Assembly (NCBI RefSeq): GCF_900120155.1
Contig: NZ_LT635549.1
Span: forward strand, 1,892,688 to 1,956,687
DNA length: 64,000 bases
Direction: 5' to 3'
Origin: Clostridium sp. Marseille-P3244
Lineage (GTDB): Bacteria > Bacillota > Clostridia > Lachnospirales > Lachnospiraceae
Shown here: piece by piece, positions 1 through 64,000 of the stretch
Layout: each line of letters opens with the position of its first letter
How positions within the stretch are numbered: the first letter of the stretch is position 1
Notes under the pieces: model-generated
What the model saw: only the letters and a program-made list of their open reading frames with translations
Told to the model about the DNA's origin: nothing
Database searches by the model: none
Program-made: the position numbers and the translations under genes

Positions 1-50
1 AGGTAACGGAATGTTAAACTTTTCATTATATAAAATAAGGAGATATGGAT

Positions 51-1589
51 ATGAGTAAGAAACCTACTGTATTGATGATATTAGACGGCTATGGGCTCAG
101 GAACGACCCCAGGGGCAACGCTGTCGCGGAGGGAAAGACACCGGTCATGGACAGGCTTATGGCTGAGTGCCCGTTTGTAAAAGGAAATGCCAGCGGGATG
201 GCAGTGGGACTTCCGGAAGGCCAGATGGGAAATTCTGAGGTCGGCCATCTGAACATGGGCGCAGGCCGCATTGTCTATCAGGATCTGACCAGGATCACAA
301 AGGCGATCCAGGACGGAGATTTCTTTGAGAACAAAGCGCTTCTCGCGGCATGTGAGAATGTGAAGAAGAACGATTCCGCGCTCCATATGTGGGGCCTTGT
401 GTCAGACGGGGGCGTACACAGCCATAATACGCACATTTACGGGCTGCTGGAACTGGCCAAGAGACAGGGGATCGAGAAGGTCTATGTCCACTGCTTCCTG
501 GACGGACGTGATACGCCGCCGGCATCCGGAAAAGAGTATGTGGAAGAACTGGAAGCCAGGATGAAAGAGATCGGCGTGGGACAGGTCGCTACCGTGGCCG
601 GACGTTACTATGCGATGGACAGGGACAACCGCTGGGACCGTGTAGAGAGAGCGTATAGGGCGCTGGTCAGAGGAGAGGGCGTTGAGGCGGCCTCTGCCAC
701 GGAAGGGATCCAGGCTTCCTATGACAATGACAAGACAGATGAATTTGTGGAACCCATGGTGATCGTGAAGGACGGGGCGCCGGTGGCCACAGTGAAAGAC
801 GGAGATTCGGTGATCTTCTTTAACTTCCGCCCGGACCGCGCGCGAGAGATCACAAGGGCATTCTGCGACGATGATTTCAAAGGCTTTGACAGAGGCCCCA
901 GAGTAAAGACGACCTATGTCTGCTTCACAGATTATGACGTGACCATAGGGAACAAGCTGGTGGCGTTTGAAAAAGAAGAGATTACGAATACCTTCGGAGA
1001 GTTCCTTGCCGCTCATGGACTGAAACAGGCGCGTATCGCAGAGACAGAGAAATACGCCCATGTCACATTTTTCTTCAACGGCGGCGTAGAGGAACCCAAC
1101 CCGGGAGAGGACAGGATCCTTGTGAAATCACCGAAGGTGGCAACTTATGATCTGAAGCCGGAAATGAGCGCATACGAAGTATGCGACAAACTGGTAGAGG
1201 CCATCAAGTCCGGAAAATATGATGTGATCATCATCAATTTCGCCAATCCGGATATGGTGGGACATACCGGAGTCGAATCAGCGGCCATCAAGGCTATCGA
1301 GGCGGTGGACGAATGTGTCGGCAGGGCAGTAGATGCTGTAAAAGAAGTGGACGGCCAGATGTTTATCTGCGCAGACCACGGAAATGCAGAGCAGCTTATC
1401 GATGAGGAGACAGGAGAACCATTTACGGCGCACACGACGAATCCGGTGCCGTTTATCCTGGTAAACGCGGATCCGTCCTATAAGCTGAGAGAAGGCGGAT
1501 GCCTGGCGGATATCGCGCCGACCCTGATCGAGATGATGGGAATGGAACAGCCGAAGGAAATGACGGGAAAATCCCTGATCATAAAATAG
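51..1589 (+). CDS. gpmI: 2,3-bisphosphoglycerate-independent phosphoglycerate mutase
   Basis: Interconverts 3- and 2-phosphoglycerate in cytosolic glycolysis; the family uses two Mn ions and a phosphoserine. The protein is 512 residues, the usual family length. The catalytic serine lies in the NSEVGH motif about 60 residues in, and a late DHGNAEQ metal-binding motif is present. AAGGAG at 37-42 lies only 2 bases before an ATG at 45 but 8 bases before the in-frame ATG at 51, so 51 is the better start. The bases before it may be the tail of an upstream glycolytic gene, but too little is visible to say. Identification is secure. Confidence 0.96.
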
Positions 1590-1661
1590 TCTTACAGTTT
1601 GGAAATGACCCTGTTCGGGCATAGAGCGGGCCGGGAGGGTTTTCTCACCGGAAGATGATAG

Positions 1662-1700
1662 GACAGAGGCATCGGAAATGTTCCGGGCCTCTGTCTTTTC
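1662..1700 (+). terminator. Rho-independent terminator after gpmI
   Basis: GACAGAGGC (1662-1670) pairs with GCCTCTGTC (1687-1695) and is followed by TTTTC. It lies between gpmI and greA and probably ends or attenuates the glycolytic transcript. Confidence 0.7.
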
Positions 1701-1741
1701 AGGCCGGATCTGCCGCAGGCTGAAGGAGGATATTGGAAGAA

Positions 1742-2245
1742 ATGGGCGAACGGTTGACAAAGAGCGATGTAGAAAAGATCCAGGCTGAGATCGAGCATCG
1801 GAAAGTGGTGAAGAGAAAAGAGCTGATTGAAGCTGTAAAAGAGGCGCGCGCTCACGGAGATCTCAGTGAAAATTTTGAATACCATGCGGCGAAAAAGGAA
1901 AAAAACAGCAACGAGAGCCGGATCCGCTATCTGGAGAGAATGCTGAAGACGGCAGTGATCGTGGAGGATCATTCGAAGGAAGATGAGATCGGGCTGAACA
2001 ATACCGTTGAAATCTACTGTGAGGATGACGGTGAGGTAGAAACATACCGGATCGTAACTTCTGTCAGGGGAAGTTCGCTGAACGGGCTGGTCAGCATTGA
2101 GTCGCCTGTCGGGAAAGCTCTCCTGGGGCACAGAGAAGGAGACCGGGTGTATATAAAAGTAAATGATGATTTTGGATACTATGTAGTCGTGCGGAAAGTG
2201 ATAAACACACAGAATGAAGAAGGAGATCAGATCCGCAGTTATTGA
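1742..2245 (+). CDS. greA: GreA-family transcription elongation factor
   Basis: Binds the RNA polymerase secondary channel and promotes cleavage of backtracked transcripts. The N-terminal half is the expected coiled coil, with the acidic tip segment GDLSENFEYHAAKKEK near residues 39-54. The C-terminal half is FKBP-like, with the typical SPVGKALLGHREGD run. About 167 residues from ATG 1742. A TTG at 1733 is also in frame, but it is only 3 bases from the GGAGG at 1725-1729, so ATG is slightly favoured. The sequence is somewhat diverged from textbook GreA, so it could be a paralogue. Confidence 0.88.
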   Translation: MGERLTKSDVEKIQAEIEHRKVVKRKELIEAVKEARAHGDLSENFEYHAAKKEKNSNESRIRYLERMLKTAVIVEDHSKEDEIGLNNTVEIYCEDDGEVETYRIVTSVRGSSLNGLVSIESPVGKALLGHREGDRVYIKVNDDFGYYVVVRKVINTQNEEGDQIRSY

Positions 2246-2299
2246 CAGAACAGTACTCAGGCCGCACAGAAGGCGCGGCACAGACTAAAGGAGGATATC

Positions 2300-2947
2300 A
2301 TGAAATTTACAACTGCAATATTTGACCTGGACGGGACGATCACAGATTCAGCGCCGGGTATATTGAAAAGTCTTTGTTATATGATGGAAAAGCACAGGAT
2401 TCCCGTGCTTCCGGAAGAAAAACTTCGTCTCTTTATCGGGCCTCCTCTGAGAGAATCGCTTCCGGAAGTATTCGGGTTTGGTGAAGAGAAGATCGAACGC
2501 ATGATAGAGACTTATCAGGAATATTACAGCGACAAAGGAATATTTGAATGTACAGTTTTTGAAGGTATGCCGGAGGCTCTTCAGAAGCTGAAAGATTCCG
2601 GCGTGCGTATTTTGATGGCCACCGCAAAGCCGGAAAAATTTGCCAGGATGGTTGCGGAGCATTTCGATCTTGCAAAATATTTTGACTTTATGGGAGGCGC
2701 CTGTATGGATGAGAGCAGATCCAACAAGCATGAAGTGATAGAATATGTTCTGGGATCCTGTGGAATTACGGATCGAACCGGCATCGTTATGGTCGGAGAC
2801 CGCGCGCATGATATGACAGGGGCTCAGAAATCCGGGCTTCACACTCTGGGAGTGGCATACGGATACGGAAGCGCGGAGGAGCTGCGCGGCGCGGGAGCTG
2901 ATATGCTGGCAGCCTCACCACAGGAAATCCCCGGCCTTATTCTCTGA
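2300..2947 (+). CDS. HAD-superfamily phosphatase, phosphoglycolate phosphatase-like
   Basis: A 215-residue HAD hydrolase. Motif I is FDLDGTITDS at the N-terminus, a motif II-like segment lies around MATAKPEK, and motif III/IV is VMVGDRAHDM, followed by a GVAYGYG loop typical of the Gph/PpaX branch. A helical cap lies between motifs I and II. It has its own strong site (AAAGGAGGATATC before ATG 2300). HAD phosphatases are promiscuous, so the substrate (phosphoglycolate, a nucleotide or a sugar phosphate) cannot be named. Confidence 0.85.
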   Translation: MKFTTAIFDLDGTITDSAPGILKSLCYMMEKHRIPVLPEEKLRLFIGPPLRESLPEVFGFGEEKIERMIETYQEYYSDKGIFECTVFEGMPEALQKLKDSGVRILMATAKPEKFARMVAEHFDLAKYFDFMGGACMDESRSNKHEVIEYVLGSCGITDRTGIVMVGDRAHDMTGAQKSGLHTLGVAYGYGSAEELRGAGADMLAASPQEIPGLIL

Positions 2948-3105
2948 TATATCTGATTTTTTGAAAAATTTTTACAGAAATTTATCGGTGCATCAGACAT
3001 AATTTTTACATTCTCTGCCTATAATAAAGCTGAAAACAGGATACTTATAAACAATTCATTGGTTTTGATATTTGAAAAATATTCAGCAGAAGAAGGGGAA
3101 AGAGA

Positions 3106-3351
3106 ATGTACAGAGGATTATGGAATTTTATTACACGATATATGGATGACAGTCACGCGGTGCCGGTGTTTCTTCCTGTTATGATTATAGGATGGACCCT
3201 GATCGGCGTGGCTGCGGGCCTTATCTGGTGTATTTTCACAGGCTCGGGAGTCCTTCAGTCTCTGGCGGATCTGATCTGTGCCGGCGGATATGCGGGACTC
3301 ATACTGGGACTGTTTGGAGGGTCCTTTTTCCTTTACAGGATCGGTGTCTGA
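3106..3351 (+). CDS. Small two-helix membrane protein, unknown function
   Basis: An 81-residue protein I do not recognise. Two hydrophobic helices (about residues 19-44 and 52-76) are joined by a short polar turn and preceded by a charged, aromatic N-terminus. AGAAGGGGAAAGAG gives a plausible ribosome-binding site, and a strong terminator follows at 3377, so this is a compact single-gene unit. A TATAAT-like box at 3020-3025 could be its -10, but no good -35 is visible. Nothing nearby suggests a role. Confidence 0.6.
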   Translation: MYRGLWNFITRYMDDSHAVPVFLPVMIIGWTLIGVAAGLIWCIFTGSGVLQSLADLICAGGYAGLILGLFGGSFFLYRIGV

Positions 3352-3376
3352 AATGAAAAAAGAAATTTTGCGAAAA

Positions 3377-3415
3377 GATTCCCTGCCGGGAAAGAGCCGG
3401 CAGGGAATCTTTTTA
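3377..3415 (+). terminator. Bidirectional terminator between convergent genes
   Basis: A 13-bp stem (3377-3389 with 3397-3409, loop GAAAGAG) is followed by TTTTT. An A-rich run precedes it, so it can also serve the minus-strand activase gene that ends at 3423. Confidence 0.9.
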
Positions 3416-3422
3416 AAATTCT

Positions 3423-6400
3423 TTATTTCTGTGCCTCCAGATTTTTAAACGCTGTGGACAGCATCAGTTTGATCCTGTTCAGCTGGTTTACTTCACTGGC
3501 GCCCGGATCAAAGTCAATGGCCACGATATTGGATGCAGGGTGCAGCCTGCGCAGCTCTTTGATAACACCCTTTCCAACCACGTGATTGGGAAGGCAGGCA
3601 AAAGGCTGTGTGCAGACGATATTTTCCGCTCCGCTGTGGATCAGCTCCAGCATCTCTCCGGTCAAAAACCAGCCTTCTCCGGTCTGATTTCCGATAGATA
3701 CGATATCGGAAGCCATTTTAGCCAGATCCTCAATATGGGCCGGAGGCGTAAAGTGCCGGCTTGCGGCAAACGCTTTGGTTGCCGGAGCTCGCAGCCATTC
3801 TACTGCCCGGATACCCAGATTTCCGACCAGCGCCTTGGATTTTTTGAATCCCAGGTGTGAAACTTTGAAATTCTGGTTGTAGAAGCAGTACTGAAGGAAA
3901 TCGATCAGGTCAGGGACCACGGCTTCCGCTCCCTCGGCTTCCAGAAGGTCTACCAGATGGTTGTTGGCGGCCGGGAGGAATTTTACCAGGATCTCTCCGA
4001 CAACGCCAACGCGGGGCTTTTTAATGTCCAGGATTTCAATGTTGTCAAAGTCCCGGATAATATCACGGCAGAGTTTTTTGAATTTCCTGCGGGAAGGATA
4101 TCCCTCAGAGACAAACTTTTTGCATAGTTCCGCCCATTTGCGGTGAACAGCATTAGTAGTCCCGGGAACTGCCTCATAGGGCCGCATCCGGTATACACAT
4201 TTCATAAAGATATCCCCAAACACCGCTGCGTAGGCAATACGTACCGCCAGAGGAAGCGTGATCTTAAAGCCGGGATTGGACTCAAGGCCGCTTAAGTTGA
4301 TGGAAATGACCGGGATATGCCCATAACCGGCCTTTTTCAGAGCGCGCCGGATAAATCCGATATAGTTGGAAGCGCGGCATCCGCCTCCTGTCTGGCTGAT
4401 GATGACCGCGAGTCTGTCAGTGTCATATTTTCCGGACAGGATCGCGTCCATGATCTGTCCGACTACAATGAGGGACGGATAGCAGGCGTCATTGTTTACG
4501 TACTGGAGTCCTACGTTGACAGCCTGACGGTTGTCGTTGGGCAGCACCTCAATCTTATATCCGGCCGCGCGAAAGGCCGGTTCCAGAAGCTCGAAGTGGA
4601 TGGGAGACATCTGCGGGCAGAGGATCGTATGGGTTTTTCGCATCTCTTTTGTAAAGGGAACCTTTTCAATAGACGCGGGCCGGATGGTGCGCTCGGTTTT
4701 TTTCTGTTCCCGTACCCGGATGGCGGCCAGGAGAGAACGTACCCGGATGCGGGCCGCTCCCAGGTTGTTTACCTCGTCGATCTTCAGGGTTGTGTAGATC
4801 TTGTCGGACCCGGTAAGAATGTCTGCCACCTCGTCTGTGGTGACCGCGTCCAGGCCGCAGCCAAAAGAGTTGAGCTGGATCAGATCCAGATTTTCAGTTG
4901 TTTTTACATAATTAGCAGCGGCATACAGCCGGGAATGATACATCCATTGATCCATGACGTTCAGAGGACGTTCTACCTGGTGGAGATGGGAGACGGAGTC
5001 CTCGGTCAGTACGGCAATATTATAGGAAGTGATCATTTCCGGAAGACCGTGATTGATCTCCGGATCAATGTGATATGGACGCCCCGCCAGAACAATACCC
5101 CGGTTTCCCGTCTCGTTGAGGAACCGGATAGTCTCTTCTCCTTTGGCGCGCATATCCTGACGGCATGCGGCAAGTTCCTCCCATGCAGCGTGGACAGCGT
5201 CTCGTATCTCTCTGTCCGGGATGGAAAATTTCGGACCGAGTTCCTCGATCAGACGGTAAGAGATGGTCTCTTCGTTTTTCAGAGAAAGGAACGGATGGAT
5301 AAAATCTATCTGTCCCTGGACAATAGCGTCCATGTTATTTTTAATGTTCTCCGGGTAGGATGTGACGATAGGGCAGTTGTAGTGGTTGTTGGCCTCTTCA
5401 AATTCATTCCGCTCATACGGAACAGAGGGGTAGAAAATATGTTTGATCCCTTTGTTGATCAGCCACTGTACATGCCCGTGAGCCAGCTTTGCCGGATAGC
5501 ACTCGGATTCACTGGGGATGGACTCAATGCCAAGCTCATAAATCTTTCTGGTGGAAGAAGGAGAGAGGACCACCCGGAATTTCAGTCTTGTGAAGAATGT
5601 AAACCAGAACGGATAATTCTCATACATGTTCAGTACCCGGGGGATACCGATGACCCCGCGTGATGCCTCTTCCTCCGGGAGGGGCTCATAGTCAAAATAG
5701 CGGTGGAACTTGTAGTCGAACAGATTGGGCATTGTATTTTTGGATTTTTCTTTCCCGAGACCCCGTTCACACCGGTTCCCGGTGATGAACTTCCTTCCGC
5801 CGCTGAAATGATTAATAGTCAGACGGCAGGTGTTGGTACAGCCGCGGCATTTTGTCATGGTGGTAGAGTACTCCATATCTTTGATCTCATCGATTGAGAG
5901 CATGGTCGTGCCCTCGCATTCGACATAGCGCTCTCTGGCAATCAGAGCGGCGCCGAAAGCGCCCATGATCCCGGCAATATCCGGACGGATCGCCTCGCAG
6001 TCCGCAATCTTTTCAAAGCTGCGAAGGACTGCGTTATTATAAAAGGTTCCTCCCTGGACAACAATGTGTTTTCCCAGCTCGGAGGCACTGGAAACTTTGA
6101 TCACCTTAAACAGGGCATTCTTGATGACAGAGTAGGCCAGTCCCGCGGAAATGTCTGCCACAGATGCGCCTTCTTTTTGCGCCTGTTTTACCTTGGAGTT
6201 CATAAATACGGTACAGCGGGTCCCCAGATCGATGGGATTCTGGGCGTAGAGTGCCTCATGAGCAAAATCTTCCACGGAATAATTCAGTGATTTCGCGAAA
6301 GTTTCGATAAAAGAACCACAGCCGGAAGAGCAGGCCTCGTTGAGCTGGACACTGTCTACGGTCTGATTTTTGATCTTGATGCATTTCATATCCTGGCCGC

Positions 6401-7670
6401 CGATATCCAGAATGCAGTCGACATCCGGTTCGAAGAACGCAGCCGCGTAATAGTGGGCTACAGTCTCCACCTCGCCCTCATCCAGCATCAGAGCGGCCTT
6501 GATCAGAGCCTCTCCATAGCCGGTTGAACAGGAGTGGACGATCTCCACACCTTCCGGGAGCTGGCTGTAAATATCTTTAATGGCGGTTATGGTGGTCCCC
6601 AGGGGATCTCCGTCGTTATTGTGGTAGAAGGAATAAAGAAGGGTTCCGTCTTCGCCTACCAGAGCGGCCTTGGTCGTAGTGGAGCCGGCGTCGATGCCAA
6701 GAAAAGCTTTTCCCCGGTAAGTGGCAAGGTCTTTGACAGGGACCTGATGCTTGGCGTGACGCGCGGTGAATGCTTCATATTCCGCGTTTGTGGCAAATAG
6801 AGGCTCCAGCCGTTCTACTTCGATGTCCATCTTGATCCTGCCGGCCAGGCGGTTCTGCAGCTCCTTAAGTGCCATGGGAACATCCTTTTTGGAATTCAGG
6901 GCAGATCCGATGGCTGCGAACAGGTGAGAGTGATTGGGCGCGATAATGTGCTCGTCATCCAGTTTGAGTGTGCGGATAAAAGCCTGACGCAGCTCAGGCA
7001 GAAAGTGAAGAGGACCTCCCAGGAAGGCAACGTGCCCCCGGATCGGCTTGCCGCAGGCAAGTCCGCTGATAGTCTGATTGACTACGGCCTGAAAAATAGA
7101 GGCGGCCAGATCCTCACGTGACGCCCCGTCGTTGATCAGCGGCTGGATATCGGATTTGGCAAACACGCCGCACCGGGCCGCGATCGAATAGAGGGCTTTG
7201 TAATTTTTCGCGTATTCATTCAGACCGGAAGCGTCGGTCTGGAGCAGAGAAGCCATCTGATCGATGAAGGAACCTGTACCGCCGGCACAGACTCCGTTCA
7301 TTCTCTGTTCTACATTACCTCCCTCAAAATAGATGATCTTCGCGTCTTCACCTCCAAGCTCTATGGCGACATCCGTCTGAGGCGCATAGTCCTGCAGGGC
7401 TGTGGATACGGCGATCACTTCCTGGACAAAAGGAATTCCCAGGTGTTTTGCGAGCGTCAGACCGCCGCTTCCGGTAATGACCGGAGAAACCTGGATCGGC
7501 CCCAGTTTATAGAGAGCACGGCCGAGAAGATCTGACAGTGTCTCCTGGATATTGGCAAAATGACGTTCATAGTCGGAGAAGAGTACCTCCTTGTCCTCGT
7601 CCAGAATTGCAATCTTGACTGTAGTGGAACCGATATCGATCCCAAGAGTATGTAATTCTTTCAGATTCAT
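3423..7670 (-). CDS. Giant acyl-CoA dehydratase activase-like protein (two BadF/BcrA ATPase domains + DUF2229)
   Basis: A 1415-residue member of the BadF/BadG/BcrA/BcrD ATPase family that activates radical 2-hydroxyacyl-CoA dehydratases. Two ATPase modules are visible, opening with [14 protein letters not shown] (about residue 10) and [14 protein letters not shown] (about 325). Each has the cluster cysteines expected of an activator dimer: [10 protein letters not shown] plus ARCGVF in the first, [10 protein letters not shown] plus TRCTVF in the second. A cysteine-rich CRGCTNTC segment follows near 640, then the long DUF2229/HgdB-like C-terminal half. No dehydratase alpha/beta subunit genes are adjacent. 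Start ATG 7670 has GGAGA upstream. Large fusions of this kind are common in Clostridia; the physiological target is unknown. Confidence 0.85.
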
Positions 7671-7730
7671 TGTATAATCTCCAATCTTCTGTAGTAAAAT
7701 TTATATGAGTTCTTACTTATTTAATGTGTC

Positions 7731-7905
7731 TTTCTGTTTTGCAACAATTTACATTATACGACAGGAATTTTAAAAAGACAATTGTTATTATTATGCGGGA
7801 TTTGAAAATAATTCCGGGTCTTATAGATATTTTATATAAAGATTGTGTGAAAGTCAGGTAAAGCTATAACAACTGTTTGACAAACAGTTTTGTGAACGGT
7901 ACAAT
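7731..7905. repeat. Left copy of 175-bp direct repeat flanking the insertion sequence
   Basis: Identical over all 175 bases to 9886-10060 (offset 2155); identity stops on both sides. It abuts the insertion sequence and is best read as an unusually long target-site duplication. It contains promoters in both orientations. Confidence 0.95.
7753..7781 (-). promoter_or_regulatory. Promoter of the activase gene
   Basis: On the minus strand, TTGTCT (7776-7781) and TATAAT (7753-7758) are separated by 17 bases. It sits inside the left copy of the 175-bp repeat, about 80 bases before ATG 7670. Confidence 0.7.
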
Positions 7906-7928
7906 CCCATCTTTGACAGTTGAAAGAG

Positions 7929-7976
7929 TAAAAAGAGGCTACAAACCCAGTAAATATGGGCGTTGTAGCCTCTTTC
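7929..7976 (-). terminator. Terminator at left end of the insertion sequence
   Basis: AGAGGCTACAA (7934-7944) pairs with TTGTAGCCTCT (7963-7973), with an inner CCCA/TGGG pair. On the minus strand it is followed by TTTTTAC. It ends the transposase transcript and may also block plus-strand transcription entering from the duplicated promoter. Confidence 0.8.
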
Positions 7977-7995
7977 GGTCTTGCATCGATATGTG

Positions 7996-9744
7996 CTATA
8001 TTTTGTCTCTTTCCAAAACTTTTGTATTTTTAATGAGAGTGCGCATGGAGGTTTTGGTAATGATCTCATAATCCGTACGGAAACCAAAAACCTGGTGCAG
8101 GGTATCTGTAAGTTCTGTACGGGTGTAAGAGGGGATATAACCGCCGGCAGAAGATAAAAGGGTCATCTTCATGGAACGCAGGGTTTGGATGAGTTGATTA
8201 CACGTATAGTCCTCTCCAACAGCCTTTTCCAACAGCCGATACACGGTCAGGCTGAGATAGCAGGTCATGAAATGGGCTTTGATGTGGTCTTCTGTACGGA
8301 CAAAGGCTGGGCGGGAGCCGAGATCCTCTTTCATGATGCGGAAGTTTTCTTCGATCTGCCAACGCTGCCGGTTGATCCGGATGATCTCACTTACCTCTCC
8401 CTCTAGATTGGTCACTACGGCATAAAACCCATCATACATCGCTTCTTTCTCGATCTGTTCCCGGTCAAGGGCATAGATTGTTTTTTCAGCGATCTCCCCA
8501 TCCGCCGTAACCGTAGTGGCTTTTATAAAACGCATAGGATCATTCGGGTTTTTGCTCTTTCGTTTCTTCCCCGCGGAGGAGAAAAGTTTTTGCGCCCGTT
8601 CAATCTGGCCTTCCCGGATCCTTCTTTGGTAAGCGGCGTATTTCGGGGAATAGGTAACGATCAGAGTCTCATCCATATCTGCTGTCACAAGAGGGTATTC
8701 CTTATAATAAACAGAGTTGTAGGTCTCTTCATCCGTTTCATCCAGTGTGCGAAGGTCAATAAACTTTTTGGAACCTATCTTGCGGAACTGCGTGGGATCC
8801 ATCGCGATCCTCCGTTCATCCTCTTTCATTTTTTTCAGAGAATGTGTGATCACATAGGCTCTGTTAGCGAAACTGTTGAAGCGGCGGTTATTCAGAGAAC
8901 CCAGCCCGCTATCCGAACAGAAAATAAATTCGCTGCAGTTGAAATCCCGGATGATCTTCTGCTCTAATGGCTTCAAAGTTGTCTGTTCATTCTGGTTCCC
9001 GGGGAAAATATCGAAAGACAAAGGGATCCCGTCCGCATCCATGAACAAACCCATGGTCACGATCGGATTGGGACGATGTTCCTTGCTTTTGCCGTATCTG
9101 CGCAGTTCGTCCTCCTGTTCGATCTCAAAATAAAAGTTTGTGCAGTCGTAGTACAGGATTTTTTTGTTCCTGGGAAGGACAAAGTTGGAATTCTGGTAGA
9201 GTTCACTCTGTATAAAATCGGATTCCTCAGCAAGGACGGAAAGGGCACGGTAAACATCCTGTAAGGAGTATTTTGGCGGTTCCAGCAGGGTCTTGCAGTA
9301 CGCATAGCTTTCCCGCTTGCTGGAGGGATGGAGAATACGGGCATAGATCAGGTCTGTTAAAATGGCGTGGAGATCATACAGATATTTATGGCGGCCTTTG
9401 ATGGAACGGCAGATCTTATCCAGGCGAAGTTGGGTAACAAGGGACTGGAGAAAGAGATATCCGATGTTAAAAAGGCGCTGCTCATTTGGGGCGATACGTG
9501 CTCCCTGAGAAAAATCTATAGAAACTTTCCCGTTTTTCTGATTATAGAGTTCTGTTTCTTTTCGTGCTTCGTTTTTAGCCCATGCCAGCATCATATCTTT
9601 GTCTCCGTCAAACTGAGCGATGAGATCGTTAAATTTTCCGAGTTTTTTATAGATACGGGAAGATGATTTTCCATCCTCTTTCCGAAACGATTGATAAATA
9701 TATACATCTTTATTATTTTTACTGCCTGTAATAGCGATATACAT
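7996..9744 (-). CDS. IS1634-family DDE transposase
   Basis: A 582-residue transposase of the IS4-like superfamily. Candidate catalytic acids are D in YYDCTNFYFE (about residue 200), D in FCSDSGLGS (about 275), and E in RQRWQIEENFRIMK, the Y/W-(2)-R-(3)-E-(6)-K signature near 470. Start ATG 9744 (MYIAITGS) is preferred over an upstream in-frame ATG at 9795, because a TATAAT (minus strand, 9772-9777) lies between them and would be the native -10. The reading frame is intact. Confidence 0.92.
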   Translation of the reverse strand: MYIAITGSKNNKDVYIYQSFRKEDGKSSSRIYKKLGKFNDLIAQFDGDKDMMLAWAKNEARKETELYNQKNGKVSIDFSQGARIAPNEQRLFNIGYLFLQSLVTQLRLDKICRSIKGRHKYLYDLHAILTDLIYARILHPSSKRESYAYCKTLLEPPKYSLQDVYRALSVLAEESDFIQSELYQNSNFVLPRNKKILYYDCTNFYFEIEQEDELRRYGKSKEHRPNPIVTMGLFMDADGIPLSFDIFPGNQNEQTTLKPLEQKIIRDFNCSEFIFCSDSGLGSLNNRRFNSFANRAYVITHSLKKMKEDERRIAMDPTQFRKIGSKKFIDLRTLDETDEETYNSVYYKEYPLVTADMDETLIVTYSPKYAAYQRRIREGQIERAQKLFSSAGKKRKSKNPNDPMRFIKATTVTADGEIAEKTIYALDREQIEKEAMYDGFYAVVTNLEGEVSEIIRINRQRWQIEENFRIMKEDLGSRPAFVRTEDHIKAHFMTCYLSLTVYRLLEKAVGEDYTCNQLIQTLRSMKMTLLSSAGGYIPSYTRTELTDTLHQVFGFRTDYEIITKTSMRTLIKNTKVLERDKI

Positions 9745-9822
9745 GATAAAAAACGCCTCTCTTTTCTTTTTATTATAACACACTATTACAAACAAGTACA
9801 GAGAAAAACATAAAATTTGACA

Positions 9823-9850
9823 AAAAAATGCAGGCTTTATGCGGCCTGCA
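9823..9850 (-). terminator. Inward-facing terminator at right end of the insertion sequence
   Basis: On the minus strand TGCAGGC, an 8-base loop and GCCTGCA are followed by TTTTTTTG. It lies upstream of the transposase promoter and so would stop outside transcription, for example from the duplicated minus-strand promoter at 9908-9936, before it reaches the transposase. Confidence 0.75.
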
Positions 9851-9885
9851 AGGTATTTTTGATTTATTCAACTGTAAAACTCCCG

Positions 9886-10060
9886 TTTCTGTTTTGCAAC
9901 AATTTACATTATACGACAGGAATTTTAAAAAGACAATTGTTATTATTATGCGGGATTTGAAAATAATTCCGGGTCTTATAGATATTTTATATAAAGATTG
10001 TGTGAAAGTCAGGTAAAGCTATAACAACTGTTTGACAAACAGTTTTGTGAACGGTACAAT
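9886..10060. repeat. Right copy of 175-bp direct repeat flanking the insertion sequence
   Basis: A perfect copy of 7731-7905. It restores an intact promoter region upstream of the rhomboid-like gene at 10107. Confidence 0.95.
10032..10060 (+). promoter_or_regulatory. Promoter of the rhomboid-like gene
   Basis: TTGACA (10032-10037), a 17-base spacer, then TACAAT (10055-10060), about 47 bases before the start at 10107. An identical copy at 7877-7905 faces into the insertion sequence. Confidence 0.8.
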
Positions 10061-10106
10061 TGTATCGGTATAAAAACAAAATCTGGAAAGTAAGGAGAAA
10101 TAACAT

Positions 10107-10952
10107 TTGAACTGGCTTGACAAATTAGAGAGAAAAATGGGACGTTTCGCGATCCCGAACCTGACAGTGTATCTTCTGGCAGGCTACGTGATCGGTTTTA
10201 TTACCATGTATCTGATGCCGGAACTGATCAGCTGGCTTACTCTGGAACCGGCTCTGATTTTGCGGGGACAGGTGTGGAGGATCATATCCTGGGTGCTGGT
10301 TCCACCGGCTACGGACCTGATTTCTCTGGTGTTCCTTGTACTGCTTTATTATTCACTGGGAACAGCTCTTGAGCGTACCTGGGGGACTTTTAAGTATAAT
10401 GTATACATTTTTTCGGGTATCCTGTTTACAGTGCTGGCGGTATTCGCTCTGTATGGTGTGTTTTACTTCATGTATGGTGTGGAGATCCCCCTGTCATCGA
10501 TCGGACTTGTGAGCACAAACTATATTACGATGTCCATTTTCCTTGCGTTTGCGGCAATTTATCCGGACATGGAAGTCCTGTTGTACTTTATCCTGCCCAT
10601 TAAAATGAAGTGGATGGCGCTGGTATATGCCGCTTTGGCCGGATACTCGTTCATAACAGGCGGGATTGTGACCCGTGTAGCGATCGGGGCGTCACTTTTG
10701 AATTTTATTATTTTCTTCCTTTCTACGAGAAATCTGCGACGGTATTCACCAAAAGAGAGAGCAAGAAAAGCCAGATTTAAAAAGCAGTCCGCGCCTCACA
10801 TGCATTATGAGGGCGGCGCTAAGCACCGCTGCGCGGTATGCGGCCGCACGGAACTGGATGATCCCTGCCTGGAATTCCGTTTCTGTTCCAAATGTAACGG
10901 AAATTATGAATATTGCCAGGATCATTTGTTCACTCACGAACATGTAAAATAA
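10107..10952 (+). CDS. Rhomboid-like polytopic membrane protein with C-terminal zinc-ribbon
   Basis: A 281-residue protein with about six hydrophobic segments over residues 15-205 and the rhomboid-type LERTWGTFKYNVYIFSG segment near 91-107. The catalytic GxSG is not evident: the matching region reads PLSSIGLVSTNY. It is therefore probably a non-proteolytic rhomboid relative. The basic linker RRYSPKERARKARFKK leads to a C-terminal metal-binding module with CAVCG, CSKC and a CQDHLFTHEH tail. The start is TTG 10107, 9 bases after AAGGAG (10092-10097); no closer ATG fits. Function unknown. Confidence 0.75.
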   Translation: MNWLDKLERKMGRFAIPNLTVYLLAGYVIGFITMYLMPELISWLTLEPALILRGQVWRIISWVLVPPATDLISLVFLVLLYYSLGTALERTWGTFKYNVYIFSGILFTVLAVFALYGVFYFMYGVEIPLSSIGLVSTNYITMSIFLAFAAIYPDMEVLLYFILPIKMKWMALVYAALAGYSFITGGIVTRVAIGASLLNFIIFFLSTRNLRRYSPKERARKARFKKQSAPHMHYEGGAKHRCAVCGRTELDDPCLEFRFCSKCNGNYEYCQDHLFTHEHVK

Positions 10953-11031
10953 ATGGCGGGACACACAGACCAGATTCATCCTGGAAGATATGATATATAG
11001 AAATAGTTGATGTAAGGAGAGGGCTTATCTT

Positions 11032-12471
11032 ATGAAAAAAACAAAAGTAGTCTGTACAATGGGACCTAATACGAATGACAGAGAACTCATGAAGAAACTC
11101 ATGGAAAACGGAATGGATGTGGCCCGTTTTAACTTTTCCCATGGTGATCATGCGGAACAGAAGAGCAGAATGGACATGCTGAAAGAACTCCGTGAAGAAC
11201 TCCATACCAACACAGCTATCCTGCTGGATACTAAGGGACCGGAAATCCGGACGGGTATTCTCAGAGACGGGAAAAAAGTTATGCTTGAGAACGGAGCTTC
11301 CTTTACTTTGACCATAGAGGATGTGATAGGGGACGCTCAGAAAGTGTCTATCTCGTATGAAGGCCTTGTGGAAGATGTGGAACCCGGGAAAACGATCCTG
11401 ATCGATGACGGGCTGATCGGACTGGAAGTAGTGGCTAAAACAGAGAAGGAGATCCACTGTGTTGTGGTCAATGGCGGTGAGCTGGGAGAAAGAAAGGGAG
11501 TCAATGTCCCGAATGTGGCAGTCCGTCTGCCTGCGATCACAAAGAAAGACAGAGACGATATCCGCTTCGGAGTGGAGCAGGGCATTGATTTTATTGCGGC
11601 TTCTTTTGTAAGAAACGCAGAATGTGTCCTGGAAATCAAGGCATATCTGAAAGAACTGGATGCGCCCTACACACCTGTCATCGCCAAAATAGAGAACGCG
11701 GAAGGAATCCGGAATATCGATGAAATTATCCGCGCGGCAGACGGGATCATGGTGGCCCGAGGTGATCTGGGCGTAGAGATCCCGGCGGAGGAAGTACCTT
11801 ATCTGCAGAAGATGATCATCCAGAAATGCAACAATAATTTTAAGACAGTTATTACTGCCACACAGATGCTGGATTCCATGATCCGCAATCCCCGTCCTAC
11901 CAGAGCTGAAGTGACAGACGTGGCGAACGCGGTTTACGACGGAACAGATGCGGTGATGCTCTCCGGAGAGACCGCTCAGGGCAAATACCCACTGGAAGCG
12001 CTGCAGATGATGGTCCACATCATTGAGAATACAGAGCAGCATCTGGATTATGACATGATGCTGGAAAAAGCAGGAAGCCATCTGAAGAAGAAAGGATTGT
12101 CCAGTGCTATCGGATATTCTTCGGTGCTGGCTGCCTCTAATCTGAATGCCAGATGTATCATTACTCCTACTGTGTCCGGCGCGACCACCAGAGTGATATC
12201 TGATTTAAGACCCAAACAGGATATCCTCGGGATCACTCCAAATGAGCGTACGCTGCGGAGAATGTCAATCTACTGGGGAGTAAGGCCGCTGAAGTCAACA
12301 CAGCTGAATTCTACAGATGATATCTGCAACGCGGCTATTGAACTGGCAATTGTGAAGCAGTATGTGGAATCAGGGGATGTGGTTGTTCTGACAGCAGGTG
12401 TTCCCTCGACAAATGTCCGGCAGGAGCACAGTACAAAGAGCAATATGATGAGGATCGCTACGATCGAATAA
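11032..12471 (+). CDS. pyk: Pyruvate kinase
   Basis: Converts phosphoenolpyruvate and ADP to pyruvate and ATP, the last step of glycolysis. At 479 residues it matches the core three-domain enzyme, without the extra C-terminal PEP-utiliser-like domain of Bacillus pyruvate kinases. Visible motifs: LLDTKGPEIRTG, the signature IMVARGDLGVEIP near residue 240, and TQMLDSMIRNPRPTRAE. TAAGGAGAGGGCTTATCTT precedes ATG 11032. It lies 46 bases upstream of lysA and may be co-transcribed with it. Confidence 0.97.
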   Translation: MKKTKVVCTMGPNTNDRELMKKLMENGMDVARFNFSHGDHAEQKSRMDMLKELREELHTNTAILLDTKGPEIRTGILRDGKKVMLENGASFTLTIEDVIGDAQKVSISYEGLVEDVEPGKTILIDDGLIGLEVVAKTEKEIHCVVVNGGELGERKGVNVPNVAVRLPAITKKDRDDIRFGVEQGIDFIAASFVRNAECVLEIKAYLKELDAPYTPVIAKIENAEGIRNIDEIIRAADGIMVARGDLGVEIPAEEVPYLQKMIIQKCNNNFKTVITATQMLDSMIRNPRPTRAEVTDVANAVYDGTDAVMLSGETAQGKYPLEALQMMVHIIENTEQHLDYDMMLEKAGSHLKKKGLSSAIGYSSVLAASNLNARCIITPTVSGATTRVISDLRPKQDILGITPNERTLRRMSIYWGVRPLKSTQLNSTDDICNAAIELAIVKQYVESGDVVVLTAGVPSTNVRQEHSTKSNMMRIATIE

Positions 12472-12517
12472 TATCCGGATCGAAAGAGATCCGAAACTAC
12501 TTTAAGGAGAGACATTA

Positions 12518-13825
12518 ATGAACAAAAGACCGTTTGTTACAAAGGAACAGATCCAGGAGATCACAAAAACATATCCTACCCCTTTCCATATCTATGATGA
12601 GAAGGGGATCCGGAAGAATATGGAGGCTTTGAGAGACGCTTTTTCATGGAATCCCGGATTTAAAGAGTACTTTGCGGTAAAAGCGACTCCCAATCCGTTC
12701 CTGATCAAGATTCTGAAGGAGTACGGATGTGGCTGCGACTGCTCTTCGTACACGGAGCTGATGTTGTCTGAGGCCGTGGGAATTACCGGACATGATATTA
12801 TGTTTTCTTCCAATGACACACCGGCGGAGGACTTTGTTTTGGCGGACCGCCTTGGCGGGATCATCAATCTGGATGACATCACCCATATTGAATTTCTGGA
12901 GAAAGCGATCGGCCATATCCCGGAAACGATCAGCTGTCGTTTTAATCCGGGCGGACTGTTTAAAATTTCCAATGATATCATGGATAATCCGGGTGACGCC
13001 AAATATGGCATGACTGCAGAACAGCTCCTGGAGGCCTATAAGATCCTGAAGGCCAAAGGAGCGAAAGAATTCGGCCTCCATGCGTTTCTGGCCAGCAATA
13101 CAGTGACCAATGAGTATTATCCCATGCTGGCAAAGATCCTTTTTGAGCAGGCGGCGCGTCTGTCAAAAGAGACTGGAGTACACATAAAGTTTATCAACCT
13201 TTCCGGAGGGATCGGCATTCCCTACAGGCCGGATCAGGAACCAAATGACATCCGGGTCATCGGAGAAGGAGTGCGGAAAGCCTATGAAGAAGTACTAGTT
13301 CCCGCCGGAATGGGAGATGTGGAAATTTACACAGAACTGGGACGATATATGATGGGACCATATGGCTGTCTTGTCACCAAAGCGATCCATGAAAAGCACA
13401 CACATAAGGAATACATCGGGGTAGACGCCTGTGCGGTAAATCTGATGCGTCCGGCCATGTACGGGGCATATCACCACATCACAGTGCTGGGGAAAGAGAA
13501 TGCGCCCTGTGATCATAAATATGACGTAACCGGCTCTCTTTGTGAGAATAATGATAAGTTTGCTGTTGACCGGATGCTTCCGAAAATTGATATGGGAGAT
13601 TATCTGGTGATTCATGATACAGGGGCTCACGGATTTTCCATGGGATACAATTATAATGGCAAACTGAAGTCTGCAGAGCTGCTCTTAAAAGAGGACGGCG
13701 GTGTGCAGCTTATCCGCCGGGCAGAGACGCCGGCAGACTATTTTGCCACATTTGACTGCTTTGAGATCGGCAGGAAACTGACCGGGCAGGCCGGTGAACT
13801 GGGCAAGGAGCGGGCCGTGATCTGA
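12518..13825 (+). CDS. lysA: Diaminopimelate decarboxylase
   Basis: Makes L-lysine from meso-diaminopimelate using PLP. It is 435 residues with an alanine-racemase-like barrel: the PLP lysine is in YFAVKATPNP (about residues 45-55), the glycine-rich phosphate site is FINLSGGIGIP, and the substrate side includes GSLCENNDKF and HDTGAHGFSMGYNYNG near the C-terminus. TTTAAGGAGAGACATTA gives a good ribosome-binding site. The C-terminal part of the family also resembles other PLP carboxylases such as carboxynorspermidine decarboxylase, so a minor doubt about substrate remains. Confidence 0.88.
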   Translation: MNKRPFVTKEQIQEITKTYPTPFHIYDEKGIRKNMEALRDAFSWNPGFKEYFAVKATPNPFLIKILKEYGCGCDCSSYTELMLSEAVGITGHDIMFSSNDTPAEDFVLADRLGGIINLDDITHIEFLEKAIGHIPETISCRFNPGGLFKISNDIMDNPGDAKYGMTAEQLLEAYKILKAKGAKEFGLHAFLASNTVTNEYYPMLAKILFEQAARLSKETGVHIKFINLSGGIGIPYRPDQEPNDIRVIGEGVRKAYEEVLVPAGMGDVEIYTELGRYMMGPYGCLVTKAIHEKHTHKEYIGVDACAVNLMRPAMYGAYHHITVLGKENAPCDHKYDVTGSLCENNDKFAVDRMLPKIDMGDYLVIHDTGAHGFSMGYNYNGKLKSAELLLKEDGGVQLIRRAETPADYFATFDCFEIGRKLTGQAGELGKERAVI

Positions 13826-13855
13826 CAAAACCCGGTATAAACGGGAAAAATGTTG

Positions 13856-13884
13856 TTGCAATGAATTTTCTCAAGTGATATAAT
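13856..13884 (+). promoter_or_regulatory. Promoter of tRNA-Leu(CAA)
   Basis: TTGCAA (13856-13861), a 17-base spacer and TATAAT (13879-13884), 30 bases upstream of the tRNA. Confidence 0.75.
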
Positions 13885-13914
13885 CAAATCTGGCTTCCAA
13901 CGGAAGCCGGGCGT

Positions 13915-13997
13915 GCGGAAGTGGCGGAATGGCAGACGCACAAGACTCAAAATCTTGCGTAGGTGACTACGTGTGGGTTCAAGTCCCATCTTCCGCA
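13915..13997 (+). tRNA. tRNA-Leu (anticodon CAA)
   Basis: The acceptor GCGGAAG (13915-13921) pairs with CTTCCGC (13990-13996), with A as discriminator. The anticodon arm is CAAGA/TCTTG around loop CTCAAAA, giving CAA, which reads UUG. A long variable arm (class II) and a GGTTCAAGTCC T-arm are visible. No CCA is encoded. Confidence 0.95.
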
Positions 13998-14022
13998 TTC
14001 TTATAATAGACAGTCTTTTTAA

Positions 14023-14056
14023 AACAGCCTTCCAGACCGGAGGGCTGTTCTGTTTC
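14023..14056 (+). terminator. Terminator after tRNA-Leu(CAA)
   Basis: AACAGCCTTCC (14023-14033) pairs with GGAGGGCTGTT (14039-14049), followed by CTGTTTC. The stem is strong but the T-run is weak. Confidence 0.65.
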
Positions 14057-14109
14057 AGGCAGATAAAATTCCGGAGCCTGTATGACGGGCAGAAAAGGAG
14101 GAAATGGAA

Positions 14110-15237
14110 ATGATCTATCGAAAATTTCAGGATCACAGAATAGCAGCCTTGGGGTTTGGATGTATGCGCCTTCCCTTAAGCGGCAGTGCAGAATCTGATA
14201 TCGATGTGGAACAGACACAGAAAATGGTGGCTTATGCCATGGACCATGGGATCAATTATTTCGATACCGCCTGGGGATATCACAATGGAAATTCTGAGAC
14301 CGTGATCGGGCGGACGCTTGGCCGTTATCCAAGGGAGGACTATTATCTGGCTACCAAATTTCCGGGTTATGATCTGGTAAATATGCCCAAAGTCGCTGAA
14401 ATTTTTGAACGCCAGCTCAAGAAGTGCGGGGTGGAGTACTTTGACTTCTATCTTTTTCATAATGTATGCGAGATGAACATTGACGCCTATCTGGATGCGA
14501 GGTATGGCATTATGGACTATCTTCGTAAGCAGAAGGCGGACGGACGTATCCGCCATCTGGGATTTTCTACTCATGGAAGCTGTGAAGTTATCCGGAGATT
14601 TCTTGATGCCTATGGCAGTGAGATGGAGTTCTGTCAGATTCAGCTGAATTATATAGACTGGCATTTTCAGAAGGCAGAGGATACGGTTCATCTGCTGAAA
14701 GAGTATGATCTGCCGATATGGGTAATGGAACCTCTGCGCGGGGGACGTCTGGCAGCACTGGATGATGACAACACTGCGCGCCTGCGCGCCATGCGGCCGG
14801 ATGAGACTGTTCCGGCCTGGGCATTTCGTTTCCTGCAGTCCGTACCGGAGGTAACAGTTGTATTGTCCGGCATGTCCGGAATGGAACAACTGGAAGCGAA
14901 TGTCAAGACATTTGAACATGAAAGGCCGCTGAGCGCTGCTGAACAGACGGAGCTGCTGAAAATCGCCGATGACATGATCAGAGAAGTTCCCTGTACTGCC
15001 TGCCATTACTGTACCTCCCACTGTCCAAAGGGTCTGGATATTCCGGCCTTGATAAAGCTGTATAACGAGCATGTTTTTACAGGAGGAAACATTCACATTT
15101 CCATGGCGCTGAACACGCTGCCTGCAGAGAAACAGCCTGCGGCCTGCATCGGCTGCCGCAGCTGCGAGAAAGTCTGTCCGCAGCAGATCAAGATATCTGA
15201 GATACTGGCGGATTTCACTGCCAGGTTGAAAGGATAA
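14110..15237 (+). CDS. Aldo/keto reductase with C-terminal 4Fe-4S domain
   Basis: About 375 residues. The N-terminal TIM barrel carries the AKR signatures GFGCMRLP and the catalytic-type YFDTAWGYHNGNSE (DxxxxY) near residues 45-60, then FDFYLFHNV and RHLGFSTHG. The C-terminal 90 residues hold CTACHYCTSHCP and CIGCRSCEKVCP, a ferredoxin-like pair of cysteine clusters found in clostridial Fe-S aldo/keto reductases. AAAGGAGG ends 9 bases before ATG 14110, favouring it over ATG 14104. The 3' end overlaps the convergent HAD gene by 23 bases. Substrate unknown. Confidence 0.88.
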   Translation: MIYRKFQDHRIAALGFGCMRLPLSGSAESDIDVEQTQKMVAYAMDHGINYFDTAWGYHNGNSETVIGRTLGRYPREDYYLATKFPGYDLVNMPKVAEIFERQLKKCGVEYFDFYLFHNVCEMNIDAYLDARYGIMDYLRKQKADGRIRHLGFSTHGSCEVIRRFLDAYGSEMEFCQIQLNYIDWHFQKAEDTVHLLKEYDLPIWVMEPLRGGRLAALDDDNTARLRAMRPDETVPAWAFRFLQSVPEVTVVLSGMSGMEQLEANVKTFEHERPLSAAEQTELLKIADDMIREVPCTACHYCTSHCPKGLDIPALIKLYNEHVFTGGNIHISMALNTLPAEKQPAACIGCRSCEKVCPQQIKISEILADFTARLKG

Positions 15238-15844
15238 GCGGCAGTTCCCGGAAAGAACGAATCTTTCTCTCTGCTTCCGGCACATCGCCGAAGCCATATT
15301 CCGCAAACAGGAACGGGATTCCTGCTTCCCGGCAGGCTTCGGCATCGCCTCTGGTGTCACCGACATAGATAGGGGACACCAGACTGTTCCTTTTCATCAG
15401 CTTCAGAATCGTCTGGCCTTTCGAGGTAAGGGTGTCTCCGAAACAGAGATGATCTTTGATATACGGCTGGAGACCGGTGACGCTTAACATGGTCTCTATA
15501 TAGCCTGCCTGACAGTTGCTTGCGATATAAAGAGGGTACCTCTCAGACAGAATTTTGACAGTCTCCTCCACTCCATCATAGAGTGTGCCCGGATGCTCTT
15601 TCAGATAGGTGTTTTCAAAACTGCAGCAGTGCTCCAGGATCTCCATGCGCTTTTTAGGAGGAAGGGAAGGAAAGAGCGCATTGCCGATGTCAGTCATTGT
15701 CTTCCCGAATAACTGGGTCAGAGTCTTTCCGTCCATAGTAAGATCCACGGACGGGTATTCCTTCAGTATAATATTCCAGCACTTTGCCACAGGCTCTACG
15801 GAATTCCAGAGCGTGCCGTCCACGTCAAAAATAATACTGTCCAT
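15215..15844 (-). CDS. HAD-superfamily hydrolase
   Basis: A 209-residue phosphatase-like protein. Motif I is IIFDVDGTLWNS at the very N-terminus, motif II lies around YIASNCQAGY, and the acidic motif is PIYVGDTRGDAEACREAG followed by AEYGFGDV. Cap helices separate motifs I and II, the Gph/beta-phosphoglucomutase-like layout. It is divergent from polA and convergent with the aldo/keto reductase gene, overlapping it by 23 bases. Substrate not assignable. Confidence 0.82.
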   Translation of the reverse strand: MDSIIFDVDGTLWNSVEPVAKCWNIILKEYPSVDLTMDGKTLTQLFGKTMTDIGNALFPSLPPKKRMEILEHCCSFENTYLKEHPGTLYDGVEETVKILSERYPLYIASNCQAGYIETMLSVTGLQPYIKDHLCFGDTLTSKGQTILKLMKRNSLVSPIYVGDTRGDAEACREAGIPFLFAEYGFGDVPEAERKIRSFRELPLILSTWQ

Positions 15845-15981
15845 ATCTGTACTTCTCCTTAGTCTTAAATATGATTTCTAATATGATAAAACTATCCTTA
15901 ATGATACCATAAAAACAGCCTTTAAAAAAGAAGTTTTTTAGTGTATACTTTAGTAATGGCTATGGACGGAGGAAATTTCTG

Positions 15982-18597
15982 ATGAAAGAAAAGATCGTAC
16001 TGATAGACGGACACAGTATTTTAAACCGGGCATTTTACGGAGTGCCTGACCTGACCAATTCAGAAGGACTGCATACCAATGCGGTTTATGGATTTCTTAA
16101 TATCATGTTTAAGATTCTGGATGAAGAAAAACCAGAATATCTGACAGTTACATTTGATGTCCATGCCCCTACATTTCGGCATGAGATGTTCGCGGAGTAT
16201 AAAGGAACAAGAAAACCGATGGCGGAGGAGCTTAGGCAGCAGGTGCCGGTGATCAAAGATGTCCTGAAGGCAATGAAGATTGAGATCATCGAAAAGGCCG
16301 GGCTGGAAGCGGACGATCTCCTTGGGACGATCTCACGCCTGTGTGAGAAAAAAGGGCTGGATGTATCCATCATTTCCGGGGACAGGGATATGCTCCAGCT
16401 GGCGACAGAACAAGTAAAGATCCGGATTCCGAAAACGAAGCAGGGAAGGACGGAAGTGGAAGACTACTATGCCTCTGATGTAGAGAAAGTATACGGGGTT
16501 ACTCCAAAAGAGTTTATAGACGTAAAAGCTCTGATGGGAGATACTTCTGACAATATACCGGGGGTGCCGGGAGTCGGTGAGAAGACTGCGGTCAAGATCA
16601 TACAGGAATATAGATCCATTGAAAATGCCCATGAACACGTGGATGAGATCAGGCCGCCCAGAGCCAGCAAAAATTTGAAAGAATACTGGGAACAGGCAAA
16701 GTTAAGCAAAGCTCTGGCCGAGATCAACACGCACGCTGAGATCGACTTTGATCTTGCGAAAGCGCGCCACGGGAATCCATATACAAAAGAAGCCTATAAT
16801 CTTTTCCAGCGGCTTCAGTTCAAGAATATGCTGAGCCGGTTTGACGTGGAGGTATCTGTCAATGATATTGAAAGCTCCTTTTGCGAGGTGACAGACAGAG
16901 CTAAGATCGATAACATTTTTGCGGAGGCGGCACAGGCAGAGTGTGTAGGAGCGGCATTGTCAAAGGATGCCGGAAACGTCCTTCCGCTCTTTGCCCATCC
17001 TTCCGGATTTGGAAGAATCGCGATTGCCTACGGGACTGATAAGATCTATACGATTCCCTGTGATATGGATACGGATATGGACTATCTTTTTGAAAAGCTG
17101 TCCGAAGTGGCTGAAAGAGCGGGATGCTTTTCTATGTGCGGGTTGAAAGATGCGATGTCCAGTATTACCGGCATCCGGAAGGAAAACGGATTTGATGTGG
17201 TCGTGGCGGCATATCTGCTGAATCCGCTGAAGAGTGACTATAATTATGAGGATGTGGCAAGGGAACAGCTGGGGATCCTCATAGACGACAAAACAAATGA
17301 TGCCGGAAAGGCCTGTTACGAAGCATATACCGCGTATGCGTCTGTCAAACCCCTGTGGGAAAAACTGAGAGAAACAGGGATGGAGCGGCTGTTCCGTGAG
17401 ATTGAGATGCCTCTTGTTTTCACGCTGTTCGACATGGAACAGGCGGGAGTGAAGGTAGAGGCGGAAGCGCTGAAGATTTACGGAGATCAGCTGGGGGAAC
17501 GGATCGTAGAGCTGGAAAAGGAAATTTACTCGCTGGCAGGGGAGCAGTTTAATATTAATTCGCCCAAACAGCTGGGAGTGATTCTTTTTGACAAGCTGGG
17601 GATGCCCCACGCTAAGAAGACAAAGACCGGATACTCTACGGCTGCGGATGTCCTGGACAAGCTGGCGCCGGACTACCCGATCGTAGCAAAGATCCTGGAA
17701 TATCGCCAGCTGACAAAACTGAAATCAACCTATGCGGACGGCCTGGCCGCATATATCGGAGAGGATGGAAGGATCCACGGAAAGTTTAATCAGACAGTCA
17801 CAGCTACCGGGCGTTTAAGCAGTACAGAACCCAATCTGCAGAACATACCGGTGCGTATGGAACTGGGAAGACTTATACGAAAAGTATTTGTCCCCAAAGA
17901 AGGCTGTGTGTTTGTGGATGCAGATTATTCTCAGATCGAGCTGCGCATCCTGGCCCACTGCTCCGGTGACGAACAGCTGATCCAGGCGTACAGGGAGGCC
18001 AGGGACATCCACCGGATGACAGCTTCCCAAGTATTCCATACTCCTTTTGATGAAGTGACGGAACTTCAGCGGCGCAACGCCAAGGCGGTCAATTTCGGGA
18101 TCGTGTACGGGATCAGTTCGTTCGGGCTGAGCCAGGATCTGAGTATCACCCGGAAAGAAGCGGCTCAGTACATCGAACATTATTTTGAGACTTACCCGGG
18201 AATCAAAAAGTTCCTGGATGACTCTGTCGCAGGGGCGAAGGAAAAAGGATACGCAATTACCCTTTTCGGCAGGCGCAGGCCTGTGCCGGAGCTGAGATCC
18301 AGCAATTTTATGCAGCGGAGTTTCGGAGAGAGAGTGGCGATGAACGCTCCGATCCAGGGAACAGCCGCGGATATCATCAAGATCGCGATGATCCAGGTCC
18401 ATGACGAGCTGAAAAAGAGAAACATGAAGTCCCGGCTGCTTCTGCAGGTCCATGACGAGCTGCTCATTGAGGCGGACGAGTCTGAAGTGGAAGAAGTGAA
18501 ATCCATCCTGAAGGACAAAATGGAACACGCGGCAGAGCTTTTGGTTCCCCTGATCGTTGACATGCATACCGGAAAGAACTGGTATGAGGCAAAGTGA
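15982..18597 (+). CDS. polA: DNA polymerase I
   Basis: Replicative gap filling and repair. It is 871 residues in three blocks. The 5'-3' nuclease (about 1-290) has LIDGHSILNRAFYG, the acidic ADDLLGTI and GDRDMLQL, and the helix-hairpin-helix GVPGVGEKTAVKII. A middle exonuclease-like region (about 300-460) appears degenerate: I find no DxE motif where proofreading needs it. The family-A polymerase follows (about 470-871), with TGRLSSTEPNLQNIPVR, VDADYSQIELRILAH, the O-helix RRNAKAVNFGIVYG and LLQVHDELLIE. It heads a run with coaE and the walJ-like gene. Confidence 0.97.
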   Translation: MKEKIVLIDGHSILNRAFYGVPDLTNSEGLHTNAVYGFLNIMFKILDEEKPEYLTVTFDVHAPTFRHEMFAEYKGTRKPMAEELRQQVPVIKDVLKAMKIEIIEKAGLEADDLLGTISRLCEKKGLDVSIISGDRDMLQLATEQVKIRIPKTKQGRTEVEDYYASDVEKVYGVTPKEFIDVKALMGDTSDNIPGVPGVGEKTAVKIIQEYRSIENAHEHVDEIRPPRASKNLKEYWEQAKLSKALAEINTHAEIDFDLAKARHGNPYTKEAYNLFQRLQFKNMLSRFDVEVSVNDIESSFCEVTDRAKIDNIFAEAAQAECVGAALSKDAGNVLPLFAHPSGFGRIAIAYGTDKIYTIPCDMDTDMDYLFEKLSEVAERAGCFSMCGLKDAMSSITGIRKENGFDVVVAAYLLNPLKSDYNYEDVAREQLGILIDDKTNDAGKACYEAYTAYASVKPLWEKLRETGMERLFREIEMPLVFTLFDMEQAGVKVEAEALKIYGDQLGERIVELEKEIYSLAGEQFNINSPKQLGVILFDKLGMPHAKKTKTGYSTAADVLDKLAPDYPIVAKILEYRQLTKLKSTYADGLAAYIGEDGRIHGKFNQTVTATGRLSSTEPNLQNIPVRMELGRLIRKVFVPKEGCVFVDADYSQIELRILAHCSGDEQLIQAYREARDIHRMTASQVFHTPFDEVTELQRRNAKAVNFGIVYGISSFGLSQDLSITRKEAAQYIEHYFETYPGIKKFLDDSVAGAKEKGYAITLFGRRRPVPELRSSNFMQRSFGERVAMNAPIQGTAADIIKIAMIQVHDELKKRNMKSRLLLQVHDELLIEADESEVEEVKSILKDKMEHAAELLVPLIVDMHTGKNWYEAK

Positions 18598-18644
18598 CAC
18601 AGAACAATATCCGATACCGGGGAACATAAAAAGGAGAATCAGAG

Positions 18645-19229
18645 ATGAAAGTGCTGGGGATCACAGGAGGTGTGGGTTCCGGGAAAAGTCAGATCTTGAA
18701 TTATCTGAAAGAAATCCGGGGCGCTTATATCTGCCAGATGGACGAGACAGCCAGGAAGCTGCAGAAAAAAGGGACAGACTGTTTCCGGCGTATCGTAGAG
18801 CAGTTCGGGACGGGGATCCTGGCAGAGGACGGAGAACTGGACCGCGTCCGGCTGGGCAGTATCGTGTTTTCTGATGCTGGCAGCCTGGAGACCCTGAACC
18901 GGATCGTCCATCCGGAAGTAATCCGTCATGTACGGCAGGACATCGCGCGGCAGGAGAAAGAGGGAACAAAGCTTTATGTCCTTGAAGCGGCCCTTCTTCC
19001 TGACGCAGGCGCGGAACTCTGCAATGAGATCTGGTATATATACACAGAGGAGAATATCCGGCGCCGGAGGCTGAAGATGTCCCGGGGATATACGGATGAA
19101 AAGATCACACAGATGATCGCGTCACAGCCGTCGGATGAAGAATTCCGACAGGCCAGCACCGTTGTCATTGACAACAGCGGTTCTTTTGAAAATACAAAGA
19201 GACAAATAGGAGAGAGATTACGATCATGA
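18645..19229 (+). CDS. coaE: Dephospho-CoA kinase
   Basis: Phosphorylates the 3'-OH of dephospho-CoA, the last step of CoA synthesis. It is 194 residues with the P-loop GITGGVGSGKS at 5-15, the substrate segment QMDETARKL, and the lid-region ENIRRRRLKMSRGYT. AAAAGGAGAATCAGAG precedes ATG 18645. Its stop codon overlaps the next gene's start (ATGA at 19226), which implies translational coupling. Confidence 0.95.
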   Translation: MKVLGITGGVGSGKSQILNYLKEIRGAYICQMDETARKLQKKGTDCFRRIVEQFGTGILAEDGELDRVRLGSIVFSDAGSLETLNRIVHPEVIRHVRQDIARQEKEGTKLYVLEAALLPDAGAELCNEIWYIYTEENIRRRRLKMSRGYTDEKITQMIASQPSDEEFRQASTVVIDNSGSFENTKRQIGERLRS

Positions 19230-20023
19230 GAATGTGCAGCATTGCCAGCGGGAGCAGCGGCAACTGTATCTATGTGGGCAGTGATGATACTCATCTGCTC
19301 ATAGACACAGGGATCAGCAGAAAACGGATCGAGGAAGGATTAAGACAGCTGGAGATCAAGGGGGAAGAGTTAGACGGTATTCTGATCACCCATGAACATT
19401 CCGACCATATCCAGGGGCTCGGAGTGTTCAGCAGGAAATATGAAATACCTGTCTACGCCACCCCCGGGACGATCGAAGGGATCCGGAGTTATTCCGGGCT
19501 GGGGCGCCTGCCTGATGGCCTGCTCCATCCCATACATACAGATGAACTGTTCCTGCTGGGTGATGTAACGGTCAGCCCCTTTGCTATCTCCCACGATGCC
19601 AATGAGCCTTCCGGATACCGTCTGGAATGCGGAGGAAAATCGGTCGCAGTAGCGACAGATCTGGGGAAATATGATGATTATACAGTGGAGCATTTAAAGA
19701 ATCTGGATGCGGTCCTTCTGGAGGCAAACCATGATATCCATATGCTGGAAGTGGGAGGTTATCCCTACTATTTAAAACAGCGGATCCTGGGGGACAAAGG
19801 GCACCTGTCAAATGAATTGTCAGGGCGGCTGCTTTGTGATATACTACATGATAATCTGAAGCACATCGTTCTGGGACATCTCAGCAAAGAGAACAATTAC
19901 GCGAAACTTGCCTATGAGACGGTCAAGCTGGAGGTTACACTCTCGGACAATGATTACAGAGGGGAAGACCTGGATATGTTTGTTGCCGGCAGGGACACTG
20001 TTTCAGATATTATTATGGTCTGA
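19226..20023 (+). CDS. Metallo-beta-lactamase-fold hydrolase, WalJ/YycJ-like
   Basis: A 265-residue MBL-fold protein with MCSIASGSSGNCIYVG at the N-terminus, the metal motif ITHEHSDHIQGL near residues 52-63, and the YycJ-type block LLEANHDIHMLEVGGYPYYL with HLSNE and VLGHLSKENN later. In Bacillus this family (WalJ) is linked to DNA repair and cell division as a probable nuclease. It overlaps coaE by four bases, so translation is probably coupled. Confidence 0.87.
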   Translation: MRMCSIASGSSGNCIYVGSDDTHLLIDTGISRKRIEEGLRQLEIKGEELDGILITHEHSDHIQGLGVFSRKYEIPVYATPGTIEGIRSYSGLGRLPDGLLHPIHTDELFLLGDVTVSPFAISHDANEPSGYRLECGGKSVAVATDLGKYDDYTVEHLKNLDAVLLEANHDIHMLEVGGYPYYLKQRILGDKGHLSNELSGRLLCDILHDNLKHIVLGHLSKENNYAKLAYETVKLEVTLSDNDYRGEDLDMFVAGRDTVSDIIMV

Positions 20024-20040
20024 CCATGGAGGAAGAAAGA

Positions 20041-20313
20041 ATGAAGAAATGTATTGTTACCGTACTTGGAAAAGATACAGTAGGGATCGTTGCCAGAGTG
20101 TGTACTTATCTCGCGGATAACAAGATCAATATCCTGGATATCTCCCAGACAATCATCCAGGGATATTTCAACATGATGGTGATCGTGGATGTGTCGGGAC
20201 TCCAGAAAGATTTCACCGTTCTCTGCGATGAGATGGAGAAACTGGGGGAGGAGATCGGCGTGGTTATCCGCTGCCAGAGAGAGGAAATATTTGAGAAGAT
20301 GCACAGGCTGTAA
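20041..20313 (+). CDS. UPF0237 ACT-domain protein
   Basis: A 90-residue single ACT domain: KKCIVTVLGKDTVGIVARV at the N-terminus and NILDISQTIIQGYFNMMVIVD in the centre. ACT domains bind small ligands, often amino acids, and this family pairs in conserved order with the UPF0210/PFL gene that follows. GGAGGAAGAAAG places the start at ATG 20041; an in-frame ATG at 20026 sits inside the ribosome-binding region and is unlikely. Confidence 0.88.
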   Translation: MKKCIVTVLGKDTVGIVARVCTYLADNKINILDISQTIIQGYFNMMVIVDVSGLQKDFTVLCDEMEKLGEEIGVVIRCQREEIFEKMHRL

Positions 20314-20372
20314 ATTGGGAGATTTTACAGGATATAGCCTGATATAACAGGAAGATTGCGAGGATACGGACT

Positions 20373-21737
20373 ATGATCAACATGTATGAAGTGTCAGAGA
20401 CAAACAAGATGATCGAACACGAGAATCTGGATGTTCGTACGATCACGCTTGGCATCAGCCTGCTGGACTGCATTGACTCTGACCTTGAAAGACTGAACCG
20501 GAAGATCTATGAGAAGATTACAGAGACCGCGAAGGATCTTGTCGCTGTCGGACAGGATATTGAGAAGGAATTTGGGATTCCCATTGTGAATAAGAGGATC
20601 TCCGTTACCCCCATCGCTCTGGTGGGAAGCGCAGCCTGTAAGTCGCCGGAAGACTTTGTTTCCGTGGCGCGGACGCTGGATATGGCAGCGGAGAAGGTAG
20701 GGGTCAATTTTATCGGAGGATATTCCGCGCTGGTTTCCAAGGGAATGACAAAAAGTGAGGAGAACCTGATCCGGTCTATACCACAGGCGCTGGCAGAGAC
20801 GGAGCGCATTTGCAGCTCTGTGAACGTAGGATCCACTAAGACCGGTATCAATATGGACGCGGTACGCCTTTCGGGCGAGATTGTCCGGGCTACCGCGGAA
20901 GCCACCAAGGAGAGAGATTCTCTGGGCTGCGCGAAACTGGTGATCTTCTGTAACGCGCCGGATGACAATCCATTTATGGCGGGAGCATTTCTTGGCGTAA
21001 CAGAGGCAGACGCTGTGATTAATGTGGGGGTCAGCGGCCCGGGAGTCGTAAAAAAAGCACTGGAAAAAGTCCGGGGCAAAGGATTTGAAGAACTGTGCGA
21101 GACGATCAAGAAGACAGCTTTTAAAGTGACCCGGGTCGGTCAGCTGGTGGCCGGAGAAGCCTCCGAGCGTCTCGGCATCCCTTTCGGAATCGTAGATCTC
21201 TCCCTTGCGCCCACCCCGGCTGTGGGGGACAGCGTGGCGGAGATTCTGGAAGAGATCGGGCTGGAGAGGGTCGGAGCTCCCGGCACGACAGCAGCGCTGG
21301 CCATGCTCAACGACCAGGTAAAAAAAGGCGGCGTGATGGCCTCATCCTATGTAGGAGGACTGAGCGGCGCATTTATCCCGGTCAGTGAGGACCAGGGGAT
21401 GATCGATGCCGTACATGCGGGATCTCTGACTCTGGAGAAACTGGAGGCCATGACCTGCGTCTGCTCTGTGGGACTGGATATGATCGCCATTCCGGGCAGA
21501 ACAAGCGCGTCAACCATAGCCGGTATCATCGCTGATGAAATGGCGATCGGCATGGTAAACCAGAAGACGACAGCGGTCCGTCTGATCCCGGTGATCGGAA
21601 AAGATGTGGGTGATACCGCCGAGTTCGGCGGCTTGCTGGGATACGCTCCGATCATGCCGGTCAATGAATTTGGCTGCGAAGCATTTATAAACAGAGCGGG
21701 GCGGATTCCTGCTCCGATCCACAGTTTTAAAAATTAG
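20373..21737 (+). CDS. UPF0210 / DUF711 family protein (annotated as PFL family)
   Basis: A 454-residue conserved protein. Characteristic stretches are [14 protein letters not shown] near residue 15, [40 protein letters not shown] and [18 protein letters not shown]. The family is widespread in anaerobes and archaea and is distantly related to glycyl-radical pyruvate formate-lyase folds, but has no proven reaction. It is adjacent to its usual UPF0237 ACT partner, which suggests a ligand-regulated pair. GAGGAT precedes ATG 20373. Confidence 0.9.
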
Positions 21738-21748
21738 GGAGAAGAAAA

Positions 21749-22606
21749 ATGGGAAAAGTAGCGATCGTAACTGACAGCAACAGCGGGATCACGCAGGACA
21801 GGGGAAGGGAGCTGGGGATTTATGTCCTTCCCATGCCATTTTTTATCGACGGAGAACTGTTCCTGGAAGATATCACTTTATCACAGAAAGAATTCTATGA
21901 AAAGCTGGGCGCGGATTCGGATATCTCCACATCACAGCCATCCCCGGGGAGTATTATGGAATTGTGGGACAAGGCTCTGAAAGAATACGATGAGATCGTG
22001 TGCATTCCAATGTCCAGCGGGCTGAGCAGTACCTGTTACACAGCCATGTCCCTGGCCAAAGACTATAAAGGAAAGGTGCAGGTAGTAGATAATCAGAGGA
22101 TTTCCGTCACGCAGGAACAGTCCGTGTATGACGCAATGCAACTCCGCGATGAGGGAAAGAATGCGGAGGAGATCAAAACCATTCTCGAGAAAGAGAAGTT
22201 ACAGGCAAGCATCTATATTACGGTAGATACGCTGAAATATCTGAAAAAAGGCGGTCGGATCACCCCTGCGGCCGCGGCGCTCGGAACGGTGCTGAACCTG
22301 AAGCCCGTACTCCAGATCCAGGGGGAGAAACTGGATGCCTTTGCGAAAGTCAGAGGCTGGAAAGCAGCCAAAAGGACAATGCTGAATGCCATTGAGAAAG
22401 ACCTGAATGAGCGTTTTGCCGAGGTGAAGGAAGATATGGTACTTGGAATGGCATATACCTGCGCGGAAGAAGAAGCAAAGGAATGGAAGAAAGAGATCCA
22501 GGGCAAATTCCCCGGGTATGAGATAGTGGAAGGTCCTCTCTCCCTGAGCGTGGCATGCCATATCGGACCGGGTGCCATGGCAGTGACCTGTATGAAGAAA
22601 TTGTAA
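21749..22606 (+). CDS. DegV-family fatty-acid-binding protein
   Basis: A 285-residue DegV fold. It begins KVAIVTDSNSGI, carries TSQPSPGSIMELW and the lipid-head site MSSGLSSTCYTA near residue 90, then LKYLKKGGRITPAAAALGTVLNLKPVL, and ends HIGPGAMAVTCMKKL. DegV/FakB proteins present fatty acids to FakA kinase; FakA is not in the window. AGGGAGAAGAAAA precedes ATG 21749. The stop codon coincides with the edge of the 655-bp hairpin block. Confidence 0.92.
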   Translation: MGKVAIVTDSNSGITQDRGRELGIYVLPMPFFIDGELFLEDITLSQKEFYEKLGADSDISTSQPSPGSIMELWDKALKEYDEIVCIPMSSGLSSTCYTAMSLAKDYKGKVQVVDNQRISVTQEQSVYDAMQLRDEGKNAEEIKTILEKEKLQASIYITVDTLKYLKKGGRITPAAAALGTVLNLKPVLQIQGEKLDAFAKVRGWKAAKRTMLNAIEKDLNERFAEVKEDMVLGMAYTCAEEEAKEWKKEIQGKFPGYEIVEGPLSLSVACHIGPGAMAVTCMKKL

Positions 22607-23259
22607 ATCTGAGTTTGACGAGGGATTCAGGAGACGCCGGGGAGGATGGATAAAGGTTAGGGAATAGAAAAAAGCTGGTATCCAAAAACGTATTCTGCGG
22701 CGACAGAATGGGTGTCCCCGTCTCCGTTCCAGAATCCGGGAAAAACATAAAGGGACTTAGAGCCCGCCTAAATACAAAGCAATCCGATGAGCAACTCGCG
22801 TTCGCTCAGACAATCTCATCGGATTGCTTAACGGCGGATCCTAAGTCCCTTAAGTTTTTCCGGCGGATTCCTCCAAAGTCGTCGGTCCACCCATCTGCCG
22901 CTGCAGAAAGGTGCTTCCGACTGGTACTCTTTCCCTCCCCTGCGTTTCGTCCATCCCTTCCGGCGTTAAGATTCAACCCCTGTCAATCTCGCGATTAGAA
23001 AGTAAGACGAAAGCGGAATGCTATTGGAGAAAAAGACATTTCCGTTCAAATCGCGAGGTTGTTGAGGAGGGGGGAGGACAGGGAGCCGAGGGAAGGAAGA
23101 GGTGTCCATCGAGGGCCGTGCAGCAACGCCGGCATTTGGGGCGCGTCCTTTGCGCCCTTATGTGCCGCTGCGTTGCAGCCCCGAGCGAAAGCGTGCCCGA
23201 GATGGATATCCTCTTCCTTCCCCGGCGACCACACCCACCACTTCAACAAACTCAGATTT
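22605..23259. repeat. 655-bp non-coding palindromic element with 13-bp terminal inverted repeats
   Basis: AAATCTGAGTTTG at 22605-22617 recurs inverted and perfect at 23247-23259. Inside are nested hairpins. The first runs from about 22607 to 22990, with matched stems at 22634-22640/22960-22966, 22644-22650/22950-22956, 22750-22760/22841-22851 and 22777-22791/22815-22829. A second pairs 22988-22996 with 23049-23057. A third pairs 23091-23102 with 23210-23221. It fills the whole gap between two convergent genes. Short frames inside lack ribosome-binding sites and follow the palindrome. It may be a MITE-like element or a large structured RNA; I recognise no known family. Confidence 0.8.
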
Positions 23260-24585
23260 TTATCCTATGCCGCCATAGAAGATCCCAAGTATATATACAA
23301 GTGCGGCCACTCCGCAGAATACATATTTTGTCATTGGTTCAAACCATTTCCCGATGGTACGGCTGCGGCCAAGCTGTGCAGCATTGCGGGCAAATCCGCT
23401 GCCACAGATCCAGAACATGGTGACCCCTGCTAGGAGTGCGCCCAGTGGAATGACATAGATGGAAATGCTGTCCATCCATGGACTTAACAGATCTCCCTCC
23501 ACGAAGATGCCGATGACAGCGGTCACCGTGCCGACTGCCGCAATCGCTGTGAGCCTTGACCAGCCCAGCCGTTTCTGCAGCGCTTCCACGGGACTTTCCA
23601 GAAGATTCATAAGAGAAGTGACTCCGGCAAAGAGGACGGCAAGGAAAAACAGTATCGCGAATGCCTGCCCAAAGGGGATGCTTTTGATTACGGACGGAAT
23701 GGTGATAAAGAGAAGACCTGGCCCGGAGTTGGGTTCCATGCCATACGCAAATACGGCGGGAATGATGACAAGTCCGGCCAGAAGGGCGGCAAACGTATCG
23801 AAAAATGCCACATATTTTGCGCTGCTGACCACATCTACATCTGACTTCAGGTAACTGCCGTACACTACAGTTCCGCTGCCCGCAAGGGAGAGAGAAAAAA
23901 ATGCCTGCCCCATGGCGTACACCCAGGTCCTCGGATCTGCCATCGCGGACCAGTCCGGTTTGAAGAGGTAAGAGTATCCCGGCGCGGAGCCGTCAAGAAA
24001 GGCGACTCTGACAGCGAGGAAGAGAAAAAGGATAAAAAACGCAGGCATCATCACTTTGTTTACTTTCTCAATTCCACGGGAGATTCCGAAAGACATACAG
24101 ATCAGTACAAGAATCAGGCCCAGCAGATGCCAGGGAATACTTCCGAAATTTCCGGAAAGGCCGGAAAATACAACAGAAGGGTCATCGCGGGTCATGATAT
24201 TTCCGCTGATGGAATCGGCAAGATATTTCAGGATCCAGCCGATGATGACGCTGTAGCCGATGGCGATCCCCAGAGATCCGATGACCGGGATCAGGCCGAT
24301 AAAAGATCCGAGCCGGGAATTTTTCATTTTAAAAGCCTTTTTGAAGGCTCCCAGAGGGCCGGACTGCATGGCCCGTCCAAAAGCCATTTCCCCGATCACC
24401 CCTGAAAATCCGATGATCAGGACAAACAGGATATAAGGGACGAGAAAGGCAGCGCCTCCAAATTCACCGATGCGGTAGGGGAACATCCAGATGTTCGCCA
24501 TCCCTACGGAACTGCCGATACAGGAGATAACAAATCCCCACTTGTTATTAAATTTGTCTTCTGTTATTCTATAGTCAGATTTCAT
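23260..24585 (-). CDS. Sodium-dependent NSS-family transporter (SNF/LeuT type)
   Basis: A 441-residue polytopic membrane protein. The N-terminal WGFVISCIGSSVGMANIWMFPYRIGEFGGAAFLVPY matches helix 1 of neurotransmitter:sodium symporters, including the unwound G-x-x-x-G-x-x-N-x-W-x-F-P region. Later segments include GQAFFSLSLAGSGTVVYGSY (helix 6) and a helix-8-like LLFAGVTSLMNLLESPVEAL block. It probably imports an amino acid or related compound with sodium. The stop codon adjoins the right terminal repeat of the palindromic element. Upstream, a GTGTAC/GTACAC hairpin lies near 24623-24659. Confidence 0.9.
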   Translation of the reverse strand: MKSDYRITEDKFNNKWGFVISCIGSSVGMANIWMFPYRIGEFGGAAFLVPYILFVLIIGFSGVIGEMAFGRAMQSGPLGAFKKAFKMKNSRLGSFIGLIPVIGSLGIAIGYSVIIGWILKYLADSISGNIMTRDDPSVVFSGLSGNFGSIPWHLLGLILVLICMSFGISRGIEKVNKVMMPAFFILFLFLAVRVAFLDGSAPGYSYLFKPDWSAMADPRTWVYAMGQAFFSLSLAGSGTVVYGSYLKSDVDVVSSAKYVAFFDTFAALLAGLVIIPAVFAYGMEPNSGPGLLFITIPSVIKSIPFGQAFAILFFLAVLFAGVTSLMNLLESPVEALQKRLGWSRLTAIAAVGTVTAVIGIFVEGDLLSPWMDSISIYVIPLGALLAGVTMFWICGSGFARNAAQLGRSRTIGKWFEPMTKYVFCGVAALVYILGIFYGGIG

Positions 24586-24752
24586 ACTTTACAATCTCTC
24601 TTTCCTTTTTCCGTTTTTTCTCAGTGTACAAACCTTGCCCTTACGGGGCGCCAGTACACGGCCTGTGAGGCGGAAGCAGCACTATTATAGCATGGATCAG
24701 CCTTCGGGGAAACTGAAAATATGCAGGAGGTTAAAAAGTTGGAGGAGAGATA

Positions 24753-24781
24753 TTGACAAAGGAAGACAGATGTGGTAAATT
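24753..24781 (+). promoter_or_regulatory. Promoter of the infC-rpmI-rplT operon
   Basis: TTGACA (24753-24758), a 17-base spacer and TAAATT (24776-24781). It starts transcription just ahead of the structured leader. Confidence 0.8.
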
Positions 24782-24789
24782 ATTTTCTG

Positions 24790-25003
24790 CGTGAGGCAAA
24801 AAACAAAGTAGAGTATCCACTCTCACCATAGCACAATCGGGTGACTATTGGTCTGATATTGATTTATCGGTTCTCTTGTTTCTGCGTTTTCCGGACAGAA
24901 GAGAACGGTTTTATTGATTGTCGGGTGGATATGATATTCACTCGTTTTTTTGTGTTTTCGCATAAGAAACCTGAAGGAATTCATTTGACGGAGGTATACT
25001 ACA
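24790..25003 (+). ncRNA. L20-type leader with attenuator
   Basis: A leader upstream of infC-rpmI-rplT, where Bacillota use an L20-binding leader for autoregulation. The terminator stem is 24923-24930/24936-24943, followed by seven T (24945-24951). ATCCACTC at 24815-24822 can pair with the 5' half of that stem (GGGTGGAT, 24923-24930), which fits the long-range alternative pairing expected of an L20 site. A central hairpin pairs GTTCTCTT with AAGAGAAC. Assignment rests on this pairing plus gene context. Confidence 0.78.
24922..24951 (+). terminator. Attenuator in the infC leader
   Basis: An 8-bp stem (24923-24930 with 24936-24943, two G-U pairs), loop ATGAT, then G and seven T. It is conditional, since the long-range pairing with 24815-24822 would disrupt it. 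Confidence 0.8.
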
Positions 25004-25510
25004 ATTAGCGATTTAATGATTAACGAGCAGATCAGAGACAGGGAGATCCGTCTGATCGGCGCGGATGGGGAACAGTTAGGTATCATGTCAGCCCGCGAGG
25101 CCATGAAAATCGCTCAGGAAGCAGAGCTTGATCTGGTGAAGATCGCGCCTATGGCAAAACCGCCGGTCTGCAAGATCATTGATTACGGTAAGTATAAATA
25201 CGAGCAGACAAGAAAAGAAAAAGAGGCGAGGAAGAAACAGAAGACGGTGGAGATCAAAGAAGTGCGTCTTTCACCGAATATCGACACCAATGACCTGAAC
25301 ACCAAGATAAATAATGCCAGGAAATTTATTTCCAAAGGCAACAAGGTAAAGGTCACGCTTCGTTTTCGGGGAAGAGAAATGGCGCATGTCCAGCAGAGCA
25401 GACATATCCTTGACGATTTCGCGGAAACGCTTGCGGATATCGCGGTGGTTGAGAAGCCGGCCAAGATGGAAGGCAGAGCCATGAGCATGGTATTGACTGA
25501 AAAGCGTTAA
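25004..25510 (+). CDS. infC: Translation initiation factor IF-3
   Basis: Controls start-codon fidelity and subunit dissociation on the 30S ribosome. The N domain starts INEQIRDREIRLIGADGEQLGIMSAREAM, then KPPVCKIIDYGKYKYEQ, a lysine-rich linker, and the C domain KVTLRFRGREMAHVQQS. The best start is ATT at 25004, 9 bases after GGAGG (24990-24994); the first ATG (25016) is 21 bases away. A non-canonical AUU start is classic for infC, because IF-3 rejects it and so limits its own synthesis. 168 residues from ATT. Confidence 0.95.
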   Translation: MSDLMINEQIRDREIRLIGADGEQLGIMSAREAMKIAQEAELDLVKIAPMAKPPVCKIIDYGKYKYEQTRKEKEARKKQKTVEIKEVRLSPNIDTNDLNTKINNARKFISKGNKVKVTLRFRGREMAHVQQSRHILDDFAETLADIAVVEKPAKMEGRAMSMVLTEKR

Positions 25511-25568
25511 TGGAGATATGTCCACGATGAAGAACCGGTAAGGCAGCACAATAAAGGAGGAAATCATC

Positions 25569-25766
25569 ATGCCAAAGATCAAAACAAATAGAGCGGCAGC
25601 AAAGCGTTTTAAAAAGACAGGTACAGGAAAACTGAAAAGGAATAAAGCTTACAAGAGCCATATCTTAACGAAAAAGTCAACAAAGAGAAAAAGAAATCTC
25701 AGACAGTCTACGATTACAGATGCAACAAATGTAAAGAACATGAAGAAGGTTTTACCGTATCTGTAA
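25569..25766 (+). CDS. rpmI: Ribosomal protein bL35
   Basis: A 65-residue, strongly basic 50S protein: [20 protein letters not shown] at the N-terminus and [21 protein letters not shown] at the end. AAAGGAGGAAATCATC precedes ATG 25569. It is the second gene of the infC operon and is co-regulated by the leader. Confidence 0.97.
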
Positions 25767-25839
25767 AGTGTATCAGTCTGGCTATATGCCGGGTGGAGAC
25801 GGTTACGGATAACTGGTTTTGATGAAGGAGGATTAAGAA

Positions 25840-26196
25840 ATGGCAAGAATCAAAGGCGGAATGAACGCTAAGAAGAAACATAACAGAACACTGAAGCTGG
25901 CAAAAGGATATAGGGGAGCTCGTTCCAAACAGTACAGAGTGGCAAAACAGTCTGTCATGAGAGCTCTTACATCTGCTTACGCCGGAAGAAAGCAGCGCAA
26001 GCGTCAGATGAGACAGCTCTGGATCGCGCGTATCAATGCGGCCGCAAGAATGAACGGACTGTCATACAGCAAGTTCATGCATGGTCTGAAGCTGGCGAAT
26101 GTTGATATGAACAGAAAGATGCTGGCAGAGCTTGCGGTAAATGATAAGGAAGCATTTGCCACACTGGCTGCTCTTGCAAAAGAGAAAGTGGCGTAG
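25840..26196 (+). CDS. rplT: Ribosomal protein bL20
   Basis: A 118-residue basic protein needed early in 50S assembly, and the repressor that binds the operon leader in Bacillota. It starts [32 protein letters not shown] and carries [29 protein letters not shown] centrally. GAAGGAGGATTAAGAA precedes ATG 25840. A terminator follows directly. Confidence 0.98.
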
Positions 26197-26207
26197 TAAA
26201 ATAGAAA

Positions 26208-26242
26208 CAGGAAGCCCGGTCCCGGTTGGGATTCGGGCTTTT
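26208..26242 (+). terminator. Terminator after rplT
   Basis: AAGCCCG pairs with CGGGCTT around a GTCCCGGTTGGGATT loop that can pair further, followed by TTTC and TTTTT. Confidence 0.85.
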
Positions 26243-26322
26243 TCTCTTTTTAGTGAGAAATGAGATGAGTATGACAGGCCTTTAGAAACTGAGGGGAAAT
26301 AAGAATACGGGGAGTATCAGGT

Positions 26323-27342
26323 ATGAGAAATCACGAAGTGACGCAAAGGCAGCCGCTGCTTGACGGACAGGGAAGGATCAGTGAGCCGGGATGGGCCAGG
26401 AGCCCTCTGTGGGAATATGACAGGAGCAAGATCACTGCTCCGGGATTCCGGATCAAGGAGTGGGATTACTATCTGGTAATGAATCAGGAATACGGAGCGG
26501 CATTTACTTTGTCTGATAACGGGTATATGGGTGTGCAGTCAGTGTCTCTTTTGAATTTTAAGGAAAAATGGGAACATACGGAAACGGTTGTGACTCCCTT
26601 CCCGATGGGAAAAATGAGGATGCCTTCCTCCTCGGGGAGCGGAAATATTGTTTTTCATGACAGACGGCTTAGAATGGAATTTCGTGTGGAACCCGGGAAA
26701 CGGATGATATCCTGTGATTTCAGAGATTTTTATCAGGGGAAACCGTTTTTCTGTGAGATTTCCCTGGAACAGCCGGATATGGACACCATGAACATCGCTA
26801 CTCCTTGGAAGGGGAAGAACGCATTTTATTACAATCAGAAGATCAACTGTATGCGGGCGGAAGGATATATGTCCTATGACGGCCGGACTTACTGGTTCAG
26901 CCCTCAGACGGATTATGGAACTCTGGACTGGGGAAGGGGTGTTTGGACATACGACAATACATGGTACTGGGGATCCGGGAATGGCACACTGGGAGAAAAG
27001 CCTTTTGGATTTAATATCGGATGCGGATTTGGAGATACGTCTGCCGCTACAGAGAACATTTTGTTCTATGACGGGACCGGACATAAATTGGATGACGTTT
27101 TCTTCCATATTCCGGAGGACGATCTCATGAAATCCTGGACATTTACTTCCAGTGACGGCAGGTTCGAGATGGCGTTCGAGCCGGTGCTGGACCGGTCTGC
27201 CAGGATGTCCGCGTTTATTGTTTCTTCCGATCAACACCAGGTTTTTGGAAAGATGAGCGGTAAGGCAGTGCTGGATGACGGAAGGTTTATTGAACTGAAG
27301 GACTTTATGTGTTTTGCAGAAATAGTTCACAACAGATATTAG
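26323..27342 (+). CDS. DUF2804 family protein
   Basis: A 339-residue protein of the DUF2804 family, whose function is unknown. Recognisable features are the N-terminal QPLLDGQGRISEPGWARSPLW, the aromatic-rich YWFSPQTDYGTLDWGRGVWTYDNTWYWGSGNG stretch (two adjoining segments near residues 188-220), and FGFNIGCGFGDTS after it. It has no signal peptide or membrane segment and looks like a beta-rich soluble protein. The start is ATG 26323 with a weak upstream purine run. It lies 69 bases before the sigma-factor gene but probably outside that unit. Confidence 0.85.
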   Translation: MRNHEVTQRQPLLDGQGRISEPGWARSPLWEYDRSKITAPGFRIKEWDYYLVMNQEYGAAFTLSDNGYMGVQSVSLLNFKEKWEHTETVVTPFPMGKMRMPSSSGSGNIVFHDRRLRMEFRVEPGKRMISCDFRDFYQGKPFFCEISLEQPDMDTMNIATPWKGKNAFYYNQKINCMRAEGYMSYDGRTYWFSPQTDYGTLDWGRGVWTYDNTWYWGSGNGTLGEKPFGFNIGCGFGDTSAATENILFYDGTGHKLDDVFFHIPEDDLMKSWTFTSSDGRFEMAFEPVLDRSARMSAFIVSSDQHQVFGKMSGKAVLDDGRFIELKDFMCFAEIVHNRY

Positions 27343-27360
27343 GTGTTCTGTTCATTTTCC

Positions 27361-27390
27361 TGTAACATTTTCCGGCTCTGTGAGTTGATA
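27361..27390 (+). promoter_or_regulatory. Possible ECF-type promoter of the sigma/anti-sigma pair
   Basis: TGTAACATTTT at 27361 resembles the -35 of ECF sigma promoters, which often start the sigma factor's own operon. The -10 is not clear. Confidence 0.35.
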
Positions 27391-27411
27391 GAGTGAAGGG
27401 AGGACAGGAGA

Positions 27412-27903
27412 ATGGATATAGAACAGATCTATGAACAGTATTTCAGAGATGTCTACCTGTATCTGCGAGGTCTGTCCGCTGATGCCGGCACGGCGGAGGA
27501 GCTTGCGCAGGAAACGTTCATGAAGGTTATGAAGTCTCTGGATTCTTTTGACGGATCAAAGGATATCAGAGCATGGCTGTTCGTGATCGCGAGAAATACA
27601 TATTACAGAGTCTGCAGGCGAAGACATGTGTATGCGGAGGACGGACAGCCGGAGGAAATGCCGGATGGCCGCCCGGGCATCATAGAACAGCTTGCGGATG
27701 GGGAGAGTGCTTTTCTTATCCATCAGTTCCTCCATGAAATGAGAGAACCTTACAAGGAAGTATTCAGTCTTCGCGTTTTCGGAGAACTTTCTTTTGAGAA
27801 GATCGGAGAGCTTTTCGGAAAAAGTTCCGGATGGGCGCGGGTTACTTTCTACAGGGCGAAGAAAATGATTCAGACATATATGGAGGAGATGAACCAGAAA
27901 TGA
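27412..27903 (+). CDS. ECF-type RNA polymerase sigma factor
   Basis: A 163-residue group 4 sigma factor. Region 2 includes AEELAQETFMKVMKSLDSF and DIRAWLFVIARNTYYRVCRRR; region 4 includes EVFSLRVFGELSFEKIGELFGKSSGWARVTFYRAKKMIQ, a helix-turn-helix. GGAGGACAGGAGA precedes ATG 27412. The last codons overlap the anti-sigma gene (ATGA at 27900), so the two are translationally coupled. It probably answers an envelope signal; the regulon is unknown. Confidence 0.92.
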   Translation: MDIEQIYEQYFRDVYLYLRGLSADAGTAEELAQETFMKVMKSLDSFDGSKDIRAWLFVIARNTYYRVCRRRHVYAEDGQPEEMPDGRPGIIEQLADGESAFLIHQFLHEMREPYKEVFSLRVFGELSFEKIGELFGKSSGWARVTFYRAKKMIQTYMEEMNQK

Positions 27904-28574
27904 AAAAGATCAACTGTAATATTATCCGTGATATGCTTCCGCTGTATCTGGATGATGTGGTATGCGACGATACAAAAGAGCTGGTGGAGGAGCATCTTCA
28001 GTCCTGTTCTGGATGCCGGAAAGAAGCTGCCTGCATTAAAAAGGATGTGGTCCTTCCGGCCAGCAGGGCTCAGCGGTTTGCAGAGGCGGAAGTGCTGAAA
28101 AAGATCAGGAACAGGATTTCCAGAAAAAAAGTGATCGTTTCCATATGTACAGCGCTGGCTGTGCTGGCTGCGGTATTGGGGGTGTATGCGCTGTTGGTTT
28201 TTCCGAAAAGTATCATACCGTATGAGGCGGGAGAAATATGGGTGGAAGAAGTAGAGGTGGGAGATTCAAAGTACCTGTATCTTTCTTGTGACTCACAGGA
28301 TAAAGAAGGATATGTCGGCCATGACCCGATAACAGTACAGACGGATGAAGGAGAAAAGACGATTGTGATCGCGTATTATTACAGCACGCCATGGTCAAAA
28401 TATGTGCGTCCTCTTTTCGGAGATGACGGGAGTGAGAATTTGACGGTATTAGGCAGCGCAGACGAGATCGATGCAGTTTACTATGGACAGTTTGAACCTG
28501 TGGATGAATTTTATCAAGATCCCTCCTCCGTGCTTGAAAAGGCTGACAAGATCTGGAGCGCTCAGAAAGATTAA
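27900..28574 (+). CDS. Zinc-finger anti-sigma factor, membrane anchored
   Basis: 224 residues. The N-terminal anti-sigma module has INCNIIRDMLPLYLDDVV and the zinc motif HLQSCSGC (HxxxCxxC) near residues 32-39. One transmembrane helix (about 78-100, SICTALAVLAAVLGVYALLV) leads to an extracytoplasmic domain of about 120 residues that could be the sensor. The start at ATG 27900 overlaps the sigma stop by four bases. It would hold the ECF sigma factor at the membrane until signalled. Confidence 0.88.
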   Translation: MKKINCNIIRDMLPLYLDDVVCDDTKELVEEHLQSCSGCRKEAACIKKDVVLPASRAQRFAEAEVLKKIRNRISRKKVIVSICTALAVLAAVLGVYALLVFPKSIIPYEAGEIWVEEVEVGDSKYLYLSCDSQDKEGYVGHDPITVQTDEGEKTIVIAYYYSTPWSKYVRPLFGDDGSENLTVLGSADEIDAVYYGQFEPVDEFYQDPSSVLEKADKIWSAQKD

Positions 28575-28606
28575 GAAGAGACGGAGTAAAAATTTCAAAA
28601 AAAGTG

Positions 28607-28635
28607 TTGACATCTTTTTTGCAAAGTGCTAAAGT
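28607..28635 (+). promoter_or_regulatory. Promoter of the T-box/trpB unit
   Basis: TTGACA (28607-28612), a 17-base spacer and TAAAGT (28630-28635), directly ahead of the T-box leader. Confidence 0.8.
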
Positions 28636-28641
28636 TCTCTT

Positions 28642-28926
28642 AAACCGATGAGGAAGAGCAAGTAACTTCAATGAGCTGCTTCACAGAGAGCCGCAGGCGG
28701 TGGGATTGCGGTATGTCAGACATGAGGTGAATGGGCTTCTGAGGGCGAGCTGAACGTGAAAGTAGGCAGGCCGGAGAGAGTACTCCGTTATCAAAGGACG
28801 CATATGTTGGTATGCATGAGTGGGTGTAAGATTTGCACCAAGCTGGGTGGCACCGCAGGAGTTATATGAATAATGGCTCTTGTCCCTGCAATAATTTAAT
28901 TGTATGGGACGAGGGCTTATTTTATT
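28642..28926 (+). ncRNA. T-box riboswitch, tryptophan specifier
   Basis: Stem I starts GATGAGGAAGAGCAAG and has the AGAGAGCC element. On its 3' side, GAA precedes the specifier TGG at 28732-28734 (Trp codon), followed by GCTTCTGAG. The T-box core GGGTGGCACCGC is at 28845-28856. The competing terminator pairs 28875-28886 with 28906-28917 (12 bp with G-U pairs) and is followed by TATTTTATT. Uncharged tRNA-Trp would favour the antiterminator and turn on trpB. Confidence 0.92.
28875..28926 (+). terminator. T-box terminator hairpin
   Basis: A 12-bp stem (28875-28886/28906-28917) followed by TATTTTATT. It is conditional on tRNA-Trp charging. Confidence 0.82.
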
Positions 28927-28962
28927 GTATGGAAGGTTCGAGTCCCGGAAAGGAGAAGCAGC

Positions 28963-30336
28963 ATGAGCGAAAAAAAGATCCCCTACAAAATCTATCTTGA
29001 AGAAAGTGAGATGCCGACGACATGGTATAATGTCCGTGCCGATATGAAAAATAAGCCGGCACCACTTTTAAATCCGGGTACCTTAAAGCCAATGACAGCA
29101 GAAGAGCTGGATGGAGTATTCTGTGAAGAGCTGGTGAAGCAGGAGCTGGATAATGACAACCGATACATTGAGATACCGGAGAAGATCCGGGACTTTTATA
29201 AAATGTACCGGCCGTCTCCACTTGTCCGGGCTTATTGTCTGGAAGAGAAACTTCAGACTCCGGCAAAGATTTACTACAAATTTGAAGGAAACAATACGAG
29301 TGGGAGTCATAAGCTGAATTCCGCGATCGCGCAGGCATTTTATGCCAAGGAGCAGGGGCTCAGAGGCGTTACCACAGAGACAGGAGCAGGACAGTGGGGG
29401 ACGGCGCTATCTATGGCATGCGCTTATCTGGATCTGGACTGCAAAGTGTTTATGGTAAAATGCTCTTATGAGCAGAAGCCGTTCCGCCGTGAAGTGATGA
29501 GGACTTATGGGGCCAGTGTTACCCCGTCTCCGTCAGAGACCACAGAGGTCGGCAGAAAGATCCTGAAAGAGCATCCGGGGACGACAGGAAGCCTGGGATG
29601 CGCGATTTCCGAGGCAGTAGAAGTGGCTACACATACCGAAGGATACAGATATGTTCTGGGGAGTGTATTGAATCAGGTCCTTCTTCATCAGTCGGTCATC
29701 GGAGTGGAGACAAAGACGGCTCTGGATAAGTACGGTGTCCGGCCGGACATTATCATCGGCTGTGCCGGAGGAGGGTCTAATCTGGGCGGACTGATCTCTC
29801 CGTTTATGGGAGAAAAGCTCAGAGGAGAGGCTGATTATCAGTTTATTGCCGTGGAGCCGGCATCCTGTCCGAGTCTGACAAGAGGTGTATTCGCGTATGA
29901 TTTCTGCGATACCGGAATGGTTTGCCCGCTGGCAAAAATGTATACTCTTGGAAGCGGATTCATCCCGTCCGCGAACCATGCCGGCGGCCTCAGGTATCAC
30001 GGAATGAGTTCAATTCTGTCTCAGCTTTATCATGATGGATATATGGAGGCGCGCGCAGTAGAGCAGACGGCAGTGTTTGAGGCAGCGGAAAAGTTTGCCC
30101 GGGTGGAAGGTATCCTTCCGGCTCCGGAGAGCAGCCACGCGATCAAGGTCGCTATTGATGAAGCCTTAAAATGTAAAGAGACAGGGGAAGAGAAGACGAT
30201 CCTCTTTGGACTGACAGGGACCGGATATTTTGATATGTATGCATATGAGAAGTTCCACGACGGTAAGATGAGCGACCATATTCCTACAGATGAGGAACTT
30301 CAGGCCGGGTTTGCGGGAATCCCGAAAATCTCATAA
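28963..30336 (+). CDS. trpB: Tryptophan synthase beta-chain-like protein (TrpB2 type)
   Basis: A 457-residue PLP enzyme of the long TrpB2 branch, condensing indole with serine. The PLP lysine lies in GNNTSGSHKLNSAIAQ, with TETGAGQWGTALS next and the phosphate-binding GCAGGGSNLGG later. The family's extra N-terminal segment (YKIYLEESEMPTTWYNVRAD) is present. Start ATG 28963 follows AAAGGAG. No trpA or other trp genes are beside it, but the Trp T-box ties it to tryptophan supply. It may salvage indole, which fits a gut organism (inference). Confidence 0.93.
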   Translation: MSEKKIPYKIYLEESEMPTTWYNVRADMKNKPAPLLNPGTLKPMTAEELDGVFCEELVKQELDNDNRYIEIPEKIRDFYKMYRPSPLVRAYCLEEKLQTPAKIYYKFEGNNTSGSHKLNSAIAQAFYAKEQGLRGVTTETGAGQWGTALSMACAYLDLDCKVFMVKCSYEQKPFRREVMRTYGASVTPSPSETTEVGRKILKEHPGTTGSLGCAISEAVEVATHTEGYRYVLGSVLNQVLLHQSVIGVETKTALDKYGVRPDIIIGCAGGGSNLGGLISPFMGEKLRGEADYQFIAVEPASCPSLTRGVFAYDFCDTGMVCPLAKMYTLGSGFIPSANHAGGLRYHGMSSILSQLYHDGYMEARAVEQTAVFEAAEKFARVEGILPAPESSHAIKVAIDEALKCKETGEEKTILFGLTGTGYFDMYAYEKFHDGKMSDHIPTDEELQAGFAGIPKIS

Positions 30337-30351
30337 ACGGCTAAAAAACTG

Positions 30352-30380
30352 TTGACATTTTCTTCACGACATAGTATTAT
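30352..30380 (+). promoter_or_regulatory. Promoter of tRNA-Leu(AAG)
   Basis: TTGACA (30352-30357), a 17-base spacer and TATTAT (30375-30380). A strong hairpin (GTGGCCGACAG/CTGTCGGCCAC, 30388-30416) follows in the 5' leader, before the tRNA. Confidence 0.78.
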
Positions 30381-30430
30381 ATCACTTGTGGCCGACAGCG
30401 AAAGGCCTGTCGGCCACATTTATATGGAAT

Positions 30431-30514
30431 GCGGAAGTGTCGGAACTGGCAGACGAGCAAGACTAAGGATCTTGTGACATTCGTGTCGTGTGGGTTCAAG
30501 TCCCATCTTCCGCA
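30431..30514 (+). tRNA. tRNA-Leu (anticodon AAG)
   Basis: The acceptor GCGGAAG (30431-30437) pairs with CTTCCGC, with discriminator A at 30514. The anticodon arm CAAGA/TCTTG encloses loop CTAAGGA, giving AAG. The long variable arm is class II and the T-arm matches the other tRNA-Leu in the window. A34 would normally be deaminated to inosine; most bacteria use GAG here instead. Confidence 0.9.
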
Positions 30515-30518
30515 TAAT

Positions 30519-30550
30519 AAAAAGTCTTGAGTTTATCAAGACTTTTTTTT
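30519..30550 (+). terminator. Terminator after tRNA-Leu(AAG)
   Basis: AAGTCTTGA, loop GTTTA, TCAAGACTT, then a run of T. The group II intron begins just downstream. Confidence 0.92.
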
Positions 30551-30556
30551 GTGGTT

Positions 30557-32459
30557 GTGCGCCTGGCGGCGCACGTTTCTAACGGGTGAAAGTCCCGAAT
30601 CCGCCCGGTAGCGGGAAGGATATAGCCGAAGGCAAGGGTGTTGCAGGTGACTGCAAATCTGAAGGAAGCCGGATGTGGGGAACCTACTAACCCACGGGCA
30701 AACCTCTGGTCTGACGGACAGAAACCGTATAGAAGGCTGTGCATGAGGGTAAGTCTGCAACACAAGATGAAGCCCGATAGCTACACGGAATCATGTGCAG
30801 TAAATGCGGCAGATGGATGGAGGGAAAGAAACGTGTGGTACCCAGGGAGATCTGTATGGAACGCTCCGAAAGGAGTAACCGTTATCAGGAGATAACGCTG
30901 AACATACAGAAGTCAGCAGAGGCCATAGTAACTGTTTTTTTAGTGAAGGGCCGAATCAATAGGAGTTCTTAGTACGACTGGGAAAGGAGGAATGGGCAGG
31001 ATGGGTACAGAAAACAAAGAAAGCTGCTCACAAAGAGATAGCGCGGAACGCAAAGGGTATGTGAGAGCGCACCGCTCATTCAACCGGATATGGAAGGAAA
31101 GGGACAGTGCAGAGCCAGACATCTTAGGTAAGATACTGGACAAGAATAACCTAAACCGGGCTTACAAAAGAGTGAAGGCGAACAAGGGAGCGGCGGGAGT
31201 CGACGGGATGACCATCGAAGCGGCACTGCCATGGCTGAGGGAACATAATCAAGAATTGACGGAGAGAATCCGAAGGGGGAAATATACCCCATCTCCGGTC
31301 AGACGTGTGGAGATCCCGAAGCCGGAGGTCGGGATACGAAAACTCGGAATCCCTACCGTCATTGACCGTATCATCCAACAGGCAATGCTCCAGCAGCTCA
31401 TGCCAATCTATGAGCGGTTGTTTTCGGAGGACAGTTTTGGCTATCGACCGGGAAAAGGGGCAAAAGACGCTATTTTCAGGATAAAAGAGTACATCGAACA
31501 GGGCTATAGCAGGGCAGTCGTCCTTGACCTGTCGAAGTACTTCGATACGCTGAATCACACAATCCTCTTGAACCTGCTGAGAAAGCAGGTCAAAGACGAA
31601 AGGGTCATACAGATGGTAAAGCGATACCTGAAAAGTGGAGTGATGGAGAACGGTGTTGTAACAGAGACAAAGGAAGGCACCCCGCAGGGAGGAAATCTAT
31701 CCCCACTCTTAGCAAACGTGTATCTGAATGAATTCGACTGGGAATTTCGCAGACGGGGCGTGCCGTGCATCCGCTATGCAGACGATATCGTACTGCTGGC
31801 GAAAAGTGAGCGCGCGGCGGAACGCCTGCTGGAGAGCAGTACGAAATATCTGGAAGAAACGTTAAAGCTGAAAGTGAACCGGGAAAAGAGCCGGACAGTC
31901 AGCGTGTTCGCAATCCGAAATTTTAAGTTCCTTGGCTTCTGTTTTGGGAAGAACGGGAAAGGGCTCTATATCCGTGTCCATGGGAAGTCATGGAAGAAAG
32001 CCAAGGAGAAACTGCGCCAGCTCACTTCCCGGAGCAGATGCGGGAGTATCATCCGAACGATGGAAAAGATAAAAGTCTACATGAGAGGATGGCTGAATTA
32101 TTACGGGACAGCGGACATGAAGAAGAACATCGAAGGCCTGAACGGATGGCTGTACCGGCGGATACGGATGTGTATCTGGAAGCAGTGGAAACTGCCTAAG
32201 ACCAGAATGAGGAAACTGATAGGACTGGGAGTGTACAGCCATTATGCGGCAACGATAGTCTACGACCGCAAAGGATACTGGTTTAATGCAGGAAACAAGG
32301 CGGTCAACTGGGCATTAAGTAAAGAAAGACTGATAAACTGGGGCTTTTATGACTTAGCCGTAGCCTATCAGTCTCTGCACGTCAACTATTGAAAGCGCCG
32401 GATACGTGAACCGTACGTCCGGTGCTGTGAGAGGACGGGAGCTAATCACTCCCTCCTAC
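30557..32459 (+). mobile_element. Group IIC intron with its own reverse transcriptase
   Basis: The 5' end reads GTGCGCC, a group IIC-like start, beginning 6-7 bases after the T-run of the tRNA terminator; insertion just after terminators is typical of class C introns. Domain V is at about 32394-32426 (AGCGCCGG ... CCGGTGCT with a GTGAACCGTAC hairpin). Domain VI follows, pairing GGACGGGAG with CTCCCTCC and ending near CTAC at 32459. The ribozyme 5' part (30557-30990) has no real gene. Boundaries are good to within several bases. Confidence 0.85.
30992..32392 (+). CDS. ltrA: Group II intron reverse transcriptase/maturase (class C)
   Basis: 466 residues, encoded in intron domain IV. The reverse transcriptase core runs from about 60 to 320, with KANKGAAGVDGMT, PIPKPE-like EIPKPEVGIRKLGIPT, FSEDSFGYRPGKGAKDAI, the TPQGGNLSPLLANVYLNEFD block and the catalytic IRYADDIVLLAKS. 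The maturase X domain follows (KVYMRGWLNYYG region). No HNH endonuclease is present, as expected of class C. AAAGGAGG sits close before ATG 30992; ATG 31001 may be the real start. The frame is intact, so the intron could be mobile. Confidence 0.93.
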   Translation: MGRMGTENKESCSQRDSAERKGYVRAHRSFNRIWKERDSAEPDILGKILDKNNLNRAYKRVKANKGAAGVDGMTIEAALPWLREHNQELTERIRRGKYTPSPVRRVEIPKPEVGIRKLGIPTVIDRIIQQAMLQQLMPIYERLFSEDSFGYRPGKGAKDAIFRIKEYIEQGYSRAVVLDLSKYFDTLNHTILLNLLRKQVKDERVIQMVKRYLKSGVMENGVVTETKEGTPQGGNLSPLLANVYLNEFDWEFRRRGVPCIRYADDIVLLAKSERAAERLLESSTKYLEETLKLKVNREKSRTVSVFAIRNFKFLGFCFGKNGKGLYIRVHGKSWKKAKEKLRQLTSRSRCGSIIRTMEKIKVYMRGWLNYYGTADMKKNIEGLNGWLYRRIRMCIWKQWKLPKTRMRKLIGLGVYSHYAATIVYDRKGYWFNAGNKAVNWALSKERLINWGFYDLAVAYQSLHVNY

Positions 32460-32739
32460 TCGATTTTATGAGACATGCGGATGAGATAAGGAAAGAAAGC
32501 TTCAGATAAAAATTGTCCAGGTGGAGCAGGCAGAGTGATAAATAGTAAGAAAAATTATAAAAAAATTTATCTATATTTCACAAAAAAAATCTTTTTTTTT
32601 CTATATCTGATAATACAAAAATACTTGCTGAAAATGATAAAAAGTGATAAACTTTAATAAAAAGTGAGAATGAAATGAGAAATTACTAGTAGTTTCGTGT
32701 AACAACCAGTCAGAAAATGTAATTTTAGAAGGTGTAAAA
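32460..32739. other. AT-rich regulatory region upstream of ptsI
   Basis: No gene is visible. It is strongly AT-rich, with long A and T runs (32568-32600). It carries the candidate ptsI promoter (32624-32652) and, just after it, TGAGAATGAAA (32664-32674), which recurs upstream of the glpA-like gene. Confidence 0.6.
32624..32652 (+). promoter_or_regulatory. Candidate promoter of the ptsI operon
   Basis: TTGCTG (32624-32629), a 17-base spacer and TAAACT (32647-32652), about 90 bases before ptsI. Match quality is moderate. Confidence 0.5.
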
Positions 32740-34473
32740 ATGAAGGTGAAAGGAGTTTCCACCTCTCCTCAGATCGTAATCGGAGAGGTTATGAAGTATG
32801 TTCCTTTTACTTGTGATGCAGAGGTTCGCAAGTATGAAGGAGAGGATCCGGAGACGGAAATCGGGAAATATGAAAGCGCAAAGGCAAAAGCCGCGGAAGA
32901 ATTGCAGAATCTCGGGAATTTTTTAAAGGCGAAAAATTCTTCAAATGCTGATTTTGTTGATGCCCACAGAGAGATACTAAATGACCCGTCCATTGACGCG
33001 GAAGTCCGGCAGATGATCCGGACAGGCTCTTATTATGCTGACGGCGTGATTGCGGCGATCTTTGACCAGTACAGCGAATTGTTTGCGAAGAATAAAAATG
33101 AACTGATCAGAGAGAGAGCTTCCGACCTGCAGGATGTAAAGATGCGCCTGCTCCGCTGTTACTATGGCGAACCGGAAAAAAATCTGGCAAAACTTGACAA
33201 GCCATGCGTTATTGTAACTGAAGAATTATTTCCGTCTGATACACTGTGTATGGATACTTCCAATATCAAAGGGATCATAACAGAACGCGGAAGCCTGACT
33301 TCTCATACCGCTATCATAGCAAGGACTCTGAATATCCCGGCTCTTCTCGGGGCGGAAGGAGTTATGAGAGCGGTGAAGGACGGCGGCTGTGTTGTGCTTG
33401 ACGGCACAGCTCAGGAAGCCGTCATAGGTGCAAAGGCCGGGGAAATTGAAGCATATTCTGAAAAGGCTGTGAAGGTCGAAAAGGATATGGAGATTACCAG
33501 ACTCTATTATGGAAGAGAGCCGGTTACTTCCGACGGCACGAAGATTGATCTGAGGATCAACATCGCATCTGCGGAGTTTGATAAAACAGAGAAAGTATCC
33601 TGCCTTGACGGGGTAGGACTGTTCCGGAGCGAATTTCTGTATCTGTCAGCAAAGGCACTTCCGTCGGAGGAAGAACAGTTTGAGGCGTACAGGAAAATTG
33701 CCGAGATTTTCCGGGAGAAGCCGGTAGTATTAAGAACTCTGGATATCGGAGGAGATAAGCAGGTGCCCTATATGGAACTGCCAAAAGAAGATAATCCGTT
33801 TTTGGGAAACAGAGGACTTCGTCTCTGCCTGAGCAGAGAGGAGATTTTCCGGACGCAGCTGAAAGCCGCTCTACGTGCTTCGGCGTATGGGAATCTGATG
33901 CTGATGTTTCCGATGGTAACATCCATTAATGAGTTCCGGGCTGCCAGAGATATCATCAGAGATGTCATGAGAGAGCTGGACGAAGAAGGAATCGCTTATA
34001 ATAAGGAAATAAAGACAGGTATTATGATCGAGGTGCCATCGATCGCTTTGATCGCTGACCGCATTATCGATGAGATTGATTTTGCCAGTGTGGGAACAAA
34101 TGATCTTTGCCAGTATCTGTGCGCGGCTGACAGGATGAATCATGCTGTAAAAGATTATTATCAGGATTACCATCCGGCAGTTTTCCGGGTATTGAAAAAT
34201 CTGGTCAATGTTTTTGCCGGTACGGGGAAATGTCTGAGTATCTGTGGGGAACTTGCGGGTGATCCTCTGGCCATTCCGCTTCTTGCCGGGCTGGGCATCC
34301 GGACATTAAGCATGAATGATACCTCGATTGCGCGGGCAAAACGTATCATTTGTAATATCAGCCTGGCAGATGCCGAGAAACTCGCCTCGGAAGTGCTGAA
34401 TATGACATCAGACAGAGAGATAGAAGAACGGCTTCATAAATTTCATGATAAAATTCAAGAAAAACAAAATTAA
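32740..34473 (+). CDS. ptsI: PTS enzyme I (phosphoenolpyruvate-protein phosphotransferase)
   Basis: 577 residues, the standard enzyme I length. It takes phosphate from phosphoenolpyruvate and passes it to HPr. The phosphorylated histidine is in GSLTSHTAIIARTLNIPALLG near residue 190. The PEP-binding barrel has GVGLFRSEFLYL, LRTLDIGGDKQ, MLMFPMV, GIMIEVPS, VGTNDLCQY and SICGELAGD. AGAAGGTGTAAAA precedes ATG 32740. It opens the PTS/oxidoreductase locus together with its own HPr gene, 18 bases downstream. Whether it is the cell's only enzyme I or a dedicated paralogue cannot be told from this window. Confidence 0.96.
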   Translation: MKVKGVSTSPQIVIGEVMKYVPFTCDAEVRKYEGEDPETEIGKYESAKAKAAEELQNLGNFLKAKNSSNADFVDAHREILNDPSIDAEVRQMIRTGSYYADGVIAAIFDQYSELFAKNKNELIRERASDLQDVKMRLLRCYYGEPEKNLAKLDKPCVIVTEELFPSDTLCMDTSNIKGIITERGSLTSHTAIIARTLNIPALLGAEGVMRAVKDGGCVVLDGTAQEAVIGAKAGEIEAYSEKAVKVEKDMEITRLYYGREPVTSDGTKIDLRINIASAEFDKTEKVSCLDGVGLFRSEFLYLSAKALPSEEEQFEAYRKIAEIFREKPVVLRTLDIGGDKQVPYMELPKEDNPFLGNRGLRLCLSREEIFRTQLKAALRASAYGNLMLMFPMVTSINEFRAARDIIRDVMRELDEEGIAYNKEIKTGIMIEVPSIALIADRIIDEIDFASVGTNDLCQYLCAADRMNHAVKDYYQDYHPAVFRVLKNLVNVFAGTGKCLSICGELAGDPLAIPLLAGLGIRTLSMNDTSIARAKRIICNISLADAEKLASEVLNMTSDREIEERLHKFHDKIQEKQN

Positions 34474-34491
34474 GAAAGGACGGTGTTTATC

Positions 34492-34758
34492 ATGTACTCA
34501 AAACAGATCAAAGTCGTAAATCCGACAGGGCTTCATGCGAGACCGGCTTCTCAGCTCGTCTCAAAAGCTAACACTTATTCATCAGCTATCATGCTGCGCA
34601 GGGTCGATGAAGAAAGCGAATACAATGTGAAATCTATTGTCATGCTGCTCGCTCTCGGACTTGGGCAGGATGAAGAGGCGGTCCTCTCCGCGGAAGGGGA
34701 AGACGAGGTTGCTGCAGTGAACGAGCTGGCTGAATATATCGAGTCTCTTACAGAATAA
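34492..34758 (+). CDS. HPr-family phosphocarrier protein
   Basis: 88 residues. The phosphohistidine motif is NPTGLHARPASQLV (His about 15), and the serine equivalent to the HPr-kinase site appears in VKSIVMLLALGLGQ (about residue 46). Downstream of that it differs from canonical HPr, reading GLGQDEEAVLSAEGEDE. Start ATG 34492 is preferred over GTG 34483, which is too close to the AAAGGA. It is coupled to ptsI in the same operon. Confidence 0.9.
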   Translation: MYSKQIKVVNPTGLHARPASQLVSKANTYSSAIMLRRVDEESEYNVKSIVMLLALGLGQDEEAVLSAEGEDEVAAVNELAEYIESLTE

Positions 34759-34779
34759 GTTTAGGAAAGGATGTAATTT

Positions 34780-35049
34780 ATGCCAACCGAGATATTATAT
34801 CAAGTTGTAGCCCTGATACTTCTAATTGGCCTGTTGATTTTTGGGATCATTCTGCCGGAACATTTTCGGAAGAAAAAGAGAAATAGTGAACTGAATTCCA
34901 TAGTGCCGGGAGATAAGATCATTACCCAGCAGGGGATCAGAGGCACGGTGGAGGCGGTAGAGAAAGAGCTTCTTACCATCGTCTGTGAACCGGACGGTAT
35001 ACGCCTTCAGATCGCACAGTGGGGTGTGCGAAGTAAACAAGGATCATAA
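34780..35049 (+). CDS. YajC-like single-span membrane protein (first of a tandem pair)
   Basis: 89 residues. One transmembrane helix (about 7-26, VVALILLIGLLIFGIILP) is followed by a basic patch PEHFRKKKRNSELN and the YajC-type beta domain IVPGDKIITQQGIRGTVEAVEKELLTIV. YajC is an accessory of the Sec-SecDF translocase, but no sec genes are nearby. It follows HPr by 21 bases in the same operon, and a second YajC-like gene comes next. Its role in a PTS locus is unknown. Confidence 0.75.
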   Translation: MPTEILYQVVALILLIGLLIFGIILPEHFRKKKRNSELNSIVPGDKIITQQGIRGTVEAVEKELLTIVCEPDGIRLQIAQWGVRSKQGS

Positions 35050-35064
35050 GCATAAGGAGTCGTT

Positions 35065-35469
35065 ATGGGTTATACATTACTGTTTTTTCTAATACTGATG
35101 ATCGCTGTGAATTTCGTGGTCGTCCGGCCGCACAGAAAGAGTTTTAACAAGAGGGCCATTATGCTCAACAGTGTCAAGGCGGGAACGATCGTCTACACGG
35201 TGGATGGTATAAGGGCTGAGGTTGACGCCGTAAACAGAGATGTGATAAGCTTAAATTGTTATCCGGACGGCGTGAAACTTCTCGTTGAATTAGAAGCGGT
35301 TGACAGAATTGAGAATTATGATGAGGAATATGCCCGCCATCTGATGGATGCGAAGATTCAAAAAGGACGCGAAAAATACGGAAAGCGTGTTGCTTCGAGA
35401 AAGCCCAGAAAGCGGGGATTCATGAAAGGACGAGGAGAAGACAGCGGAGAAAATGCACAGAATCTATAG
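35065..35469 (+). CDS. YajC-like single-span membrane protein (second of a tandem pair)
   Basis: 134 residues. The N-terminal helix (about 3-20) is followed by VVVRPHRKSFNKRAIMLNSV and a YajC-type fold, AGTIVYTVDGIRAEVDAVNRDVISLNCYPDGVKLLVE. A long basic tail (KIQKGREKYGKRVASRKPRKRGFMKGRG) is not typical of YajC and could bind nucleic acid, ribosomes or acidic lipids. The PDG-(I/V)-(R/K)-L-x-(I/V/L) segment is shared with its neighbour, so the two are probably paralogues. GGAG precedes ATG 35065. Confidence 0.7.
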   Translation: MGYTLLFFLILMIAVNFVVVRPHRKSFNKRAIMLNSVKAGTIVYTVDGIRAEVDAVNRDVISLNCYPDGVKLLVELEAVDRIENYDEEYARHLMDAKIQKGREKYGKRVASRKPRKRGFMKGRGEDSGENAQNL

Positions 35470-35532
35470 CGCCTGACTGGAGCGTGCAGCCCGGTACTGC
35501 AAATTTTTTAGATGTGAATTGGAGAAATGAAT

Positions 35533-36336
35533 ATGGAAGGACAACAGGGAAAAGATCGGAATCTCACCTACTATGCCGTGGAACGGCAGAGCCGTATCCT
35601 GGACTATATCAATGAGTCAAAGCGTGTCAGCGTTAACGACCTGGCAGAGTATTTTCATGTCAGTCCGTCTACGATAAGGAATGATCTTGCCGTCCTGAAG
35701 AAAGATGGACAGATCCGTCGTACGCACGGAGGTGCTATGGCACTGTCCATAAGTAAAGTGGGACTGGAAGAGAGCATGGATGACCGTTTGACGAATAATA
35801 TGGCCGAGAAAGAAAAAATTGCAAAACTGGCCAGTGATCAGATCGATGATGGTGATACGATCGCGCTTCTTGCGGGAACAACGATCTTTTCGCTGGCCAA
35901 ATACCTTGTAGATAAGAAGAATCTGACAATCGTTCTGAATGATCTTCAGATCGCGTGGTGGCTCAATGAACATACGACCCACAGGCTTTTTATCGTAGGA
36001 GGATTTGTAAGAAATAAATTCCACTGTATGAATTTCGATGCTTCGGCAGTTGATTTCATCAATATTGACAAAGCCTTTTTTTCCTGCACGGCGTTTAGTG
36101 TGGAAAAAGGAGCTATGGTACCTGACTTGAATCTGGCGACAACAGAGCGGTGTATATTAAACAGGGCTGCGACGGTCATCCTGCTCTGTGACAGTTCAAA
36201 ATTTGGAGAGGTTTCCTTTATCAAGGTCGTAGGAGTAAACGACATTGATATGGTGATAACAGACAGTAATCTTCCCAAATTTCACAGAGATACTATGGAA
36301 GCTATTGAACAGCTGGATTTTATTGTCGCTCCATAA
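35533..36336 (+). CDS. DeoR-family transcriptional regulator
   Basis: 267 residues. The N-terminal DeoR helix-turn-helix is RQSRILDYINESKRVSVNDLAEYFHVSPSTIRNDLAVLKKDGQIRRTHGGA (about 15-65). The C-terminal DeoRC sugar-phosphate sensor has TIALLAGTTIFSLAKYL, IVGGFVRNKFHCMN and AATVILLCDSSKFG. GGAG sits 8 bases before ATG 35533, making it better than ATG 35527. DeoR regulators usually bind a phosphorylated sugar made by the pathway they control, so this one probably senses an intermediate of the surrounding locus. Confidence 0.9.
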   Translation: MEGQQGKDRNLTYYAVERQSRILDYINESKRVSVNDLAEYFHVSPSTIRNDLAVLKKDGQIRRTHGGAMALSISKVGLEESMDDRLTNNMAEKEKIAKLASDQIDDGDTIALLAGTTIFSLAKYLVDKKNLTIVLNDLQIAWWLNEHTTHRLFIVGGFVRNKFHCMNFDASAVDFINIDKAFFSCTAFSVEKGAMVPDLNLATTERCILNRAATVILLCDSSKFGEVSFIKVVGVNDIDMVITDSNLPKFHRDTMEAIEQLDFIVAP

Positions 36337-36383
36337 AACAGGCGGATTTGATCGTGATTTTCCCGTATTTGGAGGAAAAAGAA

Positions 36384-37835
36384 GTGTATGATATTGTAAT
36401 TATCGGCGCTGGTGTCAGCGGATGCGCAGTGGCAAAAGAACTTTCCAAATATGAATTGAAGATCTGTGTTCTCGAGAAAGAAACCGATATCTGTGAAGGA
36501 ACCAGCAAGGCCAACAGTGGAATCGTCAATGCAGGATTTGACCCGGAGCCGGGGAAACTGTGCGCAAAATTAAATGCCCCGGGAGCGGAGATGATGGCGC
36601 AGATCGCGGAAGAGCTTGATATTCCCTACAAGCGGAATGGCACAATGGTTGTATGCAGCCATGAGGAATCTCTTCCAATGCTGAAAGTTCTTTATGACCG
36701 TGGAAACGCTAATGGGGTAAAGGGATTAAGGATCTTAAACCGTGAGGAAGCTCTCAGATTGGAGCCCAATCTGGCAGATGCGGTATGCGGGGCATTGCTG
36801 GCGCCCACCGGAGGAATCATATGTCCGTTTACGTTAACGCTGGCCTTCGCGGAAGTGGCTGCCGCGAACGGTGTTGAATTCAGACTGGGAGAGGCGGCCC
36901 TTCATATTGTCAGGGGACAGAACGGGAACGGTTATGAACTGGAAACATCAAAAGGAAAAATTCAAACAAAATATATTATAAATGCAGCCGGAGTCTATGC
37001 GGATGTCTTCCATAATATGGTAAGTGAGAACAAGATCCATATTATGCCCAGAAAGGGAGAATACTGTCTGATGGACAAGATTCCTGAAGACTATCTTCAT
37101 CATACTATTTTTCCGGTGCCTACGGCAATGGGGAAAGGAGTTATTGTTTCTCCGACAGTGCATGGCAACATGCTGATTGGCCCGACTGCGGTGGATATAG
37201 AAGATAAGGAAGACACATCAACGACAGCCGAGGGACTGTCCCAGGTGATCAAGATGTCTGCCTTTTCTGTGAAAAATATTCCGTACCGGTCCATTATCAC
37301 TTCCTTTGCGGGGCTGAGAGCACATGAAGACGGTGATGATTTTATTATTGAAGAAGTAAGGGACGCAAAAGGGTTTATAGATGTCGCGGGGATCAAATCT
37401 CCCGGACTTGCCAGTTCACCTATGATCGCTCTTTATGTCAGGGATATTCTGGCGGGGATGTGCGAGCTGAAGGAAAAGAAAGAATATGTGACAAAACGCA
37501 GGGGGATCATCCGGTTTGCGGATCTGCCTCTGGAGGAGCAGGAGGCTCTGATTCGAAAAGATCCGGCTTACGGGCGTATTGTCTGCCGATGTGAGAAAGT
37601 GACAGAGGGAGAGATCATTGATGCGATCCGAAGACCTCTGGGAGCCAGGACAATGGATGGGATCAAACGGAGGACAAGAGCCGGCATGGGAAGGTGCCAG
37701 GCCGGGTTCTGTACCCCGAGAACAATGGAAATTTTGTCAAGAGAACTGGGAATCGGAATGGAAGAGATATGCAAAAACCGGCCGGGTTCTGCTTTGATCA
37801 AAGGACTGAACAAAGACAGGATTCAGGGGGTGTGA
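36384..37835 (+). CDS. GlpA-like FAD-dependent oxidoreductase with C-terminal [2Fe-2S] domain
   Basis: About 483 residues. The FAD Rossmann motif is IVIIGAGVSGCAVAKELS at the start, then GTSKANSGIVNAGFD and the DAO-fold core (INAAGVYAD, GLRAHEDGDDFIIEE). The C-terminal BFD-like cluster domain has RIVCRCEKVTEGEIIDAIRR and GMGRCQAGFCTP. This layout matches anaerobic glycerol-3-phosphate dehydrogenase subunit A-type proteins and 2-hydroxyacid oxidases. GTG 36384, 8 bases after GGAGG, is the likely start. It is the first of three closely spaced genes, with a 4-base gap to the next. Confidence 0.85.
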   Translation: MYDIVIIGAGVSGCAVAKELSKYELKICVLEKETDICEGTSKANSGIVNAGFDPEPGKLCAKLNAPGAEMMAQIAEELDIPYKRNGTMVVCSHEESLPMLKVLYDRGNANGVKGLRILNREEALRLEPNLADAVCGALLAPTGGIICPFTLTLAFAEVAAANGVEFRLGEAALHIVRGQNGNGYELETSKGKIQTKYIINAAGVYADVFHNMVSENKIHIMPRKGEYCLMDKIPEDYLHHTIFPVPTAMGKGVIVSPTVHGNMLIGPTAVDIEDKEDTSTTAEGLSQVIKMSAFSVKNIPYRSIITSFAGLRAHEDGDDFIIEEVRDAKGFIDVAGIKSPGLASSPMIALYVRDILAGMCELKEKKEYVTKRRGIIRFADLPLEEQEALIRKDPAYGRIVCRCEKVTEGEIIDAIRRPLGARTMDGIKRRTRAGMGRCQAGFCTPRTMEILSRELGIGMEEICKNRPGSALIKGLNKDRIQGV

Positions 37836-37839
37836 GCGG

Positions 37840-39108
37840 ATGGAAAGGCATGAATTGGTTATTATCGGTGGGGGACCGGCCGGACTGGCCGCCGCCGTGT
37901 CTGCAAGAGAGCATGGGCTGGAGGACATCCTGATCCTGGAGAGAGACAGTGAATTGGGTGGAATCCTGAATCAGTGTATCCATAATGGGTTTGGACTGCA
38001 TACGTTTCAGGAAGAGCTTACCGGCCCGGAATATGCATCCAGATATGTATCCAAGGTAAAGGAACTGGAAATTCCCTGGTCAGCTGACACGATGGTTCTG
38101 GATATAACACGGGACAAGGTGATCACAGCTGTTTCCAGGACAGAAGGGATCCGAACGATCCGGGCCGGCGCTGTTATCCTGGCAATGGGGTGCAGAGAAC
38201 GTCCCCGGGGCGCGCTGAACATTCCCGGGCAGAGACCCGCGGGGATCTATACGGCAGGGACTGCTCAGAGGCTGGTGAATATAGAGGGATTTCTTCCCGG
38301 ACGGGAAGTTGTTGTTCTCGGCTCAGGGGATATCGGTCTGATCATGGCAAGACGTATGACTCTGGAAGGAGCTCAGGTGAAGGCGGTCGTAGAACTGATG
38401 CCGTTTTCAGGAGGACTGAAAAGAAATATCGTACAGTGCCTGGATGATTTCGGGATTCCCCTGAAACTTGGCCATACGATCATTGACATCAAAGGAAAAG
38501 AGCGCGTAGAGGAAGTGACTATCGCGGAAGTGGACGGACAGAAGCGTCCCATTCCCGGTACAGAAGAGACTTATTCCTGTGATACGATTCTCCTTTCCTG
38601 CGGACTGATCCCGGAGAATGAGCTGACAAAGCAGATGGGGGCAGAGCTAAGTGACGTGACGGGAGGTCCGATCGTTGATGAAAGTCTGGAGACGGATATC
38701 CCCGGTGTATTTGCCTGTGGAAATGTTCTTCATGTGCATGACCTGGTTGATTATGTCTCGGAGGAGGCTTCCCGTGCGGGAGCCCATGCCGCGGCCTATT
38801 TAAGAGGAGAACAGAAAAGACGGGAGCCGTCCCGCTCTGTGTGGCTGCGCTCGGGGGGCGGAGTGCGCTATACGGTACCGGCCTCTGTGCAGGAAGACAG
38901 GATCACGGAGGATATTGTAATACGGTTCCGGGTAGGAGATGTGGCAAAGAACTGTTATTCCTCTCTGTATATCAATGGAACACGAGTTTTGCATAAGAAA
39001 CGGGCGATCGTAACGCCTGGTGAAATGGAGGAACTGAAGCTTACGAAAAAAGCGCTGAAAGAAGCGGGAGGCCTCAGAGATATCCTTGTGACACTGGAGT
39101 CCGAGTGA
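37840..39108 (+). CDS. FAD/NAD(P)-dependent oxidoreductase
   Basis: 422 residues. Two dinucleotide-binding motifs are visible: LVIIGGGPAGLAAAVSARE at the start (FAD) and VVVLGSGDIGLIMARRM near 165 (NAD(P)). GVFACGNVLHVHD marks the second FAD site. It resembles the electron-input subunits found beside GlpA-like proteins and opine oxidases. It follows the previous gene by 4 bases and precedes a DUF1667 gene, a recurrent three-gene set in Bacillota often annotated as a glycerol-3-phosphate dehydrogenase system. The true substrate is not known. Confidence 0.85.
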   Translation: MERHELVIIGGGPAGLAAAVSAREHGLEDILILERDSELGGILNQCIHNGFGLHTFQEELTGPEYASRYVSKVKELEIPWSADTMVLDITRDKVITAVSRTEGIRTIRAGAVILAMGCRERPRGALNIPGQRPAGIYTAGTAQRLVNIEGFLPGREVVVLGSGDIGLIMARRMTLEGAQVKAVVELMPFSGGLKRNIVQCLDDFGIPLKLGHTIIDIKGKERVEEVTIAEVDGQKRPIPGTEETYSCDTILLSCGLIPENELTKQMGAELSDVTGGPIVDESLETDIPGVFACGNVLHVHDLVDYVSEEASRAGAHAAAYLRGEQKRREPSRSVWLRSGGGVRYTVPASVQEDRITEDIVIRFRVGDVAKNCYSSLYINGTRVLHKKRAIVTPGEMEELKLTKKALKEAGGLRDILVTLESE

Positions 39109-39127
39109 ACGACAGGGGGTGAAAGGA

Positions 39128-39511
39128 TTGCCAAAAGAAGAGAAGAACAGTAATATTCACGAGCTGACATGTATCGGCTGCCCTCTGGGATGCGCTGTCC
39201 GTGTGGAAATGGCGGAAGGAAAGGCAGTGTCTGTCACCGGATATACATGCAGGCGGGGAAAAGAATATGCGGTCAAAGAGGTTACTGCCCCGACAAGGAT
39301 CGTTACGTCCACAGTGCGCCTGGAAGGGAGAGAACATCTGGTTTTACCGGTCAAGACAGAGCGGGACATTCCGAAAAATAAGATCATGGAATGTGTGTCT
39401 GCGTTAAAGAATGTGGCGGTCAGGCCTCCTGTCCATATCGGTCAGGTCATTCTGGAAAATGTGGCCGGAACCGATATCCCTGTTGTAGCGACAAAAAATA
39501 TCAATGAATAA
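39128..39511 (+). CDS. DUF1667 cysteine-rich protein
   Basis: About 127 residues. The N-terminal ELTCIGCPLGCAVRVEM and YTCRRGKEYAVKE segments supply a CxxCxxxC plus a further cysteine, a likely Fe-S or metal site. The rest is the DUF1667 domain (PTRIVTSTVRLEG, LPVKTERDIPKNKI). It is the usual third member of the GlpA-like/FAD-NAD set. Start uncertain: TTG 39128 follows AGGGGG by about 7 bases; GTG 39119 overlaps that site. The 3' end overlaps the convergent SorC gene by 11 bases. Confidence 0.82.
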   Translation: MPKEEKNSNIHELTCIGCPLGCAVRVEMAEGKAVSVTGYTCRRGKEYAVKEVTAPTRIVTSTVRLEGREHLVLPVKTERDIPKNKIMECVSALKNVAVRPPVHIGQVILENVAGTDIPVVATKNINE

Positions 39512-40499
39512 ATGGCTTTGCCTCAGGGTCTGAGATTTCGAGGAGTTCTCTGGCCAGATCATAGTCCACGATCAGGACGTCTGCCAGGCCTCCCCGAAGG
39601 ATGGCCCGCATGGTATATGCCTTTTTTTTATCTGCGGCGACAATTACCTTTGTCGGAATCTTTTTATATTCATCAAAGTCAATTGACAATGTACGGTCTT
39701 TAAGAGAAGTGTCACACTCCTGGCCGTTTTCATCAAAAAATCTCAACAAAATATCACCATATACTCCCTTTCTCTTTAATTCCCCCCATTCTTCGGAAGT
39801 CAGATAGTGGTAATCTTTTGCCAGAAGAGGAGAATCCATGTCCGGATATAATGAACCGCATCCGGATACGGAGACAGTGATCCTGGAGAACAATTCTTTG
39901 ACAATGCGATTCTGCTTCATTGACAACACGTCGGCAAGATGCCTGGGGGAACTGCAGAGTGCGTTGGAGGTAAAATAGAATTTTTTTCCGCCGAAAGCCA
40001 TCGCGATCCTGGATACCAGATTTTTTACATCATAGGAATACTGGCAATGGGCTACGCTTCCGTGGAGAGTCACAAAAGAATTATTAATTTTCAGGCAGGG
40101 GTTCAGGACCTGGATCAAATAGTTTATCGTCCTTCCCCAGGCGATACCGAAAACATCATTGTCATCTATGATACGCTGCAGGAAACGGGCTCCTTCCAGT
40201 GCCACGGCATGTCTTGCCGAAGCCGGATCAGAAGAGCCTTCCGCGGGAACCACAATAGTCTCTCTGAGCCCGTACCGGGTCCGGATCTCTTCTGCTATGC
40301 GCAGACAGTGTGCATAGGGTTCGTTTACGCGGAAAGAGATGATCCCCTGAGTTTTTGATTTGGTTAAAAGCCGGGAAACTGTGGAAGGAGAAATATTCAA
40401 TATTCCTGCGATCTCTTTCCCGGAAAGACCATCTATATAGTAGAGGCTGGCTGCCTTCATAGCCAGCCAGCTGGACTGAGAATAAACTTCGCTTTTCAA
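39501..40499 (-). CDS. SorC-family sugar-binding transcriptional regulator
   Basis: 332 residues. The N-terminal helix-turn-helix is MKAASLYYIDGLSGKEIAGILNISPSTVSRLLTKSKTQGII, and the sugar-phosphate domain has VFGIAWGRTINYLIQVL, GSVAHCQYSYD and RGGLADVLIVDYDLARELLE. On the minus strand AAAGGAG is followed 8 bases later by TTG at 40499, preferred over an upstream in-frame ATG at 40553. It is divergent from the first RuBisCO-like gene, which it probably controls; a candidate operator lies between them. SorC regulators respond to phosphorylated sugars or polyols. Confidence 0.88.
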   Translation of the reverse strand: MKSEVYSQSSWLAMKAASLYYIDGLSGKEIAGILNISPSTVSRLLTKSKTQGIISFRVNEPYAHCLRIAEEIRTRYGLRETIVVPAEGSSDPASARHAVALEGARFLQRIIDDNDVFGIAWGRTINYLIQVLNPCLKINNSFVTLHGSVAHCQYSYDVKNLVSRIAMAFGGKKFYFTSNALCSSPRHLADVLSMKQNRIVKELFSRITVSVSGCGSLYPDMDSPLLAKDYHYLTSEEWGELKRKGVYGDILLRFFDENGQECDTSLKDRTLSIDFDEYKKIPTKVIVAADKKKAYTMRAILRGGLADVLIVDYDLARELLEISDPEAKPFIH

Positions 40500-40566
40500 A
40501 ACAGACACTCCTTTCAGACAGAGTTTCAGATAGATCAGAATTAAGTCTGCCATTTCCTATTTATTA

Positions 40567-40594
40567 TATTTGCAGATAAAAAGATTTGTAAATA
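40567..40594. promoter_or_regulatory. Candidate operator between sorC-like gene and RuBisCO-like gene
   Basis: TATTTGCAGA (40567-40576) and TTTGTAAATA (40585-40594) form an inverted repeat with 8 of 10 positions matching and an 8-base spacer, in the divergent gap. Confidence 0.4.
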
Positions 40595-40704
40595 GATATT
40601 ATTGAAATTTCTTTCTTTATTGCAGTACTTTTCTGCGGGATTTAGAATGATTACAGAATCACTGAAGATTATTTTACTGATAAGTTTACAGAGGAGGAAT
40701 CAAA

Positions 40705-42021
40705 ATGTTTGTAGATCCTGTTATTGTTCAGTTCCCGGAAAATCTGGACAAAGAACGCTTTATTATTGCTACTTATTATTGCGCGACCAGGCCTGGTACA
40801 AATATGCTGAAATTTGCCGCGGCCCTCGCGATCGAGCAGACATGCGGCACCTGGCTGAAAGTCCCGGGAGAAACACCGGAAGTGAGGGAAAGGGCGATCG
40901 GGCGTGTCGTCGGTGTATATGAGGCACCTTCTTATCAGATCAATATTCCGGCAGAAGTGACAGAACGTCATTTTATCGTCAGAATCGCATATCCCTGGCA
41001 GAATTTTGGGGCTCAGTTTTCGATGATGTTATCTACAGTTATTGGTAATATTTCATCATCGGGTAAAGTTAAACTGATCGACCTGGAGTTCCCGAAGTCT
41101 TTCCTGGAAGGGTTCCAGGGACCTAAATTCGGTGTGCAGGGGATCCGTGATCTGCTGGGCGTGTATGACAGGCCTCTTTTGAATAATATGATCAAACCCT
41201 GTATCGGCCTTACACCGGAAAAGACAGCGGAGCTTGCCTACGAGGCTGCTGTCGGCGGTGTGGATATTATCAAAGATGACGAACTTGTCTGTGATCCCCC
41301 GTTCTGCAGGCTGGAAGATCGTGTAAAGGCGGTTATGGAAGCGGTCAGACGGGCCGATGAAGTAAAGGGAGAAAAGACTCTGTATGCCTTTAATATTACA
41401 GCGCCGGCAATGCAGATGCGGGAAAACGCATACCGCGCGATCGAGGCCGGAGCCAACGCGCTGATGGTCAACTATGCTACGTGCGGTCTCGATACAACAC
41501 GGATGATTACGGAGGACCCGAACATCAATGTGCCGATCCTAGCACACAGTGACTACACCGGCGCCCAGTATGAGAGCGAGTGGTCCGGAGTGGCTGCCAC
41601 GCTGATCGGGGCAAAGCTTCCGCGTCTTGCGGGCCTTGACATGATCATAGGACTTTCTCCGTACGGGAAATTCCCGATCTTGATGGATACATTTATCAAT
41701 ATGGGATTCCAGATGCTTCAGCCTCTGGGAGAGATCAAACCTTCCTTCCCGATGCCGGGCGGAGGCACAACACAGGGACACATTGAGGATGTGATCCACA
41801 AATTTGGAAATGACGTTATTATAGCTGCCGGCGGAGCGATCCATGGCCATCCGATGGGACCTGCGGCCGGAGCAAAGGCATTCCGCCAGGGAATTGACGC
41901 GGTTTGCAAAGGACAAAGCCTTGCTGACGCAGGAAAAGAACACGAAGAGCTGGGGATGGCACTTGATCTCTGGGGGATTTATTCGGAAGCGAAAGGCGGT
42001 ATATTTGATCTGAAAGGATAA
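40705..42021 (+). CDS. RuBisCO-like protein 1 (form IV-type)
   Basis: 438 residues, RuBisCO large-subunit fold. Kept residues, by comparison with RuBisCO: the carbamate lysine and metal ligands in IIKDDE (K190, D192, E193), the base-side lysine K164 (IKPC), E44/T49/W50 (IEQTCGTW), N115, H281 and loop-6 K322 (YGK). Changed: the KPK lysine is C166, the phosphate-binding HR arginine is S282, and the loop-6-flanking histidine and the SGG serine are absent. It can form an enolate but should not fix CO2. Expressed alone: AGAGGAGG before ATG 40705, terminator at 42097. An isomerase, decarboxylase or retro-aldol role on a ketose phosphate is inferred. Confidence 0.88.
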   Translation: MFVDPVIVQFPENLDKERFIIATYYCATRPGTNMLKFAAALAIEQTCGTWLKVPGETPEVRERAIGRVVGVYEAPSYQINIPAEVTERHFIVRIAYPWQNFGAQFSMMLSTVIGNISSSGKVKLIDLEFPKSFLEGFQGPKFGVQGIRDLLGVYDRPLLNNMIKPCIGLTPEKTAELAYEAAVGGVDIIKDDELVCDPPFCRLEDRVKAVMEAVRRADEVKGEKTLYAFNITAPAMQMRENAYRAIEAGANALMVNYATCGLDTTRMITEDPNINVPILAHSDYTGAQYESEWSGVAATLIGAKLPRLAGLDMIIGLSPYGKFPILMDTFINMGFQMLQPLGEIKPSFPMPGGGTTQGHIEDVIHKFGNDVIIAAGGAIHGHPMGPAAGAKAFRQGIDAVCKGQSLADAGKEHEELGMALDLWGIYSEAKGGIFDLKG

Positions 42022-42096
42022 TCTGGCGTACATGCTTATTTAAGATATTAAGTGTGCAGATAAAAAATATCATAAATCTGAGTTCTCATGATGCAG

Positions 42097-42143
42097 TAAT
42101 TGCTCCCTGTCTGAAAAGGTTTCAGCAGGGAGCATTACTTTTG
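42097..42143 (+). terminator. Terminator after RuBisCO-like gene 1
   Basis: TAATTGCTCCCTG pairs with CAGGGAGCATTA around a TCTGAAA/TTTCAG inner stem, followed by CTTTT. Confidence 0.85.
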
Positions 42144-42510
42144 GTGGGATAGAGAAATGATCATTGTTTATTCTGTTGAATTAAGCAAAATTAGTTTTTA
42201 TGAATAAAAACGTTAATAAAGTGTTAAGAAAAAATATTAAATGAGAATGAAAAACTGTATAGCATTCTGGATTAATAAATATACAATAATCTGAAATATT
42301 TCTGTATAATATATAAAAAATTTGACAATTTATGATGAAATTATTAATTATGCAATATGCACAATTATGTATAATAAAATTTGACATGACAATTTTTGAT
42401 TGTTTATTGCAAAAATCAACAGCAAATGATAAAATATAACACGTAAAGATAAACGGGAAACACCAAGAATTGACACTTAATATGTCAAAACTGCGAATCG
42501 GAGGTATTTA
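42144..42510. promoter_or_regulatory. AT-rich control region of the glpA-like operon
   Basis: Very AT-rich with no gene. It holds two TTGACA boxes in AAATTTGACA contexts, TGAGAATGAAA (42242-42252, shared with the ptsI region), and the best promoter: TTGCAA (42407-42412), 17 bases, TAAAAT (42430-42435). It probably binds the DeoR and/or SorC regulators. Confidence 0.55.
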
Positions 42511-44142
42511 ATGATGAAAAATGAGTTTGACGTAGTTGTAATTGGCGGTGGAACGACCGGGACAGGAGTGATCCGTGACCTTGTGCTGAGAGGATTTACA
42601 AATTCTCTGCTGCTGGAGAGGGAAGACCTTGCGGCAGGTACGTCCGGCGGATGTCACTCTGCACTCCATGCCGGTTCCCGATATGTTATTTCTGACACTC
42701 AGACAGCAAGAGAGTGTGTTCAGGAAAACAAGATCTATCGGGAAATTGTTCCTCAGGTGATCGATCCTACCGATTCCCTATGGGTATGCAGAACTGATGA
42801 ACAGGTTGCATTCGCAAAGGAATGGATGAAAGTAGCAGACGAGATCGGATTACATTATGAAGAAGTTCCGGTTGAAAAGGTGCTGGAAGAAGAGCCTCTT
42901 TTCGTAAAGGATCTGAAACTTGCGCTGAAAGCGGATGATGTTGGATTCGATCCGTTCCGTCTGTGTATCGCTCAGGCATATGACGCCAAGATCAAAGGCG
43001 CTGAAATCCGGACGCACCATGAAGTCCTTGGACTGCTGATGGATGGGAAAAAGGTCGTTGGCCTGAAAGTCCTTGACCGGGAAGAAAACAGGATCTATGA
43101 GATCAAGACAAAGCTGGTCATCAATGCGGCCGGCCCGTGGAGTTCTCAGATCACAGAAATGGCGGGATTCTCGATCCCGATGAAGCCAAACAGAGGAAGT
43201 ACTGCAATCTACAGCATGCGTCCGACAAAGCATATGTTCTGTATTCTCCGTTATCCGTCCGACGGTGACGGCCTTGTAAGCCAGGGATTCCAGAATACAG
43301 CGCTCCTTGGAACATCCTCAGTGGATGTGGAAGATCCGGATGACAATGAACCGGGAATGGATGAGATCAAGCTTATGGAAGACAGCCTGTCAGAGGTTGT
43401 GCCGGGCATCCTGGATGCCAGAGCGATCCGTATGTGTGCCGGTGTCAGGCCGCTTTATTCAGAAGGACAGGAGACAGGCCGCGCGGTAAGCCGTGGGATC
43501 ACACTTCTGGATCATGAGGAGATGGAAGGCGTGAAGGGCCTGATCACCATCACCGGAGGAAAATATGCGACTGCCCGTCTGATGGCGGAATATGCGGTTG
43601 ATGTTGCGTGTGAGAAGCTGGTCGGCAAGGTGATTCCGTGTACTTCCGACAAACAGATGATCTATGGCGCGTCCACAAGAGAAGAAGCCGAAAAAGATGC
43701 GGCGGAGATCCACGAAAAATATCATATTTCCCTTTATGCCGCGCATAAATTCACCGCACGTTACGGCAAACGGGCGAAAGAGATCCTGGAGGATTATCCG
43801 GAACATGCTGTTATCATTGATGATACAGTCCAGACGATCGGGTCTGAGATCCCGGACTGCTTTGAAAAAGAAGATGTTAAGGATCTGTGTGACGCGAGAA
43901 GAAGGACCCGCCTGGGAATGGGGCAGGATCAGGGAGTGTTCTCTATCTACAAAGCCGGCGGGATCATGCAGGAGCACGGGAAAACAGTGGAAGAAGTTGA
44001 GGGATATATGATGGATTACCTGACAGAGCGCTGGAAAGGAGTATATTTCTCCAATCAGTATGGAGATCAGCTTCCTCTCACTCAGCTGATGCAGGATATG
44101 TATGTTGGCCTCGGCAGCTTCGATGTATTAAGTGTTGATTAG
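42511..44142 (+). CDS. Anaerobic glycerol-3-phosphate dehydrogenase subunit A-like flavoprotein
   Basis: 543 residues. FAD motif VVVIGGGTTGTGVIRDLVLRG at the start, then LEREDLAAGTSGGCHSALHAGSRY, typical of GlpA/GlpD. A second block, VKGLITITGGKYATARLMAEYAVD, closes the FAD fold. The C-terminal DARRRTRLGMGQDQGVFS matches the BFD-like end of GlpA, but the four cluster cysteines seen in the paralogue at 36384 are largely missing (one C in LCDARRRTR). GGAGG precedes ATG 42511/42514. It starts the operon glpA-glpB-glpC-like-RuBisCO-like-HAD-PTS. The substrate is probably a polyol phosphate rather than glycerol 3-phosphate (inference). Confidence 0.88.
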   Translation: MMKNEFDVVVIGGGTTGTGVIRDLVLRGFTNSLLLEREDLAAGTSGGCHSALHAGSRYVISDTQTARECVQENKIYREIVPQVIDPTDSLWVCRTDEQVAFAKEWMKVADEIGLHYEEVPVEKVLEEEPLFVKDLKLALKADDVGFDPFRLCIAQAYDAKIKGAEIRTHHEVLGLLMDGKKVVGLKVLDREENRIYEIKTKLVINAAGPWSSQITEMAGFSIPMKPNRGSTAIYSMRPTKHMFCILRYPSDGDGLVSQGFQNTALLGTSSVDVEDPDDNEPGMDEIKLMEDSLSEVVPGILDARAIRMCAGVRPLYSEGQETGRAVSRGITLLDHEEMEGVKGLITITGGKYATARLMAEYAVDVACEKLVGKVIPCTSDKQMIYGASTREEAEKDAAEIHEKYHISLYAAHKFTARYGKRAKEILEDYPEHAVIIDDTVQTIGSEIPDCFEKEDVKDLCDARRRTRLGMGQDQGVFSIYKAGGIMQEHGKTVEEVEGYMMDYLTERWKGVYFSNQYGDQLPLTQLMQDMYVGLGSFDVLSVD

Positions 44143-44156
44143 GAGGATATGCAATT

Positions 44157-45461
44157 ATGAAGAATAATAAATATGATGTCCTGGTCACAGGCGGAGGAAT
44201 CGCAGGCTGTGCGGCTGCAAAGGCTGCCGCTGACGCAGGAAAGTCAGTGGCAATGATATTTCCCAATGGCGGAGCTTCCGAGATTTCATCCGGAGCAATT
44301 GATATCCTTGGAGTGATCCCGGGAGAAAAGGCGGAGATCGTCGAAGATTATGAAAAAGGAATTGAGAAGATCGTCGCTGCATACCCGGATCATCCTTATA
44401 AGTACAGCGGAAAAGATGTTTCAAAAGGCGTGTCCGAGCTCATCGGGCTTGCAGCTGCAGGAGGATACGGCCTCCAGGGATTTGACGGAAAGAATGTATG
44501 GGTTCCCAATATAATGGGTACATTTTCTGTTGCCGCTTATCTCCCGGATACAATGACAGATTCTGTATGTACTTCCGAAAAGGACGTAGTCCTGGTAGTG
44601 GGATTTGAAGGAAACGTGAATTTCAACGCGGAAGCAGCCGCTCAGTCCTACAACAAATATCAGAAACAGCTGGGATTCAGGGAGACGTATTATTCGATCG
44701 TTGTCGGTCTTGACGGAATGGAAGGCCGTCATAAACTGAGTGATTCGGAACTTGCGGATTATCTGGATACTCCGGAAGGAGTCCAGGATCTTATCGATAA
44801 ACTTTCTGAATTCTGCGCGAATAACCGCCAGAAATTTGACAAGATCCTGCTTCCGCCGGTACTGGGATTTGTAAATTACAGTGATGCTGTGAAAAAGCTG
44901 AAGAGCGATCTGGGATGCGCTGTCGGCGAAGTGATGACCATGGGCAATGCGGTTGTCGGGTACAGGATGACCAGAGCGATCTGGCAGGGGCTGAAAGAAA
45001 GCGGTGTAGATCTTTTCCCGGGTGGAAAGGTGACTGTGATTTCTGCTGCAGATGGCCAGGTATCCGCTGAATGTGTCCTGGGTCTTACAGATCAGCTTCA
45101 TCCGGGCGCGAAAGTGACTCTTCAGGCTCCGGCTCTTGTCCTTGCGACAGGCGGATTCCTGGGCGGCGGTATCGAGGCAAGGCGCACGAAGATATGGCTG
45201 AATCTGCTGGAAGAAGATCTTGGTACAGTGGCGGCTGAAACGCTGGACAGAAATCCGGTCAGCACGACAGGCCAGGATGCTCTCCGGATGGGAGCTTCTG
45301 TAAACAGTGATCTGTCTGTTAAAAACGAGAAGTTTGGCGGCTGTGTATATGCCTGCGGAGATTTCCTTGCCGGTCATAATTCGGCAAGTGAGCGAAGCGG
45401 AGCAGGCGTGGCTGCTGCTACCGGATGGCTTGCGGGAACAAATGCAGCCAGCAGAGCATAG
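44157..45461 (+). CDS. Anaerobic glycerol-3-phosphate dehydrogenase subunit B-like flavoprotein
   Basis: 434 residues. FAD motif VLVTGGGIAGCAAAKAAADAGKSV, followed by GGASEISSGAIDILG, the GlpB hallmark. The end reads VYACGDFLAGHNSASERSGAGVAAATGWLAG, a flavin-binding closure. GlpB forms the catalytic dimer with GlpA. AGGAGGATATGCAATT precedes ATG 44157, 14 bases after the glpA-like stop. A long open frame on the opposite strand over this gene has no signals of its own. Confidence 0.87.
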   Translation: MKNNKYDVLVTGGGIAGCAAAKAAADAGKSVAMIFPNGGASEISSGAIDILGVIPGEKAEIVEDYEKGIEKIVAAYPDHPYKYSGKDVSKGVSELIGLAAAGGYGLQGFDGKNVWVPNIMGTFSVAAYLPDTMTDSVCTSEKDVVLVVGFEGNVNFNAEAAAQSYNKYQKQLGFRETYYSIVVGLDGMEGRHKLSDSELADYLDTPEGVQDLIDKLSEFCANNRQKFDKILLPPVLGFVNYSDAVKKLKSDLGCAVGEVMTMGNAVVGYRMTRAIWQGLKESGVDLFPGGKVTVISAADGQVSAECVLGLTDQLHPGAKVTLQAPALVLATGGFLGGGIEARRTKIWLNLLEEDLGTVAAETLDRNPVSTTGQDALRMGASVNSDLSVKNEKFGGCVYACGDFLAGHNSASERSGAGVAAATGWLAGTNAASRA

Positions 45462-45479
45462 AGAAGGAGGAAAAGCGAA

Positions 45480-46517
45480 ATGGCAATGAAACATGATTTT
45501 GAGACTCTCTATTTCAAGGCGGCGTTTTGTTTGACCAGTGATGTTATCTCGGATTTTAATCCGGTGAGCCGCAGGCTCGGCGTGGATGTGACAGATGGCA
45601 TGGGAACCGTGTTCACGGCGCTGGGCGCCAGATACGAGATGCGCTATGTAGCTGACGAAGCGTTCCTGACCACCGACAGCTATGAGACAGACACCAGAAG
45701 CATCGACAATGTGCCGGTGGCGGAAGTCATGCGTTATACCCGGGGGCAGATCCTCAGGGAGGACGCGGTTCCGGGAAAATATGCCGGATTTGTTGAAAAT
45801 GTCAAAGCGGGAAAAAGTGTATTTCATGATTATAAAGTTTACAGTTCCGGAGAAAAGGACGCGGCAGTCCTTTATCTGATCAGCCCGGCGGACAAAACAC
45901 CGGAAAAAAGCGCGGAAGCGTTTGCGAAGCTGGCGGAAAAGATCGGTAAGAGCGCATATTCTACAAATGAATTCGGAGACTGCGGTTATCTGAAGATCCA
46001 GCTGGAGCTGTTCAAGGAACTGGAAGAATCTGCAGAGGCTGTTAAGGCCGCACTGGAAAAATATGATCAGATCGTTACAGATGATCAGTTTATTCTGGAC
46101 GCTCTGCTTATCCAGTTTGAAGATATGGCAGATAAGATCCTGTTTATCGATGGATTTATCGCCGGGAATGCCGGTAAACTTGGCATTTCTGCAGCCGGGA
46201 AAAAGATTGCCGTTCATGAGAGCGGGATCATCAACAGACTTTATCCTCTCAGAAAAGCGGATTATGTGGAAGTTCTGAAAGACGCTGAACTCGTTTATCC
46301 TGCAAGAAACGGCTATGACGTGAGTGATTCCGGTATGGCAGGCGGGCTTGGCCTTGCGGATGAAGAAGTGATGAAAGCAGTTGCCGGCAGAAGAGAAAAA
46401 GATCTGGAAGCGCTGGGCGCGGATGTGATCGTCTCTGTATGTGCAGCCGAGAAGGCCGGACTGGAAGCAGGCGGCGGCAAAGTAGAATCTCTGCTGTGTT
46501 ATGCTGCAGCACTTTGA
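45480..46517 (+). CDS. GlpC/CCG-domain-like protein lacking the Fe-S cysteines
   Basis: 345 residues in the place glpC occupies in a glpABC operon. The C-terminal third follows the GlpC/HdrB cysteine-rich domain pattern: KKIAVHESGIINRLYPLRK for the usual HDPC block, DSGMAGGLGLADEEVM for the CCG-GG block, and LGADVIVSVCAAEKAGLE for the final CxxC block. Nearly all ligand cysteines are replaced, with only four cysteines in the protein. The N-terminal ferredoxin motifs of GlpC are also absent. GAAGGAGGAAAAGCGAA precedes ATG 45480. It is probably a structural or membrane-adaptor remnant, or an uncharacterised subunit; homology is inferred from pattern and position. Confidence 0.6.
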   Translation: MAMKHDFETLYFKAAFCLTSDVISDFNPVSRRLGVDVTDGMGTVFTALGARYEMRYVADEAFLTTDSYETDTRSIDNVPVAEVMRYTRGQILREDAVPGKYAGFVENVKAGKSVFHDYKVYSSGEKDAAVLYLISPADKTPEKSAEAFAKLAEKIGKSAYSTNEFGDCGYLKIQLELFKELEESAEAVKAALEKYDQIVTDDQFILDALLIQFEDMADKILFIDGFIAGNAGKLGISAAGKKIAVHESGIINRLYPLRKADYVEVLKDAELVYPARNGYDVSDSGMAGGLGLADEEVMKAVAGRREKDLEALGADVIVSVCAAEKAGLEAGGGKVESLLCYAAAL

Positions 46518-46562
46518 TAGGGGAAAACTACTTTAATAATTTAGGGAAACTATATTAATCAT
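46518..46562. repeat. Imperfect 22/23-bp tandem repeat upstream of RuBisCO-like gene 2
   Basis: TAGGGGAAAACTACTTTAAT (46518-46537) is echoed by TTAGGGAAACTATATTAATC (46541-46560). It lies in the only sizeable gap of the operon and could be a regulator site or an RNA element. Confidence 0.4.
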
Positions 46563-46597
46563 CATAATAAAAAATAATAAGACAGGAGGAAAGAAAG

Positions 46598-47914
46598 ATG
46601 AAATATGATGAGAATATTTATCAGCTTTATGAGTCACTGGATTCGGAGGATGTGATCGTCGCTACATATTATGTGGCGGGATACAGCTCGGATCTCCTCA
46701 ACAAGGCGGGGGCTATGGCGATCGAGCAGACAACGGGAACATGGCGTCCGGTTCCGCTTGAGACACCGGAAGTAAGACGTCTTCACGGCGGAAAAGTGAT
46801 CGGAGTATATGAGATCCCGAATTATGAGTTTGATATGCCCGAGACGGAAGGCCAGGAGAGGCACGCGGTTCTTCAGATCGCATTCCCGTTTGAGAACTTC
46901 GGATGCAATCTGGGACAGATGCTGTCATCAGTGATCGGAAATATTTCCTTCGCAGGAAAGTGTAAGCTGCTGGATGTTCATCTGCCGAAGAAATTCGTGG
47001 CAGGTTTCCAGGGACCGAAATTTGGTATCGACGGCCTTCGTAAGATGATGGATGTTCCGAAACGCCCGATCATCGTCAGCATGATTAAGCCATGTACAGG
47101 AGCTTCTCCGGATGATGTGTACAAACTGGTGCATGAACTTGGTATGGCCGGGATCGACTGGATCAAAGACGATGAGCTTTTCAGCGACACAGATTACTGC
47201 CATGTAGAAGACAGATGTAAGAAAGCTGTTGAAGCATTAAAAGATGTGTATGAGAAGACCGGGAAGAAAGTCATCTACTCACCAAACATCACAGACCGCC
47301 CGGATCTTATGCTGGACAAGGCAAAGAGAGTACAGGAACTGGGTGCCGGCGCTTTGATGGTAAACACACTTCCGATCGGCTGGACAAGCATGCAGATGCT
47401 GGCTGAGAATAAGGATCTGGATCTTCCGATCCTTGCTCATCCGTGCTTCTCCGGAGCAATGTACGAGTCTCATTATTCAGGCCTTGCCAGCCACCTGGTA
47501 CTCGGTAAGTTCATGCGTATGTGCGGCGCGGACCTGGTAATCTATCCGTGCGCTTACGGCAAGGTAGACATCAAGCGTGAAGGCTACATCAGGATCGCGC
47601 AGACACTGACTTCCAAACTTGGCGATATGAAGAGAACCTTCCCGGGACCTGCGGCAGGAATCTATCATGGACTGATCCCGGATGTGGCAGCGGACCTCGG
47701 ACTGGACTTCTCCATCAGCGCAGGTGCTGCAATGCACGCTCATCCGCACGGAAGCGCGGCAGGAACAAAGAGTCTTCTCGTAGCGGCAGATGCTGTTGCG
47801 AACGGGATCCCGCTTCGCGAGGCTGCAAAAGACTGCGAAGACCTTCAGATCGCGCTGGATATCTGGGGTGAAGGAGCTTCCACAGACAATAAGCTCTTTG
47901 ATCTGAAGAAATAA
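46598..47914 (+). CDS. RuBisCO-like protein 2 (form IV-type)
   Basis: 438 residues, clearly related to the protein at 40705 but well diverged. Kept: carbamate lysine and metal ligands in WIKDDE (K190, D192, E193), K164 (IKPC), E43/T48/W49 (IEQTTGTW), N115, H281 and K322 (AYGK). Changed: C166 for the second KPK lysine, P282 for the phosphate-binding arginine, and AAGI where RuBisCO has SGG. A carboxylase function is therefore unlikely. Unlike protein 1 it has ISAGAAMHAHPHG near the end. GACAGGAGGAAAGAAAG precedes ATG 46598. Co-operonic with HAD and PTS genes, so it should act on a phosphorylated intermediate. Confidence 0.88.
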   Translation: MKYDENIYQLYESLDSEDVIVATYYVAGYSSDLLNKAGAMAIEQTTGTWRPVPLETPEVRRLHGGKVIGVYEIPNYEFDMPETEGQERHAVLQIAFPFENFGCNLGQMLSSVIGNISFAGKCKLLDVHLPKKFVAGFQGPKFGIDGLRKMMDVPKRPIIVSMIKPCTGASPDDVYKLVHELGMAGIDWIKDDELFSDTDYCHVEDRCKKAVEALKDVYEKTGKKVIYSPNITDRPDLMLDKAKRVQELGAGALMVNTLPIGWTSMQMLAENKDLDLPILAHPCFSGAMYESHYSGLASHLVLGKFMRMCGADLVIYPCAYGKVDIKREGYIRIAQTLTSKLGDMKRTFPGPAAGIYHGLIPDVAADLGLDFSISAGAAMHAHPHGSAAGTKSLLVAADAVANGIPLREAAKDCEDLQIALDIWGEGASTDNKLFDLKK

Positions 47915-47969
47915 GACGAGTATCTGACAGGATTGATTTCATATTCAGTAAGAAAGGCGTTTGGCCGTG

Positions 47970-48800
47970 ATGAAAAATTCTCTGTATAAAGCGGTGGCAG
48001 TCGATCTGGACGGAACACTGCTGAATTCAAGACATAATGTTGACCGGGAGTCACTGGATGCCCTGAATCGACTGCGCCGCGCAGGGATAGAAGTGATCGC
48101 TATCACAGGACGGACTTTATATGAAGCCGCGCATGTTGTCAAACCATTTTTGGATATTACGAGAGATACGATCGTTCTTCAGGCCGGGAGTCTTATCATT
48201 CAATACAGAGAGAGGAAGATGACCACGGATCTGATGCTGATGAGTGACAGCGATAAAGAGAAACTGGTCTCGATCGGGAAAAAACATGGATTCCCGCCTC
48301 TTGTCTGTGTTGACAATGAGATGTGTACGGAAAAGCATGATAATCCGGCATATCCGCCCTATGAGAGCATGATGAGCCACAATATCGTGTTTGTGGATGA
48401 CCTTATGGATTTTGCACTTTCCAATCCGGTCGGCAAGATCGCCATGGTCTGCGAGAATCATATTCTCCGGGAGATGGAGAAGGATATGAAGAAAGCAGGG
48501 ATTGAAAGTGCCTGGGGCTGGTCATATGCGGAGGGGATCGATGTGTGTGCCCGCAATAAGAAACGGGCGCTGATGGATCTTCTGGAGCGGATGAACATCA
48601 CCAGAGAAGAACTGGTAACTGTTGGCGACAGCAACAATGATCTGGAGATGATCCAGTTCGGAGGCCTTGGCGTTGCAATGGCAAATTCAACCCGGGAGCT
48701 GATCGACGCGGCAGATTATGTGACTCTGGACAATGACCATAACGGCGTCGCACACCTGATCGATCACGTAATTTTGTCAGATTACACGAAGGGAAAATAG
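47970..48800 (+). CDS. Cof-type HAD phosphatase
   Basis: About 276 residues. Motif I is VAVDLDGTLLNSRHNV at the N-terminus, motif II VIAITGRTLYEA, and the C-terminal acidic motif is TVGDSNNDLEMIQFGGLGVAMANS, with the large C2 cap in between. Cof-type enzymes dephosphorylate sugar phosphates. ATG 47970 or GTG 47967 are the plausible starts after AAAGG. It lies between the RuBisCO-like gene and the PTS IIA gene and may remove phosphate from a pathway product or drain a toxic sugar phosphate. Confidence 0.85.
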   Translation: MKNSLYKAVAVDLDGTLLNSRHNVDRESLDALNRLRRAGIEVIAITGRTLYEAAHVVKPFLDITRDTIVLQAGSLIIQYRERKMTTDLMLMSDSDKEKLVSIGKKHGFPPLVCVDNEMCTEKHDNPAYPPYESMMSHNIVFVDDLMDFALSNPVGKIAMVCENHILREMEKDMKKAGIESAWGWSYAEGIDVCARNKKRALMDLLERMNITREELVTVGDSNNDLEMIQFGGLGVAMANSTRELIDAADYVTLDNDHNGVAHLIDHVILSDYTKGK

Positions 48801-48804
48801 CACT

Positions 48805-49290
48805 ATGAGCATTCAGAAAATGACGACAAATACGAAACTGATCCTTCTGAAACAGAAATTTAAAGATTCTGAGGAAGTGATCTCTACTTTGGGAAAGCTG
48901 GCAATGGAGCAGGGGCTTGTAAACGAGGATTATTTGCCGGCGATACTGGAGCGGGAAAAAAATTACCCCACCGGCCTTGATCTGCCGGTCAATATCGCCA
49001 TTCCTCATATTGATACAGGCGTGAACAGATCCTTTGTCAGCATTGCCACATTGGAGGAACCTGTTACATTTTACAATATGGACTGCTCCGGGTCAGAGGT
49101 GAAGGCACGGATTGTATTTGTTTTTGGGATCATGGATCCCAAGGATCAGCTTGCAATCCTGAGAAAATTTGCCGGATCTTTTGCAGACAAAGGGAAGATC
49201 CAGCCGCTGCTGGACGCGCAGGACCCGGAAGAACTGATCAGACTTCTGAACGAGCTGCTGGATCAGATGCTGGCGGTAGAAGAAATCTAG
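48805..49290 (+). CDS. PTS IIA component, fructose/galactitol type
   Basis: 161 residues of the mannitol/fructose-type IIA fold. The phosphorylated histidine is in LPVNIAIPHIDTG (about residue 70), and AILRKFAGSFADK matches the C-terminal helix region. It takes phosphate from HPr and gives it to IIB. It starts 5 bases after the HAD gene and precedes IIB and IIC, giving a split gatABC-like layout. Confidence 0.9.
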   Translation: MSIQKMTTNTKLILLKQKFKDSEEVISTLGKLAMEQGLVNEDYLPAILEREKNYPTGLDLPVNIAIPHIDTGVNRSFVSIATLEEPVTFYNMDCSGSEVKARIVFVFGIMDPKDQLAILRKFAGSFADKGKIQPLLDAQDPEELIRLLNELLDQMLAVEEI

Positions 49291-49360
49291 ATGTTCCTGA
49301 TTATAATTCTGATCGTAAAAGATTCAGAATTTTAAAATAAAAGAGAAAGGAGGATACATC

Positions 49361-49660
49361 ATGAGAACAGTGAAACTTGCAGTATGCTGCGGCGGAGGTA
49401 TTTTTACGACTTCTGTAGTTACGGAGGAGATCGAGAAACTCCTGAAAAAAGAGGGGATCCCATATTCGATCACACCTCAGAAACTTGTTGAAATCCCGTC
49501 CCTTACCGGACTGGATGTGATCGTGGCTACAGGAAAGACCTCAGCCAAAAACGGCGAGGGAACTCCGGTGCTGATCGGCCTGCCTATGTTTACCGGCGTT
49601 GGAAAAGAGGAGTTCTCCAAGGAACTTGTTAAGACAATTCACGAAATAGTTGGAGAATAA
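49361..49660 (+). CDS. PTS IIB component, galactitol type
   Basis: 99 residues. The phosphocysteine loop is AVCCGGGIFTTSVV at residues 8-21, as in GatB-type IIB proteins (CGxGxxxS/T). AAAGGAGGATACATC precedes ATG 49361. It passes phosphate from IIA to the incoming substrate bound by IIC. Confidence 0.92.
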   Translation: MRTVKLAVCCGGGIFTTSVVTEEIEKLLKKEGIPYSITPQKLVEIPSLTGLDVIVATGKTSAKNGEGTPVLIGLPMFTGVGKEEFSKELVKTIHEIVGE

Positions 49661-49688
49661 GTGAAAACTGAAAGGAGGGGAACCTTTT

Positions 49689-51134
49689 ATGTTAGAGCAA
49701 ATAGGTGTTATCTTTAAAACATTTATGGACACCTTCGGCGCTTCAATACTGGTGCCGCTTATTGTATTTATTTTAAGTCTTATTTTGAGAGTAAAGCCGA
49801 TGCAGGCATTCCGTGCGGCCATATTCATGGCCATTGGTCTGACCGCGTTCAATATTATCCTGGGCATCCTGATGGATGAGATGGGTACGGTCATGCCGCT
49901 CATGAGCGAGAACACAGGAAGAACATTCGACGTTGTCGATGTGGGATGGCCTGCAGCTGCAACAATTGTTTACAACAATTCCCTGGGTTATATTTACCTG
50001 GTTGTCGGACTGATCTGGAACGTTGTGCTGTTCCTTCTGAAGGTTACAGATACATTTGAGCCAACAGATATCTGGAATTATTACTTCTTCGTCACATATG
50101 CGATCTGTGTTCAGTTCGTAACGGGAAGCTTTGTACTGGGTCTGATCTGTGCGTTGTTCTGCAATCTGTTTGTGTTGCTTATCTCCGACGCGATCGCGCC
50201 GGCGGCGCAGGAATATTATGGCTATGACGGATTGACATGTACCTGTATCAGCTGTTCCAATATCGCGATCTTTGCGGCTGTCTGCAATATTCTTTTCAAG
50301 AAGATCGGTCTTGGAAGAGTAAAGGTCAACCCGGATACGATCAACAAGAGACTCGGCTTCTTTGGCGAGCCTGCGATGATCGGTGTTATCCTTGGTCTCA
50401 TCATGGGGATCATTGCCTATGTGCATGATCTTGGAAATGCTTCCACATGGGCAGCGATCCTGACATTCGCGTTTACCATCGCGGCCATGCTTGTGATTTA
50501 TCCTACCGTTTCAGGTATGTTCGTCCGTGGACTGATCCCGATCAGTAATACACTGAACGCAAGGATGCGCAGCGGCAACATGAAACGTAAATACTTCATC
50601 CTCGGTATTGACCCGGCTGTCTTCTTTGGTGAGACTGCGAATATGACGACGGGCGTACTTTTGATGCCGATTTTGATCCTTACCGCTATCATCCTTCCGG
50701 GCAACCGTCTGATCCCGCTGGGCGACATTTCGTCGATCCCGTTCATGGTGATCGGATGTACCTGTGTATTCCAGGGCGATATTCTGAAGTCCACGATCTG
50801 CGGTACGATCTACGGATCCTGTGCGCATCTGATCGCGACAGATATGGCGGAACTGTTCACAAATGCCGCGGTGCAGGCAGGCTTTGAAATGGCAGAAGGA
50901 CAGGCATTTGTAGGCAGCTGGCTTGTATCCGCTCAGCCGCCGCTTTGGGTCTTCTATAAATGCTTCTCAGCATCAGGAAGCCTGAAGTACATTCTGATCG
51001 CTGTTCTTGTCGTGCTTTATGTGGCGGCTCTTGTACACTTCAAGAAACACCGCAAAGGCTGGTACAAATTCTTTGGTGCTTCCGAAGAATTTGCAAATAA
51101 ATTTATGGGAATTGAGACAGCGGAGAATGCTTAA
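49689..51134 (+). CDS. PTS IIC component, galactitol type (first copy)
   Basis: 481 residues with multiple membrane spans, matching GatC-type IIC. Recognisable segments: VGWPAAATIVYNNSLGYIY, ITNEE/FTDE-like loops, TINKRLGFFGEPAMIGVILGL, YPTVSGMFVRGLIPIS and ILPGNRLIPLGDI. The family moves galactitol and other polyols or pentoses. AAGGAGGGGAACCTTTT precedes ATG 49689. A terminator follows at 51155. A close homologue lies at 53515. Confidence 0.92.
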   Translation: MLEQIGVIFKTFMDTFGASILVPLIVFILSLILRVKPMQAFRAAIFMAIGLTAFNIILGILMDEMGTVMPLMSENTGRTFDVVDVGWPAAATIVYNNSLGYIYLVVGLIWNVVLFLLKVTDTFEPTDIWNYYFFVTYAICVQFVTGSFVLGLICALFCNLFVLLISDAIAPAAQEYYGYDGLTCTCISCSNIAIFAAVCNILFKKIGLGRVKVNPDTINKRLGFFGEPAMIGVILGLIMGIIAYVHDLGNASTWAAILTFAFTIAAMLVIYPTVSGMFVRGLIPISNTLNARMRSGNMKRKYFILGIDPAVFFGETANMTTGVLLMPILILTAIILPGNRLIPLGDISSIPFMVIGCTCVFQGDILKSTICGTIYGSCAHLIATDMAELFTNAAVQAGFEMAEGQAFVGSWLVSAQPPLWVFYKCFSASGSLKYILIAVLVVLYVAALVHFKKHRKGWYKFFGASEEFANKFMGIETAENA

Positions 51135-51154
51135 GTAAACAATGATTTCTTAGG

Positions 51155-51200
51155 GGGAAGATTACCTGCTGTGGAAAAACAGAAAGGGATCTTCCCTTTT
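51155..51200 (+). terminator. Terminator after the first PTS IIC gene
   Basis: GGGAAGAT (51155-51162) pairs with ATCTTCCC (51189-51196), followed by TTTT. A CTG/CAG inner pairing is also possible. It ends the glpA-like-to-IIC operon. Confidence 0.8.
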
Positions 51201-51237
51201 CATTTACAGCATATTTTACTGTAAGGAGAGACAGAGG

Positions 51238-52962
51238 ATGTCTGAAAATCAAAAAAAACCATTAAAACTGGTCGTAGTCGGCGGAGTGGCCGGCGGAGCT
51301 TCAGCAGCCGCACGTGTACGGCGTCTGGATGAAAAAGCAGAGATCGTAATGTTTGAAAAAGGCCGGCATGTGTCCTTTTCAAACTGCTGCCTTCCGTATC
51401 ATCTGAGCGGGACGATCGCGGACAGCGAAGATCTTGTACTGATGACTCCGGAAAAGTTCCGTTCCCAGTATAATATCGATGCCAGGACGGACAGCGAAGT
51501 GACCGGCATCGACAGAGACAGAAAATGCGTAACAGTAAAAAACCTGCTTACCGGGGAAACTTATGAAGAATCTTTTGATAAACTGGTGCTTTCTCCGGGG
51601 GCAAATCCGATTTTTCCGTCAAGTATTGAAGGGATCGAACGTGAAAACGTATACGCGGTCCGAAATGTGGAGGATATCCGCGCGCTGAAAGCAGCTGCTG
51701 AGAAGGAAGGCACAGATAACATCGCAGTAGTCGGCGGAGGATTTATCGGGATTGAAGTGGCGGAAAATCTGAGAAACGCGGGGAAAAATGTAAGTGTGAT
51801 CGAAGGCACAGAACAGATTATGCCTCCCTTTGATTATGATATGGTCCAGATCCTTCATAAAGAACTGGATGACAACGGGGTATCGCTCTACGTATCCACT
51901 ACGGTTACAGCTATCGGAGACAGATGGGTCAAAGCCATAAAAAATGGAAAAGAATTAGAGATACCCGCGGATATCGTCGTGATGGCGGCCGGGGTCGCTC
52001 CGGAAACGAAACTTGCAAAACAGGCAGGACTGGAGATCGGCAAGACCCGCGGGATTAAAGTCAATCATAATTATCAGACCAGTGATCCGGATATCTATGC
52101 AGTCGGTGACGCCATCGAGATATTTCAGGATCTGACACATGCCGAAGGCCGCCTTGCGCTGGCAGGTCCGGCTCAATGGCAGGCCCGTGCCGCGGCGGAC
52201 CATATATGCGGAACCTGCGGCCGAAGGAAAGGATATATCGGATCTTCCTGTATCCGGGTATTCGGCCAGAATGCGGCTGCCACCGGACTGAGTGAAAAAG
52301 CGGCGGAAAGGGCAGGGTATACATATGACTCTGTACTGGTCTTTCCACCGGATAAGGTGGGATTGATGCCGGAAAGCCATTATCTGGCATTTAAGCTGAT
52401 ATTTGAGGTCCCGACAGGCAGGATCCTGGGCGCTCAGGCTATCGGAAAGGGAGAAGCAGACAAGCGGGTGGATGTGATCGCTGCCATGATTACGATGAAC
52501 GCGACCCTGGAAGATCTCAAAGACCTGGAACTGTGCTATTCTCCGGTGTTCGGGACAGCCAAGGATGTGGTGAATCAGGCCGCTCTGGTAGGGTTAAATA
52601 TCCTGTACGGGAAATATAGACAGGTACATGTGAACGAGGTGCGCGGCCTGGTAGAAAAAGGCGCGTATATCATTGACGTGCGCGAGGAACCGGAGTTTGC
52701 CGCGGGCCATTTAAAGGGAGCCCATAATATCCCGCTGAGCCGGCTGCGCTCCCGTATGGATGAGATCCCGCGCGATCTGCCGGTTTATCTGCACTGCCGG
52801 TCCAGCCAGAGAAGCTATTATGCGCTGTGCTGTCTGCAGGGAGCCGGATTCCGTAACCTGTATAATATCAGCGGTTCCTATCTGGGGATCAGTCTGTACG
52901 AATATTTTAATGATAAGACAGAAGGGCGGACGCCCATTCTTGACCGGTACAATTTTAATTAA
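51238..52962 (+). CDS. CoA-disulfide reductase-like flavoprotein fused to a rhodanese domain
   Basis: 574 residues. FAD motif LVVVGGVAGGASAAARVRRLD, then the single active cysteine of this family in SFSNCCLPYHLSG (about residue 45). NAD(P) motif NIAVVGGGFIGIEVAENLR near 160, FAD closure YAVGDAIE. The C-terminal rhodanese domain (about 470-560) has IIDVREEPEFAAGHLKGAHNIP and the sulfur-carrying cysteine in LHCRSSQRSY. Such CoADR-RHD enzymes reduce CoA-persulfide or CoA disulfide. TAAGGAGAGACAGAGG precedes ATG 51238. It may maintain thiol redox or supply electrons to the locus. Confidence 0.9.
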   Translation: MSENQKKPLKLVVVGGVAGGASAAARVRRLDEKAEIVMFEKGRHVSFSNCCLPYHLSGTIADSEDLVLMTPEKFRSQYNIDARTDSEVTGIDRDRKCVTVKNLLTGETYEESFDKLVLSPGANPIFPSSIEGIERENVYAVRNVEDIRALKAAAEKEGTDNIAVVGGGFIGIEVAENLRNAGKNVSVIEGTEQIMPPFDYDMVQILHKELDDNGVSLYVSTTVTAIGDRWVKAIKNGKELEIPADIVVMAAGVAPETKLAKQAGLEIGKTRGIKVNHNYQTSDPDIYAVGDAIEIFQDLTHAEGRLALAGPAQWQARAAADHICGTCGRRKGYIGSSCIRVFGQNAAATGLSEKAAERAGYTYDSVLVFPPDKVGLMPESHYLAFKLIFEVPTGRILGAQAIGKGEADKRVDVIAAMITMNATLEDLKDLELCYSPVFGTAKDVVNQAALVGLNILYGKYRQVHVNEVRGLVEKGAYIIDVREEPEFAAGHLKGAHNIPLSRLRSRMDEIPRDLPVYLHCRSSQRSYYALCCLQGAGFRNLYNISGSYLGISLYEYFNDKTEGRTPILDRYNFN

Positions 52963-53023
52963 TTAAAGAGAAAGTCTGTATGTAAAACAATAAAGATTTT
53001 ATTTGAAACAGGAGGTGGAAAAA

Positions 53024-53458
53024 GTGTTAACTGCAAAAGACGTGGGCCCCGGGTTCGACCAGGGAATATGTTGTGCCATGGCTGTATTCGGTGAACTGGC
53101 TGAGGATGTAGGACTGGATAAAAAAACTGCATACAAGATAGCGTCCGGCTTTGGTTCCGGGATCGGCTATGGAAACGCATGCGGCTGTGTTACCGGCGCG
53201 ATCATGGCGCTGGGGTACAAATACGGCAATTTTGAACCCGGCCAGCTGGAGCAGAAAGAGATCATGAAGGAAAAAAGAGAGGCGTTCCTGAAGGAATACA
53301 AGAAAAGGTTCGGACATTTTAACTGTCAGGAGCATCTCGACAATCTGAATCCAATGGATCCAGATGACCGCAAGATCATAGATGAGCGCGAACTGATGTA
53401 CACAGTATGCCCGCCGATGGTGGCTGCTACATGTGAGATCGTCCGCAGTTTATTGTGA
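53024..53458 (+). CDS. C_GCAxxG_C_C family cysteine protein
   Basis: 144 residues. The family core is visible as GFDQGICCAMAVFGE, ASGFGSGIGYGNACGCVTGAIMALG and the late NCQEHL and YTVCPPMVAATCEIV, the spaced cysteines probably holding a metal or redox centre. The family is typical of anaerobes and often sits beside transporters and redox enzymes, but its function is unproven. GTG 53024 follows AGGAGGT by 8 bases and is the likely start. Confidence 0.85.
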   Translation: MLTAKDVGPGFDQGICCAMAVFGELAEDVGLDKKTAYKIASGFGSGIGYGNACGCVTGAIMALGYKYGNFEPGQLEQKEIMKEKREAFLKEYKKRFGHFNCQEHLDNLNPMDPDDRKIIDERELMYTVCPPMVAATCEIVRSLL

Positions 53459-53514
53459 TCTGTGTTATGAGGGATTTTTTATAAGAGAATAAAGATTAGA
53501 GGAGGTGCATTTTT

Positions 53515-54960
53515 TTGTTAGATACAATTAGTGTTGCGTTTAAGTCGTTTATGGATATTTTCGGCGCTCAGCTCCTGGTGCCGATGGTAGTGTTTATACT
53601 CAGCCTTATCCTGAGGGTCAAGCCAAAGCAGGCGTTCCGCGCGGCGATCTATATGGCGATCGGACTGGTTGCTTTCAATATTATCCTCGGAATCCTGATG
53701 GGACAGATGGAAAGTGTAATGACCCTGATCAGTTCCAACACAGGGAAAGTATTTGATGTTGTGGATGTAGGCTGGCCGGCGGCTGCTACGATCGTGTATA
53801 ATAATTCACTTGGTATGCTGTACCTGGTGATCGGTCTGATCTGGAATCTTGTTCTGTTCCTTCTGAAAGTGACAGATACCTTTGAGCCTACAGACATCTG
53901 GAATTATTATATTTTTGTAACGTTTGCGGTGTGCGTACAGTTTGTGACCGGAAGTTTTGCTCTCGGTCTGGCATGTGCGATGTTCAGCAACCTGTTCGTT
54001 CTGCTGACCGCGGATGCCCTTGCACCTGCGCTGCAGGAATATTATGGATATGACGGGCTGACATGTACCTGTATCAGTAATGTGTGCAGCGTATACATCG
54101 GCGGCGTTCTCAATATTCTTTTCAAGAAGATTGGGTTCGGAAGAGTACATATCAATCCGGAATCGATCAACAAGAGGCTGGGATTCTTTGGTGAGCCGCC
54201 TATGATCGGTACGATCCTGGGTATCCTGATGGGTATAATCGCCTATATCAATGTCCTTGGGGATGCTTCTACATGGGCTACGATCCTGACATTCGCATTT
54301 ACGCTTGCGGCGATGCTCGTGATCTATCCCACGGTTTCCGGCCTGTTTGTGCGCGGCCTGATACCGATCAGCAACACAATGAATGCAAGAATGAGAAGCG
54401 GCGAGATCAAGAGGAAGTACTTCCTGATCGCTATCGATCCGGCGGTGTATTTTGGTGAAACTGCAAATATGACAGCAGGTATCATCCTGATCCCGATCCT
54501 GATCCTGACAGCCATCATCCTTCCCGGGAACCGTCTGGTACCGCTGGCGGACCTTCCGGCGATCCCGTTCATGGTGATCGGACTGACTGCCGCGTTCCAG
54601 GGCGATATCCTGAAATCTGTGATCGGTGGCACCATCTGGGGTTCCATTGCCCACCTGATCGCCACGGATATGGCGACGACATTTACACAGGCGGCCATAA
54701 CTGCGGGATTTGAACTGTCCGAAGGACAGACTTTCGTCGGAAGCTGGCTTGTGTCCTGTAATCCGTTTTCCTGGATTTTCTATAAATGCTACTCCGTAGA
54801 CGGAGCACTGAAGTTTGTTCTGATCGCACTTTTGATCGCGGTCTATGCTGTGGCGCTCATTCACTTCAAGAAACACCGCAGAGGCTGGTATAAGTTCTTT
54901 GGTGCTACAGACCCATTCATTGACAAGTATATGGGTGTTGCGCCGGCGGAGGAAGCGTAA
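53515..54960 (+). CDS. PTS IIC component, galactitol type (second copy)
   Basis: 481 residues, the same length as and highly similar throughout to the IIC at 49689 (shared VGWPAAATIVYNNSLG, FEPTDIWNYY, SINKRLGFFGEPPMIG, SGLFVRGLIPIS). It has no IIA or IIB beside it and so probably shares those at 48805 and 49361. Differences cluster in the central and C-terminal parts (for example SNVCSVYIGG for SCSNIAIFAA), which could alter substrate choice. The start is TTG 53515, 8 bases after GGAGGT; no suitable ATG is near. Confidence 0.9.
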   Translation: MLDTISVAFKSFMDIFGAQLLVPMVVFILSLILRVKPKQAFRAAIYMAIGLVAFNIILGILMGQMESVMTLISSNTGKVFDVVDVGWPAAATIVYNNSLGMLYLVIGLIWNLVLFLLKVTDTFEPTDIWNYYIFVTFAVCVQFVTGSFALGLACAMFSNLFVLLTADALAPALQEYYGYDGLTCTCISNVCSVYIGGVLNILFKKIGFGRVHINPESINKRLGFFGEPPMIGTILGILMGIIAYINVLGDASTWATILTFAFTLAAMLVIYPTVSGLFVRGLIPISNTMNARMRSGEIKRKYFLIAIDPAVYFGETANMTAGIILIPILILTAIILPGNRLVPLADLPAIPFMVIGLTAAFQGDILKSVIGGTIWGSIAHLIATDMATTFTQAAITAGFELSEGQTFVGSWLVSCNPFSWIFYKCYSVDGALKFVLIALLIAVYAVALIHFKKHRRGWYKFFGATDPFIDKYMGVAPAEEA

Positions 54961-55013
54961 TTCACGCATCAAGACGACAGAAACAGTAAAAACCTGGTTT
55001 TACATACAGTTTT

Positions 55014-55051
55014 CTGCAGCACACGGGGAAGAGATTTCCCGTGTGCTGTAA
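55014..55051 (+). terminator. Strong hairpin after the second PTS IIC gene
   Basis: CAGCACACGGG pairs with CCCGTGTGCTG around GAAGAGATTT. There is no T-run, so it may be a transcript-end or stability hairpin rather than a full terminator. Confidence 0.5.
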
Positions 55052-55070
55052 AGTTGAGAAAGGAACAAAT

Positions 55071-55739
55071 ATGTGGTGGAACACAATTATTTTTGACCTG
55101 GACGGCACTCTGCTGAATTCGCTGAACGATATTGCCAACAGCGCCAATTATACAATGCGGAAACTGGGGTTTCCGGAGAGGTCTCTGAAAGAGATTAAAG
55201 CCGGGGTGGGAAACGGTGTGGCACACCTGATAGAGTGCTGTCTTCCTGAAGAACAAAAAAAAGATAAAGAAACGGCAGAAAAGGCGGTTGAAGAATTCCG
55301 CAGACATTATGTCCTTCACTCTACGGATGAGACTGCGCCTTACGACGGCATAGAAGGACTTCTGGATAATCTTGCCCAAAAAGGACTTAAGACTGCCGTT
55401 GTATCAAATAAACCGGATGAGGCGGCACAGAAAGTGGTAAGAAGTTACTTTGGGGACAAGATTACTTATATCTCCGGTGAAAGAGAAGGAGTCAGGAGAA
55501 AGCCGGCTCCGGACCTGATCTATGAAGCCATGGAGTTCCTGGGAAGTTCCGCCGGGGATTCTGTCTATGTCGGCGACAGTGAGGTGGATGTGCTGACAGC
55601 AAGAAACGCGGGGCTTCCGGTCATACTGGTAAGCTGGGGATACAGGAGCAAAGAGATGCTGGAAACGCTGCATGCGGATCATATGGTAGATGAGCCGGGG
55701 GAACTGGAACAATTGCTTTTGGGTGAATCAAACGGATGA
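55071..55739 (+). CDS. HAD hydrolase, phosphoglycolate phosphatase-like
   Basis: 222 residues. Motif I is IIFDLDGTLLNSLND, motif II TAVVSNKPDEAAQKV, then KPAPDLIYEAM and VYVGDSEVDVLTARNAG with VSWGYRS, the full Gph set. AAAGGAACAAAT precedes ATG 55071; in-frame codons upstream overlap the hairpin and are unlikely starts. It lies downstream of the PTS locus but may be an independent gene. Confidence 0.88.
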   Translation: MWWNTIIFDLDGTLLNSLNDIANSANYTMRKLGFPERSLKEIKAGVGNGVAHLIECCLPEEQKKDKETAEKAVEEFRRHYVLHSTDETAPYDGIEGLLDNLAQKGLKTAVVSNKPDEAAQKVVRSYFGDKITYISGEREGVRRKPAPDLIYEAMEFLGSSAGDSVYVGDSEVDVLTARNAGLPVILVSWGYRSKEMLETLHADHMVDEPGELEQLLLGESNG

Positions 55740-55767
55740 TTGAAAAACAGAAAAGAGGGACATAAAT

Positions 55768-56343
55768 ATGGATTTAAGCAGTCTTTACAGGGGATGCCGT
55801 TCATACAGACGTTTTCAGCAGGACCCACTGCCCGATGACCTGCTCCGCAGGATGATCGATAACGCAAGGATCGCCAGCAGCGCGCACAATGCGCAGGCGA
55901 CCCGTTTTGTAGTTGTGAGCAGCCCCAAACTGGTGGAGGCGATGCATCCGCTGGTGGTATTTGCCAGCTCCCTTCCGAGAGAACTGGGCGAACCCAAACA
56001 GGGAGAACAGCCGACGGCCTTTGTAGTCGTATCCAAGACAGTGAACGCAGGAGATTACAGCGATGTGGATCTGGGGCTTGCGGTAGACGCGATGGTGATG
56101 ACCGCATGGGAAGCCGGATTTGGAAGCTGCCTGCTGGGAAAGATCGATATCCCGGCGATCCGGGCCTTGCTGGATATTCCGGAGAGTGAGACCATACGTC
56201 TGGTGGTAGCATTTGGAAAACCAGATCATAAGAGCTATCTAGTGGAACAGGGAGACAGGCCGTCTCTGAAATACTATCTGGACGATGACAGAAACTATTA
56301 TGTGCCGAAAAGAAAAATGGAAGAAGTGGCAAGATTTTTGTAG
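55768..56343 (+). CDS. Nitroreductase-family protein
   Basis: 191 residues, flavin-dependent nitroreductase fold. FMN-contact segments are RGCRSYRRFQQDPLPDDLL (RRSxRxF type), ARIASSAHNAQATRFVVV, and DLGLAVDAMVMTAWEAGFGSCLLG. The C-terminal part reads VVAFGKPDHKS. Substrate unknown; members reduce nitro groups, quinones or flavins. A terminator follows at 56356. Confidence 0.87.
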   Translation: MDLSSLYRGCRSYRRFQQDPLPDDLLRRMIDNARIASSAHNAQATRFVVVSSPKLVEAMHPLVVFASSLPRELGEPKQGEQPTAFVVVSKTVNAGDYSDVDLGLAVDAMVMTAWEAGFGSCLLGKIDIPAIRALLDIPESETIRLVVAFGKPDHKSYLVEQGDRPSLKYYLDDDRNYYVPKRKMEEVARFL

Positions 56344-56355
56344 AGAGGAACAGGA

Positions 56356-56392
56356 AGAGAGTCGGAAAAAACAATTTCGGCTCTCTGTTTTT
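56356..56392 (+). terminator. Terminator after the nitroreductase gene
   Basis: AGAGAGTCG (56356-56364) pairs with CGGCTCTCT (56378-56386, one G-U), followed by GTTTTT. Confidence 0.82.
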
Positions 56393-56480
56393 GCGTATAC
56401 GATAAATCATTTCCTCTGTATTGATATGATGATTGACAAAGCAAAAACGACGTTATGTACTTTGATGTAAGTCTCGTCCA

Positions 56481-56807
56481 TCAGACTTCTTCTTCCGGGA
56501 TCACGAGTTCCGTTCTGCCGGTAAGCTCGTCCAGAGACACTCCGAAGAAATCCGCGATCATGATAAGCATAAAGACATCGGGCAGAGTAACCCCGCGTTC
56601 ATATGCGGAGACCGTCTGCCGGAGTGTGTGAAGGTTTGAGGCAAGTTCTTTTTGATTTATATTTTTTTCTTTCCGAAGCCGACGGATATTTTCTCCGAGT
56701 ATATTTCTTCCGGAAATGTTCTCAGGAGTATCTGAAAAATTTTCGTACTTCGTATTTTGCCTGCTGCAGGTCGTATCATTTTGCCCGTGTCTGATACTGT
56801 TCATCAT
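56481..56807 (-). CDS. XRE-family helix-turn-helix regulator
   Basis: About 108 residues. The DNA-binding domain is LGENIRRLRKEKNINQKELASNLHTLRQTVSAYERGVTLPD (about 37-77), followed by a typical C-terminal IADFFGVSLDELTGR. ATG 56807 or 56804 follows AAAGGCGG on the minus strand; a TTG at 56831 has no site. Divergent from the XRE gene at 57003. Target unknown. Confidence 0.78.
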   Translation of the reverse strand: MMNSIRHGQNDTTCSRQNTKYENFSDTPENISGRNILGENIRRLRKEKNINQKELASNLHTLRQTVSAYERGVTLPDVFMLIMIADFFGVSLDELTGRTELVIPEEEV

Positions 56808-57002
56808 CTGTACCGCCTTTTTATTGCTCAAGGATGTCGTACTCTGATGCTGTCCTGGTATTTACAGCATTTTATCACTGTTTCAGAGTCTATGGGATCA
56901 GATATCCGAAATGTGAGTGCCACGATACATTGCATTTGGATATCAAAAAAACTTTTATCCGATAAAATAATGGTAAAAGAATGTCGAAGGGCGGGAGATT
57001 TA

Positions 57003-57350
57003 TTGGATAACAGGGTCAGAGAACTCCGTAATGAAAAGGGGATCAGGCAGGTTGATCTTGCCGGGAAGATCAATGTCTCTCAACAGACGATCAGCAGGAT
57101 AGAGAACGGTCAGAATTCTCTTCCGGCAGATATCCTGATCCATTTATCAAAGTTTTTTCATGTGTCGGCGGACTACATCTTAAAATTATCGGACACACGG
57201 CTGATACCGGAATATCGCTTTGAAGTAGATAAGAACATAGAGAGAAATATGGGATTCCTGCGAGCTTTCGAAAGGCTGAGCAGAGTAAATAAAGAACTTG
57301 TTACTCTTTTGATCAGTCAGCTGGAGGAGAGACAGAAAGAAAACAGATAA
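57003..57350 (+). CDS. XRE-family helix-turn-helix regulator
   Basis: About 115 residues from TTG 57003 (GGGAG a few bases before); ATG 56970 is in frame but lacks a site. The domain is VRELRNEKGIRQVDLAGKINVSQQTISRIENGQNSLPADILIHLSKFFHVSADYIL, then a helical tail that may dimerise. The divergent arrangement with the other XRE gene suggests mutual or shared control. Confidence 0.78.
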   Translation: MDNRVRELRNEKGIRQVDLAGKINVSQQTISRIENGQNSLPADILIHLSKFFHVSADYILKLSDTRLIPEYRFEVDKNIERNMGFLRAFERLSRVNKELVTLLISQLEERQKENR

Positions 57351-57355
57351 ATTGC

Positions 57356-57396
57356 GAAAAAGAAAGAATCTTTTGTGGATTTTTTCTTTTTTTTAT
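57356..57396 (+). terminator. AT-rich terminator after the XRE gene
   Basis: AAAAAGAAAGAATC pairs with GATTTTTTCTTTTT, followed by further T. The stem is A/T-based and therefore weak. Confidence 0.6.
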
Positions 57397-57472
57397 GCAT
57401 GATATGCTATAATTACAATAATTTAAAGAAACCCGTTAATACTATCTGAAGAAGAATGACGGAGGAAGAGTA

Positions 57473-58993
57473 ATGTTAGAAAAAGTTGATCTGAACAAAA
57501 AAATGTCAAAAGAAGAGTATAAGGAGAAAATGCCCTGTCTGGAATCATGTCTGGGACGCCTTCAGAGAGAATGCAAAGCTTTGGGGATTCCTGTTATGAT
57601 TGTTTTTGAAGGCTTTGGGGCCTCGGGAAAGGGACTGCAGATCGGGCGGCTGATCCAGAGTATGGATCCAAGAGGCTTTGAGGTCCATACAATTAAAAAC
57701 GAGACAGAAGAGGAGCAGATGCATCCGTTTATGTGGAGATTCTGGACGAAAACACCGGCGAAAGGAAGGATCGCGATCTTTGACGGCAGCTGGTACAGAA
57801 AGGTCCTGATCGACCGCTTCGAAAAAAGGACAAAACACCGGGAGCTTGCGGAAGCTTTCCGGTCGATCAATTCCTTTGAAGAGCAGCTGGCTGACGATGG
57901 GAACCTGATCATCAAGCTGTTCCTCGATATTGACAAAAAGGAACAGAAAAAAAGATTTGAGAAACTGGAGAAGAACAAAGAGACAGCCTGGCGGGTCAGC
58001 CAGGGCGACAAAGAGCGCAACGTGCGGTATGAAGAGTATGCTTCCATGATGGAAGAAATGCTTTTCAAGACGGATACGGACTATGCTCCGTGGACGATCA
58101 TAGAAGCCATGGACAGGCGATTCGCCACAGTGAAAGTCTATACGACCGTGATAAAGGCCATGGAAGACCAGATTGAAAAAGTGCGGAGAGCGTCGGATAA
58201 GAAGGCTGAAGAAGGAAAAGAAGAGAATAAAGAAGAAAGATCACAGGCAGAAAAAGAGCTGGAGGGGCTTCAGGTGTCTATCCTTTCCAGGGCAGACCTC
58301 TCTCTTCATTATACAAAAGAAGAGTATAAGAAAAAGCTGGACAAACTTCAGAAGAAAATGGAAAAGCTTCATGGTGAGCTGTATCGGAAGAGGATCCCGG
58401 TGGTGCTTGGATTTGAGGGATGGGACGCAGGAGGGAAAGGGGGAGCCATCAAGCGTCTGACGGAAAAGATGGATGCCCGGGGGTATGTGGTCAATCCCAC
58501 AGCGTCCCCCAACGATATCGAGAAGGCTCACCACTATTTGTGGAGGTTCTGGCGGGCTATGCCAAAGGACGGACATGTGGCGATCTTTGACAGGACATGG
58601 TACGGACGCGTGATGGTAGAGCGGATCGAGGGTTTCTGCACGGAAGAGGAGTGGAAGAGAGCCTATAAAGAGATGAACGATATGGAGAGAGATCTGTATG
58701 AAGCCGGGGCGATCGTGATCAAATTCTGGATGCACATTGACAAAGATGAGCAGGAACGCAGATTCAAAGAGCGCCAGGAAAATCCGGAGAAACAGTGGAA
58801 GATCACGGACGAAGACTGGAGGAACCGGGAGAAGTGGGACCAGTATGAAACCGCGGTCAATGAGATGCTCATGCGCACATCTACAGATTACGCTCCGTGG
58901 GTAGTTGTAGAGGGAAATGATAAATATTATGCCAGGATCAAGGTGCTGCGCACGGTAGTGGGTGCCATTGAGAAGCGGCTGAATGAAGAATGA
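57473..58993 (+). CDS. pap: Polyphosphate:AMP phosphotransferase (double PPK2 domain)
   Basis: 506 residues made of two PPK2 modules. Module 1 has MIVFEGFGASGKGLQIGRL and IAIFDGSWYRKVLIDRF; module 2 (about 280-500) has VLGFEGWDAGGKGGAIKRL and VAIFDRTWYGRVMVERIEG. A lysine/glutamate-rich linker with coiled-coil character joins them. The family moves phosphate from polyphosphate to AMP, giving ADP. GGAGGAAGAGTA precedes ATG 57473, and a TATAAT lies about 65 bases upstream. Confidence 0.92.
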   Translation: MLEKVDLNKKMSKEEYKEKMPCLESCLGRLQRECKALGIPVMIVFEGFGASGKGLQIGRLIQSMDPRGFEVHTIKNETEEEQMHPFMWRFWTKTPAKGRIAIFDGSWYRKVLIDRFEKRTKHRELAEAFRSINSFEEQLADDGNLIIKLFLDIDKKEQKKRFEKLEKNKETAWRVSQGDKERNVRYEEYASMMEEMLFKTDTDYAPWTIIEAMDRRFATVKVYTTVIKAMEDQIEKVRRASDKKAEEGKEENKEERSQAEKELEGLQVSILSRADLSLHYTKEEYKKKLDKLQKKMEKLHGELYRKRIPVVLGFEGWDAGGKGGAIKRLTEKMDARGYVVNPTASPNDIEKAHHYLWRFWRAMPKDGHVAIFDRTWYGRVMVERIEGFCTEEEWKRAYKEMNDMERDLYEAGAIVIKFWMHIDKDEQERRFKERQENPEKQWKITDEDWRNREKWDQYETAVNEMLMRTSTDYAPWVVVEGNDKYYARIKVLRTVVGAIEKRLNEE

Positions 58994-59036
58994 CAGAGAA
59001 TGTCCGGAACAGACTGTCGGGGAGAGAGGGATATCG

Positions 59037-60038
59037 ATGACGATCAGAGAACAGCTGGAAGAAAGAGAGATTGAATATTTAAGTCCTTATGCCGCGCTCA
59101 GCAGAAATTCAAAAGGGCGCATGCGGGATGAGCCTCAGTGCGACATCCGGCCGGTGTTTCAGCGGGACCGGGACCGGATCCTGCACTGTAAGGCATTCCG
59201 CCGCCTGAAGCAGAAGACTCAGGTGTTTCTCCTGCCCAAAGGCGACCATTACCGGACCAGGCTGACCCATACTCTGGAGGTTTCCCAGAATGCCAGGACG
59301 ATCGCGAAAGCGCTGCGTCTGAACGAGGATCTGACAGAGGCTATCGCGCTGGGGCACGATCTGGGACATACTCCCTTCGGACATGCGGGAGAGCGGGCCC
59401 TTAACAATGTTTATCATTTTTCTCATCAGAAGCAGAGCCTGCGGGTGGTGGACTGTATCGAGAAAGACGGAAGAGGGCTGAATCTTACATGGGAGGTAAG
59501 GGACGGGATCCTGAACCATCAGACATCAGGCCGGCCCCATACGCTGGAAGGGTATGTGGTGCGGCTTTCTGACAAACTGGCCTATATCAATCATGATATG
59601 GATGACGCGATCCGCGGCGGGATCCTGACGGAGGAGGACATACCGGCCGATATCCGGGAAATACTCGGAGATTCCTGCAAAGCAAGGCTGAACAGACTGG
59701 TTCACGACGTGATCACGAACAGCATGGACCGGCCGGAGATCCGGATGTCGCCCAGGGTGGAAAAAGCCATGACAGATCTGCGGGAATTTATGTTTGAGAA
59801 TGTCTATCTGAACCCCAAGGCAAAGGGGGAGGAAGACAAGGCAGTACATATGATCGAACAGCTTTTTGCTTACTATATCAGACATCCGGAAGCTCTCCCG
59901 CAGCAGTTTCAGGACGCTCTGGATCCTCCGGAACTGAGCGTGGAGCAGGTAGTATGCGATTATATCGCGGGCATGACAGATCCTTATGCCGTAAAGAAAT
60001 ATCAGGACTATTTTGTGCCTGAAGCATGGAAAATCTAA
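59037..60038 (+). CDS. dgt: Deoxyguanosinetriphosphate triphosphohydrolase-like protein
   Basis: 333 residues of the HD-domain dGTPase family. Key motifs are FRRLKQKTQVF, GDHYRTRLTHTLEVSQNARTIAKAL, GHDLGHTPFGHAGERAL (HD metal site) and DKLAYINHDMDDA. ATG 59037 (MTIREQ) follows GGGGAGAGAGG and is preferred over an upstream in-frame ATG at 58983, which overlaps pap. It is the first gene of the conserved run dgt-dnaG-rpoD. Confidence 0.92.
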   Translation: MTIREQLEEREIEYLSPYAALSRNSKGRMRDEPQCDIRPVFQRDRDRILHCKAFRRLKQKTQVFLLPKGDHYRTRLTHTLEVSQNARTIAKALRLNEDLTEAIALGHDLGHTPFGHAGERALNNVYHFSHQKQSLRVVDCIEKDGRGLNLTWEVRDGILNHQTSGRPHTLEGYVVRLSDKLAYINHDMDDAIRGGILTEEDIPADIREILGDSCKARLNRLVHDVITNSMDRPEIRMSPRVEKAMTDLREFMFENVYLNPKAKGEEDKAVHMIEQLFAYYIRHPEALPQQFQDALDPPELSVEQVVCDYIAGMTDPYAVKKYQDYFVPEAWKI

Positions 60039-60106
60039 AAAAATAAAGGAAAGGAAAACCTTTTGTCGAATATATAATATAGGGTAATCTTTTGTGGAGG
60101 GTGAAC

Positions 60107-61888
60107 ATGTACTATCCTGAGGAACTGATCGAAGAAGTAAGAACGAGAAATGATATAGTAGATGTGATATCTGGTTATGTACGGCTGAAGAAACAGGGAA
60201 GTTCCTATGTGGGGCTGTGCCCGTTCCACAACGAGAAATCCCCCTCTTTTAACGTGAGCAGACAAAAGCAGATGTATTACTGTTTCGGCTGCGGAGCGGG
60301 AGGAAATGTATTTACGTTTCTGATGGAGTATGAGAATTTCTCATTCTCTGAGGCTGTGAAATATCTTGCGGACCGGGCCGGGATCCGTCTTCCCGAGGTG
60401 GAGTACTCAAAAGAAGCCAGGGAGAGAGCGGACCGGAGGGCTTCGATCCTGGAAGTAAATAAGCGGGCGGCAAAGTATTATTATGCACAGCTGAAATCAG
60501 AACGGGGAACACAGGCCTATACATATTTGAAAGACAGAGGTTTGTCTGATGAGACGATCACAGCTTTCGGGCTGGGGTATTCCAATAAATACAGTGACGA
60601 TCTCTACAAGTACCTGAGGCAGGAGGGCTACAGTGAAGAACTGATCCGTCAGGCTGGTCTGATCAATACGGATGAGCGTCAGGGAGTGTACGATAAGTTC
60701 TGGAATCGGGTCATCTTTCCCATCATGGACGTAAACAGCCGAGTGATCGGCTTCGGGGGCCGGGTAATGGGGGACGGAAAACCCAAATATCTGAACTCTC
60801 CGGAGACGGAGGTGTTTGATAAAAGCCGTAACCTGTATGGCCTGAACCGGGCAAGGACGTCCAGAAAGCCATATTTTCTTTTGTGCGAGGGGTATATGGA
60901 TGTGATCTCTTTGCATCAGGCCGGGTTTACCAACGCGGTGGCGTCGCTTGGTACGGCGCTTACACCCGGACATGCCTCATTGATCAAAAGATATGTAAAG
61001 GAAGTGTATCTGACATACGACAGTGATGAAGCCGGAACAAGAGCGGCTCTGCGGGCGGTGCCGATCCTCCGGGAGGCCGGGATCTCTGCAAAGGTCATCC
61101 GGATGGATCCCTACAAAGATCCGGACGAGTTTATCAAGGATCTGGGAGCGGAAGAATATGAAAAGCGGATCCAGAACGCCAGAAACGGATTTATGTTCGG
61201 TCTGGAGATGCTGGAACGCGAGTATGATATGGCTTCTCCCGAAGGAAAGACAGAATTTTTCCGGGAGGCGGCACGGCGGCTTCTTACATTTGAGGATGAG
61301 CTTGAACGGAATAATTACATAGAAGCGGTCGCCTCCGCTTATCGGGTCAGCACAGAGAGTCTGGAAAAACTGGTCACGAAGAGCGCGGTGAGCGCGGGGA
61401 TGGCCCGGCCTGTATCCAGACCCAGGCGGACGGAAGGACGGGAAAAAGATCCGAAGAAAGAGGATGGAATCCTGACTTCACAGAAGGCTCTCCTCACCTG
61501 GATGATCGAGGATGAGGAGCTATATGATACGATCAGCCGGTATATCAGTCCCGAGGATTTTACGGGAGAGATTTACCGGGCAGTGGCAGAACAGATCTTT
61601 CAGCAGCATGAGAGCGGCAAGATCAATCCGGCCAAGATCCTGAACCATTTTACTGAGGAAGAGGAGCACAGAGAAGCAGCGTCTCTGTTTCACACGAAGA
61701 TCAAGGCACTGGAGACAAAAAAGGAGGAAGGACAGGCCCTGAAAGAGACGATCCTGAAGGTAAAGACACACAGCATTGACGAGAAGACCATGGCTCTGGA
61801 TCCTGCGGATATGGCGGGACTCCAGCATCTGATGAAAGAAAAGCAGAAGCTGGAGGAGCTTAAGAAACTGCATATTTCTATTGATTAA
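60107..61888 (+). CDS. dnaG: DNA primase
   Basis: 593 residues. N-terminal CHC2 zinc finger: CPFHNEKSPSFNVSRQ then YYCFGCGAGG (about residues 38-65). The catalytic core includes FWNRVIFPIMDVNSRVIGFGGR and the Toprim motifs LLCEGYMDVISLHQAG and TYDSDEAGTRAA. The C-terminal part would contact the helicase. GGAGGGTGAAC places the start at ATG 60107; GTG 60092 overlaps that region. Confidence 0.97.
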   Translation: MYYPEELIEEVRTRNDIVDVISGYVRLKKQGSSYVGLCPFHNEKSPSFNVSRQKQMYYCFGCGAGGNVFTFLMEYENFSFSEAVKYLADRAGIRLPEVEYSKEARERADRRASILEVNKRAAKYYYAQLKSERGTQAYTYLKDRGLSDETITAFGLGYSNKYSDDLYKYLRQEGYSEELIRQAGLINTDERQGVYDKFWNRVIFPIMDVNSRVIGFGGRVMGDGKPKYLNSPETEVFDKSRNLYGLNRARTSRKPYFLLCEGYMDVISLHQAGFTNAVASLGTALTPGHASLIKRYVKEVYLTYDSDEAGTRAALRAVPILREAGISAKVIRMDPYKDPDEFIKDLGAEEYEKRIQNARNGFMFGLEMLEREYDMASPEGKTEFFREAARRLLTFEDELERNNYIEAVASAYRVSTESLEKLVTKSAVSAGMARPVSRPRRTEGREKDPKKEDGILTSQKALLTWMIEDEELYDTISRYISPEDFTGEIYRAVAEQIFQQHESGKINPAKILNHFTEEEEHREAASLFHTKIKALETKKEEGQALKETILKVKTHSIDEKTMALDPADMAGLQHLMKEKQKLEELKKLHISID

Positions 61889-61945
61889 GGATAAAATAAA
61901 ACAAGATAGCCCGCGTTCACACGCCGGCGAAGGAAGGATGGACAC

Positions 61946-63064
61946 ATGGAAGAAAACACACAGAAATTTCTGGAAAGAATGAACGAACTGGTTGCGCTTG
62001 GAAAAAAGAAAAAGAGTATACTGGATGTTCAGGAGATCAATGATTTCTTTTCGGATATGGAACTCACCACAGAACAGATGGAGAAAGTGTTTGACTACCT
62101 GGAAGCAAACAATATCGATGTACTGCGCATCGGCGGTGATACGGACGATGACGCGGACGTGGATATCGATGATATCATATCCGATGAGGAAGAAGTGGAT
62201 ATGGAGAACATCGATCTGTCAGTTCCGGAAGGGGTGAGCATTGAGGATCCGGTCCGCATGTATTTAAAAGAGATCGGAAAGGTCCCCCTTCTGAGCGCGG
62301 AGCGTGAGATCGAACTGGCGAAAAGGATGGAAGACGGAGATGAAGACGCGAAGAAAGAACTGGCGGAAGCAAATCTTCGTCTGGTTGTCAGTATTGCAAA
62401 GCGGTATGTTGGCAGAGGAATGCTGTTCCTTGATCTGATCCAGGAAGGAAACCTGGGACTGATCAAGGCTGTGGAGAAGTTTGATTATCATAAGGGTTAT
62501 AAATTCAGCACATATGCCACATGGTGGATCCGTCAGGCGATCACAAGGGCGATCGCGGATCAGGCAAGGACTATCCGTATTCCCGTACACATGGTGGAGA
62601 CAATCAACAAACTGATCCGTGTGTCGAGACAGCTTCTTCAGGAGCTGGGAAGGGAGCCTATGCCTGAAGAGATCGCGAAAGAACTGGACATGCCCGTAGA
62701 GCGTGTGCGTGAGATCTTGAAAATATCCCAGGAACCGGTGTCTCTGGAGACTCCGATTGGTGAGGAAGAGGACAGCCATCTGGGAGATTTTATCCAGGAT
62801 GACAACGTTCCCGTGCCGGCGGAAGCGGCAGCGCAGACTCTTCTTAAAGAGCAGCTGGATGAAGTGCTGGATACATTGACAGAGAGAGAACAGAAAGTGC
62901 TGCGGCTGCGGTTTGGAATGAATGACGGACGGGCCCGCACGCTGGAGGAAGTAGGCAAAGAGTTTGATGTGACCAGAGAGCGTATCCGCCAGATCGAGGC
63001 CAAGGCTCTCCGCAAGCTTCGCCATCCCAGCAGAAGCCGGAAACTCCGGGATTATCTGGATTAA
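61946..63064 (+). CDS. rpoD: Primary RNA polymerase sigma factor (sigma-70/SigA)
   Basis: 372 residues. A short acidic N-terminal region 1.1 is followed by region 1.2 ([17 protein letters not shown]), region 2 ([67 protein letters not shown]), and region 4.2 ([40 protein letters not shown]). It recognises the TTGACA/TATAAT promoters seen throughout the window. GAAGGAAGGATGGACAC precedes ATG 61946. Confidence 0.98.
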
Positions 63065-63081
63065 TACGAGGAAGAAAACAT

Positions 63082-63804
63082 ATGGAACTGTCAAATAGAA
63101 TGAGTGCGGTGGCATCCCTTGTGACTGAAGGCTTAAGGCTGGCGGATATCGGGACAGATCACGGATATATTCCGATCAGCCTCGCAGAGAGCGGACAGAT
63201 CCCGGCAGCGATTGCCATGGATGTGAATAATGGACCGCTGTTAACAGCAGAGAAAAATATAAGAGTCCATGGCTTAGGACATCGGATCAGTACCCGGATC
63301 TCCGATGGGTTTTCCGCACTGAGGCCGGGAGAAGCAGACACGGCAGTGATCGCAGGCATGGGGGGTGCTTTGACGGTCCGGATATTGAGGGAAGGCATGA
63401 CAGTTGTGCGTTCCCTGAAGGAGTGTATCCTTCAGCCCCAGTCTGAGATCAGAATGGTAAGAGCCTTTCTATTGGAGGAAGGCTTTTTGTTTATCCGGGA
63501 AGTTATGGTGAAAGAGGACGGGAAATATTATGTGGTGATGAAAGTTAAGCCACCATCGGAGAAGGAAAATCACAGGAATGACGGCAGTAAGATCTGGGAT
63601 GAAACAGAACTAAAATATGGCAGGCTTCTTCTGGAAAACCGGGACCCTGTTCTGGAAGAGTATCTGAACAGGGAGAAGACTCTCTGTGAAAAGATCCTTA
63701 AGAGACTGGAAGGACAGAAGACAGGGCGGGTACTGGAGAGAAGGAGACAATTGGAACAGGAACTTGTATGGATCAGGAAGGGGATGGATCAGTATGCTGT
63801 GTAG
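63082..63804 (+). CDS. trmK: tRNA (adenine(22)-N1)-methyltransferase
   Basis: 240 residues, SAM-dependent. It opens LSNRMSAVASLVTEGLRLADIGTDHGYIPISLAESG, the TrmK form of methyltransferase motif I, then AVIAGMGGALTVRILREG and LQPQSEIRMVRAFLLEEGF. A helical C-terminal tail follows. It sits between rpoD and a Nif3-like gene, its usual neighbours in Bacillota, and overlaps the latter by 11 bases. Confidence 0.93.
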   Translation: MELSNRMSAVASLVTEGLRLADIGTDHGYIPISLAESGQIPAAIAMDVNNGPLLTAEKNIRVHGLGHRISTRISDGFSALRPGEADTAVIAGMGGALTVRILREGMTVVRSLKECILQPQSEIRMVRAFLLEEGFLFIREVMVKEDGKYYVVMKVKPPSEKENHRNDGSKIWDETELKYGRLLLENRDPVLEEYLNREKTLCEKILKRLEGQKTGRVLERRRQLEQELVWIRKGMDQYAV

Positions 63805-64000
63805 AGAGATCATTCAGGTGATCAAGGCTTCTTTTCCGGAAGAGGCAGCTATGGATTTTGACAATGTGGGTCTTCTTGCGGGCAGAGCAGGAAAAGAAGT
63901 AAAGAGAGTATATCTGGCGCTGGACGCGACGGACAGGATAATCGATGAAGCGGTAAACGAGGGAGCGGACATGCTGATCACACATCATCCGCTTATCTTT
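63794..64000 (+). CDS. Nif3-like dinuclear metal-centre protein (5' part only)
   Basis: Cut by the window edge; 69 codons are visible. The translation begins MLCREIIQVIKASFPEEAAMDFDNVGLLAG and reaches VYLALDATDRIIDEAVNEGADMLITHHPLIF, the Nif3/YqfO metal-binding HHP motif. ATG 63794 overlaps the trmK stop. Often annotated as GTP cyclohydrolase I type 2, but the function is unsettled. Confidence 0.92.
   Translation, partial: MLCREIIQVIKASFPEEAAMDFDNVGLLAGRAGKEVKRVYLALDATDRIIDEAVNEGADMLITHHPLIF

Follow-up and report, generated by a model that had tools for sequence, protein, structure and literature searches.

A RuBisCO-like protein linked to a Gat-type PTS and a GlpABC-derived complex without iron-sulfur ligands in Clostridium sp. 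Marseille-P3244

Genes of the locus

The window, i.e., the whole 64,000-nt stretch analysed from the gut-type bacterium Clostridium sp. Marseille-P3244 (NZ_LT635549.1, 1,892,688-1,956,687), carries the locus described here at 32740-54960 (Table 1). As stated in the initial annotation, enzyme I (EI), HPr, IIA and IIB, two IICs, two GlpA-type flavoprotein sets, two RuBisCO-like proteins (RLPs), a Cof phosphatase and DeoR and SorC regulators are all encoded within this interval, and the 21 genes scanned there indeed include no match to sugar kinase, aldolase or conventional sugar isomerase families. Its description of little unrelated material does not hold, given that two YajC-like proteins, a CoA-disulfide-reductase/rhodanese protein and a C_GCAxxG_C_C protein are interspersed. 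One antisense ORF of 598 aa was also scanned and gave no family match.

Table 1. Features of the locus, with positions in the window and the basis of each assignment
Feature	Position	Strand	Basis
PTS enzyme I	32740..34473	+	Pfam PEP-utilisers N/mobile/C
HPr	34483..34758	+	PTS-HPr; TIGR01003 above cut-off
Two small YajC-like proteins	34780..35469	+	PF02699
DeoR-family regulator	35527..36336	+	PF00455/PF08220
GlpO2-type flavoprotein with BFD [2Fe-2S] domain, NAD(P)/FAD oxidoreductase, DUF1667 (3 genes)	36348..39511	+	Domain and model matches
SorC-family regulator	39501..40553	-	PF04198; divergent from RLP1
RLP1, RuBisCO-like protein	40705..42021	+	RuBisCO_large 190.8 bits
Palindrome TTGACA-N7-TGTCAA, candidate operator before GlpA	42470..42488	+	Sequence match
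GlpA-like FAD dehydrogenase	42511..44142	+	DAO; no Fer2_BFD match; all 4 [2Fe-2S] ligands lost
GlpB-like flavoprotein	44157..45461	+	FAD_binding_2
Third gene, 345 aa, GlpC descendant without Fe-S ligands	45480..46517	+	Homology to L006 GlpC; ligand tables
RLP2, RuBisCO-like protein of module 2	46598..47914	+	RuBisCO_large 145.1 bits
Cof-type HAD phosphatase	47961..48800	+	TIGR00099 153.8 bits, cut-off 137
PTS IIA	48805..49290	+	PF00359 103 bits; galactitol IIA model best, but under cut-off
PTS IIB	49361..49660	+	Galactitol IIB model 40.4/95 bits; PTS_IIB 21.5/23.6
PTS IIC, EIIC-GAT family	49689..51134	+	PF03611 223.2 bits, cut-off 24.2
CoA-disulfide-reductase/rhodanese protein and C_GCAxxG_C_C protein	51238..53458	+	Family matches
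Second EIIC-GAT	53515..54960	+	EIIC-GAT 213.5 bits, cut-off 24.2

Gene spacing and strands point to transcription in three units, namely EI to DUF1667, the divergent SorC and RLP1, and GlpA to the second IIC. The palindrome is the sole exact match to its motif within the 64-kb window; it is found upstream of GlpA in one related module (L003) and is absent from eight others. Genome-wide, three proteins match above the EI cut-off, and two full-length copies besides that of the locus lie elsewhere. Both IICs, which share 74% identity, belong to the Gat family by their EIIC-GAT domains, but they reach only 278.5 and 259.9 bits of the 542.2 required by the galactitol-specific TIGR00827. The GlpO2-type flavoprotein scores 309/460 bits on the type 2 G3P oxidase model, under its cut-off.

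Two modules, each with an RLP

The genes of the locus form two modules, not one. Module 2 (42511-51134) comprises the GlpA-like, GlpB-like and third genes, RLP2, the Gat-type PTS and usually the Cof phosphatase. The RLP2 clade has 10 members (SH-aLRT 100), and both the GlpA-GlpB-third gene-RLP2 order and Gat IIA/IIB/IIC are kept in all 10 loci found; these are homologous copies of one another, which, together with the small number of carriers (4 of 397 genomes), counts against the pathway reading developed below. A Cof-like gene is present in eight of the ten modules (window counted), and L007 and L070 have instead an ORF in the same cluster as the L005 PHP-Cof fusion. Purifying selection on the module proteins is indicated by dN/dS values of 0.009-0.145 in those pairs where dS was estimable. 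YajC-like and DeoR-like genes also occur in modules L003, L004, L010 and L073.

Co-occurrence was assessed in 397 same-family genomes. At the thresholds used (GlpA-like, E <= 1e-60; RLP or RuBisCO, E <= 1e-30), the third gene, the GlpA-like gene and the RLP2 clade are each present in four genomes, the same four without exception, and any RLP or RuBisCO in 25. Within a 391-genome sample of the class, the third gene is confined to the window's genome. The triad of PTS, GlpA-type dehydrogenase and RLP recurs in a distant lineage (G504), but with an RLP1-type protein and canonical GlpABC, in the order SorC, then EI-IIA-IIB-IIC-HPr-RLP1 type-GlpA-GlpB-GlpC. In the available sequence of G036 and G504 there is one EIIC-GAT gene each, located in the cluster. 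The 7.7 kb contig with the nearest RLP outside the RLP2 clade (L008, 54%) carries neither a GlpA nor a PTS gene, and the RLPs of L016 and L164 (46-50%) have a kinase in place of these partners. Because of the conserved order in 10 loci, the co-occurrence and the G504 triad, a single pathway linking RLP2 with the PTS and the GlpA-type dehydrogenase, as originally proposed, is well supported.

A single pathway employing both RLPs is refuted by the annotation's own standard, scattering of the genes in relatives. RLP1, which shares 45% identity with RLP2, travels apart from module 2, in a separate SorC-linked module. Its clade comprises 14 rows (SH-aLRT 100), with a SorC regulator near the RLP gene in 12 of 13 other loci and varying partners; moreover, G036 and G214 have RLP2 without RLP1, and G138 has both, 1.25 Mb apart. 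The GlpO2-type/oxidoreductase/DUF1667 set accompanies RLP1 and SorC in L023, L024 and L025, from Eubacterium-type genomes. In the window, RLP1 adjoins a flavoprotein set that retains an Fe-S domain. In L023-L025 and L166, an FGGY kinase is accompanied by a dehydrogenase of AraM-like or GlpO2 type, which amounts to phosphorylation, oxidation and an RLP with other enzymes. An FGGY kinase also lies within 2.8 kb in 39 of 54 RLP loci outside both clades. Five of the 13 RLP1-clade loci (L019, L021, L022, L167, L168) contain PEP_hydrolase-like genes, two of them with EI/HPr nearby, and all five lack a kinase, a Gat PTS and an FAD dehydrogenase within reach; the short loci L020 and L072 have SorC only. 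L034 has kin of the CoA-disulfide-reductase/rhodanese and C_GCAxxG_C_C proteins close to a Gat PTS and a gene of RLP1 type.

RLP2 active site and iron-sulfur ligands

We regard the chances as about even that module 2 and the EI/HPr unit serve to break down a polyol or a compound of that kind by a pathway in which RLP2 shifts a carbonyl group. RLP2 and its nine orthologues keep RuBisCO E60, T65, W66, N123, K175, K201, D203, E204, H294 and K334, with K177, R295, H327 and S379 changed; RLP2 thus retains the catalytic residues of RuBisCO and has lost those of the second phosphate site. It is not a bona fide RuBisCO, as phosphate site residues are changed and it scores under the RuBisCO model cut-offs. 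Positions G403 and G404, which we take to belong to the first phosphate site, are Ala in all ten module RLPs, and this counts against the carbonyl shift.

Standard methionine salvage was the outcome that the initial annotation had set against its own proposal. The best NCBIfam matches of the RLPs are indeed DK-MTP-1-P enolase models, but it is highly improbable that they are ordinary salvage enzymes lying beside a sugar operon by chance: RLP2 remains under both equivalog cut-offs (374 of 409 and 334.7 of 513.6 bits), as does RLP1 (368.2 and 313 bits), the PTS/Glp linkage is found in 10/10 RLP2 loci, and mtnA is absent from the window's genome by a search that detects it in 9 of 14 control genomes. 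The active site differs as well, in that the MtnW lysine at the RuBisCO N123 position, which is K98 and the general base in the G. kaustophilus enolase, is Asn in RLP1 and in all ten module RLPs.

A related reading, in which RLP2 enolises a diketo- or keto-1-phosphate derived from a polyol and Cof dephosphorylates the product in the manner of MtnW/MtnX, would account for the adjacency of RLP2 and Cof and for the Cof-like or PHP-Cof-clustering ORFs of the modules. MtnW and MtnX genes are likewise adjacent in a B. velezensis record, and in a 16-row set RLP2 and MtnW fall together (SH-aLRT 99), the MtnW branch being long. Nevertheless, we consider it unlikely, since the N123 position is Lys in MtnW versus Asn in RLP2, E60 and K334 are changed in MtnW and retained in RLP2, and no diketone-making dehydratase was matched in the locus. 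A simple carbonyl shift, for its part, needs no phosphatase, which counts against our preferred reading.

The retained catalytic residues and the lack of an aldolase match in the locus would also fit the making or breaking of a C-C bond by RLP2 (aldol-like cleavage, decarboxylation or transcarboxylation), as for the apionate-pathway RLPs in the consulted part of a review (PMC6302742). Plasmid matches named oiaX share 27.6-29.4% identity with RLP2, among the matches listed (30 of 365). This alternative is improbable: on the OiaX model (cut-off 700 bits) RLP1 and RLP2 reach 206.4 and 186.9 bits, no acid-sugar kinase was matched in the locus, a polyol route supplies no carboxyl group, and L034 and L042, which combine an RLP with a Gat PTS, have aldolase-like neighbours of their own.

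The dehydrogenase shows a further divergence. The GlpA-like protein reaches 471.7 of 552.8 bits on TIGR03377, the GlpA equivalog, and the GlpB-like protein 172 and 156 bits on the best GlpB models, under cut-off (TIGR03378, 156.4 of 174.15). The third gene has no Pfam or NCBIfam match at E 0.001, and seven third-gene proteins match no Fe-S family even at E 1, so that it does not count as an Fe-S GlpC. It nevertheless shares 27% identity (E 2e-26) with the Fe-S GlpC of L006 and descends from GlpC, but it lacks the iron-sulfur ligands; its dN/dS is 0.05-0.12. "GlpABC-like" is thus apt as regards GlpA/GlpB homology and GlpC ancestry, but not as regards the equivalog cut-offs or the Fe-S ligands. 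The loss of these ligands is the most unusual feature of the locus and had been missed. In the window, DTDS replaces the CCCC of the GlpA [2Fe-2S] (BFD) cysteines; all four are gone in 9 of 10 module loci and kept in 27 of 29 control GlpAs, and in the same nine loci the third gene has lost 7 of 8 ferredoxin Cys ligands. Among 91 near-invariant GlpA columns, 64 are kept in all nine, and several others are replaced. L006 is intermediate, keeping ferredoxin and BFD ligands in the same operon context. What is new here is that the GlpC-derived third gene and GlpA are both stripped of their ligands.

This loss in the same nine loci, along with the conserved columns and the purifying selection on the subunits, could reflect a redox-neutral complex, in which GlpA oxidises one carbon, the GlpB flavin returns electrons to another carbon or intermediate, and a sugar-alcohol phosphate is thereby rearranged by the complex together with RLP2, no external acceptor being needed. 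We find this distinctly unlikely, as a soluble acceptor would be simpler and the ligand-keeping L006 shares the operon context, so that electron export was compatible with the pathway. To our knowledge, no route has been described by which electrons could leave a GlpAB without Fe-S clusters, and this counts against the carbonyl-shift reading.

A proposed pathway and its relation to known systems

What the sequences establish is gene identity, linkage, co-occurrence, ligand loss and, for those pairs tested, purifying selection; the substrate, direction of flow, RLP reaction and electron acceptor are inferences, and the pathway would run as follows. By its family, the Gat-type PTS would import a polyol and leave it with a terminal phosphate; by GlpA chemistry, the GlpA/GlpB-like proteins and the GlpC remnant would oxidise the carbon beside the phosphate to give a 2-ketose-1-phosphate, a step for which AraM-like, GlpO2-type or canonical GlpABC enzymes could serve in RLP1-clade loci. 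RLP2 would then act like the Rhodospirillum rubrum RLP on 5-methylthioribulose-1-phosphate, enolising the ketose-1-phosphate and shifting the carbonyl along the chain. A C5 substrate would yield a pentulose-5-phosphate and a C4 substrate an aldotetrose-4-phosphate, both central metabolites, and Cof may clear or finish phosphorylated products. If a pentulose-5-phosphate is made, the genes for an FGGY kinase, L-ribulose-5-P 3-epimerase and AraD upstream of the L005 module would be expected; such FGGY/UlaE/AraD neighbours occur in this one module locus, and the kinase reaches no equivalog cut-off.

More tentatively, and at somewhat less than an even chance, the whole could be a two-step shortcut from PTS polyol phosphate to central sugar phosphate, with an Fe-S-free GlpABC descendant and an RLP ketose-1-phosphate isomerase replacing NAD-dehydrogenase or multi-isomerase routes, jointly with stepwise loss of the GlpABC clusters, in which the CCG motifs went first and the ferredoxin and BFD ligands followed under retained selection. 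We found no published description of a PTS, an Fe-S-free GlpA-type complex and an RLP in combination. The RLP reactions in the parts of the literature consulted concern sulfur salvage or apiose-derived acids; here, conserved gene order and co-occurrence tie an RLP to a GlpA-type dehydrogenase and a PTS, narrowing the candidate substrates to compounds like a ketose-1-phosphate and putting its function within reach of a direct test. Additionally, a multi-cluster Fe-S complex that lacks its ligands yet conserves its subunits, with L006 as an intermediate, is a natural case bearing on a role of GlpC without electron carriage.

The three-gene order, the GlpA and GlpB homology and the GlpC ancestry recall E. 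coli GlpABC, the anaerobic glycerol-3-phosphate dehydrogenase, from which the module differs in lacking the GlpA [2Fe-2S] and GlpC cluster ligands and in replaced near-invariant GlpA residues. In the Brucella erythritol pathway (EryA/EryB), phosphorylation is followed by GlpD-like oxidation beside the phosphate, the sequence proposed here, but an RLP would replace the EryC/EryH/EryI isomerases. The RLPs of D-apionate breakdown, OiaX (3-oxo-isoapionate-4-P decarboxylase) and a transcarboxylase/hydrolase, also serve carbohydrate catabolism but, unlike RLP2 as proposed, act on acid sugars. Bacillus MtnW and MtnX are, in the sources as consulted, the DK-MTP-1-P enolase and phosphatase of methionine salvage; RLP2 likewise lies beside a HAD phosphatase, and its best-scoring NCBIfam models and closest solved structures are those of MtnW, but RLP2 differs at E60, N123 and K334 and no other methionine-salvage gene was matched in the locus. 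Finally, the R. rubrum and R. palustris DeepYkr RLPs are described, in the part of the source consulted, as catalysing 5-(methylthio)ribulose-1-P 1,3-isomerisation (PMC5893883). Their catabolic substrate is thus a 2-ketose-1-phosphate, as it would be for RLP2; the window's genome differs in having PTS and GlpA/B partners and no mtnA.

Organization of the locus and conservation of module 2

The initial annotation placed PTS components, two GlpA-like oxidoreductase systems, two RuBisCO-like proteins (RLPs), a Cof-type phosphatase and two regulators within a single region of this 2.97 Mb genome, and family scans of the window bore out that gene list. Gene spacing and strands suggest three transcription units (see the table). 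An inverted-repeat search revealed no operator common to all three; among the modules, the palindrome preceding GlpA is conserved only in L003 (the RLP locus of the closest relative), and the single match to a catabolite-control pattern falls beyond the locus. YajC-like genes also occur in modules L003, L004, L010 and L073, and relatives of the CoA-disulfide-reductase/rhodanese (CoADR) and C_GCAxxG_C_C proteins are encoded at L034, close to a Gat PTS and a gene of RLP1 type.

Coordinates of features in the window and, where a locus is named, in other assemblies (transcription units are predicted)
Feature	Position	Strand	Remark
Catabolite-control pattern	29948
Group II intron reverse transcriptase/maturase	30992-32392		immediately upstream of the EI unit
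Locus studied	32740-54960
Unit 1			EI-HPr-YajC-YajC-DeoR-GlpO2-NoxA-DUF1667
Two YajC-like small proteins	34780-35469		in the PTS operon
Unit 2			SorC/RLP1 pair, divergent
RLP1	40705..42021	+
Palindrome TTGACA-N7-TGTCAA	42470-42488		perfect; before GlpA
Unit 3			GlpA-GlpB-third gene-RLP2-Cof-IIA-IIB-IIC-CoADR-CGCA-IIC2
Module 2	42511-51134
Third gene	45480..46517	+	345 aa
RLP2	46598..47914	+
CoADR, C_GCAxxG_C_C protein, second IIC	51238-54960		after the module
L003, RLP1 in two pieces	3969-5051 and following
L005, Cof phosphatase fused to PHP domain	11318-13036
L007, shorter ORF	11344-12273

An alignment of RLP1 and RLP2, scanned against a collection of 84,980 species genomes, recovered 71 RLP loci, a count from which members may be missing because the scan relies on two short peptide patterns. 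Eight of the 71 fall in the RLP2 clade at ≥70% identity, and one from genome G138 together with the window brings the clade to 10. In all 10 RLP2-clade loci found, the order GlpA-GlpB-third gene-RLP2 is accompanied by Gat IIA, IIB and IIC genes. Among 397 sampled genomes of the family, the same four carry a member of the RLP2 clade, a third-gene match at E ≤ 1e-10 and a GlpA-like protein at E ≤ 1e-60, and no other genome has any of these; RLPs or RuBisCOs of any kind (E ≤ 1e-30) occur in 25. G308, the one further member of the genus among those sampled, lacks all three, and in a 391-genome sample of the class the third gene was found in the window's genome only. Module 2 is a real unit, and the co-occurrence of PTS, GlpA-like and RLP genes for which the initial annotation had suggested a search holds for its RLP2 part. 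Outside the clade, the closest RLP (L008, 54%) lies on a 7.7 kb contig where neither GlpA nor a PTS gene was seen, and at L016 and L164 (46-50% RLP identity) an FGGY kinase takes the place of the GlpA and PTS genes.

Iron-sulfur ligands of GlpA and the third gene

At the positions of cysteines 434, 436, 470 and 475 in the BFD domain of E. coli GlpA, the window's GlpA reads DTDS. All four cysteines are lost in nine of the 10 module GlpAs, with locus L006 retaining them, and are intact in 27 of 29 control GlpAs, the domain being missing from the remaining two. These controls come from 299 sampled genomes of the phylum, in which 32 matches lay outside the window's own genome, three of them without a locus; the two lacking the C-terminal domain were counted for cysteines and excluded from the GlpA tree and the analysis of near-invariant columns. 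Likewise, seven of the eight ferredoxin cysteines are replaced in the third gene of the nine loci other than L006, and none of seven third-gene proteins scanned matches an Fe-S family. The GlpC-type protein of L006 has both ferredoxin motifs (Pfam Fer4-type matches); alignment with two canonical GlpCs shows that the motifs of its CCG domains have already changed, one CCG stretch still giving a weak match (25.5 bits). Homology between the third gene and GlpC is indicated because this protein serves as a link (27% identity to the third gene over 329 residues, E 2e-26); direct profile comparison with two canonical GlpC sequences is not significant (probability 1.8%, E 0.027). Judged from its sequence, the third gene is conserved and not decaying: dN/dS, computable for three of four pairs, is 0.05-0.12, values that are rough since dS ranges from 1.1 to 3.2.

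A single loss is consistent with the GlpA tree, in which the nine Fe-S-free sequences group together (100/99) and L006 is their sister. L006 is thus basal by its GlpA, but its RLP2 branches from within the module RLPs (SH-aLRT 99 by a quick method); therefore, either there has been gene exchange or L006 has re-acquired an Fe-S complex. When near-invariant GlpA columns were defined on 28 sequences (27 controls plus E. coli), 64 of 91 were kept in all nine Fe-S-free GlpAs. Several such columns are replaced in all 10 module GlpAs, including that of L006 (R49, G52, L53, F93, R247, I256, P259, T269 and T356 in E. coli numbering, E. coli GlpA itself having M at 356). The substrate of the module GlpA has likely changed. 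When hosts of the Fe-S-free complex were compared with Fe-S hosts for a difference in menaquinone, by the menD route only, menD lay below its cut-off in all five genomes, including the Fe-S hosts G214 and G504. We regard it as quite improbable that the module is redox-neutral.

RLP1 and the wider RLP neighbourhoods

The single pathway with two RuBisCO-like proteins put forward in the initial annotation is ruled out, as RLP1 and RLP2 are separable in other genomes: they lie 1.25 Mb apart in G138, and G036 and G214 carry RLP2 without RLP1. At L003, RLP1 is split, through assembly error or decay, and RLP2 is intact. Apart from the window and L003, the RLP1 clade has 13 loci, of which L072 holds only a fragment; a SorC gene lies near the RLP1-clade gene at 12 of them. 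The partners of RLP1 comprise GlpO2/NoxA/DUF1667 and an FGGY kinase (L023-L025), an FGGY kinase with an AraM-like dehydrogenase and a NagD-like phosphatase (L166, L025), PTS and GlpABC (L163), PTS and CoADR (L034), and PEP_hydrolase-like genes (L019, L021, L022, L167, L168); at the short loci L020 and L072 none was seen besides SorC.

The series of a kinase or PTS, a dehydrogenase acting beside the phosphate, and an RLP recurs among the loci without being universal. An FGGY kinase lies within 2.8 kb of the RLP at 39 of the 54 scanned loci outside both clades, in Deltaproteobacteria and Thorarchaeota; the loci concerned include many of L026-L071. A glutamate-1-semialdehyde-aminotransferase-like gene is found near the RLP at 30 of the 54. 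At nine (L009, L011-L015, L017, L043, L067), a Syntrophomonas-type RLP is followed by two PEP_hydrolase-like genes, a 2-phosphosulfolactate-phosphatase-like gene and UPF0261; PEP_hydrolase-like genes also stand beside some RLP1 orthologues. The 83-row RLP tree excludes rows shorter than 330 aa or with stops (L072 and L067 among them) and L165, a duplicate of L016.

Genome G504, from a different class of the phylum, has a SorC gene and, on the opposite strand, EI-IIA-IIB-IIC-HPr-RLP1 type-GlpA-GlpB-GlpC. Its GlpC has ferredoxin and CCG domains; alignment shows all four BFD cysteines in its GlpA, which does not match the Pfam BFD model at E 0.001. This GlpA is 32% identical to that of the window and the RLP falls in the RLP1 clade in the tree, which suggests that the PTS/GlpA-type/RLP triad was assembled on two separate occasions. 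The cluster's own EIIC-GAT gene is the sole one found in the genome, both in G504 and in G036. In a search by RLP score for further examples of the G504 arrangement, RLPs at E ≤ 1e-100 occur in nine of 20 genomes of its class, and none there approached the score of G504's C133 copy, itself a query row. An RLP is joined to a Gat PTS at L034 and L042 too; neighbours there are a gene resembling AraD/fuculose-phosphate aldolase, with scores below its cut-offs, and a member of the class II ketose-bisphosphate aldolase family. That RLP2 itself cleaves a carbon-carbon bond is, in our estimate, a distinctly unlikely reading.

Active site of RLP2 and putative chemistry

RLP2 and its nine orthologues, aligned with the form I RuBisCO of C. 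necator, keep E60, T65, W66, N123, K175, K201, D203, E204, H294 and K334 (numbered as in spinach RuBisCO). Their substitutions K177 to C, R295 to P, H327 to I and S379 to A affect residues assigned to the second phosphate site, which fits a monophosphate substrate. G403 and G404, assigned to the first phosphate site, are likewise Ala, which puts phosphate binding by RLP2 in question. In MtnW, E60 is replaced by G, N123 by K and K334 by S; with this different active site, and with mtnA absent from the genome, we reject ordinary methionine salvage. A reading of RLP2 and the Cof protein as an enolase-phosphatase pair is rather unlikely. At L007 and L070, a shorter ORF from the same cluster as the PHP-Cof fusion of L005 occupies the Cof place, that of L007 being PHP-like judging from its start.

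GlpA-type enzymes form a keto group adjacent to the phosphate-bearing carbon, and the glycerol-1-phosphate dehydrogenase family performs the same oxidation from the mirror configuration. Since these dehydrogenase partners oxidize beside the phosphate, the RLP substrate would be a 2-ketose-1-phosphate. Upstream of the module, L005 carries genes for an FGGY kinase and for L-ribulose-5-phosphate 3-epimerase and 4-epimerase, with a UPF0047 gene between. Judging by listings, no description of an RLP with a PTS, galactitol, a polyol or G3P dehydrogenase was found in the open-licence literature, nor one of the RLP, PTS and GlpA-type combination. The closest parallel is the isomerization of a 2-ketose-1-phosphate-type compound by the RLPs of R. 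rubrum and R. palustris (PMC5893883); by analogy, the same carbonyl shift by the RLP would convert a pentulose-1-phosphate into a pentulose-5-phosphate.
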